Origin: an uncultured Granulosicoccaceae bacterium | GTDB lineage: Bacteria > Pseudomonadota > Gammaproteobacteria > Granulosicoccales > Granulosicoccaceae | Direction of reading: 5' to 3' | Length of the DNA: 64,000 nucleotides | Assembly: GCA_937927895.1 (NCBI GenBank) | Contig: CALGKA010000035.1 | Coordinates: 1-64,000, forward strand | Shown here: positions 1 through 64,000 of the stretch, one piece after another | Position numbering within the stretch: position 1 is the first letter of the stretch | Layout of the letters: each line of letters opens with the position of its first letter | Translations under genes and position numbers: made by a program | Notes under the pieces: model-generated | What the model saw: only the letters and a program-made list of their open reading frames with translations | Told to the model about the DNA's origin: nothing | Databases searched by the model: none

Positions 1-1
1 T

Positions 2-220
2 GCACGCGCGATCTTGCGGCAGTCACAGGTGATTTTACTTGATGAACCCTTTAGCGCACTTGATCAACAAACACGCCACTCTATGCTTACACTTATCAGG
101 AAGCTTGCCACCGAAAAACAACGCGCTATTGTCATGGTGACTCATGACTTACGTGACTGCTCGGCAGTGGCCGATCAGCACTATATTATTGAAAAGGGTT
201 CACTGCACCTTCAACCTTAA
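2..220 (+). CDS. ABC transporter ATP-binding protein, C-terminal fragment
   Basis: The reading frame is open from the left edge (codons from base 2), so only the last ~73 residues are present. They show the Walker B strand and catalytic Glu (ILLDEPFSALD, with D-loop) and, about 30 residues later, the H-loop histidine (MVTHD). The protein ends soon after the H-loop (stop at 218-220) with no extra C-terminal regulatory domain, as in short importers such as ThiQ. Walker A and the signature motif lie outside the window. The wording around Walker B (LDEPFSALD...MLTLI) resembles ThiQ and other small-molecule importers, but substrate cannot be decided from this part. The upstream genes, which would identify the transporter, are not visible. 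Confidence 0.85.
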   Translation, partial: ARAILRQSQVILLDEPFSALDQQTRHSMLTLIRKLATEKQRAIVMVTHDLRDCSAVADQHYIIEKGSLHLQP

Positions 221-246
221 TGCCTTTCAACTCTACACACCCTGAG

Positions 247-317
247 GCTATTCACCTACGCACTTTGATGCTATTCAACCTACGCACTTTGATGCTATTC
301 AGCCTACGCACTTTGAT
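247..317. repeat. Three tandem copies of a 23-24 bp repeat
   Basis: Three head-to-tail copies (247-269, 270-293, 294-317) of a unit of the form gctattc(a/aa/ag)cctacgcactttgat. They differ only in the one or two bases after gctattc. The third copy contains the stop codon and last few codons of the minus-strand MFS gene (304-1515), so the array begins in the 3' end of that gene and extends into the spacer towards the ABC gene. No inverted symmetry is evident. Confidence 0.9.
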
Positions 318-1515
318 TTGCGGCACGCAGCGCTACCTTGGCTTTTTCATTTGAAGCTAAGCACAGTGACAATAACAGGCTTACAAATACCATAGCGGCA
401 AGTAACGAGAATGCCCAGTCGTAGCTATTGCGTTGATCGTATACCAGCCCTGTAACGATAGGCATCAGCGCGCCGAAAATGGTGCCGCACAATACAATAG
501 CACCAAATATCGCGCCATGCGCTCGCATACCGAAGTACTCCGCGATAGTCGGAGACACCACAGTAAAAAGCGCTCCATGGGTAAAACCATAAACCACACC
601 AAACACAAACAAGTGCGTTGGATTCTTGATTACCAGCAAAGACACCAAACTAAGAAACAACAACAGCAAACAAATATTAAAACAACGTTTACCACCGACA
701 CGATCTATAAAGCCACCCACCAACAGACGCCCCACCACGCTACTGGCAGCAATGGTAGATAAAACAGTGGCAGCTGCCGCGGTTGATAAACCATTATCAA
801 TACTGTGCGGCACTATATGCGTTGGAATGGTGATCAAACTACCAAAATAGAAAAACTGCATACCCCCTAATATTAAAAGTGATCTGCTTTGACGCGCCTG
901 TTTAAAGGTATAACCTTGAAGTGGCGCGATTGTGTTATTTGATCGTGCCGCAGGCTGTTCTGGCTGCATACCCATTAAATACGCTGCTATCACAAGTATT
1001 ACAGCCGCACCCACACCTAAAGTCACAAACGCACCACGCCATCCAATACTTGCAATCAGTGCAACCGCAATTATGGGTATAGACATTTGCCCTAGTGCTG
1101 TGCCCACCTTAACGATGCCGCTCATCATGCCACGACGCTTGGGAAACCAGCGAGCCACCGTTGAAAGCGTTACTACATCGTGCGCTGCTAAGCCGATACC
1201 CACTAACACACCATAAATAGTAATCAATTGCCATGGCGCTTGTAAAAAATACATCAGCATATAGGCAGTGCCCGTGCAGAGCCCGGTGACTATCAACACC
1301 CCTTTTGGACCAAATCGATCACTTAACCTACCGGCTGCGATCGCGAATATACCCATATTCAAAAACGCGAGTGAAGTGGCCACTGACAATATGGTTCTTG
1401 ACCAACCAAACTCAGATTCGAGCACCGTGAAAAATACCCCATAGGCAAAAACACTGCCTATGGTCACCGCCTGTACTAAGAATGCACCAAGAACAATAAA
1501 GTAGCGTTTATCCAC
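304..1515 (-). CDS. MFS transporter, OFA/monocarboxylate-porter-like
   Basis: A 403-residue polytopic membrane protein with about 12 hydrophobic segments in two six-helix halves, as expected for the major facilitator superfamily. The loop between helices 2 and 3 carries the MFS signature as GRLSDRFGPKGV (about residues 62-73), and the related loop in the second half reads GGFIDRVGGKR. The N-terminal helix and the WFPKRRGMMSGI segment after helix 4 are typical of the oxalate/formate antiporter and monocarboxylate branch, so the substrate is probably a small organic anion; this is inference. The gene is alone on the minus strand, facing the ABC fragment. Its last codons lie in a tandem DNA repeat, so the C-terminal residues (NQSA) may have come from repeat expansion. 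Confidence 0.85.
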   Translation of the reverse strand: MDKRYFIVLGAFLVQAVTIGSVFAYGVFFTVLESEFGWSRTILSVATSLAFLNMGIFAIAAGRLSDRFGPKGVLIVTGLCTGTAYMLMYFLQAPWQLITIYGVLVGIGLAAHDVVTLSTVARWFPKRRGMMSGIVKVGTALGQMSIPIIAVALIASIGWRGAFVTLGVGAAVILVIAAYLMGMQPEQPAARSNNTIAPLQGYTFKQARQSRSLLILGGMQFFYFGSLITIPTHIVPHSIDNGLSTAAAATVLSTIAASSVVGRLLVGGFIDRVGGKRCFNICLLLLFLSLVSLLVIKNPTHLFVFGVVYGFTHGALFTVVSPTIAEYFGMRAHGAIFGAIVLCGTIFGALMPIVTGLVYDQRNSYDWAFSLLAAMVFVSLLLSLCLASNEKAKVALRAANQSA

Positions 1516-1735
1516 GAGATAAATCCATTTGAGTAGAGGTATAGCTTAACGCGCTTTACGGTGCTTACGTATCAAAAACTGTACACGTGACAATCGCAGC
1601 TGCTCAGAACACGCTTCGCTGATAGCAGGCTATTATATTCTGGATAGAATTTCACTAGCACCTGCCGCCTCACCGGTGTGCATGATAAATTAGCTTCCCG
1701 CTTTATTATTCACTACACGCACATTGGAGTTATCG

Positions 1736-2383
1736 ATGAACTTTCCCCACAACACTCTGGCACTATGTACAGCAGTCGCCGCAGCACTCGCTATAACCGC
1801 TTGCAGCGAGACTGGCAATCCACAGTTAGATATGTGCAAAAAAATCGCTGGCAACTTACTTCCTGGTTCTGTCGAATATGGTGAGATATCAGAAGTTAAG
1901 AACAAAAACGAAATGCACCTCACGCTGCCGTATTCCAGCAATGGTGAATCAAGCGAAGCCGTCTGCACATTCGCTGTCGACCCAAACAACAAAGAGGCCT
2001 ACCAGACAGCCCCCAAAGAAATGGTTCTAGGCGGCTATGCCATTAGCTCGAAAGATCTGATGAAAGCCTCCTTTGCCTCTAGCAAAGAAGTCCTTAAAGA
2101 CAGCGCCGATGAAACAAAAAGGCAAGCCGCCGAAGCTGCTGAAGAAGCCAAAGTGATGGCCGCTGAAGCAAAAGACAAAGCTACTGAAGTAGCCGCCGAA
2201 GCCAAAGAGAAAGCGACAGAAGTAGCTGCCGAAGCCAAAGCGAAGGCTTCCGAAGTAGCCACGCAGATTAAAGATTCAGAAGCAGTTGAGCGCGCTAAGA
2301 TGCTAGCTGACGATGCAAAAGATAAGGCGAAATCTGCCCTACTTGAAGGCACTAAAAAGCTTCAGGAAACGTTAGAGAAATAA
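1736..2383 (+). CDS. Lipoprotein with LEA/apolipoprotein-like helical repeats
   Basis: The ATG at 1736 is preceded by GGAG at the right distance; the in-frame TTG at 1724 is less likely. The 215-residue product starts with a lipoprotein signal (hydrophobic stretch, then lipobox ITAC, Cys at about residue 23). A globular part of ~95 residues follows. From about residue 120 to the end it is a highly charged helix built on an 11-residue periodicity, with repeated blocks of the type AAEAKxKATEV. This resembles LEA or apolipoprotein-like amphipathic helices that lie on membranes or protect proteins in stress; the resemblance is by pattern only. A strong terminator follows directly. The exact role is unknown. 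Confidence 0.8.
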   Translation: MNFPHNTLALCTAVAAALAITACSETGNPQLDMCKKIAGNLLPGSVEYGEISEVKNKNEMHLTLPYSSNGESSEAVCTFAVDPNNKEAYQTAPKEMVLGGYAISSKDLMKASFASSKEVLKDSADETKRQAAEAAEEAKVMAAEAKDKATEVAAEAKEKATEVAAEAKAKASEVATQIKDSEAVERAKMLADDAKDKAKSALLEGTKKLQETLEK

Positions 2384-2406
2384 TGCTTCTTGCAGTTAAA
2401 TTGCTC

Positions 2407-2441
2407 AAAAAAAAACGCGGCCTGAAGGCCGCGTTTTTTTT
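2407..2441. terminator. Strong bidirectional rho-independent terminator
   Basis: A perfect 7-bp GC-rich stem (2416-2422 with 2427-2433, CGCGGCC/GGCCGCG) closes a TGAA loop. It is flanked by a run of A on the left and a run of T on the right, so it can end transcription from both the plus-strand lipoprotein gene and the minus-strand gene at 2483-2761. Confidence 0.95.
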
Positions 2442-2482
2442 GCATGATCACTTTTTATAGCAACCATGAGTTGCCACTGACA

Positions 2483-2761
2483 CTATAAAATTCGATACAT
2501 ACGCAACAAAATATAAGCTGCAGCGATAAGTAAACCGGCAAGATAAATCTGCCACTTATTATCACTTAGCCGATCTATCTTACCAAGCAAAAACGCTATA
2601 ACTACACCGACTATCAGCGGGATTGCAGCGTTGGTTGCCGAACGCAGCTCATTGCCAGTTGCTGAAAAATTCAAACCGAATATTCCAACTATTGTTGCCA
2701 GAGAAAGTAGCACCGCCAAAGCTTTAAATTTCCAGCTTGTGGCTTCCTTTTTTCTACCCAT
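2483..2761 (-). CDS. Small three-helix inner-membrane protein, unknown function
   Basis: A 92-residue protein with a basic N-terminus (MGRKKE) and three hydrophobic segments (about residues 12-30, 44-62 and 70-88). I do not recognise a family. It lies 29 bp downstream of the volA-like lipase gene on the same strand and ahead of the shared terminator at 2407-2441, so it is probably the last gene of a fadL-volA-this unit. Its job may therefore relate to the lipase or envelope, but nothing in its sequence shows this. Confidence 0.65.
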   Translation of the reverse strand: MGRKKEATSWKFKALAVLLSLATIVGIFGLNFSATGNELRSATNAAIPLIVGVVIAFLLGKIDRLSDNKWQIYLAGLLIAAAYILLRMYRIL

Positions 2762-2790
2762 GCATCAAACCCTTCGAAATAAGTTACCAG

Positions 2791-4854
2791 CTATTCGCTG
2801 GTAACTATGACATCAGTGTTGCTCACTTGAATCAACGTACCACCGGATGCCGCAAATGTTGCCAGCTGCGTTTGCATCTCTGTAGTGACATCAAGCCGAC
2901 CACTCGACGCCGGTGACAATAAAGAACCATGATCACCGCCAGTAAATTTTACCAAGCCTGATCCGCTGGTTGTAGCCGTAATAGTAGTCAAACCCATCAC
3001 TCTGGCAAGAGCTTCTGTACCGGCCAAAGGTGCACCTGGAATAGCGTTAAACACAACAGTGTCAGCAGGTGAATCTTCGGTACCGTTACCAACCACCTCG
3101 ATCATATGCACAGGGTGCATTGACGCAAGCTGAGCACCGAAATTAATCGGATCACCCGAATCAACAATCGTTTGCGCAGCCACTACAAACCGGGCAAATT
3201 CAGGTGTACCTTCTTCAAGCCCTGCCGCTGATAAACCCGCCTTAATCGGCGGTCCAAACGAAAGTGAGGCGATGGTAGTTTGCACCATACCTGCAGCTGG
3301 CATGCCTAAGCTTACCGAGTTTACCGAGTCATCGAACGCTGCAAAGGTTGTAGCGGTAGATCCACCAAGAGAGTGGCCAATCACAGCCTTGCGAGTAACA
3401 TCAACAGCCACACCAGGAATGCTTCCAAGGCTTGCACTCAATACCAGTAAATCTGCAGCACTTTGACGCAAGTTATCACGCGTATTCAGCAACTGTGCGG
3501 GAGAATAGTAATGCCTGCCACTGGGATCAACAATACCATCAGGGCCAGCTTCACCCGTTTCATTATTGACTAAATCAATGTCAAACGTACGCTCTCGATC
3601 ATTAGGAAAAGGCGTGTTGGCAGCAGCTAGCGGGCTGGTTGCATCTGTGATTCCATGCATTGCCTGATCGATCGCTACCACGGCAAAGCCCGCTTGTGCC
3701 ATGGAATCAGCGATTGCAAACATATTGGTTCTATCGTTTGTCACACCATGGACAAAAATAACAATAGGCCAACCGGCTTCCGGCATTGCTTGCCCGGAGT
3801 TCGCGTTGGGCAGTGTCATCAGTACCGGTATAGTTTGCACACTGGTCGCGATTGGCTGCGGATTAAAACGCGTAAGGAAACTGCCGCCCTCACCACGCCA
3901 AAAGCTTGCAATGGCTGCTGCATCGTTAGGTCCTTCGGGTTGAGCTAAGTAGTAAGGCACATCAAGCGTACCAATATAAACATCTGCGATACCTGGCAAG
4001 GCTTCGTTGATGTTGTTAGTCGTTAAACCGGTTGGTGCCACTGCTATTGCACCACCTGACTGCGATGCATTTTTAACCGCATTCATCACCGGGGTGATAG
4101 ATTGAGTTTTAGTAGACCACGCTTGAACGACTGTAGTTCGATCAACACCCAGCGCACCGGCCGCTTCCAGCATTGAATTAACAGAGCGACGTAAAGGCTC
4201 CAAAGGTGCAACCGGGGCACCCGTTAAGGGCACAGTACCAGCCACCCATCCAAACGTTCTATTTGCAGTAACCGCCTGACCATCTGCACCTAAAACGCCG
4301 TTAGTGATAAGCACTACATAATCAGTGCTTTCTTTAAGTGGAGCTAGTGGCAGAATCGCTATGCTGCTACCAACCGCTACAGCTGCCACCTGCCCCGCAC
4401 CCAACTCACTCACCACACCTGTGACCAGGCCATTTGCATCGGTTGTCACTTCATAAACCAATACATTCTCACCCAATAGCACAGACGCAGGGTCGAGCGC
4501 TTTGCCGAAAGATGCGTTCATCGGTTGCGTGGTTGAAAATCCGTCAAGCGTATTGAGTGCTACCGATGGGTCACCGAAGTTTCCTGCTACATCTTCTGCC
4601 ACGGGAATGTTAAGAGTGCCATCTTCAGACCCTCCAAACAAAAGTGCATTGGGAAATGGCAGTAATCCATTGGCGGGATCAAACACAGCTTCAGAAGGCA
4701 GATTTGCACTGGCTAATTCCGCACTGGCAATTGCCGCATTCACATCGGTAAAACCATCTATGACACTTTGGTCAAAATTATAATCCGTTGGATCAGAACA
4801 AGCACCCAGCGCAAGCGCAGATACTAGCAACGGTAGAGATACTTTAAGATTCAT
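2791..4854 (-). CDS. volA: VolA/Pla-1-type surface lipoprotein lipase (lysophospholipase)
   Basis: About 687 residues, starting with a lipoprotein signal ending LALGAC. The Cys is followed by Ser rather than Asp, so sorting to the outer membrane is expected. The N-terminal ~300 residues match the VolA/Pla-1/cef family pattern (DPANGLLPFPNALLF), and the C-terminal half is an alpha/beta hydrolase with the nucleophile elbow GHSLGG (Ser about residue 497 counted from the upstream ATG). Two ATGs (4860 and 4854) are possible; GGAG lies 7 nt before the second, which I prefer. In Vibrio cholerae, VolA cleaves lysophosphatidylcholine and its gene is beside fadL. The same arrangement exists here, with fadL 15 bp upstream, so released fatty acid is probably imported by the neighbour. 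Confidence 0.85.
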   Translation of the reverse strand: MNLKVSLPLLVSALALGACSDPTDYNFDQSVIDGFTDVNAAIASAELASANLPSEAVFDPANGLLPFPNALLFGGSEDGTLNIPVAEDVAGNFGDPSVALNTLDGFSTTQPMNASFGKALDPASVLLGENVLVYEVTTDANGLVTGVVSELGAGQVAAVAVGSSIAILPLAPLKESTDYVVLITNGVLGADGQAVTANRTFGWVAGTVPLTGAPVAPLEPLRRSVNSMLEAAGALGVDRTTVVQAWSTKTQSITPVMNAVKNASQSGGAIAVAPTGLTTNNINEALPGIADVYIGTLDVPYYLAQPEGPNDAAAIASFWRGEGGSFLTRFNPQPIATSVQTIPVLMTLPNANSGQAMPEAGWPIVIFVHGVTNDRTNMFAIADSMAQAGFAVVAIDQAMHGITDATSPLAAANTPFPNDRERTFDIDLVNNETGEAGPDGIVDPSGRHYYSPAQLLNTRDNLRQSAADLLVLSASLGSIPGVAVDVTRKAVIGHSLGGSTATTFAAFDDSVNSVSLGMPAAGMVQTTIASLSFGPPIKAGLSAAGLEEGTPEFARFVVAAQTIVDSGDPINFGAQLASMHPVHMIEVVGNGTEDSPADTVVFNAIPGAPLAGTEALARVMGLTTITATTSGSGLVKFTGGDHGSLLSPASSGRLDVTTEMQTQLATFAASGGTLIQVSNTDVIVTSE

Positions 4855-4869
4855 TTTCATTCTCCAGTA

Positions 4870-6294
4870 CTAGTTAAATTGCACAGTAACTTGTGCACTG
4901 ATTATGTTGGCGCTGGTTTCAAATACACCACGCAAATGCGTACCGCCAGGAGCTTCACTTGCGTTGTCTACCGGTGTGTCGTCAATCATTAAGTGTGCAA
5001 AACCCGCATCCATAGAGACGCGACTATTAAACTTGTATCCCATACCTACAGAGGCCCAAACACGCTCGTTACCAGGGATTCGTGCGGTTCTAAAGGTAGG
5101 TGATGGAACGGGATCTTCATCGTAGGCAACACCTGCTCGCAACGTTAACTGATCACTGTATTTATAGTTCAAACCACCAGACACTCGCCATACATCTTCA
5201 AATTTGAGTGTGTTGAATGTATCTGGTTGCGATTCTGGTTGATCGAAAACAATCCGTAGCTCTTGAAAGCTACTCCAACCGGTAAATGTTGCATCAGCAA
5301 GTAGCTCTAGCTGATCATTAACTTTGTGAGCAGCAGAGAACATTAGTGTTGGTGGCAAGCTTGCTTTTGCGGTAACGCCCTGATCAAGAAATTGAGGTAT
5401 CACGGTTGGTGAACCTTCAAGAGGCAGTGGCAGGCTCGCAAGAAGCGCCTCAAACCCGGGATGGTTAGTGAAATCTGCTGTGCCATCTAGCTCATGATCA
5501 ACTCCATGCCGATACGCCACACCCAGCTTAGTGCCTTGCCTTGGTTTGTATAGCAACCCAAGATTAAAAGAAACAGCTGCGCCATCGCCACCGATATCTG
5601 CATAACCATCAGTCGCGGCTACCCCGGGCCCACTTAGACCAGCGTTAAGACAATCAAGTGAATCTATTAAGGGGCTTGCCGATAACCCAAAGCAAGTACC
5701 GCCACTATCAACAGCACTGCCTAGCTGGGCACTCATGGTTTGGATACTTAAACCACCACCAATATTCAGGTTGTCGTTAACTCTGTAGGAAATTGAAGGA
5801 TTAATATCAAGCGCTGCGACTGCAGATTCTATCGCCTGGTATCGACCTACCCAGTCTCTGTCATAGTCACTTGAGTTACCGAACGGCACACTTAAGCCAA
5901 TGCCTAAGGTTACTCCTTGCTTTAGCGGATGCACGTAATAGAGGTTCGGCAAGCCTGTTGTGCCATTAGCACCAACTGCTTCTGCAGTGGCAAAATCCGG
6001 ATCAACATATTGCTGCCCGAAGTTTGGCAGAAACGCCGGGTTTAGTGTTGTACCTCTATCGGTAAATTCACTGCTCACACCGATCACATGACCTGCTACC
6101 AACAACTCTCTTTCTTTGAGCTCAGACATGCCAGCAGGGTTAAACCACACGGTTGATGCATCTTGACTAACCGCCGCAGCGCCAGCATAAGAGTTGCCAA
6201 GGCCAGAAGCTCCCTGCTCAATCAGAGCGAATCCACCGGCAAAAGATGCTTCGCTGGCCGCTATGGCGCAAAACAAGAAACTGGCTTTTCTCAT
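4870..6294 (-). CDS. fadL: FadL/OmpP1/TodX-family outer-membrane fatty-acid channel
   Basis: A 474-residue precursor with a Sec signal (cleavage near SFA-GGF). The mature N-terminus begins GGFALIEQGASGLGNSYAG and continues with DASTVWFNPAGM, both typical of the FadL family whose N-terminal hatch plugs a 14-stranded barrel. The protein ends in an aromatic residue next to the terminus (VQFN), as usual for barrel proteins. ATG 6294 is chosen because AGGAG precedes it; the in-frame TTG at 6315 would place charged residues before the signal. The gene is first in an apparent operon with the lipase 15 bp downstream. Long-chain fatty acids are the likely substrate, given the family and the neighbour; aromatic hydrocarbons (TodX-type) remain possible. 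Confidence 0.9.
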   Translation of the reverse strand: MRKASFLFCAIAASEASFAGGFALIEQGASGLGNSYAGAAAVSQDASTVWFNPAGMSELKERELLVAGHVIGVSSEFTDRGTTLNPAFLPNFGQQYVDPDFATAEAVGANGTTGLPNLYYVHPLKQGVTLGIGLSVPFGNSSDYDRDWVGRYQAIESAVAALDINPSISYRVNDNLNIGGGLSIQTMSAQLGSAVDSGGTCFGLSASPLIDSLDCLNAGLSGPGVAATDGYADIGGDGAAVSFNLGLLYKPRQGTKLGVAYRHGVDHELDGTADFTNHPGFEALLASLPLPLEGSPTVIPQFLDQGVTAKASLPPTLMFSAAHKVNDQLELLADATFTGWSSFQELRIVFDQPESQPDTFNTLKFEDVWRVSGGLNYKYSDQLTLRAGVAYDEDPVPSPTFRTARIPGNERVWASVGMGYKFNSRVSMDAGFAHLMIDDTPVDNASEAPGGTHLRGVFETSANIISAQVTVQFN

Positions 6295-6465
6295 ATTTAT
6301 TCTCCTACGTGACAAGTTTGACTAAATTCAAAGGACTAATCTCCCTAGCTTAACAAATACGGGGGCTCGCGAGTACACAGGCGCGACAAGCATAGGCTGC
6401 ACATCGATCCCACTTTTCAGGTTTCACGCTATACTCTGTCTTACCGTCGCATGGGAGTCTCACAC

Positions 6466-7059
6466 ATGGAAATGAACAGAAACACTAATGCTCGCTCATT
6501 GCTCAAGCGTAGCGAATGGCCCAGCGAATTAACGGCAAGAAAACCCGGCAAATGGCCATTGGCTGTCACTGCAAGCCTTGCTATCGGTCTTGCGTCATCT
6601 CTTACACTCGCGAACACCTTCAATATTGATGTTAGCGAAACAGAAATAGCTGTCCAGGCAAACAATGCCAGCCTTAAAGAATTACTGCAGGAACTAGAAA
6701 GACTCACTGGCATTCCAGTCAAGTTTGTTGCCGATACTGATGAACGGGTGTCTTTAAATGTGGGGCTAACATCGGTTGAAAACGCCATCGGTAAGATTAC
6801 GCCGAATCACATGATTGTGCATGAAGACAAACAGGGTAAAAAGGTCATTAAAGAGCTGATCATTATTCCCAACGATTCGGGCACGAGCGGCGGTGGGGCG
6901 GATTCCTCTTTTTTACCTAACGGGCAACCTGCACCTGCGATTGAACCGCAATTAGAACAACCACAACTCGATCAACCGCAAGCAATGCCGGCACCAGGTG
7001 CGCAACCATTGGCACCAACGGAACAACCGATTACAGATCCGAATATACCTGTGAACTAA
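6466..7059 (+). CDS. Exported STN-like (secretin/TonB N-terminal) small protein
   Basis: ATG 6466 is preceded by GGGAG 9-10 nt upstream, which decides it over ATG 6451. The 197-residue product has a long basic N-terminus, a hydrophobic signal or anchor at about residues 31-50, then a ~75-residue domain (about 60-135). The domain follows the STN pattern: NASLKELLQELERLTGIPVKFV...VSLNVGLTSVENAIGKI, then a short strand pair. STN domains normally sit at the N-terminus of secretins or TonB-dependent receptors, but here nothing follows except a flexible Pro/Gln-rich tail (about 146-197). It stands alone between fadL and recD. It could be a periplasmic partner of a secretin or transducer; the partner is not in the window. 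Confidence 0.7.
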   Translation: MEMNRNTNARSLLKRSEWPSELTARKPGKWPLAVTASLAIGLASSLTLANTFNIDVSETEIAVQANNASLKELLQELERLTGIPVKFVADTDERVSLNVGLTSVENAIGKITPNHMIVHEDKQGKKVIKELIIIPNDSGTSGGGADSSFLPNGQPAPAIEPQLEQPQLDQPQAMPAPGAQPLAPTEQPITDPNIPVN

Positions 7060-7101
7060 ATATTTTCCACAAGCCAAACCAATAAGCTGTTGATGGTTAG
7101 T

Positions 7102-9102
7102 TTAGAAGTCCCACTGAGCTTGAATCGGTTTAGCTGATTTGACCGCAGGCTGTGTGACGAGCTTTTTGTTTTCAGGGTTCGGCTGCTGCCAAAACATTTC
7201 ACGCAAGCCCGACTGCCTCACCGATCGCTTGTCTATACACCCGATAAACTGATCCGCGTTGGCAATCACAACCACTTTGCTTTTTGCTCTTGTGACGGCG
7301 GTATAAAGCAATTCCCGGCTTAGTATAGGACTATCAGTATCTGGTAAAACCACCACAACCGTATCAAACTCTGAGCCTTGGCTTTTATGAATGGTCATCG
7401 CATAAAAGGTATCGTGCAGCGGCAGGCGTGAGGGACTGATCGTTTTTGGTGTGCCAGACAAATCATCAAATGCAAAATGCACCAATGGGACTTGTTCTTC
7501 GTTGTGCAATACCAAACCATGGTCACCATTGTATAAGCGCAAAGGGTGATTATTTTCCGATATCATCACAGGTCGTCCATGATAATAATGCTGCTCTAGA
7601 TCTATAAGCCGTTGATCTTGTAAATGCCGTTCAACCATGGTGTTAATCTTTATGGCACCTGTATTGCCACGCCTTAGCGCACACAACACACCAATCTCTG
7701 ACATTTTTTCAAGCGCCGCTGCTGGCGTTTCTGCACTCGCAATATTGGCAAACACGGGCACAACAAGTTCCCGTAGAATTTTATCAATGTGCCCGGTGCT
7801 GTGCGGTAACAGTGAAAGATTTGGATACTCGTCTGAATTAATCAGATGTAATGCTTGTTCGCTGTCACCGGTGTTAATCGCTGCTGCAAGCTTTCCAATC
7901 CCACCTTCGTCTTTGGCTCGATGACTCTTGTGCAAATACACTATGCGGTCGGAAATTTTTCCGCCAGGGTTTTCAGTGACTGGCAAATTGCTTATACCGG
8001 CTTGTGATAGCTCGCTGCAATGCACCTGACTAAACTCAGCTACCGACCTACCACCGCATATATCGCCAAGCACCATGCCAGATTCAACAGAGTGCAGTTG
8101 GTCTTTATCTCCTATTAATACGATCCGGGTATCTGTAGATACAGCTTCGAACATACGTGCCATTAACGGTAGATCAATCATTGATGCTTCATCGATAATC
8201 ACAACCTCGTACGGCATCGGGAATTCGGCACAGTGAATTGGCTCTACACGGCCAGGACGAAAACCCAACAAACTGTGTAACGTGACCGCTTCAAATGTAT
8301 CGTCTGCAAGTTTCAATTTTGCCAACAATCCGGCCAATTCATTTTGAATAGATTGCGTTAGCCTTGCTGCCGCTTTACCTGTTGGGGCGGCAAGAGCAAT
8401 CTTACGTGCATCAACCCCCTGCTCTATCAGCACCGCTAAAAGTGCAGTAACTGTGTAGGTTTTACCAGTACCAGGCCCACCGGTAATAACACTAAAATTA
8501 TTCATAGCAGCATTGGCAACCGCTACTTTTTGCCAATCAGGTTGCTCTGAAACTTTGAATAGAACATTGAGTACCTCTTTTAATTTTTCAGTATCGACCG
8601 TTGGTTTTTTTGCGTCTATTAATTTCTTTATTGAACGGGCTAGCGATTGTTCGAACATCCAATAGCGAGCGAGATAGAGTCGATTTTTATCGTCAAGTAT
8701 AAGCGGTGTTACCAATGGCTTTTCATTTAGTGCATCGTTTTTTTCGGTTTTATCGCTACTGGCAGGCTGTTCATTCACACCCTGTGGCGCTTGATTATCT
8801 GCTTGTAGCTTAGCTGGCTCTGTTACCACTCTTTGCGACAACAGCACCCGGCGCCAATGATTTAGCTTGGGTAGTTTTTGCCTAACCACACGAAGATCCG
8901 GGTTTGTATAGAGCGAGTTATTTTTTACCGAATCCAGTGCTATGCAGGTATCACCCCGCGACAATCCGTTACTGGCCAATGCAGCAGCCAATAACAATTC
9001 TGGTACTTCTTCACCATTAACCTCTATCATGTATCTGGCAAACTGAACATCAAAAAGACGTAAGTCACCTTGCAACTGCGCGTGCCTTAAGAAGGTTTTC
9101 AT
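7102..9102 (-). CDS. recD: Exodeoxyribonuclease V alpha subunit RecD
   Basis: A 666-residue SF1B helicase, the fast 5'-3' motor of RecBCD, which processes double-strand breaks and degrades foreign linear DNA. Walker A is GGPGTGKT at residues 208-215; Walker B is VVIIDEASMID; the late helicase motif TIHKSQGSEFD and the VAxTRAK-type motif VTRAKSKVVV near the C-terminus are present. The N-terminal ~200 residues form the RecC-contacting domain and include a polar insert (about 95-130) that makes the protein longer than the ~608 residues of E. coli RecD. The start codon overlaps the recB stop by one base (TAATG), indicating translational coupling in a recC-recB-recD operon. Confidence 0.97.
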   Translation of the reverse strand: MKTFLRHAQLQGDLRLFDVQFARYMIEVNGEEVPELLLAAALASNGLSRGDTCIALDSVKNNSLYTNPDLRVVRQKLPKLNHWRRVLLSQRVVTEPAKLQADNQAPQGVNEQPASSDKTEKNDALNEKPLVTPLILDDKNRLYLARYWMFEQSLARSIKKLIDAKKPTVDTEKLKEVLNVLFKVSEQPDWQKVAVANAAMNNFSVITGGPGTGKTYTVTALLAVLIEQGVDARKIALAAPTGKAAARLTQSIQNELAGLLAKLKLADDTFEAVTLHSLLGFRPGRVEPIHCAEFPMPYEVVIIDEASMIDLPLMARMFEAVSTDTRIVLIGDKDQLHSVESGMVLGDICGGRSVAEFSQVHCSELSQAGISNLPVTENPGGKISDRIVYLHKSHRAKDEGGIGKLAAAINTGDSEQALHLINSDEYPNLSLLPHSTGHIDKILRELVVPVFANIASAETPAAALEKMSEIGVLCALRRGNTGAIKINTMVERHLQDQRLIDLEQHYYHGRPVMISENNHPLRLYNGDHGLVLHNEEQVPLVHFAFDDLSGTPKTISPSRLPLHDTFYAMTIHKSQGSEFDTVVVVLPDTDSPILSRELLYTAVTRAKSKVVVIANADQFIGCIDKRSVRQSGLREMFWQQPNPENKKLVTQPAVKSAKPIQAQWDF

Positions 9103-12100
9103 TAGGCTGCGGACCGCGAAGATTGCATAACTTTATCTAGTGCATCAATAAGTTCAAACGGTGGTTTGTCATTCCACACACCAACATTGCTGTTCGGGCG
9201 CATACCTCTAACAAACAAATAGAACACACCGCCAAAGTGCTGATCATAACTATAATCGGGTAGTCGCTGTGCAAGATAGCGATGTAGCGCTAATGTATAA
9301 ATAAGATACTGCAGTTCATAACGATGCGAACGCATAGAATCAGCCAGGGCCGCCTGATTGTATTGCTCCACTGTCTCACCAAGCCAATTGGATTTATAAT
9401 CAACAATGTAATAGCGCTGATCCTTGCGCACCACCATATCAATAAAACCTTGCATTAAACCTTCAAAAGCTTTGAAATTAAGTCCGTCAGCAACACCATT
9501 ATATTTCGCATGCGGCGAGATGACCTGCCGCAGTGATTCCGGATCAAGGTTATTTACAGTGAAGAAAAACTCCATTTCGTTGAGTCGGTCTGGCGGACTT
9601 ATATTTTGTAAAACCAGCTCCCCGTTACCTGAAAGATCTGCAGCAAGTGTATTATTAATAACTTGCAGTATGGCTGGTGTCCAATCCGTTTTCTTGTCAC
9701 TGTGCATTGTCGACAAATGACCATAACGCTGCAGTGAGGCTTCCATCAATTCGCCTAAATTGGCAGTATCTGTGAAGTCCATAAACTCGAACACTTCATG
9801 CAACAACTGCCCCGTTCTAGCACCTGCGGGTAAAGATGAAATCAGTTTCTCTTGCGCATCAGCTTCTGTGACAGTAGCAGGTACTTCAAGCTCAGTATCT
9901 TCTGTTGCCAATTCATCGTGGTCTGGCAAATCAGCATCTACACCCCGTAAAAGACCAGTATAACTGTTGAGTCCCCAACGACTGTTTATGTGCGTATTAA
10001 ATTCACGCAGACTCAGCTCAGTGGTCACGTGTGATTCTTCAAAACGGATAATGCCAAGGTCAATGTCGGTTAATTCAATAACGCCTTTTGATCGCTGAGC
10101 GAGTAGTTGCAGATCATTTTTCATCTGTTGGAAATCCGCCTTTTTCTTGCTATCTAATTCCCCGTGAATTAGATACCAAAGTGCAGATTTATTAACATAA
10201 TTCGAATCACCCCAATACATTACACAATGGGACTTTGCGCGAGTTAGCGCGACATACAACAAACGTAAATCTTCCGCTAACTTCTCTTGCTCTTGAATGG
10301 CTTTATGATCAGCAAAATCATTTGACCCGAGATCTATTATCGCGCGCAGGTTCTCCGGATCATGGAAGCTCACTATCGAAGATGATGGCCCGGGCTTTAA
10401 GGAATCCGGGAACGGTATATAGACCACTGGATACTCTAATCCCTTACTTTTGTGCATAGTGACTATCTGCACCAAACCCTCATCGCTTTCTAAGCGCAAC
10501 AGAAGCGATTCTTCACCAGGGGTTGAATAAGCTATTTCATGCTTAAGCCAATTCAAGAGTTCTTCAATCGACGCCACTTCTCTGGACCTCACCTGCAGCA
10601 ACTCACCTAGTTGCGATAAGTTGGTGATACGTTGCTCACCATCCGGACTCAGCAGTAAGCGTTGAGTCACTTCAAGCTCTAACATGAGGTACTGAAGCGC
10701 ATGCATAAAACCACGCTCGTACCATAGTTCTCTGGCTGTAATAAAAACGCCGATGGTTTTATCCCATTGGATTTCATCAGACAGCAACTGCTCCATTGCG
10801 CTGGAATCATACCCGATCAGACTGGTAATCAATGCAGAGCGCACACGACCTTCACGCCCGGAGAATGCCATGGCTTCAAGTAATAACAATAATTCTGCAG
10901 CCTCAATAGTATTAAAAACAGTCTGATTGGGCATACTGACACTGCGCACACCGACTCTTCTAAGCGCTCTCTGCATCATACTGGCATGCTTATGAGATCT
11001 CACCAGCACTGCAATATCGGCAGAGCTAACCTGGCGATCATTGATAACAGCATTGCCTGCAGCACCTTTATTCAGTAACGCTGCGATCTCTGATGCGCAA
11101 GCCATTGCTATAGTCTCATCAGTCCGGCGCTCCTCACTATAGTCAACAAGACGAAACTGCATAGGTGTTATGTCAGCACCCTCAATATTCAGCACATGAC
11201 GTTCATTACTTTGCGAGGCACCAACCGGTCGAAAAGGCATTTGATCAAATACAAAAGCATCATCACGGTTGCTGAAAAGGCAATTAACCGCTTCTACCAT
11301 AGCCGGTGTTGAGCGCCAATTGGTTAATAATGTATAGCGATTTTGTGCCTCTTGCACGGCCGCCATATAAGTAAACACATCCGCACCACGCCAGGAGTAA
11401 ACCGCTTGCTTTGGATCACCAATCATGAAAAAACCACAATCGACCTGGCCTTGATAAACGGTATTAAAGATTCGGTATTGCTCTAAGTCGGTGTCCTGGA
11501 ATTCATCAATCAACGCGTATGGCCAAAGTTCTCTGATTTTCATAGCCAGGCGCTCGCCACCTTCAGAGCTTAGTGCTTGATCAAGCCGCGTTCGCATATC
11601 TTCAAAATGAATAAGGCCGCGGTCTCGTTTGTAGAGATCGAGATTGTTGATTAAAAACTCACGAGCTTGAATGATCGCGGCAATCTTTTGCCATTTAACA
11701 TAGCGGTTAAACAGGTCTTCAAATCCATCACACAAACCAAAGAAACGATGCACAGGGGGATCAAAATTTTTGTTAGTTTTACTGGTTAACCACTCCTGCG
11801 TGATCAGTTTAAATCTATCATTTTTAGGTAAACTCTTGGGCAATTGATCGGACGACATCACTGACTTCACCCAATCAATTATTTGTTTTTTTGAGTCAAC
11901 TCTGTACGAGCCCCTATTTAAAGCGCCCACATCGTCTTTAAACACCTCTTGAATACGTTTTGAGCTGTTTCTCCAACAAAGAGATATGTCTTGATACTGC
12001 GCTTTCAAAGCAGTTGCTAATTCTTTGAAAGCGGACTCACTGTATTCAGGAATAAAGACAGCGTCACGCATTCTAAGGATTGTATTAAGCGTATTTAGCA

Positions 12101-12650
12101 ATGCATCTGGCGAACTAGCCAAAGCTAAAAGATTCTCTACCTGCAAAGCGTCGCCATTACCGACCACATGACGCCAGTAATCGCGTGCTACCTCGTGCCG
12201 AATCTCAGAATCATCTGCTATAAGCTCTATGCGCAAAGGCAGGCCACTTTCGAAGGCAAAGTCCTGCAATACACGTAAACATAATGCATCAATGGTATAG
12301 ACAGATAAATCATCTAAGCGTGCCACTGCATCACCGATTAGCTTTAAAGCGTCTGTCGCATCTACCGATTTTATTATGTCGGCAAGTATTTCATCTTCAG
12401 ATGCCACTATAGTATCGGGATAACGCAACCATCGGTGAGCAAGCATAAGCCGCTCTGACAGCTTTATGCGTAACTCTTCGGTTGCGGCAATGGTAAAGGT
12501 TACCACCAAAATACGCTCAATACTGACACGGCGCTGCAGCACCAAGCGTAAAAATAAAGTGGTTATTGTGTAAGTCTTACCGGTACCCGCACTCGCTTCA
12601 ATAAGTGTCGAGCCGTTTAAATTTATCTCCAGAGGCTTAAGCACATTCAT
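9102..12650 (-). CDS. recB: Exodeoxyribonuclease V beta subunit RecB
   Basis: A 1182-residue SF1A helicase-nuclease. Walker A is ASAGTGKT (residues 19-26); Walker B is LIDEFQDTD, followed by GDPKQAVYSWRGAD (motif III region) and, later, TMHKSKGLEYPVVY and LLYVALTRAK. The C-terminal RecB nuclease domain keeps the metal-binding residues Asp1071, Asp1084 and Lys1086 in an ID...VDYKSNW context, equivalent to D1067/D1080/K1082 of E. coli. Length matches E. coli RecB (1180). The recB ATG overlaps the recC stop by four bases (ATGA), and its own stop overlaps recD, so the three subunits are co-translated in stoichiometric fashion. Confidence 0.98.
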   Translation of the reverse strand: MNVLKPLEINLNGSTLIEASAGTGKTYTITTLFLRLVLQRRVSIERILVVTFTIAATEELRIKLSERLMLAHRWLRYPDTIVASEDEILADIIKSVDATDALKLIGDAVARLDDLSVYTIDALCLRVLQDFAFESGLPLRIELIADDSEIRHEVARDYWRHVVGNGDALQVENLLALASSPDALLNTLNTILRMRDAVFIPEYSESAFKELATALKAQYQDISLCWRNSSKRIQEVFKDDVGALNRGSYRVDSKKQIIDWVKSVMSSDQLPKSLPKNDRFKLITQEWLTSKTNKNFDPPVHRFFGLCDGFEDLFNRYVKWQKIAAIIQAREFLINNLDLYKRDRGLIHFEDMRTRLDQALSSEGGERLAMKIRELWPYALIDEFQDTDLEQYRIFNTVYQGQVDCGFFMIGDPKQAVYSWRGADVFTYMAAVQEAQNRYTLLTNWRSTPAMVEAVNCLFSNRDDAFVFDQMPFRPVGASQSNERHVLNIEGADITPMQFRLVDYSEERRTDETIAMACASEIAALLNKGAAGNAVINDRQVSSADIAVLVRSHKHASMMQRALRRVGVRSVSMPNQTVFNTIEAAELLLLLEAMAFSGREGRVRSALITSLIGYDSSAMEQLLSDEIQWDKTIGVFITARELWYERGFMHALQYLMLELEVTQRLLLSPDGEQRITNLSQLGELLQVRSREVASIEELLNWLKHEIAYSTPGEESLLLRLESDEGLVQIVTMHKSKGLEYPVVYIPFPDSLKPGPSSSIVSFHDPENLRAIIDLGSNDFADHKAIQEQEKLAEDLRLLYVALTRAKSHCVMYWGDSNYVNKSALWYLIHGELDSKKKADFQQMKNDLQLLAQRSKGVIELTDIDLGIIRFEESHVTTELSLREFNTHINSRWGLNSYTGLLRGVDADLPDHDELATEDTELEVPATVTEADAQEKLISSLPAGARTGQLLHEVFEFMDFTDTANLGELMEASLQRYGHLSTMHSDKKTDWTPAILQVINNTLAADLSGNGELVLQNISPPDRLNEMEFFFTVNNLDPESLRQVISPHAKYNGVADGLNFKAFEGLMQGFIDMVVRKDQRYYIVDYKSNWLGETVEQYNQAALADSMRSHRYELQYLIYTLALHRYLAQRLPDYSYDQHFGGVFYLFVRGMRPNSNVGVWNDKPPFELIDALDKVMQSSRSAA

Positions 12651-15600
12651 TCTTCGCCCTCTTCTTCAACGTAGTCGTCTGTAGCCGCTATTAGTTCTCT
12701 GTTTTCAATTAAGGGGGAAAAAACCGCTAGTGACAGCCTTTCGAAGTCTTCGTTTAAAGGGTTAGACACCCCACGCCAAACAATGGTGTTGCCATATTCT
12801 TCACACTCCTTGCGCTGAAAGCGCGAATCACCCGCCCATATTTTATACGCCTTCCAGTAACGCTTATCCGGATCATCACTATTTGCATACGCATAGGACG
12901 ATTCAGGAAAATACGGCTGTGGTGCTACCAGGCCCTGATGTCGCGCTTGCAATAGCACCTGCAGGAGTTGCAGCGGGTTTTCGACAGTTTTAAATAACAA
13001 AGTCTCGCCTTCAAAAACATAAGCGCTTTGTTTTTTCACCCCCGGGTTTTGAAGTGCGCAAAGACACAGATGTTCGATCCAAAGTGCGATGATGTATTTG
13101 CTTCGCAAGGCACCAAAGCGCCACCTGAAAAGTCCGTTTTGTTGTAAACCTGTGAGATGACCTTGAAGTAAAAATGAATCTATTTCCAGCGCTACCTCAA
13201 GAGGTTGCACAAGGGCTGACTCATGTTTTAAGACACGTGCATCAAGTGTAATGGCTTTATCTAACGTAGCATTAAACAATAATTCTCCATTGATCCCATC
13301 AGGGGTTATTCCCTGCGCGTAGAGCGTTTGCTTTACATCTTCCTTTGGTTGGTTTTTAAACAGTTGCAGTGCTTGTTGGTTGAACTGCCATTTATCTAAG
13401 CCGGTTAAATCAAATGGCTCTATAGACTTAAGCTCGTCTTCACCGTAGGGCAGTCTCACATCTAAGCGGTTTACTAAAAAGTGCTTTGACGGATCTGTGT
13501 AATAAGCGATTAGATCGTGCAGATAAACCACTTTAGATGGCTCTGCAAGTGCACTATTACCTGACACGAACGGCGGCTCTTCATTGGCCGGTGTGGCTTT
13601 AGCTGCATCGAACCAATGCGCCTTGTAGTTAAATAAACGCTCATTTGAATGATCAAAGTAACGCACACTAAATGGCTGCAAAGGATGCTGTAGCACTGTT
13701 AGTGCCTCAGAAGACGATTCACCTGCACGCTGACAACTTGAATTAATGTAAGCTAGGGTCTCTGTTACGACTGTAGATGCTGCTTTCGGTGAGTTGTCAC
13801 GACTGTCTCTACCGGTGTAGCTGATATACAACACATCACGTGCAGATAACAGCGTCTCTAAAAAAAGATAACGGTCATTATTGCCGGATAAACGATCCCC
13901 GCGCCGTGGGTGCATGGCCATCAGATCAAATGACATAGGTCTATGGTCACGTGGGAAATCATCTGCATTCATACCGAGCAAACACACCACTCGAAATGGT
14001 ATTGAACGCATTGGCACCATATTCGAAAACGATACACGGCCCGTTAGAAATTGTCGGACGTTGCTGGTGTCTTCGAGTACCGTGTTAACAACCTCAAGTA
14101 GTACGTTTATATTAACTGGCGTATCCGTTTGAGTTGATTCCGCCGCCATATTGGCCTCGGTTAACGATGCTAACAAGCCTTCACGCATAGACTGCAGCGC
14201 ATGACGCTCACTGTGATCAGGATCAAAAAACGCCTCGATAATTTGATCTATCTCAGTCAGCCAATCTGTCACCAGGTGTTCCGCTTTTAAGCGTCTACGC
14301 CATTGCCGACACAGATCAATAATATGTTGAAGTATTCCAAGCCGATCACTATCGGTGCCTTCTACCTCACTATAAGGCGCAACACCTTCGTATAGGTCTG
14401 TTTCTGACGGTAGCGCATAGCCGACAAACATGCGCTTAAGACCAAATTGCCAACTATTAGTACCAAGTGCTGGCAAACCAAGCTCGGCACGCATGTCTGC
14501 GTCAAGTGACCAACGGATGCCGCTCTCACTTATCCATTGACGCAAGCGATTTAAGTCTGATAGCTCTAGTTTAAAACGACGGCGTATAGCCGGCACCTGC
14601 AAGAGCTCGATGATATCAGTCGATTCAAATCTGGATTCCGGCAACTGTAACAATGATAAAAATGCTTCAAGCAACTGTTGTTCAGATCGCAAACGACGAT
14701 CAGACACCGACCACGGGATGCGTTGCTTGCTGGACACAGAACCAAACACCGCATCTATAAAAGGCGCATAACGATCAATATCCGGAGACATTACAATGAC
14801 ATCACGCGGCTCTAACTTGGGTAAGATCTCAAAAAGATGTAGTAGTTGATCATGCAGCACTTGTACTTCGCGCAATGCACTATGACAACTATGAACTACA
14901 ACGGAGTGATCAGTTGCGGCAATGGCGGCTCCCGACCCATCGCTTTTGTCCGATAGCTCCAGGATGTCGCTTTGTAGACTATGAAGCAGGCTTTCCGACA
15001 CAGGCTGCACAAAAGACTCTGACTCTTCCACTTCACGCTCAAGCAACAGATCTAGAAACCCCTGCCCTGCATGCCCCCAAGATGCCAACATTGGGTTACC
15101 AATATCAAGCAAACCGACTGGGTCTGCATTGTCGGTTTGACTACCCAGTAAACGATAAGCCTTTGCTCGACGCCGGGCTTGTGATTTTTCGCCTTGAATA
15201 TCAGCCCAATATTCAGAACAGGGATTCAAATAGTAAAGAGTTATCTCTGTGTGCTGTGCAAACCACTGCATAAGATCCAGGTATAACGGTGGCAAACTGG
15301 ATATTCCAAATATTGACACCCTTGCCGGCAGTTTGTTGGTAGGTTTTGTACCCGTCATTGAAAACAATTGCTTTCTGATATCACCCCAACTTTGAGATTC
15401 ATCATTACTGGCAAGTGCGCGCCACAAAACAGCTTGCCAATGCACTTCTTTACCTTGCTGCCATTCTTCTATTAAGTCAGCGCGGTAACTTAAATATTGT
15501 TCGAAGGTTGCAGCTATTTTTCCAGCTAGCTGGAATCGCTTTAGGCTGTCTTGATCATCAGACAAATAATGTTCTAGTTCTTTAAAAACTGACTGCGATA

Positions 15601-15898
15601 AGAATTCGGGCAGCAGATTAAATATTTGCCATTGCAGACGCATTTCATTACGTGGTGGCGAATCTGGTAACTCAGGCAACCAACACTGTGCCGCTTGCCA
15701 TAAAAAAACACCAGGCGTCGAAAACGTAAAGTTTGCGCTTATACCTTCACGCTCTGCAATCTGCTGCGAAAGCCAACGCGACATTCCTGGGTTTTGCACC
15801 ACAATCACCTCAGCATCAAACGGATCACCCGTATTGATCTGTGTTAGCAATTGAGCCAGCAAACTTTCTAAATGATTGCTGCTATGTACGTGAAGCAT
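12647..15898 (-). CDS. recC: Exodeoxyribonuclease V gamma subunit RecC
   Basis: 1083 residues from ATG 15898 (MLHVHSSNHLE...), which aligns with the E. coli start (MLRVYHSN) and has GGAG upstream; longer in-frame starts up to 15931 are not needed. RecC is an inactivated helicase-nuclease relative that splits the strands and recognises Chi. Family features seen: VVQNPGMSRWLSQQIAEREGISANFTFSTPGVFLW near the N-terminus, VCLLGMNADDFPRDHRP in the middle, and LYISYTGRDSRDNSPKAAS. It is the first gene of recC-recB-recD. Only the Chi-recognition region would tell which Chi sequence is used; this cannot be read by eye. Confidence 0.97.
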   Translation of the reverse strand: MLHVHSSNHLESLLAQLLTQINTGDPFDAEVIVVQNPGMSRWLSQQIAEREGISANFTFSTPGVFLWQAAQCWLPELPDSPPRNEMRLQWQIFNLLPEFLSQSVFKELEHYLSDDQDSLKRFQLAGKIAATFEQYLSYRADLIEEWQQGKEVHWQAVLWRALASNDESQSWGDIRKQLFSMTGTKPTNKLPARVSIFGISSLPPLYLDLMQWFAQHTEITLYYLNPCSEYWADIQGEKSQARRRAKAYRLLGSQTDNADPVGLLDIGNPMLASWGHAGQGFLDLLLEREVEESESFVQPVSESLLHSLQSDILELSDKSDGSGAAIAATDHSVVVHSCHSALREVQVLHDQLLHLFEILPKLEPRDVIVMSPDIDRYAPFIDAVFGSVSSKQRIPWSVSDRRLRSEQQLLEAFLSLLQLPESRFESTDIIELLQVPAIRRRFKLELSDLNRLRQWISESGIRWSLDADMRAELGLPALGTNSWQFGLKRMFVGYALPSETDLYEGVAPYSEVEGTDSDRLGILQHIIDLCRQWRRRLKAEHLVTDWLTEIDQIIEAFFDPDHSERHALQSMREGLLASLTEANMAAESTQTDTPVNINVLLEVVNTVLEDTSNVRQFLTGRVSFSNMVPMRSIPFRVVCLLGMNADDFPRDHRPMSFDLMAMHPRRGDRLSGNNDRYLFLETLLSARDVLYISYTGRDSRDNSPKAASTVVTETLAYINSSCQRAGESSSEALTVLQHPLQPFSVRYFDHSNERLFNYKAHWFDAAKATPANEEPPFVSGNSALAEPSKVVYLHDLIAYYTDPSKHFLVNRLDVRLPYGEDELKSIEPFDLTGLDKWQFNQQALQLFKNQPKEDVKQTLYAQGITPDGINGELLFNATLDKAITLDARVLKHESALVQPLEVALEIDSFLLQGHLTGLQQNGLFRWRFGALRSKYIIALWIEHLCLCALQNPGVKKQSAYVFEGETLLFKTVENPLQLLQVLLQARHQGLVAPQPYFPESSYAYANSDDPDKRYWKAYKIWAGDSRFQRKECEEYGNTIVWRGVSNPLNEDFERLSLAVFSPLIENRELIAATDDYVEEEGEE

Positions 15899-15967
15899 TT
15901 TACTCCGGTGATCCGCCAAGCAGAAAAGCACTTAGTGGCAGTTTCCGCGCTTAGAATTCAAAGTAAA

Positions 15968-15973
15968 ATTATA
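15968..15973 (-). promoter_or_regulatory. Candidate extended -10 promoter of recCBD
   Basis: Read on the minus strand, TGGTATAAT (TATAAT at 15973-15968 preceded by TG one base before it) is a perfect extended -10 box. No good -35 hexamer is seen 17 bp upstream, as is usual for extended -10 promoters. The predicted start would lie about 60 nt before the recC ATG. Confidence 0.5.
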
Positions 15974-16058
15974 CCAGAATTAAAGTGTGATCAGCGCTCT
16001 ATAGGCACGGATAGCAGAGTTGTCTTAGCACCTGGACCACTATTTAGTTGGCCACCAT

Positions 16059-18062
16059 TCAGGCCACTCGGCCTGTTGCAGTCGCCACGATAACAGACTC
16101 AAAAAAAGTCACCTGGCCACCTTCCTCCACAGCGTTGTCGTGTCGGTCTATTTTTATTTCAATGCTAGTGCCTCCCGCATCAGTGGCTTTTTGCACGGCT
16201 AGCTCTGTTGCCACTTCAATAGCCCACTCAGCACCTGGCTCAAGACCATCAAACTCCCGCTGTTCTTGAGGTGCGTGCACCAATACTCTTTTATTACCCG
16301 ATACAGGGGAAATGGTTATCTGCGCCGATTGCCTGACTATGCCCACAACAGCACCAATGGCATTGGCCACTTCAGCATGCTCTGGCACAACTATTTCTGC
16401 CTGCATAAAATCACAGATAGGCGGGTAAAAACTCAGTGCCGGCGCACCAATGCCAATCACAGGCACATTGAGTCTGGCTGACATACCCAGCCAAGTGTCT
16501 GTATCAGCTCGCGCCTCACCACTCGTAAACATATCCTCTAACAGCGCACGGTTACGCGGATGCATCGGCTTACCAAACACGCCGTTTGCATCGTTGATTA
16601 CGGCGGTCATCAGGCACATGGCCGATTGCCTCGACATCTGCGACAACATGCTTGTACTAAACGCCTCAGCATCAGGCCAGCTTTCACCTAAGTTGAATTT
16701 ACTATAGCGACTTAAGAGAGTGGCCCCCATTAGTGACGCTTCGGGTGACCAGTCGGCTTGCGAGCCACATACGTGGGCCGCATCTGTCGGCGTGAATCCC
16801 GCCAACGTTAAAATACCCATTTCAATTAGACGCTTCATCGCTAGTGAGAAGTGCCGCTCTGCAAAAACAGATTGCATCGATTGCGGGTGATTTTTAACTT
16901 CATTAATCAATGCACGCTGCTGGGCTGTTAACCTGACGGATTCATCTGGCTCTGCCTGTAATACGATAAACCTTGCGGTATTGGTTTTAGTCCATGGCTC
17001 ATCAATGTAGGCTTGTAATTCAACAAGCACTTTCGGGTAGCGTGAAGCCAGTACACATAGCGGCATTACTTTGTGCGGCCCAAAGGTAAACTTGCGCTGC
17101 TCTCTGTCATAGCGGATTTCGCTATCACCACCTAAGCCGTGAGTATCAATTTTTACCGCACTCACCATCGTGCGCCAACCATTCACACTGGCACCCTCGC
17201 TACTCAGTAAGGGCTCACCATTTTTTATTATCGCAACATCCGTCGTGGTTCCACCAACATCAGATACTAGCATCTCCGGTAGATCAGCCAGGAACTGCGC
17301 CCCCACTACACTAGCCGCAGGCCCCGACAAAATCGTTTCAACCGGTGAGTGCTCTGCGAAGTCTGAGCTTACTAAAGTACCATCGCCGCGCACCACCATT
17401 AACGGCGCTTCAATTCCGTGCGTCGCCATCGTTGCCCTGGTGGCAACAATAAGGTCTTTTATAAGCGGAATCAGCCGGGCATTTATAAGTGCGGTTAGCG
17501 CTCGTCGCGGCGCATCTAAAGAGGCACTGAGTTCATAACCACAGGTGACTGGTAAGCCGGTGACTTCACGAAGCTTGTCCCTTAATGCCACCTCATGCGC
17601 CGGGTTACGCACAGAGAACATAGCAGAGATCGCCACTGCCGCAATGCCATTACCCAGCGCTTGCACTTGCTTAACAACAGTATCAAGATCCAGCGGGCAG
17701 CTCTGATGCCCCGCTGCATCATGCCCACCCTCAACCATAATCAACGGCATGTCCCGCGCCGCTTCATCAAGATTGGCAAGTAATAGTTGCGATGGCCGGT
17801 AACCGACAAGAACTATCGCGGCCTTTGCACCATGACTCTCTACTATGGCATTGGTGGCAAGCGTAGTGGACAAACACACCAATGAAACGTCTGCCGGGTT
17901 ACGTGCACCTAAAGTTTTACCAATCGATGCTGCAATTCCTTCTATTAGATTGTGGCGCGTAGTAAGAGACTTTGATTTCTCGACGACTACCTGCGTCTCA
18001 CTATCTACCAAGACGGCATCGGTGTACGTACCACCTGTATCTATACCAAGACGCAAACTCAT
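16059..18062 (-). CDS. Hydantoinase/oxoprolinase (HyuA) family protein
   Basis: About 667 residues from ATG 18062 (MSLRLGIDTGGTYTDAVLVD). The HyuA N-terminal nucleotide-binding motif (IDTGGTYTD) sits directly at this start; an in-frame extension to 18185 has no family resemblance. A second phosphate-binding motif (SDVGGTTTDVAII) and an adenosine-type segment (LSGPAASVVGA) show the ASKHA fold used for ATP-driven opening of hydantoin or 5-oxoproline rings. The partner HyuB is absent from both flanks, so this is a stand-alone subunit or a member of the branch that acts without HyuB. Neighbours (recC upstream, pilin genes downstream) give no pathway clue. Confidence 0.85.
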   Translation of the reverse strand: MSLRLGIDTGGTYTDAVLVDSETQVVVEKSKSLTTRHNLIEGIAASIGKTLGARNPADVSLVCLSTTLATNAIVESHGAKAAIVLVGYRPSQLLLANLDEAARDMPLIMVEGGHDAAGHQSCPLDLDTVVKQVQALGNGIAAVAISAMFSVRNPAHEVALRDKLREVTGLPVTCGYELSASLDAPRRALTALINARLIPLIKDLIVATRATMATHGIEAPLMVVRGDGTLVSSDFAEHSPVETILSGPAASVVGAQFLADLPEMLVSDVGGTTTDVAIIKNGEPLLSSEGASVNGWRTMVSAVKIDTHGLGGDSEIRYDREQRKFTFGPHKVMPLCVLASRYPKVLVELQAYIDEPWTKTNTARFIVLQAEPDESVRLTAQQRALINEVKNHPQSMQSVFAERHFSLAMKRLIEMGILTLAGFTPTDAAHVCGSQADWSPEASLMGATLLSRYSKFNLGESWPDAEAFSTSMLSQMSRQSAMCLMTAVINDANGVFGKPMHPRNRALLEDMFTSGEARADTDTWLGMSARLNVPVIGIGAPALSFYPPICDFMQAEIVVPEHAEVANAIGAVVGIVRQSAQITISPVSGNKRVLVHAPQEQREFDGLEPGAEWAIEVATELAVQKATDAGGTSIEIKIDRHDNAVEEGGQVTFFESVIVATATGRVA

Positions 18063-18348
18063 CGCAAAGCCTAACTCTAAATAGCAATAGGAATTGTGGT
18101 CTCCCACAACGTGTCCAGCGAATACTGACATCTTGACGGAGGCAAGATTCCCTCCAAACGACAACCGATTGTCTATGCCATCCACTTCACAGTTTGGGCA
18201 TGCCGCTAAGTGATTTTACTGGCCAGGAACACCACCCATAAGACCTTTCTTTTCAATTCATTAGGCTACTTAAGTTAAAGCAACTTCGCGAATACATTAC
18301 GAGCCTCCAGCTCAATCCTAGTGAAATCAGGTCGTTATAGAGCAGGAT

Positions 18349-18933
18349 ATGAAAAAACAAAGCGGCATGACACTCATTGAGCTCATTATTGTGGTGGCTA
18401 TAGTAGGCATTATTGCCTCGCTGTCTGCACCGAATTTCGGCTCACTGATGAAAAACAGTCAATTAAAAACCACTTACAACACTTTCACAGGGGTGATTTC
18501 AACCGCTCGTGCAGAGGCGGTTAGTCGTGGAGTCTCGATTACCGTTTGTGTTAGCAAAGACCAAACAAGTTGCTCGACCGAAGCCAGTGACAATTGGTCG
18601 GACGGATATATAGCTTTCCTTGATAGAGACCGCGACGGCATTCGAGACGGCTCTGATACTCCACCAGAAGAAATTTTGGTTTACGAGCCACCGGCATCAG
18701 GCGGTATCACTATCAAGTCCGCTACCGATGATTACACTAACTCGATCACTATTGCCCCAAGAGGCCGTTTAACCAGCGAAGGCACATTCGTTTTCTGTAG
18801 TGGCACTGATGCCACTACAGCAAAAGCATTAAATCTATGGGTCACGGGTTTAGGTCGGCTGGCAACAGACAGCGCCGATGATACGGATACCATCGTTGAA
18901 GGCGCTGATACAAACAACGTCAGTTGCACATAA
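18349..18933 (+). CDS. fimT: GspH/FimT-type minor pilin (set 1)
   Basis: A 194-residue class-III pilin precursor. The short leader MKKQSG ends in Gly at the prepilin-peptidase site, followed by MTLIELIIVVAIVGIIA, with the Glu at mature position 5 needed for assembly. The rest follows the GspH/FimT pattern with ARAEAVSRG after the helix and two Cys pairs. It is the first gene of a four-gene plus-strand minor-pilin cluster (FimT-PilV-PilW-PilX), each gene following closely. Minor pilins of this kind form the priming tip complex of type IV pili. A Asp-rich stretch (DRDRDGIRDGSD, about residues 85-98) could bind calcium; this is inference. Confidence 0.9.
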   Translation: MKKQSGMTLIELIIVVAIVGIIASLSAPNFGSLMKNSQLKTTYNTFTGVISTARAEAVSRGVSITVCVSKDQTSCSTEASDNWSDGYIAFLDRDRDGIRDGSDTPPEEILVYEPPASGGITIKSATDDYTNSITIAPRGRLTSEGTFVFCSGTDATTAKALNLWVTGLGRLATDSADDTDTIVEGADTNNVSCT

Positions 18934-18945
18934 GAGTCTTATATT

Positions 18946-19440
18946 ATGATCAACAGTAAAAATTCTACTGGCGGGTTCGCGTTAATAGAAGTACTACTCG
19001 CTGTAGTGATTCTAGCTATTGGCTTACTGGCAGGTTCAAAAATGCAAATCCTTGGTATTCACTATACTCAAGGTGCTATGTCACGCTCGCACGCAGCGCT
19101 GGCGGCAAGCGATATTATTGATCGCATGAGGCTCAACCCTGACGGGGTTGCCGCGGGTGCTTATGACGGCAAGTCAACCGAGACAATCCCCGCAGACCCA
19201 GGATGCACTGCAACAGGTTGCACATCAGCGCAGCTCGCTAATCTTGATCTACGGATGTGGGCTCGTCACTTCGGCGGTTTAGCAGCAGATGAAAGCATTA
19301 GCACGGCACTGCCACCTGGTGCGAAAGGCACTATAACAAGGGAAGCTACCGGCAAGCATACCATTCATATTGAATGGAGCGATCATGTTCAAGGAAAAAA
19401 TGCGGAACCACGAGAAATTAACATCGGGGTAACGCTTTAA
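18946..19440 (+). CDS. pilV: PilV-type minor pilin (set 1)
   Basis: 164 residues. The leader ends in GG and the mature part begins FALIEVLLAVVILAIGLLAG, including Glu5. The continuing sequence (SHAALAASDIIDRMRLNP) is diagnostic of PilV/GspI-like minor pilins. It starts 12 bp after fimT and its stop overlaps the pilW start by one base (TAATG), so it is translationally coupled in the set-1 operon. It is expected to join the tip complex with PilW and PilX. Compared with the set-2 PilV (25827-26438) it is shorter and has only two obvious cysteines close together (CTATGC). Confidence 0.9.
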   Translation: MINSKNSTGGFALIEVLLAVVILAIGLLAGSKMQILGIHYTQGAMSRSHAALAASDIIDRMRLNPDGVAAGAYDGKSTETIPADPGCTATGCTSAQLANLDLRMWARHFGGLAADESISTALPPGAKGTITREATGKHTIHIEWSDHVQGKNAEPREINIGVTL

Positions 19441-20546
19441 TGAACACATTAAAGACACTCAGACACAGCCCTGTTAAGCAAGCGGGTCTGTCACTCATCG
19501 AACTGATGATCGCATCGGTTATTGGATTGTTTATTCTAGCGGGCGCTGTGACCATTTTTTCAAGTAACAGCTCCTCTTCTTCTATGTCTAACGGCATGGC
19601 GCGCCTACAAGACAGTGGCAGAGTCGCATTAGATATTATTAGCAATAGCGTTCGAATGGCAGGCTACTCAGGGTGCCGGTCAGAAACAAAAGCTTCTCCA
19701 TCACAGCTGGCTGTGGGGGCACCCGACTACGTACTACCGGACACAGCAATTTGGGGTTCTGAATATACAGCTGGTGGAACCTGGTCACCCACTCGCCCAG
19801 CAGAGTTAGCCAACCTCACAAACAGAGTTAGAGAAGGCACTGACGTAATCTATCTACAACATGGCAGTGGCCGAACAACTTTCCTTGCTACCAACATGAC
19901 TAGCGCTAGCGATAACCTTGTGTTAAACAACAACCCGGACATTAAATCCGGTGAACTGGTAGTGATTTCCGACTGCACTACTGCCGATATATTTCGTGCA
20001 TCAGGCGTAGCTGATGACACCGCAGGCAATCCTGTACTGACTCATGCCGGAGGCACCGTCAACAGCAGTGGAAATTTAAGCAAACCTTACACAGGCACAG
20101 CAGACACACAACCTTTACGTGTAATGGGATTCAATGCAAACGCCTACTTTGTAGGAGATACTGGTCGCGACAACGCCGCAGGGGAAGATATCTACTCTTT
20201 ATTCACCCTTGACACAACAGCAGCGACAATTGGTACCCCGACCGAACTGATTGAAGGTGTCGAGAATATCCAGATTTTATACGGTGAAACCCTACCAGCA
20301 TCAGGCACCGTTCGATATGTTTCTGCCAGCAACGTTAGTGATTGGGTAAATGTAGCTAGCGTACAAATAGGCCTGCTGATTGCCACCACCGATTCTGCAG
20401 GCAACTCAAACGATACACGAACCTATAACCTGGCAGGCACGTCAATTGGATCAACGGGCAATGGTGCACATGCGGGGGATCGACGCTTGCGAGCCAGTTT
20501 CAATAGCACAATACAGCTGCGAAATCGCAACTTAAGTTTAAACTAA
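19440..20546 (+). CDS. pilW: PilW-type minor pilin (set 1)
   Basis: 368 residues. The leader ends QAG and is followed by LSLIELMIASVIGLFILAGAVTIF, a normal type III signal with Glu5. PilW family features follow (RLQDSGRVALDIISNSVRMAGYSGC). The C-terminal part contains the usual LIEGVENIQILYG...VNVASVQIGLLI segment of PilW. It overlaps pilV by one base and is 9 bp before pilX. Gene length is in the PilW range. In assembled pili it bridges PilX/PilY1-type tip proteins to the PilV-FimU base. Confidence 0.9.
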   Translation: MNTLKTLRHSPVKQAGLSLIELMIASVIGLFILAGAVTIFSSNSSSSSMSNGMARLQDSGRVALDIISNSVRMAGYSGCRSETKASPSQLAVGAPDYVLPDTAIWGSEYTAGGTWSPTRPAELANLTNRVREGTDVIYLQHGSGRTTFLATNMTSASDNLVLNNNPDIKSGELVVISDCTTADIFRASGVADDTAGNPVLTHAGGTVNSSGNLSKPYTGTADTQPLRVMGFNANAYFVGDTGRDNAAGEDIYSLFTLDTTAATIGTPTELIEGVENIQILYGETLPASGTVRYVSASNVSDWVNVASVQIGLLIATTDSAGNSNDTRTYNLAGTSIGSTGNGAHAGDRRLRASFNSTIQLRNRNLSLN

Positions 20547-20555
20547 GGCGGACTT

Positions 20556-21017
20556 ATGCATAACTTACAGCAACTGAATTCGCTACCAGGCGATCAGCGC
20601 GGCGCAACACTTTTTGTAGCTCTTGTTCTATTGGTGCTTATCTCACTCATTGGTGTTGCTACGCTTAAGAGCGCTACCGTTGTAGAGAAATTATCGTCGA
20701 GCGATTACCAAAAGAACCTTTCCTTTCAGGCGTCTGAAAGTGCCGCCATAACAAGCCTTAAAGACACTGAAAATATGACAGCCATATTTGGCGACGCGCC
20801 AGTTTCGGGTCAAATCGACATAGAAACAAATATTGAAAACACATCTGCCAAAGTGCGGTATGCCTACGTTGGCAAAAGCGTCATTGAAGGGGCATCGATT
20901 GGATCTGTCGTAGGCCAACAATTCACTATTACATCTGATGGACAGATAACCGGTGACGCCAACGCATCTACCACCAGAACTGTTCACGGCATGCTGAAAA
21001 TTGTTCCTGCACTATAG
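20556..21017 (+). CDS. pilX: PilX-type minor pilin (set 1)
   Basis: 153 residues. The leader (MHNLQQLNSLPGDQRG) ends in Gly and is followed by ATLFVALVLLVLISLIGVATLKSA. As in other PilX/GspK-like proteins, the Glu5 of ordinary pilins is replaced (here Val at position 5), which fits a tip subunit that needs no subunit below-neutralising charge. SDYQKNLSFQASESA is the usual PilX block. It closes the plus-strand set. No PilY1 gene follows; the next gene is the convergent pilin at 21100, so PilY1 for this set must come from set 2 or elsewhere. Confidence 0.88.
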   Translation: MHNLQQLNSLPGDQRGATLFVALVLLVLISLIGVATLKSATVVEKLSSSDYQKNLSFQASESAAITSLKDTENMTAIFGDAPVSGQIDIETNIENTSAKVRYAYVGKSVIEGASIGSVVGQQFTITSDGQITGDANASTTRTVHGMLKIVPAL

Positions 21018-21099
21018 CCCTGTAAAAGCCACCACATAACCACCTTTTACAAAAGCTTTGCCTTTAAGGCAAGACTTTCACTAAATCCAGTAACAGAGA

Positions 21100-21483
21100 T
21101 TAATCCCAGTTTCCTTTCTCACCACGACTGCTTAATTCAAGAGTAGCATCACCTGCCGATGCATTTTGCGCTGTTGCCTTAAGGTTCACACATCGCCTGA
21201 TCGAAGTACCACAAGCTTCTGCAGTGATCACATGCCGTTGGCTGCCCGTCTCGACCATGGCACCATAACCTAAGTCGGTAAGCGTGGCAGTGTATTTAAG
21301 CTCACGCCTATAGTATTGTTCTTGTCTCTCCATTACCTCAAGCAACTTTGCAGAAGCTTCCGCGCGCGCCGCCCTTGTCAGGTAATTTTGATAAGACGGG
21401 TACGCGATCGCCGCTATGATGCCAATAATTGCAACCACAATTAAAAGCTCTATAAGTGAAAAGCCGCGGTTTTTAGTAACCAT
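21100..21483 (-). CDS. pilE: PilE-type pilin at the end of minor-pilin set 2
   Basis: 127 residues from ATG 21483, preceded by GGAG; the in-frame extension to 21546 only overlaps pilY1. The leader MVTKNRG precedes [28 protein letters not shown], a textbook type IVa pilin N-terminus with Glu5. The mature protein is small, with the [21 protein letters not shown] segment typical of PilE minor pilins and a short two-Cys loop (CGTSIRRC). It lies 4 bp after the pilY1 stop, so it is co-expressed with PilY1, as in the Pseudomonas fimU-pilVWXY1Y2E operon. Confidence 0.9.
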
Positions 21484-21487
21484 TAAT

Positions 21488-24400
21488 TTATTCTCCGTAG
21501 CCACTTGCTGCAGCGCCATTTTGTGTCGGTGGTGCGGTAAAGCCATCTTTCTCTATCCACCCGGTGCGTTGAAATTTTCTGAATGTTACATCAGCCGCCG
21601 AGCCACCCAGAAGGCTCTCTAACGAGTTAGCCGTATTACCCGTTATTATGAATGGCGCGCTGGTAGACCCCGTATCAATTAACTGCGGACCACTTTTAAG
21701 TCCAGACCCTATTTCTTCGTATTCAGCGCCATTTTCACGAAGGCGGATTTCACCACTGGGCAGATCGTTTATGTACAGACGCGATGAACCCAAAGGTGAT
21801 ACACACCCTTCATCGGGAACATCAGAGGCAGGGGGCATATAGGTAACAGTGAACACACTGTTGCGCGTTATGAAGGTCGGTTCTAATACTTTCTCGCCCT
21901 GTTCGAATGGTCGGTAGAAACCATATTCAACAGAGGTACTGGTATTTGAATCGCTAACATCGCGCATAATATCTGACGTAGCCCTAATGATGTCACTACT
22001 ACCATCAGTGTGCTTAACATACTGGTAGGCTTCAGATGGATTTTCACTTTGCGGTGTATTGAACACCCATCTATCCCTTAACACGAATAACTTGTTTAAA
22101 TGTGGCTCCTGGTACAACGGACTAGACCGCATACCCGACCCCATCATTAAGTTATAAAAAGCAGTACTGACACTAGTGCCATTGCGAACCACATCAATTT
22201 GATTGAAAAAGCGCAAGTTCTGATCAGGTGGCGACAAGGCCGCTATCTGACCACCTGACAAGTGCAATTCATCATTCGAACCGGCACGTTGATCTAAATC
22301 TATACGCCACACATTGCCTGCGATATCACTAAAATAAAGTATATTAACATTACCATCAGCATCGCTATCAATGACAACTGGTGTGGTAGGCACACTGTGC
22401 TCAATTGGTAGATTCAATGAATGATGTGCACCGTTTCCTACAGACCATACCAATGCACCCGTTTCAGGGTTGACCAAATATACAGCGTTACCATGACCGG
22501 TATTGGGTGTGGTTAGCTGGTCATATTCCAAATCTTTGTTGTCATATACATCAGCGTTATAACCGCCACTGAACATTAGTAACTCACGGCTAGCACATGC
22601 ATCTGGACAACCACTCCTGACAGTAATCATTTGCGGCTTTGACCACGTTTGCGCTAGATCTGCAAAGTAATGGCGATCATTCACACCATCGTTGTCCGTA
22701 TCTATGTCAAATGGCTCACCCGCTAATTCACCACCTGTTATCTTCCACATCACTTTAAATGGGTTTGTTTCTTGATCGCCGTTCGAGACGTCTAGCGCAT
22801 ACACTCTGTTACCACCGCGACGCTCGGTCATAAATAGCCACGCGGTATCAACCTCATAACTGTTGGCTGCATTGGGTTGCGGGTCTCTTTCTGTATGCAA
22901 TGTAAAGTTGCCATCCAAACCATAAACATGATCTACTGATGTGGCATCAGCAAAGTAACTTTGAATAGTAGGCATATGCTCTGACGGTGTGTACGCCCAC
23001 AACTCATCACCTGTTTCTGCGTCTAGCGCATGTAACATACCCATATTATTAGCGGTAAAAAGTACTTCGCTTCTGGCAGGAGTTACAGCAGTACTTTTGG
23101 TTGCCCAGTAACTCAAAAGCACAGGGCTATTGTGAAGAGTATCCGCCACAAAACCACTTCGAACAAAGTCTGACTCCTCATTAGTCAGAGGAAAGTCAGC
23201 CTGGTTGTCCACAGTGATTTCTACCGGTGTAATTTCTCCATTCACGGGTGCAACATTGTAGTCGGTATACCAGTTGCGATCTGTATTGACTCGTAACTTA
23301 GCTGCAAAACCACCAGCACTCACGGCTTCACCATCGCTAGCATCAGACCAAAAGCTACGTGAGGCTGGATCAATAAGATCCTGATCATCTATTACGGAGA
23401 TGTCGTTTTTATCAACTATTATACCCTCATCTGATATGCGGTACTTTTTTACATTTCCTTCCCAACGAACGGAACCACGTGTTTGAAACAGCGAGTAAAA
23501 AAGCTCATCGCGATGTCTACTTTCTGCGTACGAGTTTACGGACACAGTCGGTGCCGCAAAGGTTGAAGCAAACCCTTCAAAAATCTCTCTGAAAGCAGCG
23601 CTTAGGTCTTCGGTGTTATTGACAGTCGCATGCACACCTTCCCCACCGGACTGTGATAAAGACTGTAACCAGTCTTGTTCATAACTTAATCCTATTGTAT
23701 GAGTTTTTATTTTTTCCACGTCGTACATGTATTTTGTAAGTTCGGCCCCACAGAAACCGTTAGTCAAAATACTAGTATCGCCATCTGTGCCTTGATCCAG
23801 CGGATTCGAAGCACACCCGCCTTCCCCACCGACCAACGCATTCAACTCAGTATTAAACGCATCTGACTCCCCGGATGGTCTTCCGTCAGTAAGCAAAACA
23901 ACATGATTTTGCTGACACTCATTCTCAATGGGAGACGGCAATATAGACGATAAACTATCGGTAGGATTCTCGTGCAAGTCACCTTTAAAATAGTCTTTTG
24001 CATACCATAATGCTCTTACTGTCGGTGTTCCGCCACCTGCCTGAAGTGCATTGAGGCCTGTTAAAAACTCAGCTTGATGATCAGTATCTTCAACAGATCC
24101 AATCTCTGTGATCACCCTGGTCGCCAGGACAGTATTAGCAAAGTTCATTAATCCAATATTGACCCCCTGCAAATTAGCGCCATCTGCACAACCGTCAGGA
24201 GAATTGTCCGGAGCCGAACAAATCAGATCCTCAAGCGCACTCTTCATACCTTCAATACGTGATTGACCATTGGGCAGTAACTCATCCATTGAGCCAGAAG
24301 TATCGAGCACAAACAGAACATTAGGGATATAAGGTTCTCGAGAGAAGAAAATCTCCGTGTCATCAGCGGCGAGTGCGCTTGAGTAAGTCACAACAACCGC

Positions 24401-24493
24401 TGTAACGAACATAGTAAGTCGATGACAAACAGAGGACCACGCAGACACAGTGGCGCCAGCAAGTGCAGATTGTATTTTGAAGGGTGAACTCAT
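21488..24493 (-). CDS. pilY1: PilY1 type IV pilus tip adhesin
   Basis: 1001 residues from ATG 24493 (AGAG upstream); a TTG at 24517 lies inside pilX. A signal peptide is followed by a von Willebrand A domain with the metal-binding motif DTSGSMD (Asp64, Ser66, Ser68) and [11 protein letters not shown]. The C-terminal half is the PilY1 beta-propeller ([26 protein letters not shown]). Two Asp-rich calcium loops are visible: [11 protein letters not shown] near residue 600 and DSDADGNVN near residue 706, the latter followed by [14 protein letters not shown], the usual PilY1 calcium site. PilY1 sits on the pilus tip and acts in adhesion, twitching and surface sensing. It belongs to minor-pilin set 2. 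Confidence 0.95.
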
Positions 24494-24504
24494 CTCTCTA
24501 TATC

Positions 24505-25008
24505 CTATGGCCAACAATAAACATAACGCTGCGTTTGAACTGACCGAATACTTCCGAGCCCATCATCCAATGTTGCAGTGACATTGATATCTCCCGCCAT
24601 TACTTTCACCTTACCAATACTTTCACCCGGGCAACCAAAGGCATCTCTACGATTACCGGTAATATCTGCGTCTTGCAAAATAACATTTTCAGGAGTAGTC
24701 ATGAGAGGCTGAGCACTATCTCTATCTATCACCAGACTCATGTTTTCGCCGTTCCAGCTTGACTCTAACAAGCTATTTATAATCTGATCATCTTCACTTT
24801 GAGCGTTGCGATTAACATCGTCTATTTGAACATTCAACTCACTAGAGGCTGCATAGAAAACAGTTTGTCTAAACTGTTCGTTACGCACAACCGTTGATTG
24901 GTTCATGATATCGCTCATGGTGGTCACGCCAAGAACGGTCAGCACTATCAACGCGATCAACGCGACCAGCAGCGCTGCACCATTTTGTTTTGTCGATGGC
25001 AAATTCAT
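24505..25008 (-). CDS. pilX: PilX-type minor pilin (set 2)
   Basis: 167 residues. The leader MNLPSTKQNG is followed by AALLVALIALIVLTVLGVTTMS, again without Glu5 (Val there), the PilX hallmark. RQTVFYAASSELN corresponds to the conserved PilX block after the helix. It lies 3 bp after pilW and 11 bp before pilY1. It is clearly diverged from the set-1 PilX at 20556 (only the helix is similar by eye), which argues for an old duplication or separate origin of the two sets. Confidence 0.9.
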   Translation of the reverse strand: MNLPSTKQNGAALLVALIALIVLTVLGVTTMSDIMNQSTVVRNEQFRQTVFYAASSELNVQIDDVNRNAQSEDDQIINSLLESSWNGENMSLVIDRDSAQPLMTTPENVILQDADITGNRRDAFGCPGESIGKVKVMAGDINVTATLDDGLGSIRSVQTQRYVYCWP

Positions 25009-25011
25009 TTG

Positions 25012-25830
25012 TTATGGCAACTTGTTGTTGATTGTGATCGTGGTCGAGTAGACCTTTCTTGAAATCCTGTCGCTGAATGTTTCTTGCGGAGAATCAAGCA
25101 GCTGAAAAGGTACATCTCCAGCAATTTCCGATGTGGTATCTGCACCATCAGAAACCAACAAAGCTACCTTGGTAGATCGCACACCATCCCATGCATCTTG
25201 AATCTCATTAGGTGTAGCGCCAGCAGGCGCTACACGCGAAGCATCAACGTATCTATTTACCTGACCAGTAGCAGGGTCACTCACCCCGTAAAGCACTTGC
25301 AGGCGATCAATACCATCAATCAATGCGACGGCATCTCCTAACCATTCACCAGCTGCTATGTCATAACCTTGACAATACAAAGATGAAATTTGCCCACCTG
25401 CCGCTGCCGTATCGACATAAAAAACATTGGCTATTCTGCTGCCATCTGGCACATCGTTACCGACACAATCTTGATTGTTCTGTGGAAACATCTGTATAGC
25501 TATTTGGTCTGACTCACCGACGTTATCTGAATTATAAGTACACGGGTCAGCGTCACCACATTCTCCGACGTAAAAAGGCACATCAGTACCCATCGGGTTG
25601 TTGGTTCCCGCTTGACGTACAAACTGCGATAGATAGGAAATAGCAAAAGTACCGTTTGCCTCCAGTGTCGTATCTACACCTTGCTGCTTAAATAGTTTTG
25701 AAGAGGTACTAAGGTATTGCACCACCATTAAACTGATAAACAGCCCAATGACTATTGAGATCATCAATTCAATTAAATTCAATCCCAACTGACGACTGGC
25801 AAAGTACTGCTTTGATGAATTATTTCTCAT
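25012..25830 (-). CDS. pilW: PilW-type minor pilin (set 2)
   Basis: 272 residues. The leader ends RQLG and is followed by LNLIELMISIVIGLFISLMVVQYL with Glu5. The segment TTLEANGTFAISYLSQFVRQAGT is the PilW equivalent of the set-1 DSGRVALDII block, and LIDGIDRLQVLYGV matches the PilW C-terminal motif. It is about 100 residues shorter than the set-1 PilW. Its ATG overlaps the end of pilV by 4 bases. Confidence 0.9.
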   Translation of the reverse strand: MRNNSSKQYFASRQLGLNLIELMISIVIGLFISLMVVQYLSTSSKLFKQQGVDTTLEANGTFAISYLSQFVRQAGTNNPMGTDVPFYVGECGDADPCTYNSDNVGESDQIAIQMFPQNNQDCVGNDVPDGSRIANVFYVDTAAAGGQISSLYCQGYDIAAGEWLGDAVALIDGIDRLQVLYGVSDPATGQVNRYVDASRVAPAGATPNEIQDAWDGVRSTKVALLVSDGADTTSEIAGDVPFQLLDSPQETFSDRISRKVYSTTITINNKLP

Positions 25831-26438
25831 GGCACAAATCTCAATGTCATTGTGTCAACCTGTCCGGGATCATCTGCCTCGACACCATCTGGCGCTGTGC
25901 GAGCAAACCATGTAGTGGTTATTGATACTGTCGCGCCTAACTCATTACACTCAGTGGTATCCGTCATTACACCGACAGCATTTGGAAAAGCACAACTAAC
26001 ATCAACCTGCCAATCCATCACTTGATCTTGCAAACTACCGTCACCTACACAAAACGAATCGTAGAGATCAAATGCAGCCATATCGGTAGCAGTACAAGAC
26101 GCTACATCCAGGGACTCTGTATCGGAGCATACCTTTGTAACATCTAAACAATAATCGCCATCAGAATTGTATGGATCACCTGCATTGAGATAATCTTTTG
26201 CCGGAAGACTGTTACCCCGTATTCTATCGGCAAGGTCTTGTGACTTAGAGATAACATAAGATCGCTGCGACGAATCCATAGTCATGGCTATAGTGCGTAA
26301 CTGCAGCGCGGCAATTCCAACAACACCAAGCGCAAACACTACAAGCGCAATTAGCACTTCAATAAGGCTGACACCCCGCTCTTTGTCTGCAAGGTTTTTT
26401 AGAGAGCTTGCATGTTCAATTCTACTGACAGGCTGCAT
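25827..26438 (-). CDS. pilV: PilV-type minor pilin (set 2)
   Basis: 203 residues from ATG 26438. The leader of about 22 residues is long and ends ERG, followed by VSLIEVLIALVVFALGVVGIAALQLRTI; SYVISKSQDLADRIRGN is the PilV block. The gene begins inside the end of fimU (17-base overlap, different frame). The product carries several Cys residues in the C-terminal half (CLDVTKVC, SCTATD, FCVGD, SCAF, TECNE), many more than set-1 PilV, suggesting disulphide-stabilised structure. Confidence 0.88.
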   Translation of the reverse strand: MQPVSRIEHASSLKNLADKERGVSLIEVLIALVVFALGVVGIAALQLRTIAMTMDSSQRSYVISKSQDLADRIRGNSLPAKDYLNAGDPYNSDGDYCLDVTKVCSDTESLDVASCTATDMAAFDLYDSFCVGDGSLQDQVMDWQVDVSCAFPNAVGVMTDTTECNELGATVSITTTWFARTAPDGVEADDPGQVDTMTLRFVP

Positions 26439-26904
26439 TGCCGATAGGCCCTTCCGTGATATTTCCTGCGCGGTTAACATTAATCAAACGCCCATCAGTG
26501 GAATCTGTGAGTGAACTGCAGATTGCAATGGTAAATTGATTTTGCGGCCAGCCTCTGGGGTTGAATGTAAAAAGCATGTCGCTAATACTTCCGGTGGCTA
26601 CCAGGATTCGCCCCGAGCTGGTTGCAGTGCGAATGGTTTCTCGCGGCTCTGTGATACTTATGTCACCGCTCCAATCACTACCACTGCCTGCGACTGAAAC
26701 AAACGTGCCGCGTGATCGCGCTTCGTTGCGGGCGAGCTTTAGCAAAGACGTAATTCGGCGGGACTCAGAGAGCAACGATTGCCGCTTCATGTAATCCCTA
26801 TATTGTGGGCCAGCGAGACCCGCCAAGATGCCGATAATTGCTAGCACAATCATCAACTCAATGAGGGAAACACCACGATTTCTATTTTTAAATCGGCAGT
26901 TCAT
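26422..26904 (-). CDS. fimU: FimU/GspH-type minor pilin (set 2)
   Basis: 160 residues from ATG 26904. The leader MNCRFKNRNRG precedes VSLIELMIVLAIIGILAGLAGPQYRDYM with Glu5. The LLKLARNEARSRGTFVSV block and the final NRAGNITEGPIGNAACQ pattern are those of GspH/FimU pseudopilins. First gene of the minus-strand set 2 (FimU-PilV-PilW-PilX-PilY1-PilE). No clear ribosome-binding site is seen before the ATG, and an in-frame extension to 26961 exists but would give an implausibly long leader. Confidence 0.88.
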   Translation of the reverse strand: MNCRFKNRNRGVSLIELMIVLAIIGILAGLAGPQYRDYMKRQSLLSESRRITSLLKLARNEARSRGTFVSVAGSGSDWSGDISITEPRETIRTATSSGRILVATGSISDMLFTFNPRGWPQNQFTIAICSSLTDSTDGRLINVNRAGNITEGPIGNAACQ

Positions 26905-27173
26905 GAAAAGTGGAGATTTATCTCGGGGGCAAATCAGAATCAATGAAATCGCAATTCTCACGCCAAAGGACTGTGAATCAATCGCGCTTCACCCTGACTT
27001 ACTAAAACTAAACCAGTGCATGTATCACCAGGCGCGTAGAGCGCTTGATGTTACTAACGAAATGCGGGCCAACTCTCAGACTTAAACATTCCGCAGACCT
27101 GCCGATCTACTCCTTATAGCAAGCCATCACATGAGTTCGTTTTGGCATAACTTTTAATTGGCAGGAGAATGGC

Positions 27174-27578
27174 GTGAAAAATCGGCAATACGGCTTCACA
27201 CTTATTGAGTTGTTAATAGTAGTAGCAATTGTCGGAATTCTGGCAGGTATCGGTGTACCTTCGTATGGCAAGTACATGAGGGAATCACGCAGAACCGATG
27301 CACACATTGCATTGCGCGCTTCCGCACAAGAAATGGAACGCTGCCGAACGGAAGCATTCACCTTTGCAGATTGCAGCCCGAACAGCACTACTTCAGACAA
27401 TGGCTATTACAGCATTGCTGTATCAGGTCGAAGTAGCTCAGCGTTTATAGTGACGGCCACCGTGGTTAGCACCAAAGCACAGGCCAGCGACACAGATTGC
27501 AAAACAATGGCAATAAACGCAGCTGGAATTACCAGCGCTACGGATTCAACTGACACCGCTGCCACAGACTGCTGGTAG
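27174..27578 (+). CDS. Solitary PilE/ComP-like type IV pilin
   Basis: 134 residues, starting at GTG 27174 with AGGAG 7 nt upstream. The 7-residue leader (GTG-initiated, ending in Gly) is followed by [28 protein letters not shown] with Glu5, a canonical type IVa pilin. The mature part is short with Cys pairs (ERCRTEAFTFADC; DTDCKTMAIN...TDCW, Cys next to the C-terminus), a layout shared by PilE-like minor pilins and by the DNA-binding pilin ComP. It is divergent from fimU of set 2, separated by about 270 bp, and is transcribed alone. Confidence 0.88.
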   Translation: MKNRQYGFTLIELLIVVAIVGILAGIGVPSYGKYMRESRRTDAHIALRASAQEMERCRTEAFTFADCSPNSTTSDNGYYSIAVSGRSSSAFIVTATVVSTKAQASDTDCKTMAINAAGITSATDSTDTAATDCW

Positions 27579-27631
27579 TACTTGTGGAGAGAAGCAATTG
27601 AGCAACGCTTCTGAGTGTGCAGCACACAAAC

Positions 27632-27657
27632 AAAAACGGCCAGCAAAATGCCGGCCG
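27632..27657 (-). terminator. Rho-independent terminator of the cold-shock gene
   Basis: A 9-bp stem (27637-27645 with 27649-27657, one G-T wobble) with a 3-base loop. On the minus strand it is followed by TTTTTG. It lies 25 bp after the csp stop. Confidence 0.85.
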
Positions 27658-27682
27658 CTCTGTTTCATACTATTGTTATTCC

Positions 27683-27892
27683 CTAGTGAGGGGTAACTTC
27701 GTCAGCCTGAGGGCCTTTTTGGCCATCTACTTCTACAAATGAAACGGCTTGGCCTTCGACCAGGGTTTTACGCCCCTCACCGATAATGGATCGAAAGTGG
27801 ACAAATAAATCACTACCACTTTCACGTGAGATGAAGCCGTAGCCTTTCTCATCGTTGAACCACTTAACGGTTCCTTGCTGCTTTTCAGACAT
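27683..27892 (-). CDS. CspA-family cold-shock / RNA chaperone protein
   Basis: 69 residues, single OB-fold cold-shock domain. RNP-1 is KGYGFI (residues 16-21) and RNP-2 is DLFVHF (28-33). Such proteins melt RNA secondary structure and act as RNA chaperones or antiterminators. The usual VHF is followed by RSI where many relatives have SAI, and the basic/aromatic surface (KWFN, GYGF, VHF) is intact. It is monocistronic, with its own terminator and a long structured leader carrying a good promoter, so temperature or growth-phase control at the leader is plausible. Which of the Csp paralogues it corresponds to cannot be said. Confidence 0.95.
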
Positions 27893-28077
27893 TTTAAATC
27901 AGATCTCTATCTTGCACGTGCTCTCACACGCTTAACTATTTAAAGCGCCGGTACACCGGCGATGAAAACCGAATAGATTAAGCAATGGAGTTGACGATCA
28001 AGAGCAGCAAAGAGTGTTAACACGCAAACTACACGATTCTGTAAACCCACGCTTCTCTGCGCGGTCTTTAGATTATA
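27893..28077 (-). promoter_or_regulatory. Promoter and long 5' leader of the cold-shock gene
   Basis: On the minus strand a consensus -10 TATAAT (28077-28072) lies 16 bp after a TTGTTT -35-like hexamer. The predicted transcript would start near 28065 and carry a leader of about 170 nt. The leader contains a perfect GC-rich hairpin at 27946-27961 (CGCCGGT/ACCGGCG). cspA-type mRNAs of enterobacteria have leaders of similar length that act as thermosensors; equivalence here is inferred from length and position. The rest of the spacer up to 28256 holds nothing else recognisable. Confidence 0.55.
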
Positions 28078-28256
28078 TGGGCAAAATCGTAAAAAACAAA
28101 CAGATTTGAGAAATAAATCAGCAGCTTAGGTTACAGAAACTCGTTGCTGAGTATTTAATCACATCTGAGCTATTAACTTTTATCCGGCGTATTTGGCACA
28201 TCGCCAAAGGCATTTTTATCGTAAATTCGACATTCGGACTCTGCGATACGTTGCTA

Positions 28257-29222
28257 ATGGACACCCATCTCTCGCCCATCGAAATTGGTTTTTTGCTGAC
28301 GCCTGAACTCGCAATGCTCGCATTCGGTTCGGCTGTTGAGCCCTACAGGGCAGCTAATGTCACCTCTGGCAAAGAACTCTACCGATGGACATTTATAACT
28401 GACGATGGTCAACCGATAACCGCTGGCAACGGTATCACGTTAACCCCGGACTCAAAACCGACTAGCGACTTCAGGTTTGATCGAATCTTTGTTTGCGGTG
28501 GTGTCAACACTCAATCGCATAAGCCAGACCATTCAGTTCGATGGCTGCAACAACAAGCACAAAACGGCACTGCTATGGGGAGTGTCAGCACCGGTGCCTG
28601 GTTGCTCGCCCATGCTGGCTTACTGCAAGGACATAGATGCACCATACACTGGCAAAGCATCGATGCATTTCGCGAGGCTTTTGCAGATATAAAGGCCGAT
28701 CCATCTGTTTATGTCATTGAAGACAATCGCTACACATGCTGCGGTGGTACTGGTGCTATAGACATGATGGTGCATTTAATTGCAGATGACTATGGCGATG
28801 AAGTCGTCACTGATGTTTGCACATGGCTATTTCATGATCGCATCAGAGTGGCAACTGATGTACAAGGCATCGCACAGCAAACAGCACTGGCCCGAAAATC
28901 ACCCAAACTAGCAGCCGCCTTTAGAGTAATGGCAACTCACATAGAGGACAGATTAACCCCCGGTGAAATTTCTGCACGCATTGGAGTTTCACAACGCCAA
29001 TTAGAAAGACTTTTTCAACGCCACCTGCAATGCACGCCACAGCAAAAGTATATGAACTTACGCTTGCAACATGCAAAGCGTTTACTAATGGAGACTAGCC
29101 TACCTATTTTAGATGTCTCTATTGCCTCTGGCTTTACTAGCCAATCGCACTTTACAAAATGCTATCGAGAACAATTTCAATGCACCCCTAGATCAGAGCG
29201 CGTTGGAAGTGCGAAGGCTTAA
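28257..29222 (+). CDS. GlxA/AraC-family transcriptional regulator with DJ-1/PfpI-like domain
   Basis: 321 residues from ATG 28257 (a TTG two codons earlier is also in frame). Residues ~7-195 form a class-I glutamine-amidotransferase-like (DJ-1/PfpI) domain; the nucleophile elbow reads SVSTGAWLLAHAGLL, with Ser where catalytic members have Cys, so it is a ligand-sensing rather than enzymatic domain. The C-terminal ~100 residues are an AraC/XylS double helix-turn-helix (IGVSQRQLERLFQRH...ILDVSIASGFTSQSHFTKCYREQF). The layout matches regulators of glycine betaine, choline and carnitine use such as GbdR and CdhR, but no target operon is adjacent. Its 3' end overlaps the rmuC stop by four bases. 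Confidence 0.9.
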   Translation: MDTHLSPIEIGFLLTPELAMLAFGSAVEPYRAANVTSGKELYRWTFITDDGQPITAGNGITLTPDSKPTSDFRFDRIFVCGGVNTQSHKPDHSVRWLQQQAQNGTAMGSVSTGAWLLAHAGLLQGHRCTIHWQSIDAFREAFADIKADPSVYVIEDNRYTCCGGTGAIDMMVHLIADDYGDEVVTDVCTWLFHDRIRVATDVQGIAQQTALARKSPKLAAAFRVMATHIEDRLTPGEISARIGVSQRQLERLFQRHLQCTPQQKYMNLRLQHAKRLLMETSLPILDVSIASGFTSQSHFTKCYREQFQCTPRSERVGSAKA

Positions 29223-30565
29223 GTCTCGCTCACCAACACTTTACTCCCGGCATTCTTGCCTACAACACTCTTACCGCTACAAGCACCTAAATCTTGTAGG
29301 TGCCGCGCCCTTACTACCAAGTTACCCCGACCACTACTAAGCTTTCTCCTTGCACTTTCACAACTGACCATTGCGCTTTCAAGCGCCTGCGTCACTGAAT
29401 CTATCTCTGCCACAAAACCATTAAATTTATCGACTAGTTCCCCCGCTTTGCGAGCAATTAATGCAGAATTTTTGTTTTGTAGCTCTGCATGCCATACGTT
29501 TTGTATGGTACGGCAAGTGACCATTAAAGAGGCCGGCCCAACCAACACTATACCGCGATCATAGGCATCTTTATAAAGCGACTCATCAAACTCTAGGGCT
29601 GCCTGCAACGCAGCTTCCACAGGCACAAACATTAAAACAAAATCTAATGAATTAATCCCTTGCAGAGACTCATAGCCTTTCGCGCTCAAACCCTCTATAT
29701 GCTTTCTAATTGATCTCACATGATCCTTTAACAATATAGATTTCGCTTTTTCATCGCATGATTCATGAAGCGATTTTTCATAACACTTTATCGATGCCTT
29801 GGAATCGATAATGATCGACTTCTTACCGGGCAAATTAAGAACTGCATCAGGCCTAAACCTTTGACCATCGGAATTTTCAAGCGACACTTCGCGATCAAAC
29901 TCCCTACCCTTTTGCAAACCGGCACGCTCCAACACGCGCTCAAGAATCAACTCGCCCCAACTGCCTAGGGTTTTATTGTCCCCGCGGAGCGCATTGCTTA
30001 AATTAACGGCATCAGTGCTAATTCTTTCATTCAGTGTTTTTAATTGACTAATTTCAGCCTTTAGCAAATAGCGATCTTTACGTTCGTTGTTGTATACATC
30101 TTCAACGCGCTGCTTGAACTCTCCTATTTGCTCACGCAGAGGGGTTAACAGCTGCTGCAGATGCGCGTCAGTCTGCTCGGTCATGCGATGACTATTATCT
30201 GCAAACACACGTGCAGAGATGCTCTCAATCTGGCCTTTCAATTCCTGGTTTCGATTCTGTAAAAGCTCAACCTGTTGGCGGCTGGCAATCTGATGCTGCT
30301 GCAACCTTGCGCACGCTGTGTCAACGGCACTGCGCAGGGAGAATTTTTCTGCCACTGCTAACTCAAGGTTTTCGGCGCATTCTTGTAATCGACCCTCTGC
30401 ATCATAAAGACGCTCTAGCCGCTCTGCCGCTAGCGACTCACTTTGCGCCACATTAATGATCGCTTGTTGGTCACGCGCGCTGCCTCGGGCGGTGCACCAC
30501 AACCACCCTACAAACCCACCAACGAGCAAGCAAATCAACCCCAGAACCACATTTGCGTCAAGCAT
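29219..30565 (-). CDS. rmuC: RmuC-family DNA recombination protein
   Basis: 448 residues. One N-terminal membrane anchor (about 7-25) is followed by a long coiled coil (about 35-200), then the RmuC nuclease-like domain: LGSWGELILERVLERAGLQKGREF, FRPDAVLNLPGKKSIIIDSKASIKCYE, FVPVEAALQAALEFD and LVGPASLMVTCRTIQNVWH. RmuC limits recombination at inverted repeats and is related to restriction-endonuclease-like folds (the D...DSK motif is visible). Length and domain order are normal for the family. Convergent with the regulator gene and divergent from the reductase at 30748. Confidence 0.95.
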   Translation of the reverse strand: MLDANVVLGLICLLVGGFVGWLWCTARGSARDQQAIINVAQSESLAAERLERLYDAEGRLQECAENLELAVAEKFSLRSAVDTACARLQQHQIASRQQVELLQNRNQELKGQIESISARVFADNSHRMTEQTDAHLQQLLTPLREQIGEFKQRVEDVYNNERKDRYLLKAEISQLKTLNERISTDAVNLSNALRGDNKTLGSWGELILERVLERAGLQKGREFDREVSLENSDGQRFRPDAVLNLPGKKSIIIDSKASIKCYEKSLHESCDEKAKSILLKDHVRSIRKHIEGLSAKGYESLQGINSLDFVLMFVPVEAALQAALEFDESLYKDAYDRGIVLVGPASLMVTCRTIQNVWHAELQNKNSALIARKAGELVDKFNGFVAEIDSVTQALESAMVSCESARRKLSSGRGNLVVRARHLQDLGACSGKSVVGKNAGSKVLVSET

Positions 30566-30747
30566 GCTTATTTTTCTAACTCACAGAATGTTGTGTTTGA
30601 TGAAAAACTAAAACACTAGATCAAGTAAAATAGATCAAATCTGAAATATTGCCAGCCAGCCTGCGCAGAACCGCTCCGTGAGATACAATCAAGCGCTACC
30701 AAGATCCGACTCAATCCACTGCAGCAGGCAATAAAGCAGCACAGGCA

Positions 30748-31773
30748 ATGCAAGCAAATACGAATACAGAAGCACTTATTATCGGTGCCGGACCCATTGG
30801 GCTATTTCAAGCCTTTGAGCTCGGCTTGCTTGGCATTGATTGCCACATTATCGAGGCATTGGATCAAGCGGGCGGCCAATGCACAGAGCTCTACCCCGAC
30901 AAACCGATCTACGACATACCCGGCACGGCATATACGGTGGCGTCAGCCTTAATTGATCAATTGCTAGAACAGCTCAAGCCGTTCAATACCCCCATTCACT
31001 TGAATCAAACGGTTCGAAGTATTATTAAAACCGACGACGATTTTTTTATTGCCACCACCAATAAAGGCAACACCTTCAAAGCAAAGCATTTATTTCTGGC
31101 AACTGGCGCTGGTGCATTCACTGCTGTAAAAATGCGCTTAGAAGGCATAGAACAATATGAAGGCACCCAGCTTCACTACACTGACACTGATGTGAAAAAC
31201 ATAGCTGGAAAAAATGTAGTGGTAGTAGGTGATAACAACAGCGCTGTTAGCACCGCCCTTAACGCCTGCGAACATGCCAAGCACGTTATCTTTGTGCACC
31301 GTAAGCGCCGACTAGACGCGTCAACTGAAAACCTGGCAGCCCTTCAACAGTGTGTAAGCGAAGGTAATATTCAACAAATTAAAGGCAAGATAACCGCCTA
31401 CCAGGGCACTCCTGAACTGCAACAAATCTCTATAAAAGAGAGCTCCACCGTTACCGAAAAATACGCGGTTGATCAGATACTGGTAAGACTCGGCAATTCC
31501 CCAAAACAAAGCGACCTCGAAAGCTGGGGTATTAGCACTACAGCGAAACATGTAACGGTCGACACCGCTAATTATGAATCCAAATTAGAGAATGTATTTG
31601 CAGTTGGCGATATAAATATTTACCCTGCAAAACGCAAACTTATATTGTGTGGTTTTCATGAGGCGACGCTTGCCGCATTTGCATCTACCGCGCGCATGCG
31701 GCCAGACAAACCGCTACATTTGCAGTACACAACCACTAGCACCGAGCTACACAAGCGGCTTGGTATTACGTAA
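30748..31773 (+). CDS. Ferredoxin-NADP reductase type 2-like flavoprotein
   Basis: 341 residues, thioredoxin-reductase-like fold without the redox CxxC. FAD binding: [10 protein letters not shown] (residues 11-20) and FAVGDIN near the C-terminus. The family-specific block [18 protein letters not shown] (42-59) is the hallmark of type 2 ferredoxin/flavodoxin-NADP+ reductases (YumC type), which pass electrons between NADPH and ferredoxin. Odd point: the NADP-binding turn, normally GGGDSA in this family, reads GDNNSA (161-166), although HRKRR (184-188), which would hold the 2'-phosphate, is present. Either cofactor use is altered or the turn tolerates the change. Followed 40 bp later by the trm112-like gene. 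Confidence 0.88.
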
Positions 31774-31813
31774 AAACCACCCTTTTTTAAGCCTGAACAA
31801 TACGAGCAACCCC

Positions 31814-32005
31814 GTGAAACTAGATAGAAGAATCCTCGACATACTGGTCTGCCCGGTAACCAAAGGCAAGCTGGTGCAAATAGACAATGAGCTGTGGAGT
31901 AAGCAAGCAGGCTTAGCATTCCCCATTAATGACGGGATCCCGGTGATGATCGAGTCTGATGCAAGACCACTAAGCCAAGAAGAAATAGAGTCACTAAAAA
32001 AATAA
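31814..32005 (+). CDS. Trm112/YcaR-family zinc-ribbon-like small protein
   Basis: 63 residues, starting at GTG 31814. The sequence [19 protein letters not shown]...[18 protein letters not shown] is characteristic of bacterial Trm112-like (UPF0434, YcaR) proteins, which in bacteria retain only part of the zinc site (a single CPVTKG here). In eukaryotes and archaea Trm112 activates methyltransferases; in bacteria the gene usually lies by lpxK and kdsB, whereas here it sits after the ferredoxin-NADP reductase-like gene. A longer open frame upstream overlaps the reductase and is not needed. Confidence 0.88.
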
Positions 32006-32023
32006 GCAAGTCAAAAACAAAAA

Positions 32024-32056
32024 AAGTCAGCTGACCCTGTGGATCAACTGACTTTA
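32024..32056. terminator. Rho-independent terminator after trm112
   Basis: An 8-bp stem (AAAGTCAG 32024-32031 with CTGACTTT 32049-32056) extended by three more pairs after one mismatch. It is preceded by an A-rich run and ends in T's, so it can serve both the plus-strand trm112-like gene and the minus-strand gene at 32085. Confidence 0.85.
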
Positions 32057-32084
32057 TTAATCGCTATAGAAGCCGCGGCACAGA

Positions 32085-32777
32085 TTAAATCTTAACTGGC
32101 TGACTCATTACTTTTGATAACGCTTCCATTACACCACCGCTTGCACGTATCTCTTTACGCAGCTGAAAGTACAGCATTCCTTTACCGGCATCCGCCATTT
32201 TTGGAGAGAACTGAAAAACATCACTGTACGATTTCCACTCTGCGTCTTTAAACTCAGGGTCAGTACTTACACGATAGTGTGTTGGCTTACCGTTGCTGTA
32301 AGATAAAAACGCAAAACCGTCATTGCCACTAGGGAAATAAGAAAGCGATGTAATCTCTAAAGGCCACTCTGCTTTCTGCTTACCACCAGTAATACCTGGC
32401 TTTAGATCAACAAACTTCATCGCACGACACTTTTTACTCGATAAGCCTTCAGTCACCAATACATCTGCGATGACATTATCTCGAGTCGCGGGATTTTGTA
32501 ATGCAATACCACGGTAATTACTCTTAGAGACGGTGATTAAAACCGATGTTGCCGGAACGTTGTCATACAGCGCAACACCGGAATAAGAGGTGATCCCCGT
32601 ACCGTACAAATTTCGATTCGCCACAGTGCCTAAACAAACAGAGGCGTTGGCCACAGGCAACCCAGTATTGGCGTCTAAAACACGGACTCCGAATTTGCCA
32701 GCATGAGCCACTGACGCCAACGAAAAGAGCGCAGTACTTACTACCAAAGCTCGAACTACCAGGTTCCAAATTCTCAT
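32085..32777 (-). CDS. Secreted protein with carboxypeptidase-regulatory-like beta domain
   Basis: 230 residues with a clear Sec signal (cleavage after AHA, about residue 26). Residues ~28-108 read like a transthyretin-type or carboxypeptidase-regulatory beta sandwich (FGVRVLDANTGLPVANASVCLGT...GVALYDNVPATSVLITVSKSNYRG). The remainder contains a fibronectin-like strand pattern (AFLSYSNGKPTHYRVSTDPEFKDAEWKSY). Only two or three Cys are present. I do not recognise a named family; a periplasmic or surface accessory role is likely. It is monocistronic with its own promoter (32826-32854) and a shared terminator. Confidence 0.75.
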   Translation of the reverse strand: MRIWNLVVRALVVSTALFSLASVAHAGKFGVRVLDANTGLPVANASVCLGTVANRNLYGTGITSYSGVALYDNVPATSVLITVSKSNYRGIALQNPATRDNVIADVLVTEGLSSKKCRAMKFVDLKPGITGGKQKAEWPLEITSLSYFPSGNDGFAFLSYSNGKPTHYRVSTDPEFKDAEWKSYSDVFQFSPKMADAGKGMLYFQLRKEIRASGGVMEALSKVMSQPVKI

Positions 32778-32825
32778 AAATCACTCCACTTGGTGAAATC
32801 TGACGCTAGATGCGTTCAAGGGGCG

Positions 32826-32854
32826 ACTGTATCGATAATGACATTTTACGTCAA
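32826..32854 (-). promoter_or_regulatory. Candidate sigma-70 promoter of the secreted protein gene
   Basis: On the minus strand, TTGACG (32854-32849) and TACAGT (32831-32826) are separated by exactly 17 bp. The start of transcription would be about 40 nt before the ATG at 32777. The rest of the 497-bp spacer up to 33274 (to the GNAT gene) shows no gene, RNA or repeat that I can support. Confidence 0.55.
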
Positions 32855-33274
32855 CATATTGACACTTTGGCGTGTGTGTTTAGTGACAGGCTTCACTGGA
32901 TCGCGCCAAATGAGCCTTTTAAAACTCCGCTTTGGATCAAGCAAACAGCCAAAATGATCAATAAAGTAAGGCTATAAAAAGAAGGCTTTGAGATCTATAT
33001 AACCGCGCACAAAGTGCTGATATCGCTGAGACCAACCATAAAATCGTGAACTTTGCGCAAACCACTTGATAGCTCACAAGCGCCACAACACGAACCTGAT
33101 AGTGAAATGAAAACTTGAAGTGAGTCAGATAAACCGTCAAATTAAAAATGCTCTGCGTCGATACCCACTAAACCGGAGCAAATTTTAAGTGGTAGTAGTC
33201 ACCACTATTCTCAGTAGCAAACCAGGAACGACACACCCAGCAAGCTCACACAAACACTACCTAGTAACGAAACT

Positions 33275-33781
33275 ATGGATACCAGACAAACAGAACTAGC
33301 CTTAGCTCATGTAAATGATGCTTACAGCATCGCTACCATGTCGCGCGATATCATCGAACACGGCCTACGCTGGAACTGGACACCGGAACGCGTCGGCCGC
33401 TGTGTTTTATCACCCGATATCAATGTCGTCACCGCCAAAAACGGCGGCGAAGTCATAGGCTTTGGCATCATGCTATACGGTCAAAGCAAAGCCCACCTCA
33501 ATCTTCTTGGTGTAGACGCCAGCTGGCGCTCATACGGCATAGGCCACCGACTACTTACCTGGCTGGAAGAATGCGCTATCACTGCAGGCTTAGAGTCTTG
33601 CCAACTAGAACTCCGAGAAACAAACCACCACGCCCGCAAGTTCTATCTTCAACACGGTTACGGCGAACTCGAAAGGGTCAGCAACTACTACCAACAAAAA
33701 GAAGACGCAATCCGCCTAACCAAACCACTAAGAGAAAGCTTCAACCCAAACGACGATACTTTCGTTTTACTAACAAAGTAG
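33275..33781 (+). CDS. GNAT-family N-acetyltransferase (RimI-like)
   Basis: 168 residues covering one GNAT domain. The acetyl-CoA pyrophosphate loop reads SWRSYGIGHRLL (about 89-100, the R/Q-x-x-G-x-G/A motif with Ser-Tyr-Gly-Ile-Gly), preceded by beta strand 4 (KAHLNLLGVDA) and followed by motif B (NHHARKFYLQHGYGELERVSNYY), which resembles RimI-type acetyltransferases. The acceptor cannot be told from sequence. It stands alone; downstream begins the repeat-rich, gene-free block 33782-34909. Confidence 0.9.
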   Translation: MDTRQTELALAHVNDAYSIATMSRDIIEHGLRWNWTPERVGRCVLSPDINVVTAKNGGEVIGFGIMLYGQSKAHLNLLGVDASWRSYGIGHRLLTWLEECAITAGLESCQLELRETNHHARKFYLQHGYGELERVSNYYQQKEDAIRLTKPLRESFNPNDDTFVLLTK

Positions 33782-33890
33782 TGGGCGTTAAATATTCTGC
33801 ATATGTTAAGTCACATCAATTACGCGATAAAACCAATACCACCCCAACCAACTCAATACCCAAACCTGCCTAGTTCACACAAATACCCTC

Positions 33891-34100
33891 GTAGAGTGCC
33901 AACTCACGAGTGCTGCTCTACCCGCGCTTTTTGCTGTTTTTTGAAATACTCTGCGTGAGGTCAAAGCGCCAGGGACGGCGCTTTGAGCGCGCTGCACATG
34001 GATGTGCATACCGCACGACCCTTTGCTGCTGGATTTCAAAAAATGGCGAAGCCCCCCCCCCTTCCCAGTTAAAAAAGGGCAATGAAGTAGCAAGAAAACG
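33891..34100 (+). repeat. Structured dispersed repeat, copy A
   Basis: Nested inverted repeats in fixed order. A 5' hairpin: GTAGAG 33891-33896 with CTCTAC 33916-33921. Then the constant ACCCGCGCTTT. An outer stem: TTTTTTGAAAT 33937-33947 with ATTTCAAAAAA 34033-34043 (11/11). Inside it, a 10-bp hairpin 33961-33970 / 33977-33986 with loop AGGGAC, and a 6-bp hairpin TGCACA 33993-33998 / TGTGCA 34003-34008 with loop TGGA. After the outer stem comes ATGGCGAAGCC and a C run. No plausible protein is encoded. Copies B (34459) and C (55521) share this plan. Function unknown: mobile element remnant or RNA gene are both possible. Confidence 0.85.
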
Positions 34101-34121
34101 TATTTAAAACATATTTCGTCA

Positions 34122-34280
34122 AGGGAAGCCCGCCAGCGTGAGCGAGGGTTTAAATAAGGTGGCGCTTCGGTATTCGCTAGCTTTAAAAATATAACTGAAA
34201 TGACTGCGTCTTTTTTTAGTAATCACATAAAAGTTAATTATCGGGGCATAAAATCCCTCGCTTACGCTTAAGGGCCTCCT
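34122..34280. repeat. Inverted-repeat-bounded element between repeat copies A and B
   Basis: Terminal inverted repeats of about 30 bp bound a ~160-bp segment: left arm 34122-34151, right arm 34251-34280, sharing the core AGCGTGAGCGAGGG (one mismatch to its partner) plus outer AGG and GCCC blocks. The interior is AT-rich and codes for nothing convincing. The layout suits a MITE-like element or a large hairpin. The remaining ~180 bp up to copy B show no structure. Confidence 0.65.
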
Positions 34281-34458
34281 AAAAGAAAAACATAACGAGC
34301 GCGCTTTAGACACAGCATGGTGACTTAGTAAGTGAATTAGTTGGATAAAGCATCAGTAATAGCTGTAAAAACGAGCGCGAAAAACATCCAAGACCCCGAA
34401 CCGTACTTACCGTCGCGAACCACAAACCCATCAATTGCCAATATCCCATATAGCTGAC

Positions 34459-34680
34459 GTAGAGTGCCGACACTCACGAAGTGATGCTCTACCCGCGCTT
34501 TTTGTTGTTTTTTGAAATCCTGCTGCGTGGGGTCAAAGCGTCAGGGACGGCGCTTTGAGCGCTGTGCACATGGTTGTGCATACCGCGCGACCCTTTGCTG
34601 CTGGATTTCAAAAAATGGCGCAGCCATCCCTTCCCAGTTAAAAAAACAACAAAGCAGCAAGAAGACCTTTGCTTCTGTTT
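34459..34680 (+). repeat. Structured dispersed repeat, copy B
   Basis: Same plan and orientation as copy A, ~570 bp downstream. 5' hairpin GTAGAG 34459-34464 / CTCTAC 34487-34492, with an inner CACT/AGTG pair. Outer stem 34508-34534 with 34589-34615, 22 of 27 positions paired. Inner hairpin 34533-34542 / 34549-34558 has a G-T wobble where copy A has G-C. Small hairpin TGCACA/TGTGCA 34565-34570 / 34575-34580 with loop TGGT. A 3' hairpin AGCAA/TTGCT (34656-34660 / 34669-34673) is visible here and in C. Further downstream (34715-34760) a ~15-bp motif containing CGCTCGTA is repeated twice. Open reading frames over this copy are artefacts. Confidence 0.85.
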
Positions 34681-34909
34681 GGGTCTGTCCAAATGAAGGC
34701 CGCCGGCAGGCATGCAGCGCTCGTAGCCGCCTAGCAAGGCATTGCAACGCTCGTAAGCCGTCCACAGGTCAAACACAAGCGCTCAAACCACTCGCCGTGC
34801 GCAGCACAATAAAGAGCACACCAAAAAACAAAGCCACCCCACACATCCCAAGCCACCATTCCTGTACAATAAAGACCCGTGCGCAACCACCGCGTACCGT
34901 GAGATTGAA

Positions 34910-37276
34910 ATGCCAACACCTCAAGTCTATCCACCAGCACCACGCGAGCTCTTTGCCTACCCACGATACTGGGCTGAGTGCTTTGGCGCAGCCCCATTTT
35001 TACCGATGTCACGCGCAGAGATGGACATACTCGGTTGGGATAGTTGCGACATCATCATTGTCACCGGTGATGCGTATGTAGATCACCCCAGTTTTGGCAT
35101 GGCTATCATCGGTCGCCTACTTGAAGCACAGGGCTTTCGAGTCGGCATTATTGCGCAACCTCAATGGGATAGCGCTGAGCCATTCACAGCACTTGGCAAA
35201 CCGAATCTGTTCTTTGGAGTGACGGCGGGCAACATGGATTCCATGATAAACCGCTACACCGCTGACAGAAAAATACGCAGCGACGATGCATACTCACCCA
35301 ATGACATCGGCGGTCAACGACCAGACCGTTGCTCATTGGTGTATTCACAACGTTGTCGCGAAGCTTATAAAGACTCACAAATAGTACTAGGTGGAATTGA
35401 AGCATCACTGCGTCGAATTGCACACTATGACTATTGGCAAGATAAAGTCAGGCGCTCTATCCTGGTTGACGCCAAAGCGGACATACTCCTCTACGGCAAC
35501 GCGGAACGCGCACTGGTTGAAATTGCACACCGAGTGGCCGCCGGTGAATCAGTAAAAGACATTACTGATGTTCGCGGCACCGCGTTTATGCGAAGCCAAT
35601 TACCTGAAGATTTAGAGATTATAGATTCCACCAGCATTGATGCAGTAGGTAAGGTAGACAAACATCTCAATCCATATGAATCCACTGACAGCAAATCTGG
35701 CAGCTCTAACAGTGCACCCAACAAGGAATCCCTAAGTGATAAAAACTCTACTGAAACAGTAGCTATCACTTTTAAGAAGAAGTCAGAGCTAACCAAAGAT
35801 CAACGCATTCGCTTAAACACCGAGCGCAGAAACAAAGCAGCCATTCGCCTGCCCACTTACGAAAAATTACGCGATGATCCCGTACTGTACGCACATGCTA
35901 ACCGGGTACTGCACCTTGAAACCAACCCAGGCAATGCACGTGCGCTAATTCAGCGCCATGGCAATAGAGACCTATGGATCAATACACCACCGATCCCTCT
36001 CAGTACAGAAGAGATGGACTACGTTTTTGACTTACCCTACGCTCGTGTACCACACCCAAGCTATGGCGATGCACGCATACCCGCGTATGAAATGATTCGT
36101 TTTTCAGTCAATATAATGCGCGGCTGTTTTGGCGGTTGTACTTTTTGTTCTATTACCGAACATGAAGGCCGAATTATTCAAAGCCGTTCAGAAGATTCTA
36201 TAATCCGTGAAATCGAATTAATGAAAGACGTACCTGGCTTTACGGGTGTTGTGTCTGATCTAGGCGGTCCCACCGCCAACATGTATAGACTCGCGTGTAA
36301 GTCTAAAACCATAGAGTCTGCGTGTCGCCTACCCTCATGCGTATACCCGGGCATTTGCCCGAATCTGGATACCGACCATTCATCATTGGTAAAGCTCTAC
36401 CGACGTGCAAGAGCGCTACCAGGCGTTAAGAAAATTCTTATTGGCTCAGGCCTTAGATATGACTTAGCGGTAGAGTCGCCGGAGTATGTTGAAGAACTGG
36501 TGACCCACCATGTGGGCGGCTATCTTAAAATAGCACCAGAACATACCGAGCGCGGTCCACTTGATAAAATGATGAAGCCTGGCATTGGCTCATATGAAAA
36601 ATTCAAACAAATGTTTGAAAAATACTCAAAGAAAGCCGGCAAGGAACAATATTTAATTCCATACTTTATCGCAGCCCACCCAGGCACCACCGATGAAGAC
36701 ATGATGAATCTTGCCGTTTGGTTAAAGCACAACGGATTCCGAGCAGATCAAGTACAAAATTTTTACCCATCACCTATGGCCACTGCCACTGCCATGTATC
36801 ACTCGGGTAAAAACCCGCTTGCCAAAGTAGGACGTGAAACAGAAAGCGTTCCTACTGCCAAAAAAGGCAAGCAGCGCCAACTACATAAAGCATTCTTGCG
36901 CTACCACGACCCAGACAACTGGCCAATGCTACGCGAAGCCCTAAAAAACATGGGGCGTGCTGATCTTATTGGCAATGGAAAAAAACACTTGATACCGCAC
37001 TGGCAACCAGAGCCCGGCAGCTATCGTGCAGCACGAAAAAAGAATCGTAACAAACAACCAGAGCCTGGCACGCTATTAAGTCAGCACACAGGCCTACCGC
37101 CACGGGCTGGTGTTAATACCAAAGGAAATTCAGCCTCAGGAAGCAGCAAAAGCAGCCGACCATACGCGCAAACCTCTGGCCGACCCAAAGCCGGAAGCGG
37201 CAGAGGCAGAGGCAAATCAACCGCCACGTCGCGTACGCAAAAAACCTATTCAGGAAACAAGCACACTGGCAGATAG
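34910..37276 (+). CDS. ygiQ: YgiQ-family radical SAM protein
   Basis: 788 residues. The N-terminal domain ([23 protein letters not shown]...[20 protein letters not shown]) and the radical SAM cluster CxxxCxxC at Cys406, Cys410, Cys413 ([18 protein letters not shown]) identify the YgiQ/UPF0313 family, [4Fe-4S]-SAM enzymes of unknown reaction. [20 protein letters not shown] is another family block. The C-terminal ~100 residues are basic, Gly/Ser/Arg-rich and probably disordered, possibly nucleic-acid binding. A Ser/Asn-rich insert at ~255-285 departs from the compact family core. ATG 34910 fits the family N-terminus. It stands alone after the repeat block. Confidence 0.95.
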
Positions 37277-37296
37277 TGGAATTAAAATACTCAATA

Positions 37297-37322
37297 TAAA
37301 AAAGGCGGGTAAACACCCGCCT
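37297..37322 (-). terminator. Rho-independent terminator of the secreted propeller gene
   Basis: Perfect 8-bp stem AGGCGGGT 37303-37310 with ACCCGCCT 37315-37322. On the minus strand it is followed by a run of T (37302-37297). It lies 30 bp after the stop of the gene at 37352; on the plus strand no T-run follows, so ygiQ may read through or use the hairpin weakly. Confidence 0.85.
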
Positions 37323-37351
37323 CATCTCTCTAGCCACAAACTATCAACCTA

Positions 37352-38932
37352 TCACTCAGTAACGATATCAATTTCCATTTGGTTCCAAGTGTAATTAACT
37401 GAGTGACTATAGCCTTGATCATTACGCATAGCGTCTGACCAGATCAAGGTCATTTTACGACCATCGTCACTGATCCACTTGGGTGAAAGCTTAGGCTGGT
37501 AGGTTAGATTGCGGCTGTTATCTGCAGTCCAGTAGTCGTTGTAGTAAAACTGCTTCCAAGGGCCATAAGGTGTATCGGAATGCCACAAACCTAAGCTACC
37601 GGTTTTTGTGTGCATCCACTTACTATAATAGTCACTGCTTGAGCCACTTAAGCCATTGCCCGCATAGGTTCCGCCATTAACCATAATGTACTTTTGTAAA
37701 CCTGCATTCCAAACCACCGACGGCAACCAGGAATACCATCCAAAATGCTCACCGGCAGCATTGCGGGAAGGCAGCGTTAAGTTGGGCTGACGTGCTTCGA
37801 TGTTAGAACTCCAACGCGCTGTATCGTTATCCCAACCAGTAAAGTACTGCCAAGCACTGCGCTGACCCACTTGATTTTCAGGCACACGCGCTAGTTGCAA
37901 TTGGTGGCTACTAGAACCTTCTGGCGAATAAATATAAACATAGCCATCAGTAGACGCCTGATGATCTTGCCCACTTTGCACAAACGACGCAAAGCTAAAT
38001 GGGTATGCAGTTTTACCTTTTCCGACCCTGCCGTTTTCATCTGAAAAGAACATTTCATCGCGATTAAGCAACTCACGGGCGTTATCCGAACGCCCTAAAT
38101 AGCGATCATTGTTTTCGCGATCAACCCGATACCAACTGTTACCCGCATCATATGAGCGCAGCATTTTCATGCCTCGAAAAGGCCCTTCAGACCATGCACC
38201 ATTTTGCGTTTTAGAAACCAGTGAATACAACACTCCATTTACAGACACAACACCATAAGCAAACCATCCGTCGCCATCGACATGAAACTCTGGATAGTTC
38301 TGAATTTCCGATTTAGAAAATCCGCTGGCATCGCCCCAAATTTTATACAGGCGGCTGTGGTATTTGAAATTACCCGAACCATTCCAATCACCATCGTCCA
38401 TTGCTGTAATTACGCTTCCATCTGCGGCCCACGTTTGACACCAGTTATCGCCCTTGCCTCCGACTCGACGAAGCGTTGATGAGTTAAACCTAACGCCAAC
38501 CGGGCGCTGACCTGTGGCAGACACTTGCACATTCGCACTGGTGCTAATAATTGTAGTGCTTGCATTACCCCCAACCAAACAACTGCGACCGTACTCATAC
38601 CCCCAACCATCACCATCAGGATCAACGGCAGCACTACTGCATTGTGGCGTTAGAGAAGATACTGCCGATTGCGCTTGCGGCTGAACCTGCACCCTACAAC
38701 TCAAACCATTCTCGTAGCCCCAACCATCACCATCCGGGTCTGAAGCACTTGAGCTACAACCAGGCAGAGCGCCCGTTGATGATGAAGAGCTTGCCATGGC
38801 GCACGACTGTCCGCGCTCCCAACCCCACCCATCACCGTCAATATCACTGTTCCAGTTTTGACACACTGGTGCAGCATCACACGCCGATGAGATCGCTAAA
38901 ACTAAAGTTATAAACAATGGACGAGCTAACAT
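37352..38932 (-). CDS. Secreted protein with three DGDGWG repeats and a beta-propeller-like domain
   Basis: 526 residues with a Sec signal (cleavage near CDA-APV). Residues ~22-120 hold three repeats of ~35-40 residues with the core D(I/P)DGDGWG(W/Y)E, each between two Cys (C...DGDGWGYENGLSC). Such cysteine-flanked modules occur in polysaccharide-degrading enzymes of marine bacteria and probably bind carbohydrate or calcium. The C-terminal ~380 residues are rich in Trp and repeated strand motifs (WMHTKTGSLGLWHSDTPYGPWKQ; MTLIWSDAMRNDQGYSHSVNY), a pattern like DUF4185 / five-bladed glycoside-hydrolase propellers. No catalytic residue can be named. A role in polysaccharide binding or cleavage is inferred. 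Confidence 0.8.
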   Translation of the reverse strand: MLARPLFITLVLAISSACDAAPVCQNWNSDIDGDGWGWERGQSCAMASSSSSTGALPGCSSSASDPDGDGWGYENGLSCRVQVQPQAQSAVSSLTPQCSSAAVDPDGDGWGYEYGRSCLVGGNASTTIISTSANVQVSATGQRPVGVRFNSSTLRRVGGKGDNWCQTWAADGSVITAMDDGDWNGSGNFKYHSRLYKIWGDASGFSKSEIQNYPEFHVDGDGWFAYGVVSVNGVLYSLVSKTQNGAWSEGPFRGMKMLRSYDAGNSWYRVDRENNDRYLGRSDNARELLNRDEMFFSDENGRVGKGKTAYPFSFASFVQSGQDHQASTDGYVYIYSPEGSSSHQLQLARVPENQVGQRSAWQYFTGWDNDTARWSSNIEARQPNLTLPSRNAAGEHFGWYSWLPSVVWNAGLQKYIMVNGGTYAGNGLSGSSSDYYSKWMHTKTGSLGLWHSDTPYGPWKQFYYNDYWTADNSRNLTYQPKLSPKWISDDGRKMTLIWSDAMRNDQGYSHSVNYTWNQMEIDIVTE

Positions 38933-39383
38933 GAAACCTCTTCACTTATAAACTCAAAATATGAAGACTCATAATGATTGAAAACCCCGACAAAAAACTG
39001 CATCGGACAGCAAAACAAATCAAAAAACGGATTACGATATTTTTACATTGCCAATAAGAGCCAAGCAATTCAACAATCTAGCTAGTACAACAAAAGCGCT
39101 AGTCAAAACGATCTATCTCCCCGGATTGATTACCCAAATCTAGCTACCGATAAAATGAAAAACGACAATAAACCAACTGATTAAAAAAGCACCAACCCAC
39201 TATTAACCCTTACTCCCAACTTACACCTGTCTCATTTTCGACACACATATAAAACCAAAATTGTTACAACCGGATGGCAATAAAACGAGACGAATTAGAC
39301 GGTTACAATCTCGTTTTACTCACCGCAGCGCGATCGTGCAGCGGTATGATTCGCTCAAATTCTCCAGTAGATATGGACTCCGC
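38933..39383. other. AT-rich divergent spacer, nothing recognised
   Basis: About 450 bp between the divergent secreted-protein gene and the low-complexity protein gene. It is AT-rich with many short A runs and must hold both promoters, but I see no hexamer pair good enough to call, no hairpin of note and no coding potential. A TTG-initiated extension of the plus-strand frame to 39261 is open but lacks any ribosome-binding site. Confidence 0.5.
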
Positions 39384-41648
39384 ATGCTCGATCTTTTTGT
39401 TGTGCCCACGCTAGTAGCTACTTTGGTATTGGTGGTTGGATTGATCGGGTGGTGGCTTGCAGTTGAATGGGCCTTTCGACCAAAGGAGTCGGAAAAACAC
39501 GTTGTCAACAACTCAAGTACTGCGAAGGTTAAAGCACCATTTCACGACCCAATAGATCACCCCAAGCGCAATGCTAACAAGCCAACTAGCTTGCCACCAA
39601 CCAGCTTGCCACCAACCAGCTTGCCAACCCGCAGCCGTGTCGAAGAACAAACTACTGCAGCTGCAGATTTAGGCCTGAAACGAACAGCTGAAAAAATTGC
39701 TGCACCCGCTGCCTCAGACCAAACCATCACTAACAAGCATCACACAGCGCAAAAGCAAAACCTTAACGGACAAACAGCACCGAGGCCAACTCGCTATACA
39801 GAAAAGCCAGCCCCGACCGGTTTCGTCGCTCATAACGCAGGCAGCAGCGATGACAGACAAGGCAGTAGTCAGAGCCGTGAAGCTCAAGCCAGTGCAAAGC
39901 ATCAATCACAAGCACTGAAGACACCAAAACCGACCAATCAAAAGCAGGCTAATTCCGATCGCTCAACCAGCGGTACTAATACAAACGTAAGTACTAGTGC
40001 GAACGCAGCGGTTGTCGCCACTCGAAAAGAAACAAGACCCGCTACACCTACAGTCACCCTCAGCCAGACACACACTCGGCCGACTGCGACCGCACGCATA
40101 CCAGAACTAGCAGCAACAGAGACAACAGACGATCACGCACCACAAAGACTGGAGCAAAACAAAGCCGCTGCAGTCACACAGAAACTTAGCACTGAAAAAG
40201 ACAATAATAAAAAACAACAAAAGCAGAAGTATCAAACTGCCGCGAAATCTAATCGTGCATCAATACGACACGAGGCATCACTGCAGATCACAGACCCGTC
40301 TATTCGACCTGCGACAGACACCAGCAAATCAAGCACCGAAAAACACGAAACAGCAAAGAAAGATGACTTTCTCCAAAAGCTCAGCAACCAACCAACCAAT
40401 AAAGTTGTGCAGGCAAACGCAGCAACGTCGCCTGAAACAAAAAAAGATGAAGCCCACAACACCCGGAGCGATAAGTTAAATAAAGCTTCGACCATCAACA
40501 CTGCAAAGCTTACCCCGGGCAAAAGCAGTACAAACCAAAGCGACGTTGCAACTGCCCTTACGGAAAAAAAACCGATAAGCCATGGCAATACCGCAACCAC
40601 CGCTGCGGATAAAGACTTTTCAAACCAGAGCAACCCTGTCAACGCACTTACAGACAAAGGCCCGATAAACCAAGGCAACACTGCAACCACTGCTACGGTC
40701 AAAAGCTCTACGAACCAGAGCAATACAGCCAACACACTTACGAACAATAACCCGACAAACCAAGGCAGCACTGCAACCACCGCTACGGACAAAAACTCTT
40801 CAAACCAGAGCAATACAGCCAACACACTTACGAACAATAACCCGACAAACCAAGGCAACACTACAACCACCGCTACGGACAAAAACTCTTCAAACCAGAG
40901 TAATACAGCCAACACACTTACGAACAATAATCTGACGAGCCAAGGCAACACTACAACCACCGCTACAGACAAAAGCTCTACGAACCAGAGCAATACAGCG
41001 CCTACCTCTGGGGACAAAAGCTCTACCAACCAGAGCAACGCTGCAACGACCTCAGCGAACCAAAACCCTATACGCCAGAGCAACACTGCCGCCGCCTCGA
41101 CAGATAACACACCTACAAACCAGAGCAACACAGCTCAAAATGCCGTACCGAACAGTGTAGAGAAAAATCCAACAAGCACCCCGACACAGCACAAAGGTGC
41201 TACCAATGTTCATGCACTCAGCGATGCAAGCCAACGTAAAAACATATCGCTGGTCAACACCAACCCGCTAGATCAAAACGCTGCTAACAAAACTCGCAAG
41301 CAATCTGCTATTGAGCTCGCAGTGGCCCGAAAGGAAGCCACAACACCGGACGCACGGCCACAATATCCCAAGCAACAACCAGACAACCAAACAAGCACCG
41401 ATAACCTGCACCGTGACCCCGCGATAGCCTCTGCAACAGAAGAACCAAGCCAGGCCGCAGACCCAGATCTGCGTGCCGAGCTGGAACTGAGCAAAAAGCG
41501 CATTGCAAGCTTGCAGTCAGCCTTAAACAACGCTCAGCAAAATCAGCAGACACCGTTACCTACCGATACACCTGCTAGCGCATCAAAAACACCTCCTCGT
41601 GCAACGCTACTGAGTAAGGTCAGAGTATTGGATAGCACCAAAGTCTAA
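39384..41648 (+). CDS. Membrane-anchored low-complexity repeat protein
   Basis: 754 residues from ATG 39384 (GGA about 8 nt upstream). One membrane segment at about residues 3-27 (LDLFVVPTLVATLVLVVGLIGWW) with a short N-terminus, then over 650 residues almost free of hydrophobic residues and dominated by Thr, Asn, Ser, Ala, Gln and Lys. Residues ~384-580 are a tandem array of a 30-residue unit, itself two 15-residue halves (NQSNTANTLTNNNPT / NQGNTATTATDKNSS). Near the C-terminus there is a short coiled coil (LRAELELSKKRIASLQSALNNAQQNQQ). No Cys apart from few. No family recognised. The layout, anchor plus long flexible linker plus coiled coil, suggests an envelope-spanning tether or spacer. 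Confidence 0.75.
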   Translation: MLDLFVVPTLVATLVLVVGLIGWWLAVEWAFRPKESEKHVVNNSSTAKVKAPFHDPIDHPKRNANKPTSLPPTSLPPTSLPTRSRVEEQTTAAADLGLKRTAEKIAAPAASDQTITNKHHTAQKQNLNGQTAPRPTRYTEKPAPTGFVAHNAGSSDDRQGSSQSREAQASAKHQSQALKTPKPTNQKQANSDRSTSGTNTNVSTSANAAVVATRKETRPATPTVTLSQTHTRPTATARIPELAATETTDDHAPQRLEQNKAAAVTQKLSTEKDNNKKQQKQKYQTAAKSNRASIRHEASLQITDPSIRPATDTSKSSTEKHETAKKDDFLQKLSNQPTNKVVQANAATSPETKKDEAHNTRSDKLNKASTINTAKLTPGKSSTNQSDVATALTEKKPISHGNTATTAADKDFSNQSNPVNALTDKGPINQGNTATTATVKSSTNQSNTANTLTNNNPTNQGSTATTATDKNSSNQSNTANTLTNNNPTNQGNTTTTATDKNSSNQSNTANTLTNNNLTSQGNTTTTATDKSSTNQSNTAPTSGDKSSTNQSNAATTSANQNPIRQSNTAAASTDNTPTNQSNTAQNAVPNSVEKNPTSTPTQHKGATNVHALSDASQRKNISLVNTNPLDQNAANKTRKQSAIELAVARKEATTPDARPQYPKQQPDNQTSTDNLHRDPAIASATEEPSQAADPDLRAELELSKKRIASLQSALNNAQQNQQTPLPTDTPASASKTPPRATLLSKVRVLDSTKV
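40533..41125 (+). repeat. 90-bp tandem array (45-bp half units) inside a coding gene
   Basis: The motif AACCAGAGCAA recurs with exact spacing: 40533 (variant), 40623, 40713, 40803, 40893, 40983, then at 45-bp steps 41028, 41073 and 41118. Units from 40713 to 40983 are nearly identical at the DNA level, the outer ones diverged, which indicates recent expansion in the middle. The period is a multiple of three, so copy-number change keeps the frame. Confidence 0.92.
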
Positions 41649-41732
41649 GCACCGTCGTTTAGCGAACGACAAAAAGGTCACGCAGTCTGCAACACGGGTT
41701 ACACTTGGCATACGCTCTAATACCGTATTGCC

Positions 41733-42665
41733 ATGCCAACAATCGTTTCGATCAAAAACCTGTGCAAGACTTACAGCTCAGGTCATCAGGCACTTAAAAG
41801 TATCAACCTCGATATTGAAGAAGGCGAGATCATCGCCCTTCTCGGGCCTAATGGTGCCGGTAAAACTACCCTTATCTCTGCTATATGTGGAATCATAAAA
41901 ACCACCTCAGGCAGCGTGACCGTTAACGGGTACGACACCGTAAAGCAGTATCGAAAAAGCCGCGGCCTGATAGGCCTTGTGCCACAAGAACTCACACTAG
42001 GTGCGTTTGAAAAAGTACAAAGTACACTGGCGTTTAGCCGCGGCCTGTTCGGCAAAAAACCAAATCCCGAACACATAGAACAATTACTTAAAGATCTATC
42101 CCTGTGGGACAAACGCGATTCAGTATTAATGATGCTGTCAGGCGGCATGAAAAGGCGAGTGCTTATCGGCAAGGCTTTAGCACATGAGCCGCGTGTATTG
42201 TTTCTAGATGAACCAACTGCAGGTGTTGATGTAGAGCTACGCAAAGATATGTGGAAGCTTGTCAGTAAGCTCCGAGACTCAGGCGTTACCATTATCTTAA
42301 CCACCCATTACATCGAAGAGGCAGAAGAGATTGCTGACCGCGTGGGCGTGATCAACAACGGTGAACTACTGTTGGTTGAAGATAAAACTGACTTAATGAA
42401 TAAGCTTGGCAGCAAGCAACTCAACATTGAACTTCGAGCACCGGTTACAGAAATTCCGCAAAGCCTTAGTGACTACAACCTTGAACTGTCAGAAAATGGC
42501 ACACACTTGACTTACACCTATGATGTTAAAAGCAATCGCACGGGTATCACGTCACTGCTGCAAGCCTTAAACAACGCTGGCTTGCAACTCAAAGACTTAC
42601 ACACATCGCAAAGCTCACTGGAAGAGATTTTCGTTAACTTGGTCAACAACGACCAAGCACAATAA
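41733..42665 (+). CDS. yadG: ABC-2 type transporter ATP-binding protein (YadG-like)
   Basis: 310 residues. Walker A GPNGAGKT (38-45), Q-loop LVPQELTL, signature LSGGMKRR, Walker B with D-loop [12 protein letters not shown]-loop [10 protein letters not shown]. The whole length and the [11 protein letters not shown]..[21 protein letters not shown] block match E. coli YadG closely, as does the C-terminal [10 protein letters not shown]. Energises the permease encoded 12 bp downstream. YadGH exporters have no firmly known substrate. Starts a tight operon yadG-yadH-NUDIX. Confidence 0.95.
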
Positions 42666-42677
42666 AAGACTAAAGAT

Positions 42678-43457
42678 ATGAATTGGAATGCCATTAAGGT
42701 AATTTATATAAGCGAAATGATGCGCACCTGGAACACGCTTGCACAAAGCATCGCATCGCCAGTCATTTCTACAGTGCTTTATTTTGTCGTATTCGGCTCC
42801 GCGATTGGGTCTCGTATAGAATCTGTTGGCGGTGTGAATGGTGAGGGAGGAGTCTCCTATGGTGCATTTATAGTTCCAGGCTTAATGATGCTTTCGCTAC
42901 TGACACAGAGCATTTCTAATGCGTCGTTTGGCATCTACTTTCCCAAATTTACAGGCACAATCTACGAGCTCTTATCAGCACCCATCTCTTTCTTTGAAGT
43001 CGTCTTAGGCTATGTGGGAGCGGCGGCCACTAAATCTTTTATTATTGGCATTATTATTCTGGGCACTGCTGGCTCTTTTGTTGATCTTCAAATAGCACAC
43101 CCCTTCTGGATGATGGCGTTTTTTATTCTTACCTGTGTCACTTTTTCATTGTTCGGATTTATCATAGGCATATGGGCCGACAGTTTTGAAAAACTACAAT
43201 TAATTCCTTTGTTAGTTATTACACCTTTGGTTTTTCTAGGTGGCAGTTTCTATACCATCGATATGTTGCCAAACATATGGCAGAAAATCTCTTTGTTTAA
43301 CCCGGTTCTGTATTTAATAAGCGGCTTTCGGTGGAGCTTTTTTGAAGTCTCCGATGTTGGCCACCATTTAAGTATGGCGATTGTTTTACTGTTTTTATTC
43401 ATTTGCATGGGCATTATCTGGTGGATGTTTAAAACTGGCTACAAACTGCGCCAGTAA
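42678..43457 (+). CDS. yadH: ABC-2 type transporter permease (YadH-like)
   Basis: 259 residues with six hydrophobic segments. [57 protein letters not shown] and the late [40 protein letters not shown] are the ABC-2 permease blocks of the YadH group; length equals E. coli YadH (256). Works as a dimer with the YadG-like ATPase. Only 3 bp separate it from the NUDIX gene. Confidence 0.95.
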
Positions 43458-43460
43458 TTC

Positions 43461-44243
43461 ATGAGCACACTGATCGATGACACCTTAACTACTGCACCTA
43501 TTGATGCGGCGAGCGTTATTTTAGTCCGTCAATCAAAGCAAACTAACGAACTGCAAACCTTGTTGCTGTGTCGTGGTAAAAGCCAAACAGTAATGAACAA
43601 CGCCTGGGTATTCCCAGGTGGCAAAGTCGACCCAACCGACTACGATCGTACGCACACCCTTCAAGACTCACTCAAGCAACAGGCGCCAGAATTGCTGAAC
43701 GAGCCAGAACTTAGCAACAAGGAAGCATGCGCTCTGTTCTATGCGGCATGCAGAGAAACACACGAGGAAACCGGAGTCACTCTGGCTCCAAGCGCACTTA
43801 ATCCATGGTCTCGCTGGATCACACCAACCGAACCCTCAACCATGAAGAAACGATTCGATGCACGTTTTTTTATAGCCGTTATGCCACCAAATCAAACAGC
43901 ACAGCATGACGGCCAGGAAGCCACCGATAGCCAATGGTGCACGCCAAAAGAGGCAATAACAAAGTACACGAAGAATAAATGGGTGCTTGCGCCACCGCAG
44001 ATCATGACCCTACTGGCACTTGCCCGGTTCACACACATTGACCAAGCACTGAAAGCAGCTCAAACCACAGTCACTTATCACATCAGACCCGTGGTTATTA
44101 AGTCAGGAAACAACCGAACGCTTACCTACCCCGGTGACCAACAACACCCTGAAAGCATGCAACATATGCCTGGCCCTACTCGGCTCATCTGGTGCGACAA
44201 TCACTTTCAGCCACCCAATGGATTTGATCCGTATTTACAGTGA
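43461..44243 (+). CDS. NUDIX hydrolase with long insert in the Nudix box (NUDT19-like)
   Basis: 260 residues. The Nudix box is split: AWVFPGGKVDP (49-58) supplies the leading Gly, and RETHEETGV (98-106) supplies the metal-binding REx2EExG core, with about 45 residues between them instead of ~13. This spacing is known from the NUDT19 group, whose vertebrate members hydrolyse CoA and acyl-CoA esters. Substrate here is therefore possibly a CoA derivative, by inference. TPTEPSTMKKRFDARFFIAVMP after the box is the NUDT19-type strand. Cotranscribed with yadGH. Confidence 0.88.
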   Translation: MSTLIDDTLTTAPIDAASVILVRQSKQTNELQTLLLCRGKSQTVMNNAWVFPGGKVDPTDYDRTHTLQDSLKQQAPELLNEPELSNKEACALFYAACRETHEETGVTLAPSALNPWSRWITPTEPSTMKKRFDARFFIAVMPPNQTAQHDGQEATDSQWCTPKEAITKYTKNKWVLAPPQIMTLLALARFTHIDQALKAAQTTVTYHIRPVVIKSGNNRTLTYPGDQQHPESMQHMPGPTRLIWCDNHFQPPNGFDPYLQ

Positions 44244-44326
44244 CACTATTCTTAGCGCATTTGATAAAATAAGCTTGATTGAAATCACCCTAATATTGAC
44301 CTGTCACCCCAAGAGGCCAACCCCCT

Positions 44327-44959
44327 ATGATTCCAGCGTTAGAAGCACTAGAGCGTTTACGTGAAGGCAACAAACGATTCGTCGCTGGTGAGTCGGCTGA
44401 CGCCAGCCTTGCCAATAAACGCCATCAACCAGAGTTAGCAAAAGGCCAAGAACCTTTCGCGATTATTCTCGGTTGCTCTGACTCACGAGTTCCGGCCGAG
44501 CTAGTATTTGACCAAGGTCTGGGCGATCTATTCGTGATCAGAGTGGCGGGCAATGTAGTGGCACCTTCACAGATAGCAAGCGTTGAATACAGCGCTACGC
44601 AACACAACGCGCAGCTGGTAATAGTTCTAGGCCACACAAACTGTGGTGCAATTGAGGCTACTTTAAGTGAATTAAAACTGCCTGCCGAGCAGCGCTCTGA
44701 AAATCTCAGCGCTATAGTTAACAGGATTCGGCCTGCAGTAGAAACACTATTAGAAACCGACCTGGTCAATCGCCCAGAAGAACTCAAGCGCGCCGCCGTG
44801 CGCTCCAACGTTCGAGCCTGCGTATCTCACTTGCAACATGGCTCAAGAGTTCTCGAGCAACTAATCGCAAGCAATGACTTGCAAGTCGTAGGTGCTGAAT
44901 ATTGCCTTGAATCAGGGATGGTGGAATTTTTTGACAACGACCCCGCCCCGACCGAATAG
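44327..44959 (+). CDS. Beta-class carbonic anhydrase
   Basis: 210 residues. Zinc ligands Cys50, His103 and Cys106 and the Asp52-Arg54 dyad are in place (GCSDSRVPAE; LGHTNCGAIEA). FDQGLGDLFVIRVAGNVV is the conserved core. Beta carbonic anhydrases interconvert CO2 and bicarbonate; the intracellular form lacks a signal, as here. The gene follows the NUDIX gene by 83 bp and precedes yaaA by 296 bp; it is probably its own transcription unit. Confidence 0.95.
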   Translation: MIPALEALERLREGNKRFVAGESADASLANKRHQPELAKGQEPFAIILGCSDSRVPAELVFDQGLGDLFVIRVAGNVVAPSQIASVEYSATQHNAQLVIVLGHTNCGAIEATLSELKLPAEQRSENLSAIVNRIRPAVETLLETDLVNRPEELKRAAVRSNVRACVSHLQHGSRVLEQLIASNDLQVVGAEYCLESGMVEFFDNDPAPTE

Positions 44960-45255
44960 CCGGTCGATAATTAGGAGCAAGGAGCATTTAAGAATAATGG
45001 GAAAAAGCATGGCGCCGACACTTTTCGGCATGTCGATGTTTTCGGTTCAAGCCGTCTATAATTTTTGTCCGAAATTCGGTCTGGCGCCACGCCCTTAAAA
45101 GTAAGCAAATTCCCGTGCCAACTGACGCCCAATGTCAGCCGAAAAACGCCTTTTTTGGTCATTAATTAGTCAACAACGCGCCGCCAGAGGCATTGCGGCG
45201 ACACAGCTTGCAACGTAACCTACACCTTGAAACATTACTTTCAGAGCAATCGAGC
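44960..45255. other. Spacer before yaaA with a consensus -10 box
   Basis: About 300 bp without a gene. It contains a perfect TATAAT at 45057-45062, but no convincing -35 at 16-18 bp upstream. GGCGCC palindromes at about 45010 and 45083 flank this -10 region. The box is about 190 nt before the yaaA start, so if used it would give a long leader. Short open frames here are not convincing. Confidence 0.35.
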
Positions 45256-46032
45256 ATGCTAATACTGGTATCACCGGCAAAAACCTTAGATTTCGAAACT
45301 CCTCCCCTTGTTACTGACAACACGCAACCGCTGTTTTTGGACGACTCTCAAGAACTGATTGACCAGCTTAAAAAACTGCCACCCGCGAAGGTAGGCAAAT
45401 TAATGCACATCAGTGACAAACTGGCGCAACTTAACGCTCAGCGCTTCAAAGAATGGAAGCAACCGCTGGAACCTGGCACTGCCAAGCAAAGCTTGTTTGC
45501 GTTTCAGGGCGATGTCTATACCGGCATGGATGCTGCGACCATGAAAAAGAACGATGTCAAATTCGCACAAAAACATTTGCGTATTTTAAGTGGCTTATAT
45601 GGTGTGTTAAGACCTCTGGACTTAATGCTGCCTTATCGATTAGAAATGGGTACAAAGTTCGTCAATAAACGCGGACAGAACCTTTACCACTTTTGGGGCG
45701 ATAGCGTCACCAACGTGTTGAATGCAGAACTAGATGCCATGAAAAAACCGTTTGTCGCCAACTTAGCCTCTAATGAATATTTTAAAGTGGTTAATAAAAA
45801 CAAGTTGATAGCAGACACTATTAGCCCGGTATTCAAAGACAAGAAGAACGGCGAGTATAAGCTTATTTCCTTTTTTGCCAAAAAAGCGCGCGGCATGATG
45901 GCACGCTACATTATTGACAACCGTGTACTTAAACCTGCTGATCTGCACGACTTCGATACTGCGGGTTACAAATACAATAAAAAAATGTCGACAGAACTTG
46001 AACCTGTATTTACAAGAGACAAACAACCATAG
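45256..46032 (+). CDS. yaaA: YaaA peroxide-stress protein (DUF328)
   Basis: 258 residues from ATG 45256, where the family N-terminus begins (MLILVSPAKTLDFETP); the in-frame extension to 45193 has no family match. Other YaaA blocks: LMHISDKLAQLNAQRF, QSLFAFQGDVYTGMDA, LRILSGLYGVLRPLDLMLPYRLEMGTK, NLASNEYFKVV, KKARGMMARYII. YaaA protects DNA and proteins from Fenton damage by lowering free iron, and it binds DNA in a helix-hairpin-helix-like manner. Length matches E. coli YaaA (258). Confidence 0.96.
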   Translation: MLILVSPAKTLDFETPPLVTDNTQPLFLDDSQELIDQLKKLPPAKVGKLMHISDKLAQLNAQRFKEWKQPLEPGTAKQSLFAFQGDVYTGMDAATMKKNDVKFAQKHLRILSGLYGVLRPLDLMLPYRLEMGTKFVNKRGQNLYHFWGDSVTNVLNAELDAMKKPFVANLASNEYFKVVNKNKLIADTISPVFKDKKNGEYKLISFFAKKARGMMARYIIDNRVLKPADLHDFDTAGYKYNKKMSTELEPVFTRDKQP

Positions 46033-46128
46033 GCCAGAAATAAAAACCAACCTTCTGGTACTGTTAGTACCGACGTAATTAACATATCACTACAACATTT
46101 GGCACAAACACCGCCGATAAAACTATCT

Positions 46129-46152
46129 CCAGTGCTATAGCCAGTGCTATAG
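46129..46152 (+). repeat. Two tandem copies of a 12-bp sequence upstream of the TPP gene
   Basis: CCAGTGCTATAG occurs twice in a row (46129-46140 and 46141-46152), about 40 bp before the start codon of the TPP-enzyme gene. It may be a duplicated operator half-site or a simple slippage product; there is no dyad symmetry. Confidence 0.8.
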
Positions 46153-46191
46153 CCACCATCGCTTAAGACCATTCATTAGGAGGCTACTATT

Positions 46192-47772
46192 TTGAATGCA
46201 TCGGACAATCAAATGAATGGCGCAGAAAGCTTAGTCCACACATTAATCGATAGTGGCATTGAAGTGTGCTTTTCAAACCCTGGCACCTCAGAAATGCACT
46301 TTGTTGCAGCGCTCGACAAGATAGCAGGCATGCGCTGCGTATTGGGTCTATTCGAAGGTGTCGTGACCGGGGCTGCAGATGGTTACTACCGTATGAAAGA
46401 CAAACCCGCAGTCACTTTGCTCCATACGGGCCCGGGCTTGGGAAACGGTATCGCCAATCTACACAATGCTCGCAAAGCCGATAGCGGCATAGTAAATATA
46501 GTAGGCGATCACGCAACCTACCATGTAGAACACGATGCACCACTAACAGCCGACGTAGAAGGCATTGCAGCACCTGTTTCTGCATGGGTTAAAACAAGTA
46601 CAAGCGCCACTGATGTGGCAACAGATGGTGCACAAGCGGTCGCACAAGCTAGCACTTACCCCGGACGTGTGGCATCACTTATTTTACCGGCCAACACGGC
46701 ATGGGAAAAATCTACCGGACCCGCTGAGAAAGCGACGGTTCCGACAGCGCCAAAAGTACCAAGCTCACGTGTTCAAGCCATTGCAGATGTCTTACGTCGT
46801 GGTGAACCTACCGCCATCGTGATGACAGGCTTCAGTCTACGATCAAAGCCCCTGGAAACAGCCAGCAGAATTGCTATGGCAACTGGCGCACAGCTATTTG
46901 GCCAAACCTCCAACGCTCGACTTGAACGCGGTGCCGGTCGTGTGCCATTAAAAATGGTGCCTTATGCAGTGGATGCAGCCATAAAAGAACTCGCCCCTTT
47001 TCAAAACATAATCACAATATCAGCTAAAACACCGGTCGCGTTTTTTGCCTACCCTAACAAACCAAGCAGCCTGGCTCCAGCCGATAGCGCAACTCATGTA
47101 CTTGCCCACGCCCATGAAGACTGCGTTGAAGCACTAAACGAACTCGCAGATCTACTCAGCGCTAATTCGCACACCCCTATCATCCAAAACGAGCCAGTAG
47201 CAGCAATTCCTACTAATGCGCCGCTTGATCACCAAGCGATCGCAATGACTATAGCCAACCTATTGCCAGACAATGCGATTGTTATAGATGAAGCTATTAC
47301 AGCGGCACCTGCCTTACTTCAAGAGACAAGCAAAGCCGCCCCGCATGATCTACTGCAAATTTGCGGTGGTTCAATTGGTATCGGTTTTCCTTTAGCTACC
47401 GGTGCCGCTGTTGCCTGCCCCGATCGCAAAGTAGTAGCACTGCAAGCTGACGGTAGTGGCATGTACACATTGCAGGCCCTCTGGACCCAAGCACGTGAAA
47501 ACCTGGATATCACCACTGTTGTGCTATCCAACCGGGCTTACGCAATTCTTAAGCACGAGCTGAATAATGTTGGTGCAATTTCAGGCGACAACGCCGGCAA
47601 CATTGCGCTCGACATGATGGAACTTAATCGCCCCGATCTAAACTGGGTGTCACTGGCACGCGGCATGGGCGTTGAGGGTGGGCGCGCTACTGATGTTAAA
47701 AGCCTTGTTGCTGAATTAAACAAAGGACTGAGTAGCGACGGGCCTTATTTAATTGAAGCGGTCTTTGGTTGA
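46192..47772 (+). CDS. Thiamine-pyrophosphate enzyme, acetolactate-synthase-like
   Basis: 526 residues. The start is TTG 46192: a perfect AGGAGG (46178-46183) lies 8 nt upstream, whereas ATG 46213 is too far away. The N-terminal pyrimidine-binding domain has FSNPGTSEMHF and the catalytic Glu in GLFEGVVTGAADGYYR; the central domain is atypical; the C-terminal diphosphate domain has the ADGSGMYTLQALWTQARE motif (GDGx25-30N type). This is a widespread branch annotated as acetolactate synthase large subunit, but without an IlvH partner its reaction is unknown; 2-oxoacid decarboxylation is likely. The next gene is an AruH-like aminotransferase, so the two may convert an amino acid via its 2-oxoacid. 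Confidence 0.85.
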   Translation: MNASDNQMNGAESLVHTLIDSGIEVCFSNPGTSEMHFVAALDKIAGMRCVLGLFEGVVTGAADGYYRMKDKPAVTLLHTGPGLGNGIANLHNARKADSGIVNIVGDHATYHVEHDAPLTADVEGIAAPVSAWVKTSTSATDVATDGAQAVAQASTYPGRVASLILPANTAWEKSTGPAEKATVPTAPKVPSSRVQAIADVLRRGEPTAIVMTGFSLRSKPLETASRIAMATGAQLFGQTSNARLERGAGRVPLKMVPYAVDAAIKELAPFQNIITISAKTPVAFFAYPNKPSSLAPADSATHVLAHAHEDCVEALNELADLLSANSHTPIIQNEPVAAIPTNAPLDHQAIAMTIANLLPDNAIVIDEAITAAPALLQETSKAAPHDLLQICGGSIGIGFPLATGAAVACPDRKVVALQADGSGMYTLQALWTQARENLDITTVVLSNRAYAILKHELNNVGAISGDNAGNIALDMMELNRPDLNWVSLARGMGVEGGRATDVKSLVAELNKGLSSDGPYLIEAVFG

Positions 47773-47862
47773 AGCTGTCACCTTCATTAAAGCTGCGTTG
47801 TAAACAATTGACTTCGCAAGAATACCAACGCACTCAATATTACCTATGAATATAAACCAACA

Positions 47863-49053
47863 ATGAAAAACAATAGCCCTGGTGTTTCCTCGTTTACTGA
47901 TCGCATAGGTGGCAGCGGTGCCGCGGCGTGGGATATTCATATCATCGCAAGTGAAGCACAAGAGCGCGGTGAAGACGTCATACTTTTAAGTATCGGTGAT
48001 CCAGATTTCTCAACACCTAAACCCGTGGTTGACTGCGCTATTAACGCGCTTAACAATGGCGATACCCACTATGCAGCGACCGCTGGCCGTACAGAGTTGC
48101 GTCAGGCTATCGCCGATGACTTCTCTAAACAATCCGGCCTTGCCACCGAAGTAGACAATGTGTTTGTGTTTGCGGGCACGCAGAACGCACTTTTTTCAGC
48201 AAGTCTCGTAGTGCTTGAACACGGTGATGAAGTGATTGCACTAGAGCCCATGTACGTGAGCTACGAAGCAACCTTGCAACTAGGTGGCGCGAAGCTTGTG
48301 AAAGTCGCACAACCGGCTGACAACGGCTTCCGACTTGATATCAAACTAGTCGAACAAGCCATCACAAAAGCAACCCGCGCCATCGTAATCACCACACCGA
48401 ACAACCCGACCGGTGTGGCGATGACACCCAGTGAGCTCGAATCAATTGCAACACTCGCAATTAAGCATAATCTTTGGGTGATTTCCGATGAAATATATAC
48501 CGATATTATTTTCGACGGTGAGCATCATTCGATTGCTGCACTGCCCAATATGGCTGAACGCACCATAACCATTAACGGACTATCTAAGTCACATGCCATG
48601 ACTGGCTGGAGAGTCGGGTGGACAATTGCACCTAAACAATTAGCACAGCACTTTGACAATTTAACGCTGTGCATGCTCTACGGTATTCCAGGCTTTGTTC
48701 AAGAGGCAGCACTACTAGCCCTTACCGATGAACGAGAAGCAAGCATTGTTATGCGAGACACCTATAAAAAGCGCCGCGACCTAGTCTGTAGTGAGCTGGC
48801 TAAGGCCAAAAAACTACCGCTATTAAAACCGGACGCTGCCATGTATGTAATGGCTGATATAAGAGCCTATGGAATGCCTTGTCATGACTTCTGCCACGCA
48901 CTCTACAACGCGACGGGTGTATCGGTACTCGATGCCGGAGCCTTTGGCTCAAGTGCGGACGGCTGGATTCGTATTTCATTTACTCTAGGTGAAGACACAC
49001 TAAAAACAGGCTGCGAAAGAATCGTAGCATTTTTAGCGAGTCTACCAGACTAG
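47863..49053 (+). CDS. Class-I aminotransferase, AruH (arginine:pyruvate transaminase)-like
   Basis: 396 residues, fold-type I PLP enzyme. PLP lysine is Lys242 in GLSKSHAMTGWRVGW; Asp209 and Tyr212 (SDEIYTD) contact the cofactor; NNPTG (180-184) is present. The N-terminal block SSFTDRIGGSGAAAWDIH...SIGDPDFSTP and LTLCMLYGIPGFVQEAALLAL closely follow Pseudomonas aeruginosa AruH as I recall it, which transfers the amino group of L-arginine to pyruvate. In Pseudomonas the next enzyme, AruI, is a TPP-dependent 2-ketoarginine decarboxylase; here too a TPP enzyme gene lies 90 bp upstream, though of a different subfamily. Arginine as substrate is an inference. Confidence 0.88.
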   Translation: MKNNSPGVSSFTDRIGGSGAAAWDIHIIASEAQERGEDVILLSIGDPDFSTPKPVVDCAINALNNGDTHYAATAGRTELRQAIADDFSKQSGLATEVDNVFVFAGTQNALFSASLVVLEHGDEVIALEPMYVSYEATLQLGGAKLVKVAQPADNGFRLDIKLVEQAITKATRAIVITTPNNPTGVAMTPSELESIATLAIKHNLWVISDEIYTDIIFDGEHHSIAALPNMAERTITINGLSKSHAMTGWRVGWTIAPKQLAQHFDNLTLCMLYGIPGFVQEAALLALTDEREASIVMRDTYKKRRDLVCSELAKAKKLPLLKPDAAMYVMADIRAYGMPCHDFCHALYNATGVSVLDAGAFGSSADGWIRISFTLGEDTLKTGCERIVAFLASLPD

Positions 49054-50201
49054 TAAATCTGCTCGCGAAGTTGCATTGAGCGTTCCATGCCATCTGTTAA
49101 TCCATAGCGCGAATAAACGGCCGTGGCTTTTTGCAAAGACAGCTTAGCATTATGCATACTGGTATTTGACCGATACAGTTCAACCATAACATCAGGTTGA
49201 CGACGATACTGCGCACGCTTTGACGCATTCGCCAAAGATGCCTCAGCCTGCTGGCGAAAGCGCCATGCTTGTAACGCATCACCACGTGCAAGCATTTGAT
49301 TGTATAGCTGACCATAGTCACGTGCAGCGCCGATCGCGGCAACACTTTTTTCATACTCGCTATAGTGGGACTGCAATTGCTGTTCGATTTCTTCCGCGTC
49401 AATGTTAGTTAATCCATTATCTATAAGCACACCTAGTAATCGCTTAGCATCTTGTAGATTACCAGAGGCCGCGTGAAGCTTTATTGCCTCTATGCCTGAC
49501 TGCTGAGCCTGTTCGATATTATGCTCACTGGCGTACCCGCGATAAAGCGTCTCGTGGGCACTGGCGGCTGCACCGTATCGATTCAAACTAAGGTTTGTTT
49601 TTACCACTTGCTGCAAGGCTTGTTCAGATTCATAGAATCGACCTTGGCTTATATTCCACCGAGATAGCAACAATTGATCATAAGAGTCAGAAGCTTGTCT
49701 GGCGCGCTTGCGATCATACAAATGTAGACGCCCCATCTGTATGTGAACACCAGCTAGTTCTACATCAAGGCCTAGCTCTCCATAGAGCTCTAGCGCTTCA
49801 GACAAATAGACTCCAGCCATGCCAAGATCTCCCTGCAAAAGAGCTAGCTCTCCCAACTCACTTATAGCCAGCGCTAAACGTTCGTTGTCGGCAGCGGCAA
49901 CCGCTTGCAATGCACGTTCAAGCAATAGTTCTTTCGCGCGGCGATAATCACCAGAGCCTGTTAGCGCCTCAATCTCTGATGAAAGCACTGGGCGAGTAAC
50001 GGAAATAACATTGTCTAACTGTTGAGCGAGAGGCACGGTAGCAAATGGCGAAGCCGGGCTTTGGCGCTCTACACTTTGCTGCAGCTTATTCTGACTGCCT
50101 GTATTCACATAACTATGTATAAGACTAATCAACCCGACGCTTACTATTACCGAAAACACTGATTCTTTTTTTCGGTATAGCCAACTACGTTTTCGACTCA
50201 T
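49050..50201 (-). CDS. Membrane-anchored TPR-like protein
   Basis: 383 residues with a single N-terminal membrane segment (about 14-30) after a basic start (MSRKRSWLYRKK), so most of it faces the periplasm. Residues ~75-370 are helical, Ala/Leu/Tyr-rich, with TPR-type pairs (RRAKELLLERALQAVAAADNERLALAISELGELALLQGDLGMAGVYLSEALELYGELGL; EQAQQSGIEAIKLHAASGNLQDAKRLLGVLI). Protein-protein scaffold is the likely role; partner unknown. Its stop shares the bases CTAG with the stop of the convergent aminotransferase gene. Confidence 0.75.
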   Translation of the reverse strand: MSRKRSWLYRKKESVFSVIVSVGLISLIHSYVNTGSQNKLQQSVERQSPASPFATVPLAQQLDNVISVTRPVLSSEIEALTGSGDYRRAKELLLERALQAVAAADNERLALAISELGELALLQGDLGMAGVYLSEALELYGELGLDVELAGVHIQMGRLHLYDRKRARQASDSYDQLLLSRWNISQGRFYESEQALQQVVKTNLSLNRYGAAASAHETLYRGYASEHNIEQAQQSGIEAIKLHAASGNLQDAKRLLGVLIDNGLTNIDAEEIEQQLQSHYSEYEKSVAAIGAARDYGQLYNQMLARGDALQAWRFRQQAEASLANASKRAQYRRQPDVMVELYRSNTSMHNAKLSLQKATAVYSRYGLTDGMERSMQLREQIY

Positions 50202-50334
50202 ATCTATTCTCCAATTGAAGAACGATTCTTTCGAATGTTAGAAACGACCTATTGAAAACTGACCTGCAGAGTACAGATCCAATCCAATGTTAAAACCATA
50301 CTACAAAGTCTCCTACATAACCAACCAGAAGCCA

Positions 50335-51231
50335 CTACATTGCTAGCGAGAGCTCTATAGCCTCTGCAATTGCATCAGGTTTTTGCGCAGGCGCCATTAT
50401 ATGTACCCCGGCAAGCCCGGGGATCTCACGATACTGCTGAATTAGTTCAGCGCAAATCTTTCGACCTTCCGCTTTTGCATTTGCCGCCTGCTCTAATCGC
50501 TTAATAATTGCGTCTGGAATCGTCACACCATACAGATTGTTATTCATCCAAATGGCAGACTTAGCAGATACAATCGGACCAATACCCAACAAAACACCAA
50601 TCTTATCGGTAACACCTTCCTCATTGAGCCTTGCGATATATCGCTTTGCTACCTCGGGTTCAAAACAAAATTGCGTCTGCGCAAATTGCGCTCCACAATC
50701 TATTTTCGCGTTTAAGCCTTCAGGCTTCCAATCAGCTGGTGGGTCAATTGGCATATCGGCAGCGCCTACAAAAAATGGCGGTGGATCTACAACCGTTTTG
50801 CCCGAAGGCAATAGCCCCTCTTCTCGCAATGAGGTAGCGAGCTTTATCAATTCACGCGAATCAAGATCAAAAACCGCTTTTGCATCCGGCTGATCACCCT
50901 TTGCAGGATCGTCCCCCATCAGCATAAGCAAGTTATAACAGCCTTGTGCTGCGGCGCCTAATAAGTCTGCGGTTATGGCAATTCTATTTCTGTCCCGACA
51001 GGTGATTTGTAATACTGGCTCATGACCATTCGCAGCGAGTAAGGCGGCGGCAGCAAAGCTACTCATGGTGGTAGATGCTCCGGCGCCGTCTGTAACGTTA
51101 ATAGCATCTACTTTACCGCGCAGATATTCAGCCTCTGCAAGAAGCATAGTTTTAGTGGCAGCAATGGGCGGTACAATCTCTGCCGTCATTGCAAACTGGC
51201 CGGTTTTTAGTTTTTCGCTTAACGCAGTCAT
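50335..51231 (-). CDS. Methylenetetrahydrofolate reductase family protein
   Basis: 298 residues, a (beta/alpha)8 barrel. Family blocks: TAEIVPP near the N-terminus, DAINVTDGAGASTTMSS, GHEPVLQITCRDRNRIAITADLLGAAAQGCYNLLMLMGDDP and AQFAQTQFCFEPEVAKRYIARL. It is the FAD enzyme that reduces 5,10-methylene-THF to 5-methyl-THF, or a close relative working in C1 catabolism. The GHEPVLQITCRDRNR wording is more like the catabolic MetF-like branch found with THF-dependent demethylases than like E. coli MetF; no such partner is adjacent. Confidence 0.85.
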   Translation of the reverse strand: MTALSEKLKTGQFAMTAEIVPPIAATKTMLLAEAEYLRGKVDAINVTDGAGASTTMSSFAAAALLAANGHEPVLQITCRDRNRIAITADLLGAAAQGCYNLLMLMGDDPAKGDQPDAKAVFDLDSRELIKLATSLREEGLLPSGKTVVDPPPFFVGAADMPIDPPADWKPEGLNAKIDCGAQFAQTQFCFEPEVAKRYIARLNEEGVTDKIGVLLGIGPIVSAKSAIWMNNNLYGVTIPDAIIKRLEQAANAKAEGRKICAELIQQYREIPGLAGVHIMAPAQKPDAIAEAIELSLAM

Positions 51232-51361
51232 CTTTGATCAACACCATAAAGTCAGCCTAAGAGCTTACAAGCGTATCGTGTTTTGCTATTGTGAACATAC
51301 GACAAGTCAATATCTAAAGCCGCAACAACACCCCACCATGGTCAACGCAATAGAGTGAATC

Positions 51362-52516
51362 ATGAACTATCGCAAGAGAAGCATTTACCAGTCCGAACAT
51401 GAATCACTACGCGATGGCATTCGACGATTCCTGCAAGAACACGCTGTTCCAAAGCTAGCTGAATGGGAAACACAAGGGTTTGCAGATCGCGCTCTTTGGC
51501 AAGGCCTGGGGAACCTGGGTGCGATGTCAGCTATGGTCTCGTCAGAGTACAGTGGCAGCGCTAGCGATATGCTTACCGCCGCCATAATCTATGAAGAGAT
51601 CGGGCGCTGTGGTGTTGCTGGAGTAAGCGGCATTGCAGTGCACGATATTGTCGCCTATTACCTTCAACATCATGCAAGCGATACACTAAAACAGGAATGG
51701 CTACCAAAAGCTGTCAGTGGTGAAACTCTATTCGCGGTCGCGATGACTGAACCCGGAGCGGGCTCTGATCTCAGAGGCATTAAAACACGTGCCGAGTTAA
51801 ACGGTGATCACTACATATTAAACGGTTCAAAAATATTTATTACTAATGGTTTAGCTGCTGATGCCATAGCGGTAGTATGCCGCACTGACCTCAACGCCGA
51901 ACGCGGTGGTCTTAGCTTGTTATTGGTTGACACCAATAGCGCTGGCTTCAAACGCGGTCGTAAACTGGAAAAGCTTGGTCAAAAATCTCAAGACATAGCA
52001 GAGCTATTTTTTGAAGATGTAAAAGTTCCAGCCGGCAATCTTATTGGCGACGAAAGCCGCGGGCTAAACATACTCATGAGTGAACTACCATTTGAGCGAT
52101 TAGTAATAGGGTTAATTGCTCTTGGGGCTGCAAAGTGTGCTTACGAACATACTATTGAATATGTAGAAAACCGCAAAGCCTTTGGTAAAAACATTGCTGA
52201 ATTCCAAAACACTAAATACAAATTGGCAGAAGTGAGAACAGAAATTGAAGTAGGTGAGGCTTTTGTCGATCGCTGTGTTGAAGCCCATAGCAATAAATCA
52301 CTCTCAACAGAACAAGCCTCTATGTGCAAGCTTTGGCTCACCGAGATGCAAGACAGAGTCATGGACACCTGCTTGCAACTACATGGCGGCTACGGCTACA
52401 TGTGGGAATACCCTATAGCCAAGCTATACGCTGACTCACGGGTACAAAGAATTTATGGCGGTACGTCTGAAATAATGAAAGAGCTTATTAGCCGCACACC
52501 AGCATTAGACAGCTAG
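51362..52516 (+). CDS. Acyl-CoA dehydrogenase, LCAD-type
   Basis: 384 residues. FAD/substrate motifs: FAVAMTEPGAGSDLRGI (124-140), YILNGSKIFITNG (151-163), LQLHGGYGYMWEYPI (339-352). The usual catalytic Glu position near the C-terminus (YEGTS in MCAD) is Gly here (IYGGTSEIMKELI), exactly as in long-chain acyl-CoA dehydrogenase, where the base comes from the earlier helix; the matching residue is Glu262 (CAYEHTIEYV). Catalyses the first step of fatty-acid beta-oxidation, passing electrons to ETF. With FadL and VolA-like lipase in the same window this fits fatty-acid use, although they are not clustered. Followed 36 bp later by the argE-like gene. Confidence 0.93.
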   Translation: MNYRKRSIYQSEHESLRDGIRRFLQEHAVPKLAEWETQGFADRALWQGLGNLGAMSAMVSSEYSGSASDMLTAAIIYEEIGRCGVAGVSGIAVHDIVAYYLQHHASDTLKQEWLPKAVSGETLFAVAMTEPGAGSDLRGIKTRAELNGDHYILNGSKIFITNGLAADAIAVVCRTDLNAERGGLSLLLVDTNSAGFKRGRKLEKLGQKSQDIAELFFEDVKVPAGNLIGDESRGLNILMSELPFERLVIGLIALGAAKCAYEHTIEYVENRKAFGKNIAEFQNTKYKLAEVRTEIEVGEAFVDRCVEAHSNKSLSTEQASMCKLWLTEMQDRVMDTCLQLHGGYGYMWEYPIAKLYADSRVQRIYGGTSEIMKELISRTPALDS

Positions 52517-52552
52517 CACTATTTAAAATAGCAACAGATTATATAAATACAC

Positions 52553-53752
52553 ATGAAACGAAACGACATTATAAAGACTTCTATCGCCATCTTAAATGAA
52601 CTGGTTGGCTTTGATACTACCTCTCGGGAATCTAATCTTGCGATTATCGAACACATAAGGTCTTATCTCGACAACCTGGGTATCGAGTCAAGATTAACGC
52701 ACGACTCAACAGGCACAAAAGCCAACCTATGGGCAACAATAGGCCCCAATTCAATTGGCGGCGTGGTGTTATCGGGCCACTTGGATGTTGTACCAGTCGA
52801 CGGCCAACAATGGTCTCACGATCCATTCGACATGCGGCAGTCTGATGGAAAATTGTTCGGCCGTGGTGTAGTCGACATGAAAGGGTTTATTGCCGTTTGC
52901 CTTGCCATGGCACCACAGATGTTAAAACAAGACCTACAACTCCCTATTCACTTTGCCTTTAGTTATGACGAAGAAATCGGCTGCGTTGGGGTTCATGGCC
53001 TACTGAAAGATGTAGTAGACAACCTACCGCTACCAAGAGCGGTTATTGTTGGTGAGCCCACCTCCATGAAAATAATTGGCGGCCACAAAGGCTCACGAAG
53101 TTTTAGAACCACAGTCAAAGGCGTACCCGCACATTCCAGCGACCCACGCTTGGGAGTTAACTCTATAATGGCGGCAGCGCGTATTGTTACATTCCTTGAA
53201 TCGCTTCAATCCGAACTAAGCGATAACGCAGACCCCAACAGCCCATTTGACCCGCCTTACACAACTATAGATTTGGGCATTATAAACGGTGGCACCGCCA
53301 ACAATATAATTCCAGAATTCACCGCTATCGAGTGGGGCTACAGACTAGTACCACAAGACAATGCAGATGATATACAGAAACGTGTGATCGACTTTATAGA
53401 TCAGGAAGTAACACCACCGCTGAAAGCACAATCAATCAATGCAAGCGTCTCTACTGAAATCACCAACAATATGATTGCGCTTATTCCGGACGATCAATCC
53501 CCTGCAGAACAACTCATAAGGCATATCACAGGTCTAAATAATTCAGGTGTGGTGAGCTTTGGCACCGAGGCCGGTGCATTTCAACACTCCGGCATACCGG
53601 CAGTGGTGTTTGGCCCAGGTAGCATTAAACAAGCCCACCAGCCGGATGAATTTATAGAAATTACCCAACTCGAAGAGTGCATTGATTTTGTTGGCAAGCT
53701 ACTAAACTGGGCACAACAAGAAAACCCTGACGCAATTTTTGGTTCAGACTAG
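52553..53752 (+). CDS. argE: Acetylornithine deacetylase-like (ArgE) M20 metallohydrolase
   Basis: 399 residues, M20 family. Zinc ligands and catalysis: SGHLDVVPVDG (His76, Asp78), RGVVDMKG (Asp108), DEEIGCVG (Glu140/141), GEPTSM, and the late His in IKQAHQPDEFIEI. The dimerisation lid starts at HKGSRSFRTTVKGVPAHSS, as in ArgE. Family members remove the acetyl group of N-acetylornithine in arginine synthesis. Here it follows an acyl-CoA dehydrogenase gene and is not with other arg genes, so a related catabolic N-acyl-amino-acid hydrolase is possible. Confidence 0.88.
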   Translation: MKRNDIIKTSIAILNELVGFDTTSRESNLAIIEHIRSYLDNLGIESRLTHDSTGTKANLWATIGPNSIGGVVLSGHLDVVPVDGQQWSHDPFDMRQSDGKLFGRGVVDMKGFIAVCLAMAPQMLKQDLQLPIHFAFSYDEEIGCVGVHGLLKDVVDNLPLPRAVIVGEPTSMKIIGGHKGSRSFRTTVKGVPAHSSDPRLGVNSIMAAARIVTFLESLQSELSDNADPNSPFDPPYTTIDLGIINGGTANNIIPEFTAIEWGYRLVPQDNADDIQKRVIDFIDQEVTPPLKAQSINASVSTEITNNMIALIPDDQSPAEQLIRHITGLNNSGVVSFGTEAGAFQHSGIPAVVFGPGSIKQAHQPDEFIEITQLEECIDFVGKLLNWAQQENPDAIFGSD

Positions 53753-53777
53753 TTCTTGACTGTAATCATTGAGCTAT

Positions 53778-54743
53778 TTAGACAAACTGATAGAGCGCTG
53801 CGAAAATACAAAAACAAGCGACCGCCACATTGAAATAACCCAACCGCGCAAACTTATTCGCCAGTACATCAGGGTGGCGATCTGAAATTAGCATCGGCAA
53901 ACCATTACCAGGTTTTCGAATGACATTTTCAATCCGCTCAACACCTTTTTGCTCATAAAGATCTCGTGCAAGTGCCTTCGCACGCTTAACAGCACTCTGC
54001 CACTCTTCAGGATCTAACTCGCCATTTTGATCAACATCAAACTCTTCAAGAAGCCATGTTTGATCTTTTTTCCAGGTGGTTAATAAGCTGCCTACTTCCG
54101 CATTTTCATTGTACGACGTAATAGCGCAACCATCTGCACGCAGCTCACCGATCACATACATTTTAGCGCCATGAGCAATATACTTTGACGAAAAGTACTT
54201 GCCAAATTCAGCCCATGATCGCTGACTGCTAGAGATTACCTTTGCCCCTTTAGGATTGACGATGCAAACACCCGTTTCATCGCGAATCACAAAAGGAATT
54301 TCACTCGCCCCGATCTGTAAAGGGAATAAACCACCCCTACCCGCAATATTATTTTTGCGCAGTCCAATACCAAGCTTAATTATAAAGTAGCGATGCCATA
54401 CACACGGAGGCCCTGACAAAAAACCCTGCGTTTCACGATTGCCGTAAAACTCGCAACTACCCTGCAGCTCAACAAACCCCTGCGCTGCACTCACCACTTT
54501 TGAGCGCGGAGTATCAATCATATAAAGGCGTAGTGCCTTCGCACTCAAAGCCGCCCAAATGGCGAGCGCTGCCGCGAGAATGAAACCACACGCCTTAACT
54601 ATAGGATTAGATAGATCACCAAATACAACATAACCCACTACCCCAAGTGTTATAAAATCTATCAGATAGGGCGATACAAAACCGCTTGCCGAACCAATGG
54701 AATCGTTCGGTATTGAACGGATTTTGTCAACAGTTACAGTCAT
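53778..54743 (-). CDS. GIDE-domain membrane protein with an EF-hand
   Basis: 321 residues. Two hydrophobic segments near the N-terminus (about 27-42 and 50-69) and one at the C-terminus (305-320) bracket a GIDE-type (MULAN-like) domain, seen as VELQGSCEFYGNRETQGFLSGPPCVWHRYFI and WLLEEF. A perfect 12-residue EF-hand loop, DVDQNGELDPEE (residues 236-247; Asp at 1, 3, Asn at 5, Glu 7, Asp 9, Glu 12), follows at once. GIDE proteins often pair with LemA, and lemA is 19 bp upstream on the same strand, so they probably act together at the membrane, with calcium as a possible signal. Confidence 0.85.
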   Translation of the reverse strand: MTVTVDKIRSIPNDSIGSASGFVSPYLIDFITLGVVGYVVFGDLSNPIVKACGFILAAALAIWAALSAKALRLYMIDTPRSKVVSAAQGFVELQGSCEFYGNRETQGFLSGPPCVWHRYFIIKLGIGLRKNNIAGRGGLFPLQIGASEIPFVIRDETGVCIVNPKGAKVISSSQRSWAEFGKYFSSKYIAHGAKMYVIGELRADGCAITSYNENAEVGSLLTTWKKDQTWLLEEFDVDQNGELDPEEWQSAVKRAKALARDLYEQKGVERIENVIRKPGNGLPMLISDRHPDVLANKFARLGYFNVAVACFCIFAALYQFV

Positions 54744-54762
54744 CGTAATACCCGATTAACGA

Positions 54763-55338
54763 CTAAGCCGCAAAGAGATGCTCTATATCTACATCTTTAA
54801 GATCTTCTTCATTAACTTCAAAAAGTTGCGCTTGAGTAAAGTTGAACTTACTAGCCACTATATTAGTCGGAAATTCTTCTACAACGATATTATTGATATT
54901 AACCGAATCATTGTAGTACTCGCGACGATCTGCAATCGCATTTTCAAGTGAGCTAATACGTGTTTGTAACCGCATAAAAGACTCATTGCTTTTAAGCTCC
55001 GGATAATTCTCAGTCAATGCAAACAACCGACCAAGCGTATTAGACATCAGAGACTCAGCAACTCCTAGCTCAGCCATATCACCCGATTGCCGAGCATTAG
55101 AAACCTGTGATCGCGCCAGAGTAACTTTTTCAAGTGTCTCTTGCTCATACTTCATGTACTCGCGGCAAGTAGTCACAAGCTTAGGCAATTCATCATGCCG
55201 TTGCTTCAGCAGAACATCAATATTGCTCCAGGCAGCCTTAACATTGTGCTTCAATCGAACCAACCGATTGAACATTGTAATCACATAACCAACAAGCGCG
55301 ACAATCGCCACAAGCAGCACAACAGAAAAGATTCCCAT
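54763..55338 (-). CDS. lemA: LemA family protein
   Basis: 191 residues from ATG 55338 (GGGAG about 8 nt upstream); an in-frame extension to 55440 is not LemA-like. One N-terminal membrane helix (about 2-22), then the LemA helical bundle: MFNRLVRLKHNVKAAWSNIDVLLKQRHDELPKLV, LTENYPELKSNESFMRLQTRISSLENAIADRREYYND, VNINNIVVEEFPTNIVA. These blocks are nearly invariant in the family. Function is uncertain; the N-out topology places the bundle in the cytoplasm or periplasm depending on the protein. Forms an operon with the GIDE protein gene. Confidence 0.95.
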   Translation of the reverse strand: MGIFSVVLLVAIVALVGYVITMFNRLVRLKHNVKAAWSNIDVLLKQRHDELPKLVTTCREYMKYEQETLEKVTLARSQVSNARQSGDMAELGVAESLMSNTLGRLFALTENYPELKSNESFMRLQTRISSLENAIADRREYYNDSVNINNIVVEEFPTNIVASKFNFTQAQLFEVNEEDLKDVDIEHLFAA

Positions 55339-55520
55339 AAGACCAGCTCCCCGTATTATTTTTATTTCGTCACGATAGCGGCAACTCTCAAAAATTCTTA
55401 AAAAACCCACCAACTGGACACTACCAACGAATACCCACACTCTAATACTGCCAACCGTCTCACAAGAATCCCCCCACCCACTTTTTTGAGCTTTTTTCTT
55501 TTTTTGCTTTTGCTGTTGCT

Positions 55521-55710
55521 TTACCCGCGCTTTTATCAGTTTTTTATTTCATCAAGGAGACAGGTCTTGTCGCTAAAAGATGGTCGGCAGGACGCCACGT
55601 TAGCGAAGTTGGCACATGGATGTGCCGTCTGAGCGGCCTGTTGGAGTGATAAAATAAAAAATGCCGCAGGCACCCGAAGGGCTGAACAGTTGCAAGAAGA
55701 CTTTTTGCTT
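55521..55710 (+). repeat. Structured dispersed repeat, copy C (diverged)
   Basis: Shares ACCCGCGCTTTT with copies A and B, and the same order of hairpins, but different stem bases. Outer stem: 55540-55554 with 55647-55661, 14 of 15 paired, plus GACAGG/CCTGT (55559-55564 with 55637-55641). Inner stem CGCTAA 55571-55576 / TTAGCG 55600-55605. The small hairpin is GGCACA-TGGA-TGTGCC (55611-55626): the closing T-A of copy A has become G-C, a compensatory change, while the loop TGGA is kept. It ends ATGCCGCAGG (ATGGCGAAG in A). A GCAAGAAGAC...TTTTTGC hairpin lies just after, as in B. Poly-pyrimidine DNA (55480-55520) precedes it. Confidence 0.75.
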
Positions 55711-55824
55711 AGAGGCTGGGCAAGAACTCGGGCACACGCACCGGACAGTGCTCTGCTTTAAACTCGACGAGTACAAACTACAGAAGTAGAAAAGCCTCCG
55801 CAAGAACAGCCCCACTGGAAAACC

Positions 55825-55993
55825 TAGCTAGTGCCCGTCCATAAACAGCGCGTAGCGAGGTTGTTCCAGGTGCGTGAGATTTTGCCTACTACATGTAGGC
55901 GTTTAGTCATTCTAAATAACGACATGTAGTCGGTAAAAGATTGCGTACCTGGAGCGACCGCTGTAGCGTTCGTTTATGGATGGCCCCTAGCTA
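55825..55993. repeat. Long imperfect hairpin (~170 bp) overlapping the dadA stop codon
   Basis: The two halves are imperfect reverse complements. TAGCTAG and TCCATAAAC near 55825-55847 pair with GTTTATGGA and CTAGCTA at 55971-55993; CCAGGT pairs with ACCTGG; ACTACATGT pairs with ACATGTAGT near the apex. The right end contains the stop codon of the dadA-like gene. It may act as a terminator-like structure, a mobile hairpin element or an RNA. The ~115 bp between copy C and this element hold nothing clear. Confidence 0.75.
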
Positions 55994-57231
55994 AACCGGC
56001 TTGGACTATAAAACTCCATATCAATATCCGTCGCCTCACCACAAATTAACTGACTCAAGAGCTTGCCAGTCTTAGCGCCACCGGACAAACCAACATGCTG
56101 ATGCCCGAAACCAACAAAGACACCTTTAGTGTTTGATAGCTCACCGATCAACGGTACTGAATCGATAGGTGCTGGTCGATGGCCGAGCCACTCTTTTGAA
56201 TCTTCCCACGTTAAGTCAGGCATTAACTTGGCAAGGTAGCGACGCAGAAGATCTAACGGCTGTTGATTCGCACCTGCTTTGAGGCCTGCAAATTCTACAA
56301 CACCTGCAAGTCTTAACCTGCCAATCATCGGTGTCACTACAAATTTTCCAGCCGCTATCATGGTGGGCATCTGCGGCATAACAGACGGCTCATAGAGCTC
56401 AATGTGATAACCGCGTTCAGATTCCAATGGAATATTAAGCCCAAGCTTTTTCAACAACGGCTTAGACCATGCGCCTGTCGCCACCACAACCGCCTCACAA
56501 TCAATAGTAGAGTCGGATGTTTTAATAGCTTTAACGCGGTTATTTTCTAATACAAAATCTTCGAATTCTGCCTGCACAATCGTTCCGCCATGGTTTTCGA
56601 AATGTGCTGCTAGTGTTTTCACATAAGCACCGGGGTCACTAACACGACCATGCTTATGTACCGCTGCAGCGTAACCGATTGCATCACCGAACGCGGGTTC
56701 CATCTTTTTATAAGAAGAGTCATCGTGTTCGGTCCAATCAAAACCGTGTGCACGCCGTGTCTGCCAGGCAAATTGATCTGCTTTAAAATGTGCTTCGCTT
56801 TCGTAAGCATAAACATAGTCAGCGGGGGTAATAAATTTTTCCGCCCCTGTGCCTTCTGCAAGCGCTAGGTGATCAGCTAAACAATCGCCCAGTAACGGAG
56901 TCAGCGCTGTGGCAATTCGCTCAACCTGCTGAGGATTACAGTGCGATAGATAACGAGTTAACCAAGGCAGCATACGCACAAGGTATGTGTAGTTAACGTA
57001 GAGCGGTTGGTTTTTATCAAACAACATTCCAGGCGCTTTGCCAAGCAACCCGGGTACCGTAACCGGTACCACAGATGCTGCAGCAAGAACGCCTGCGTTA
57101 CCATAACTAGTGCCTGATGCCGGGCCGCCCCTATCAAGCAAAATGGCATTGATGCCAGCACGTTGTAACCACACCGCTGTTGAGACACCAACTATACCTG
57201 CACCGACAATTACGACACGCTGGTTTTGCAT
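55987..57231 (-). CDS. D-amino-acid dehydrogenase (DadA-like) FAD oxidoreductase
   Basis: 414 residues. FAD motif VVIVGAGIVGVSTAVWLQ (residues 6-23), followed by RGGPASGTSYGNAG, the DadA-family block after the first Rossmann unit. FVGFGHQHVGLSGGAKTGKLLSQLI is the C-terminal FAD-binding block. Such enzymes deaminate D-amino acids oxidatively and feed electrons to the respiratory chain. Partner racemase is not adjacent. Stop codon lies within the hairpin at 55825-55993. Confidence 0.88.
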   Translation of the reverse strand: MQNQRVVIVGAGIVGVSTAVWLQRAGINAILLDRGGPASGTSYGNAGVLAAASVVPVTVPGLLGKAPGMLFDKNQPLYVNYTYLVRMLPWLTRYLSHCNPQQVERIATALTPLLGDCLADHLALAEGTGAEKFITPADYVYAYESEAHFKADQFAWQTRRAHGFDWTEHDDSSYKKMEPAFGDAIGYAAAVHKHGRVSDPGAYVKTLAAHFENHGGTIVQAEFEDFVLENNRVKAIKTSDSTIDCEAVVVATGAWSKPLLKKLGLNIPLESERGYHIELYEPSVMPQMPTMIAAGKFVVTPMIGRLRLAGVVEFAGLKAGANQQPLDLLRRYLAKLMPDLTWEDSKEWLGHRPAPIDSVPLIGELSNTKGVFVGFGHQHVGLSGGAKTGKLLSQLICGEATDIDMEFYSPSRFS

Positions 57232-57264
57232 TAACGTGAGAGTCGCGGTGAATAAGCGTACAAG

Positions 57265-57606
57265 TTACTTAAGCCGCCCAGAAATTTTACTGCGTATATT
57301 ATCTACAAACCCTGAGACAAAAGGCAGTTGCTCGATCTCTTTCTGGTAGACAACCCCCAGCACCAAACCCAAAATTACGGCGGTAGAAAAACTCAGGATC
57401 CACCAAACGATCAAAACCATCAATAACAAGATTCCAATTGATATCAGAGGATTTTCAACTTTCGCCCCTATCAGCTGCAATCCTTTTTCACGTGCCGTGC
57501 TGATACCTTGGCGAATGGTGGCTTTGAGTGGGTCGAGCGCGGCGAGATAGTCCGCGGCGAGAACCCCAAGAAATGCCCCAATTGCTAATCCGATAAGCAC
57601 AAACAT
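57265..57606 (-). CDS. Small membrane protein, unknown function
   Basis: 113 residues with an N-terminal hydrophobic segment (2-22, Gly/Ala-rich) and a second pair at about 55-90. The first segment is followed by an amphipathic stretch (DPLKATIRQGISTAREKGLQLIGAK). I recognise no family. It lies between dsbA-like (119 bp upstream) and dadA-like (33 bp downstream) genes on the same strand. Confidence 0.6.
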   Translation of the reverse strand: MFVLIGLAIGAFLGVLAADYLAALDPLKATIRQGISTAREKGLQLIGAKVENPLISIGILLLMVLIVWWILSFSTAVILGLVLGVVYQKEIEQLPFVSGFVDNIRSKISGRLK

Positions 57607-57725
57607 AGGTTTACTGCCTTGTTTTTGTAAGAGAGCTTTATTATTTCAAACAACGAAAGGAATTGGTAACTATTTGGCGTTACCGGCCGAACTTAAAGCA
57701 GCACACAGTACCACTGATGGTTCTA

Positions 57726-58436
57726 CTAACGATCGGCCCTGGCTTTTTCGACAAGAAAATCGACCACATTGAAGAAACCGGCGCTCGATACCTCTGCGGC
57801 GTTCAGCACTGCCCAGGAACCATCTACTACTACAGTAGGTGTACCGGAAATTTCAAAAGACTTCATTAGCTGCTGCGAATTCGCAAGCTCTGCCTGAATC
57901 TCAGTTGACTGCAACTGGTCTTTAAAGTTATCAGTATCCAGACCGTGAGATGCAAAGACTTTCGCAGCCTCTTGGATATGAATATCCGGATTTCCCTCTT
58001 TACGCAGAGACATTATAGTTCTAAATAGATCTGCATGAATTTCATCAGGTGCATTTTTGCTCTGCGCTAAATAGAAGATTGACGCATGGAGTGCTGTAGG
58101 TTCATTCCAAATAACTGGAATCTGCACCAGCTCAACATCGCTAGCGATTGTTTTTTTGTATGCAAGTACCGCAGGTTCAAATGCTTCGCAGTGGTGGCAC
58201 CCGTACCAAAAGAACTCCTGCACTTGAATTTTGTTGGCCTTATTTGCGTCAGAGCCTTTAACTGCGCGATAGTGCACACCTTCTGAATAATCGCCTGCCA
58301 CTGATTGCATTTCTGCTGTTGGTGTAGTGGTCCCTACCTTGTCAGATTCAGCGCTTGGATTATGACCAAATTTTATAAAGGCAAACAATGCAGCAGCAAG
58401 CGCGAGCCCTGCTATCAGTAAGTAGCGAATATTCAT
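57726..58436 (-). CDS. DsbA-family thiol oxidoreductase with CHHC active site
   Basis: 236 residues. An N-terminal hydrophobic anchor or uncleaved signal (4-22) and a linker precede a DsbA fold: VQEFFWYGCHHCEAFEPAV (active-site Cys80 and Cys83), the cis-Pro loop SGTPTVVVDG and the helical insert with IPVIWNEP. Classical DsbA has CPHC; here the dipeptide is His-His, which should change the redox potential and acidity of Cys80. Anchoring rather than a cleaved signal would make it periplasm-facing but membrane-bound. Followed by the small membrane protein gene and preceded 15 bp upstream by the FecR-domain gene. Confidence 0.88.
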   Translation of the reverse strand: MNIRYLLIAGLALAAALFAFIKFGHNPSAESDKVGTTTPTAEMQSVAGDYSEGVHYRAVKGSDANKANKIQVQEFFWYGCHHCEAFEPAVLAYKKTIASDVELVQIPVIWNEPTALHASIFYLAQSKNAPDEIHADLFRTIMSLRKEGNPDIHIQEAAKVFASHGLDTDNFKDQLQSTEIQAELANSQQLMKSFEISGTPTVVVDGSWAVLNAAEVSSAGFFNVVDFLVEKARADR

Positions 58437-58451
58437 ATAAACGACTGATTA

Positions 58452-59750
58452 CTATTCAATAGCTTCTAAAAGGTATTGATTGCTGTAAGTAGATACTGAA
58501 TTATCACCCAGAACTTTACGCGCTTGAAACACCCAATCTTGCTGAGGATCGAGCTCGAGCTCTATTGAATCAGTTATCGTAATAAAACTTCTAGTGACAT
58601 TATCACTGTCTATTGAATTACTAAGGAGTAGCTCAATTGTACCGTCGTAATCAGATTCAGCGATTTGCACTAAGTTGCCTAAGCGTTCAACTTGCAGCTG
58701 TAACTGTTGGGTATCGTCGATTGATGCGTATTGGAAATCAACCACCGTCGGCAAGCCGGTAAATTTTTGATCATCGATACCAGCAAGAGCTAAATAGTAT
58801 TGGCCCGGCTCACTCAGGTTTGGCTGAAAGCTGGTCGCTTGGAATTCATCAGTGGTTATAGGTGAAGTTAAAGCTTCATCACTCGCCACGGTAGCGCGAT
58901 ATTGTGTAGCACCATCAAGGGTTGCCCATGTAACTTTATCTTCGCTGCTTAATACCATTCGATCATCATTCAACGATACAACTGGCGCAGGCAATAGATC
59001 AACAACTGAAGGCTCAATACCGGCAACTGCCAGCAGCCCTTTACCACTAGGCAAATCATTCGCAACACCACCAGCGTTCGCTGCAACTGAACCTTGAGTA
59101 ACACCGACTCGATCAGCACCAGATTCTACATTGACATAAAAAGCTGTGCCTCGAACTGCCGCTGACAAGAAAGGTGTATTCACTTTAAAACTAACAGGTT
59201 GCTGACCCTCGGGGCGCGGTGTTACTTCACTATGCATTTCACCGATTTCTGCATTAAGTGATATGACGCATTTTACTGTTTCATCTACGCAGTCAACTTC
59301 AACAATCGCCACCTTGCTAGCGGGTTGCAGGTTAACAGTAGCGCCGGAATTAAAAGTAATACTGATAAAGCCATCTTCACCGGTCGTTAATTTGTCACCC
59401 TGTAGAATCATTGCGCCTTTAGCAGGAGGGTTAACCACCAAATCTTTTTGGGTATGGATAACATCGCCTTTTACAAACGCCACTCGTCCAAAATCACGCT
59501 CTGCCATATAAGGCTCGGGGATGCGCAGGCTAGTGCCGACAGGTAGTACATCAGATATACTAACGCCATTATATGAGGCGATCTGTTTTGCAAATCGATG
59601 GGAACGGAGCTCACGTTTAACTACTTGTTCAAGCGTTAAGGCTTGGCGTAAGACAACGACGTGATCTTCTTGTGTGTCAGCAACACCCACTATTGATGAT
59701 GTGAGCGCAAGAGCAAATGCACAAGCTACAACGAACTTTCTGCTATTCAT
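58452..59750 (-). CDS. Exported FecR-domain protein
   Basis: 432 residues with a Sec signal (about 1-24). Residues ~35-75 look LysM-like (ALTLEQVVKRELRSHRFAKQIASYNGVSISDVLPVGTSLRIP). The FecR domain follows (FGRVAFVKGDVIHTQKDLVVNPPAKGAMILQGDKLTTGEDGFISITFNSGATVNLQPASKVAI...FKVNTPFLSAAVRGTAFYVNV). The rest is beta-rich, with a possible fibronectin-like unit. No FecI-type sigma factor or FecA receptor is nearby, so this is the exported FecR-domain type rather than an anti-sigma regulator. Upstream of the dsbA-like gene by 15 bp, same strand. Confidence 0.85.
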   Translation of the reverse strand: MNSRKFVVACAFALALTSSIVGVADTQEDHVVVLRQALTLEQVVKRELRSHRFAKQIASYNGVSISDVLPVGTSLRIPEPYMAERDFGRVAFVKGDVIHTQKDLVVNPPAKGAMILQGDKLTTGEDGFISITFNSGATVNLQPASKVAIVEVDCVDETVKCVISLNAEIGEMHSEVTPRPEGQQPVSFKVNTPFLSAAVRGTAFYVNVESGADRVGVTQGSVAANAGGVANDLPSGKGLLAVAGIEPSVVDLLPAPVVSLNDDRMVLSSEDKVTWATLDGATQYRATVASDEALTSPITTDEFQATSFQPNLSEPGQYYLALAGIDDQKFTGLPTVVDFQYASIDDTQQLQLQVERLGNLVQIAESDYDGTIELLLSNSIDSDNVTRSFITITDSIELELDPQQDWVFQARKVLGDNSVSTYSNQYLLEAIE

Positions 59751-60057
59751 GATTCCTTGCCCGCCCGCAGCGAGTCACTCGCCCGCGACTGTGTACGCTC
59801 CAACCCAACTGGACATGTGTCGCGATTATTGTTTGAGCGCATAGTATACAAATTCAATTTATTGATAATACAACGTTAATACTAAAGCGTTTGCACCACT
59901 TGCGCCAAAATCCTAGTGCTGTGTGACAAACCAGCCCAATTTGGGTTATCAATCGAGGATTGAGGCGGCCCATATCATAGGAAGCACATCGGTTTTTGGC
60001 AAGGAATAGCTTGGTTTCTGCTGTTTTGTACTGACAAACTATAGCAGAGATCTAGAA
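59751..60057. other. Spacer between FecR-domain gene and yajR, nothing supported
   Basis: 307 bp with AT-rich central part (59830-59900). It should contain the FecR-gene promoter; a TATACT-like box on the minus strand near 59842-59850 is seen, but no good -35. No gene, repeat or strong hairpin was found. Confidence 0.4.
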
Positions 60058-61425
60058 TTACTGGCCAAATGTTACCAATTGTTGCTCATCTAGTTCTCGC
60101 GCGTCTACCTTCAAGTAGGCCATGGGATCGCCAGGAATGATGGAGACTTCTCTTACACCAGGAACACTTAACAATCGCTCGCGTAAATCCGCCGGCATGC
60201 CAGCGTAATTTGACTGCAGAGTTGCATCGAGCAGTATGCGTCTATTTTTAAGCTTAATAGGTTCGCGCATATGCCAAATGATGGGAATCCAGACCAGGCA
60301 TAACAGGCCCAGTACAACGTGCGATTTTAGAAGCCCTACTTCGCCAATCATCCACCCGCCGAGCACACCACCTAGAAACGCGCCTAAGAACTGACTACTC
60401 GAGTAGATACCCATGGCAGTCCCGCGTGTGGCCGCCGGTGCGGTGCGGGAAACAAGCGAAGGTAACAAGGCTTCAAGCACACTAAAAAAGCCAAAAAACA
60501 GCGTGATTGAAAAAACTATGATCCAGTAATCGCTGTTCATAAAGCCCAGTGCAAACTCAGAAGTGGCCAATCCAACAATGCTTAGCATCATTAACCATTT
60601 GACTGACCACTTGCGTTCCACCACCCCAACCAGAGGTAACAGTATTAACAACGAACCAAATGCTGCTTTAAGATAGATAGTCCAATGCGCTTCTGGCAAA
60701 ACGCCAAGCTCCAGCAAGCGCAGAGGAATGCAAACAAAACTCGCGGTAATCAACAAGTGCAATAATAAAATGCCCAGATCAAGCCGTAGAAGATCGCGAT
60801 TGAAAAGTAACGTCGGCAGTTCCTTAAGCACCACGGTTATGTCTCTGTCACGCTCTATTTTTTTAGGGTTCGGAACGGCAAACAACACTAACAAGGCTGA
60901 AAATATCCCTAACCCGGCAATACAATAAAAGATGCCAGACAAACTGAACGTAGTCATTAGGATTGGCCCGATAATGATCGACAACATAAAGGAAGCACCA
61001 ATAGATGCTCCGATTATCGCCATTATTTTAGTTCTTTGACTGTCTCTGGTGAGGTCTGCTGCCAGCGCCATTACCACAGCGGATATTGCTCCTGCCCCCT
61101 GCAAAGCACGGCCAACAATGACGCCAGTAATAGAATCGGCTATAGCCGCCACTACGCTGCCAAAAACGAACACCACTATACCGATAAGTATCATCGGCTT
61201 TCGCCCGAAACGATCGGACATCAAACCATAGGGTATTTGTAACAGCGCCTGAAACAGGCCGTATATTCCGACCGCCAGGCCAATTAATATTGGCGTGGCC
61301 CCGCTTAGATCTTGACCCAGAATGCTGATCACTGGCAGCAAAAGAAATAAACCCATCATACGGGTGGCGTACACCAGACTGAGCGCAATAGCGGTACGTC
61401 GTTCTTGGGACGTAAAAGCAGACAA
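60058..61425 (-). CDS. yajR: MFS transporter with C-terminal YAM domain (YajR-like)
   Basis: 455 residues: 12 hydrophobic segments, then a soluble C-terminal domain of ~65 residues (about 390-455) that reads as a ferredoxin-like YAM domain (LRERLLSVPGVREVSIIPGDPMAYLKVDARELDEQQL). MFS signature GLMSDRFGRKPMILIG (65-81) and RALQGAGAISAVVMALAADLTR are the YajR-type helix-2/3 and helix-4/5 segments. E. coli YajR has 454 residues and the same layout. Divergent from uvrA with a 138-bp spacer, an arrangement familiar in gammaproteobacteria (uvrA-MFS). Substrate unknown. Confidence 0.95.
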   Translation of the reverse strand: MSAFTSQERRTAIALSLVYATRMMGLFLLLPVISILGQDLSGATPILIGLAVGIYGLFQALLQIPYGLMSDRFGRKPMILIGIVVFVFGSVVAAIADSITGVIVGRALQGAGAISAVVMALAADLTRDSQRTKIMAIIGASIGASFMLSIIIGPILMTTFSLSGIFYCIAGLGIFSALLVLFAVPNPKKIERDRDITVVLKELPTLLFNRDLLRLDLGILLLHLLITASFVCIPLRLLELGVLPEAHWTIYLKAAFGSLLILLPLVGVVERKWSVKWLMMLSIVGLATSEFALGFMNSDYWIIVFSITLFFGFFSVLEALLPSLVSRTAPAATRGTAMGIYSSSQFLGAFLGGVLGGWMIGEVGLLKSHVVLGLLCLVWIPIIWHMREPIKLKNRRILLDATLQSNYAGMPADLRERLLSVPGVREVSIIPGDPMAYLKVDARELDEQQLVTFGQ

Positions 61426-61563
61426 AGCAAAATTCCGATAGGGTGATTAAGTAAAAGTGGAACAACGGTTAGAATACAATATGGTATCAGCTACGCGTGA
61501 GCAAAGCAGATCCACTTTTGCTCAAGCACTGCCCACAAACAGAGAGCCCAAACATCCAGAGTT

Positions 61564-64000
61564 ATGAATGAAATACAAGTCCGTGGTGCTCGTACCCACA
61601 ATCTAAAGAACATCGACATCGACCTACCCCGTGACAAGCTCATAGTCATTACAGGATTGTCTGGCTCGGGTAAATCATCTTTGGCGTTTGACACCATATT
61701 TGCCGAGGGGCAACGTCGCTACGTTGAGTCTTTATCAACCTATGCACGGCAGTTTTTGTCGGTCATGGATAAACCTGATGTTGACACAATAGAGGGCCTT
61801 TCACCAGCGATTGCGATAGAGCAAAAATCAACCAGTCATAACCCGCGCTCAACCGTTGGTACGATCACAGAAATACACGACTACCTACGTCTAATGTACG
61901 CGCGAATTGGAACCCCTCGCTGCCCCGAACATCAGATAGATCTTACCGCTCAAACAGTTACCCAAATGGTTGACACTGTTCTGCAACTTCCCAAAGGCAG
62001 CAAATGTATGTTGCTAGCTCCCGTGGTGCGAGATCGCAAAGGCGAGCACACACAACTACTCACTGAATTACGATCACAAGGTTATTTACGAGTACGCATA
62101 GATGGGCAAGTTCATACACTAGATGACAGCATCACTGTAGACGCTAAACGCAAACACACTATTGAAGCTGTGATTGATCGTTTTAAAATTAAAGATGACC
62201 TACGCCTGCGCCTAGCGGAATCGCTTGAGACAGCGCTACGCTTATCGGACGGCATCGCGATTCTGGCACCGATGGATCAAACTGAAAACACACAAGAAGA
62301 GCTTTTGTTCTCAAACAAATATTCTTGTCCTGTCTGCGCTCACGCTGTCACTGAACTCACACCACGTTTATTTTCTTTCAATAGCCCGCACGGTGCCTGT
62401 GAAGTCTGTGACGGTTTGGGCGGCGATCAATTCATTGATGAAAATAAAATAATTGTAGATCCATCAAAAAGTATCACGGATGGTGTTATTAAGGGCTGGG
62501 ATAAGAAAAGTTCTTATTACTACCAAATGATGGAGAACCTTGCCGCACACTTTGACTTTGATCTTACCGTCCCGTTTAACAAATTAAAAAAAGAACACCG
62601 TGAAGTAATTTTACGCGGCAGCGGTAAAGAAGTTATTCAATTCAGCTACAAAACAGCAAAAGGTAGAAAACGCTCAGGCAAGCACCGTTTCGAAGGCATT
62701 TTAAATACCTTAGCGCGGCGCTATAAAGAAACCGAATCTACATCGGTTCGCACCGAAATAGCCAAGTACCTGTCTAAACGACCGTGCACCGGTTGTGACG
62801 GTGCAAGAATCAACCAAGCAGCCCGTAACGTGTTTGTAGACAATCATCCTATTCATAAAATATCAGCCTTATCGATCTCGGATGCAAAAAAACTGATTGA
62901 TGCACTCAACCTTGATGGAAACAAAAAAGAGATAGGTCAGAAAATCCTTATAGAGATTGATCAACGCTTACAGTTTTTGATTAATGTTGGTCTAGACTAT
63001 CTTTCACTCGACCGTCATGCCAACACACTATCAGGCGGTGAATCACAACGCATAAGACTCGCAAGTCAAATAGGCGCAGGCCTAATGGGGGTTTTATACG
63101 TACTAGATGAGCCCTCTATAGGCTTGCATCAACGTGACAACGACAAACTGCTACAAACATTGTGCTATCTCAGAGACCTGGGCAATACAGTGTTGGTGGT
63201 AGAACACGATGAAGACGCTATTCGTAGCGCCGACTACGTAGTCGACATTGGCCCGGGTGCCGGAAACGCGGGTGGTGAGGTAGTGGCGCAAGGCACACCA
63301 GCCGAGCTACTGAAAAATAAGAATTCCCTTACGGCCGACTATTTATCAGGGCGGCGAGAAATTGCATTAAACACACCCACGCCTGTAGACCGTAAAAAAT
63401 TAATTACCATCAATGAAGCAAGCGGCAATAACCTGCGTGATGTAAGTGTCGATATTCCGATCGGCTTATTTACCTGTATTACCGGTGTTTCGGGCTCTGG
63501 AAAATCCACCCTGATTAACGACACACTCTACCGCTATGCAGCGCAAATGATCAACCGCGCCAGCACTCAACATGCGCCGGTTAAATCTATAGATGGCCTG
63601 GAACAAATAGATCGAATAGTTGAAATTGATCAAAGCCCTATTGGGCGCACACCTCGTTCTAACCCTGCAACCTACGTTGGCATATTTTCACTGGTGCGAG
63701 ATCTATTTTCCAACACACAAGAAGCACGATCACGTGGTTATCAGCCGGGGCGGTTTAGCTTTAACGTTAAAGGCGGACGATGTGAAGCATGCCAGGGTGA
63801 CGGCCTAATTAAGGTTGAAATGCATTTTCTGCCGGATGTATACGTTATTTGTGATGTGTGTGAAGGTAAGCGATACCAACGTGAAACCCTCGATATAAAA
63901 TACAAAGGCTGTGATATCTCACAAGTACTAGATATGACAGTCGAAGATGCCTGTGAGTTTTTCAAGCCGGTACCTGCCATTGCTAAAAAACTGATTACAC
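61564..64000 (+). CDS. uvrA: Excinuclease ABC subunit A (UvrA), 3' end outside the window
   Basis: 812 codons are open from ATG 61564 to the right edge (E. coli UvrA is 940). First Walker [10 protein letters not shown] (31-39) and [18 protein letters not shown]; first zinc module CPVC...CEVC within [26 protein letters not shown] motif in [12 protein letters not shown]; signature [16 protein letters not shown] with [13 protein letters not shown]; second Walker [10 protein letters not shown]; second zinc module CEAC...CDVC. UvrA dimers scan DNA for bulky damage and load UvrB. No LexA-type operator is seen in the 138-bp spacer shared with yajR, although inverted AAAAGTGG/CCACTTTT blocks lie there at about 61453 and 61510. 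Confidence 0.98.

Follow-up and report, generated by a model that had tools for sequence, protein, structure and literature searches.

The window analysed here, a 64,000-nucleotide stretch of DNA from an uncultured Granulosicoccaceae bacterium, contains three similar stem-forming repeats (copies A, B and C), and the question is whether they belong to an RNA gene family or represent a non-autonomous mobile element. A sequence-only reading of the window had described them as a dispersed family without a name, and the sequence at the three places agrees with that description. ACCCGCGCTTT is present in 3/3 copies, all of which lie on the + strand. The outer stem is TTTTTTGAAAT/ATTTCAAAAAA in copies A and B and TTTTTTATTT/AAAATAAAAAA in copy C, the small hairpin is TGCACA/TGTGCA in A and B and GGCACA/TGTGCC in C, and ATG(G/C)CG stands at the right edge of each copy. 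The G-C to G-T change noted earlier for copy B is also found (GCGTC facing GGCGC). The middle part of the outer stem is mismatched, with three T-T in copy B and more in copy A, and copy B has lost one loop, with TGGT instead of TGGA, and thus one GGA. The features of the window are collected in Table 1. A reading frame common to the left flanks on the antisense strand, with fragments such as FVSVGTLRRLFGILAIDGF, was considered and rejected, since frame lengths differ and the frame is broken in many copies.

Table 1. Features of the repeats in the window, with position, strand, and description or source
Feature	Position	Strand	Description or source
Left flank of copy A, common to many copies	33891..33935	+	Small hairpin GTAGAGTG..CACG..GTG, plus ACCCGCGCTTT; alignment of 42 copies of the source genome
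Copy A core	33936..34048	+	Outer stem, three-way junction, hairpin 1 (loop AGGGAC), hairpin 2 (loop ATGGAT); R1 92.1 bits
REP-like palindrome between A and B	34122..34152	+	GGAAGCCCGCCAGCGTGAGCGAGGG; 16 short matches to that piece in the source genome
Inverted partner of the REP-like palindrome	34253..34282	-	Read from sequence
Left flank of copy B	34458..34506	+	Features as for the copy A flank; alignment of 42 copies of the source genome
Copy B core	34507..34620	+	Loop 2 is TGGT; R1 111 bits
Module 2 of copy B, imperfect	34660..34698	+	AGAC, then hairpin CTTCTGTTTGG/CCAAATGAAG, GTCT in loop; by eye
Copy C core	55539..55666	+	Divergent class, hairpins GGCAGGACGCC and GGCACATGGATGTGCC; R1 64.6 bits

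The view that the family is unnamed does not survive the Rfam comparison that the sequence-only reading had itself proposed. The family is TwoAYGGAY (RF01731, gathering cut-off 43 bits), though the window copies lie below the cut-off and the window gave no Rfam match at curated cut-offs. Seven of the 17 chosen genus loci pass, namely L026 (60.4 bits), L023 (50.2 bits) and L032 (47.7 bits) of the source genome, and L013, L074, L017 and L018. A scan of the whole source genome with RF01731 gave two of six over 43 bits among the matches listed, and 20 distant loci gave six matches over the cut-off, in four loci. A new RNA family is ruled out by these matches. Copy A scores 36.4 bits against RF01731 over 33919-34060, and copy B has no match to it up to E 10. 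The best Rfam match of copy C is RsmV (RF04320), at 16 bits against a cut-off of 100, with one further, lower-ranked match of clan CL00106, which holds both TwoAYGGAY and RsmV. RsmV itself has no match in the source genome at E 0.01. The converse proposal, that RsmV is a TwoAYGGAY element, is unsupported, as the covariance model R1 described below found nothing in the RsmV locus L256 up to E 10 and the fold differs.

Judged by their similarity to RF01731, the repeats represent a lineage of the putative TwoAYGGAY RNA that has diverged and been strongly amplified. TwoAYGGAY entered the literature in 2010 as a probable RNA of the human gut, gamma-Proteobacteria and Clostridiales (PMC2864571). In 2014 its function was still called unknown, binding of CsrA was proposed, so that this proposal is already in print, and two tandem-GAs were noted in its stem (PMC4333381). 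The repeats share with it two GGA-loop hairpins within a long outer stem, and several copies of the source genome score over the curated cut-off. Most copies have both hairpins and a GGA in the loops; the second loop position is often G, which gives ANGGAY rather than A-Y-GGA-Y. They differ in that loop 1 is often AGGGAC rather than AYGGAY, in the internal GGA/GGA loop of many genus copies (compare the tandem-GAs already noted for the family; PMC4333381), in a pseudoknot module downstream, in the presence of dozens of copies, and in the scores of the three window copies, which lie below the cut-off.

Further copies of the repeat, as expected from the sequence-only reading, were found when a covariance model (R1) was built and the source genome and its relatives were searched. 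When the source genome was searched at the DNA level with copy A, 58 matches were obtained, with full scoring of 40 of 150 candidates; 16 of the 58 cover no more than the short REP-like piece, some 25 bases long. A profile search found 42 places and R1 added six, giving at least 48 places, some of them partial; the 74 matches of R1 may include places counted twice, through their antisense match, as pairs of a place and its antisense occur in the R1 listing. So many copies are far more than chance would give. Among 57 genomes searched at the DNA level, 10 had matches, and these belong to a single genus. With R1, 13 of 14 genomes of the genus, 20 of 48 genomes of the family (E 0.01) and 31 of 369 genomes of the class (E 1e-4) were matched, the source genome being counted in all these searches. 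Pairs of inverted copies that face outward, separated by a few hundred bases, recur, with nine in the genus loci and others in distant families; the arrangement is not fixed, as shown by an inward-facing pair (L124) and a tandem row (L072). No paper with a title on the amplification of TwoAYGGAY was found in the open-licence literature.

The fold was studied on an alignment derived from 105 profile matches, of which 95 had a full enough core and 77 remained after dereplication at 97%. Removal of copies outside 105 to 117 bases and of five named truncated ones left 55 sequences; this step also dropped window copy C and the variant whose hairpin 2 carries a 34-base insert, and seven other copies of the class of copy C were kept. 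RNAalifold gave 31 pairs on this alignment, 20 of them with two-sided changes. The refined structure has 42 pairs (27 with two-sided changes), and 91.3% of its cells are paired. Cells with two-sided changes number 245, against 84 in shuffles and at most 62 in slid versions of the structure, and none of 500 shuffles was as high on all five structure measures. In the alignment one strand forms a long outer stem that leads into a three-way junction with two hairpins, and CANGGAYG caps most of these. In lowest-energy folds of single copies, B has both hairpins, C is without the expected hairpin 1, and A is without hairpin 2; the fold of copy A counts against a CsrA-binding RNA.

On a FastTree tree, both sides of a pair changed on one branch in 49 events, after 46 of which the pair was still formed; under two null models (300 runs each) the means were 8.9 and 11.7, and the highest values 19 and 21. 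A per-pair covariation test of the R-scape type found only 1 of the 42 pairs at E < 0.05. The statistical support for covariation divides: the event test on the same tree lies far over its nulls, and the per-pair result is weak and counts against a CsrA-binding RNA. Single changes away from Watson-Crick pairs, placed on the tree, led to G-U in 54 cases, to A-C in 23 and to other mismatches in 72. The last group breaks pairs and counts against a CsrA-binding RNA. The excess of G-U over A-C has p 0.0005 with the two loop-closing pairs left out; such a bias is not expected of a cruciform, and selection therefore seems to act on the GGA strand, in the form of RNA or of single-stranded DNA. The shuffles, the event test and the strand bias together support the earlier description of a structured, dispersed family with compensatory changes, and selection on the pairing of this strand.

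Paired changes could also arise by template switching within a palindrome (quasi-palindrome correction), with no selection on an RNA. This is consistent with the many pairs that change together on one branch and with two genomes, G338 (seven copies read) and G307 (nine copies read), in which the core is nearly constant and the outer arms vary from copy to copy, yet remain largely complementary to the edges. The arm variation may reflect selection or template switching, and the strand bias favours selection. Template switching predicts no such bias (54 against 23), hardly any change is seen in the loops, and covariation extends to the short inner stems, all of which makes it a very improbable account of the paired changes.

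The loops resemble binding sites of CsrA. CANGGAYG is the RsmA/RsmF site named for RsmV, an RNA that sequesters RsmA and RsmF (PMC9308961). It occurs twice in 23 of 40 places of the source genome, in 35 of 55 genus sequences, a set that overlaps with the first, and in 28 of 34 matches in other families, which came from a model already containing the loops. The N of the motif varies and the neighbouring bases are nearly fixed. Antisense CANGGAYG was absent from the cores of all three sets; the looser ANGGA is found antisense in seven source-genome, four genus and one other-family cores. The CsrA SELEX consensus is RUACARGGAUGU, with ACA and GGA invariant (PMC7652899), and its exact 12-base match is present in 6 of the 34 other-family matches and in none of the source-genome or genus sequences. 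Fifteen of the 40 places have just one CANGGAYG and two have none, which, like the lost GGA of copy B, speaks against CsrA binding.

The source genome has two csrA genes. In tests that count genomes as independent, on a phylum and a class sample with genomes in common, csrA was present in 19 of 19 RF01731 carriers of the phylum sample (E 0.001; 14 of the 19 over the curated cut-off) against 158 of 249 genomes overall (p 1e-4); of the class members listed from that sample, carriers made up 18 of 53 with csrA and 0 of 14 without it (p 0.007), seven of these 14 coming from one family; and in the class sample csrA was present in 46 of 47 carriers (union of R1 and RF01731, with 16 of 24 RF01731 carriers over the curated cut-off) against 267 of 322 others (p 0.003). 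The sole carrier without csrA in the class sample, G135, is a genome 67% complete. Carriers may have been missed, as the search filters are strict and capped. The co-occurrence with csrA, the strand asymmetry and the CANGGAYG loops together lend independent support to the CsrA hypothesis of TwoAYGGAY.

The repeats are probably, with considerable reserve, dispersed RNA elements that bind and titrate CsrA when transcribed. The sponge RNAs of the CsrB/Rsm type are few-copy sRNA genes. They share with the repeats, RsmV included, hairpins with CANGGAYG and an expected sequestering of CsrA/RsmA, and RsmV belongs to the same Rfam clan; the fold of RsmV is different, and no promoter of their own was found for the repeats. 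Sigma-70-like sites, the one promoter type searched for, showed no excess over shuffles within 250 bases on each side of 40 copies.

Gene neighbours were analysed for 40 places of the source genome with wider flanks and simply predicted genes, 32 of which had both neighbours resolved. Twelve of the 32 lie between convergent, 19 between same-direction and one between divergent genes, against 9, 28 and 10 of the 47 gene pairs of the window; divergent spacers are avoided (p 0.02), and the convergent excess has p 0.12. Among spacers of at least 250 bases in these loci, those with the element are convergent in 12 cases, same-direction in 17 and divergent in one, and those without it in 5, 10 and 11. 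Between same-direction genes the GGA strand is sense in 8 of 19 places and antisense to both genes in 11 (p 0.65).

The convergent places (12 of 32 against 9 of 47) and the low-energy folds of the three window copies, which were calculated with no shuffled control, would fit a 3'-end structure, a stem that terminates or protects transcripts, chiefly of convergent genes. This is improbable: in the alignment of 42 copies of the source genome the stem is not directly followed by a run of U, and the fixed CANGGAYG loops and the link to csrA would be left unexplained.

The main rival to CsrA binding is a selfish palindromic repeat, REP-like or MITE-like. Hairpins of one single strand would be a transposase signal, the fixed loops its recognition site, and copies would survive where they are least harmful. 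At least 48 places in one genome, the near absence from divergent spacers (1 of 32 places against 10 of 47 window gene pairs, p 0.02), an orientation that shows no preference relative to genes (8 sense, 11 antisense), the REP-like repeats beside copies, and the inverted pairs of the genus and of other families, which face outward with a few hundred bases between them, would all be expected of it, and a tail-repeat-tail bias is likewise reported for repeats of Pseudomonas fluorescens (PMC2718517). REP/BIME and the intergenic repeats of P. fluorescens such as R178 are also dispersed, palindromic and rare in divergent spacers (PMC2718517); the repeats studied here are longer and branched and have nearly fixed GGA loops on one strand. 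R178 is 101 bp long, with internal inverted repeats and 9 to 28 copies per genome (PMC2718517). That R178 is identical with TwoAYGGAY is a guess. Similarity among 40 copies extends rightward from the core start for 250 bases in 36, 300 in 27 and 400 in 12, and leftward for 175 bases in 25 and 375 in 18; it ends raggedly, with no sharp border, and fixed MITE-type ends with terminal inverted repeats were not found in these copies. The ragged ends, the match of the loops to the CsrA site and a presence that follows csrA make a purely selfish repeat unlikely. The chief doubt about CsrA binding is that the copies show neither a preferred strand relative to genes nor a promoter, which a selfish repeat explains better; both readings may be true.

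A second structure, module 2, lies downstream of many copies. It is a T-rich/A-rich hairpin whose loop is complementary to the bases directly before the hairpin, in versions that vary, among them AAGAC/GTCTT, AAACAC/GTGTTT, ACAGCG/CGCTGT and GTGTC/GACAC. The hairpin, called by eight unbroken pairs, which leaves out the version of copy B, is present in 58 of 86 copies, and 46 of the 58 have a complement of at least four bases. A first control with shuffled loops was weak (46 observed, mean 31.6, maximum 43, 200 runs). Among 29 distinct loops the complement averaged 4.66 bases when matched and 3.15 when mismatched, and 0 of 5000 permutations reached 4.66. Copies A and C have no module 2 recognisable by eye. 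The hairpin adjoins TwoAYGGAY in the distant loci L126, L128, L133, L134, L138 and L250, in L134 without a four-base complement. A model of module 2 (R2) matched 10 of 229 class genomes, and of 12 R2 loci examined only those of G000, G196 and G188 have an adjacent TwoAYGGAY, so either module 2 is not bound to the family or R2 makes chance matches too. ANGGA hairpins within 400 bases downstream were found in 1 of 34 copies of the source genome and 11 of 43 genus copies; no extra sites are claimed, because several belong to neighbouring cores.

As to RNA gene or mobile element, the evidence leans towards a CsrA-binding RNA that also spread. Transcription of the GGA strand would start at an unseen promoter or run on from a neighbouring gene, and the two hairpins of one copy could clamp one CsrA/RsmA dimer. 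Dozens of copies might jointly form a sponge scattered over the genome, or each offer CsrA a local landing pad where transcripts end, and the element would additionally spread through the genome. A bolder form, possible but doubtful, is that of a mobile RNA element serving as a genome-wide CsrA sponge, whose two-hairpin clamps, many with the pseudoknot module, would set the free CsrA pool, and which only csrA-bearing lineages could carry.

New here are the strand-asymmetric evolution, the paired CANGGAYG loops, the association with csrA, the covarying pseudoknot module and the amplification. Genomes with dozens of TwoAYGGAY copies are a natural place to test the CsrA hypothesis. Should it hold, the buffering of a global regulator would fall to a dispersed repeat instead of one or two sRNA genes.

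Within one genome (G338, loci L162-L168), the outer arms of the TwoAYGGAY (RF01731) copies were unlike from copy to copy, with complementarity kept right to the border of the element, as in the pairs CAAG..CTTG and GCCC..GGGC.

Tails of TwoAYGGAY copies in the genome to which the window belongs carried, by eye, arrays of small hairpins (for example GCCGCCGGCAGGGC and GCCGTCCGCAGGAC), spaced about 28 bases apart at locus L038. REP-like palindromes of about 25 bases, with arms that vary yet remain complementary, adjoined elements in the window; near one copy in the same genome (C63), four such palindromes lay 107 to 123 bases apart. Genome G179 contained eight matches resembling module 2, the hairpin found downstream of many copies; TwoAYGGAY was not detected at the two of these loci that were read (L246 and L255).

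Location of the features observed
Feature	Location	Remark
34-column-insert variant	L024 1232-1359; L031 877-1004; L042 1068-1195	further loci too
Small-hairpin arrays	L038, 3' of 645-758 (minus strand); L028, 3' of 745	by eye
REP-like palindrome	window 34122-34152 and 34253-34282	adjoins TwoAYGGAY elements
REP-like palindromes	C63:22757-23132	own genome
45-base tandem repeats	window 40516-41145	within long + strand reading frame

A variant of the TwoAYGGAY core was recognized in the alignment by an insert of 34 columns 3' of hairpin 2, around CCCATAGTTGACAATAATGGG, which may form an extra hairpin.
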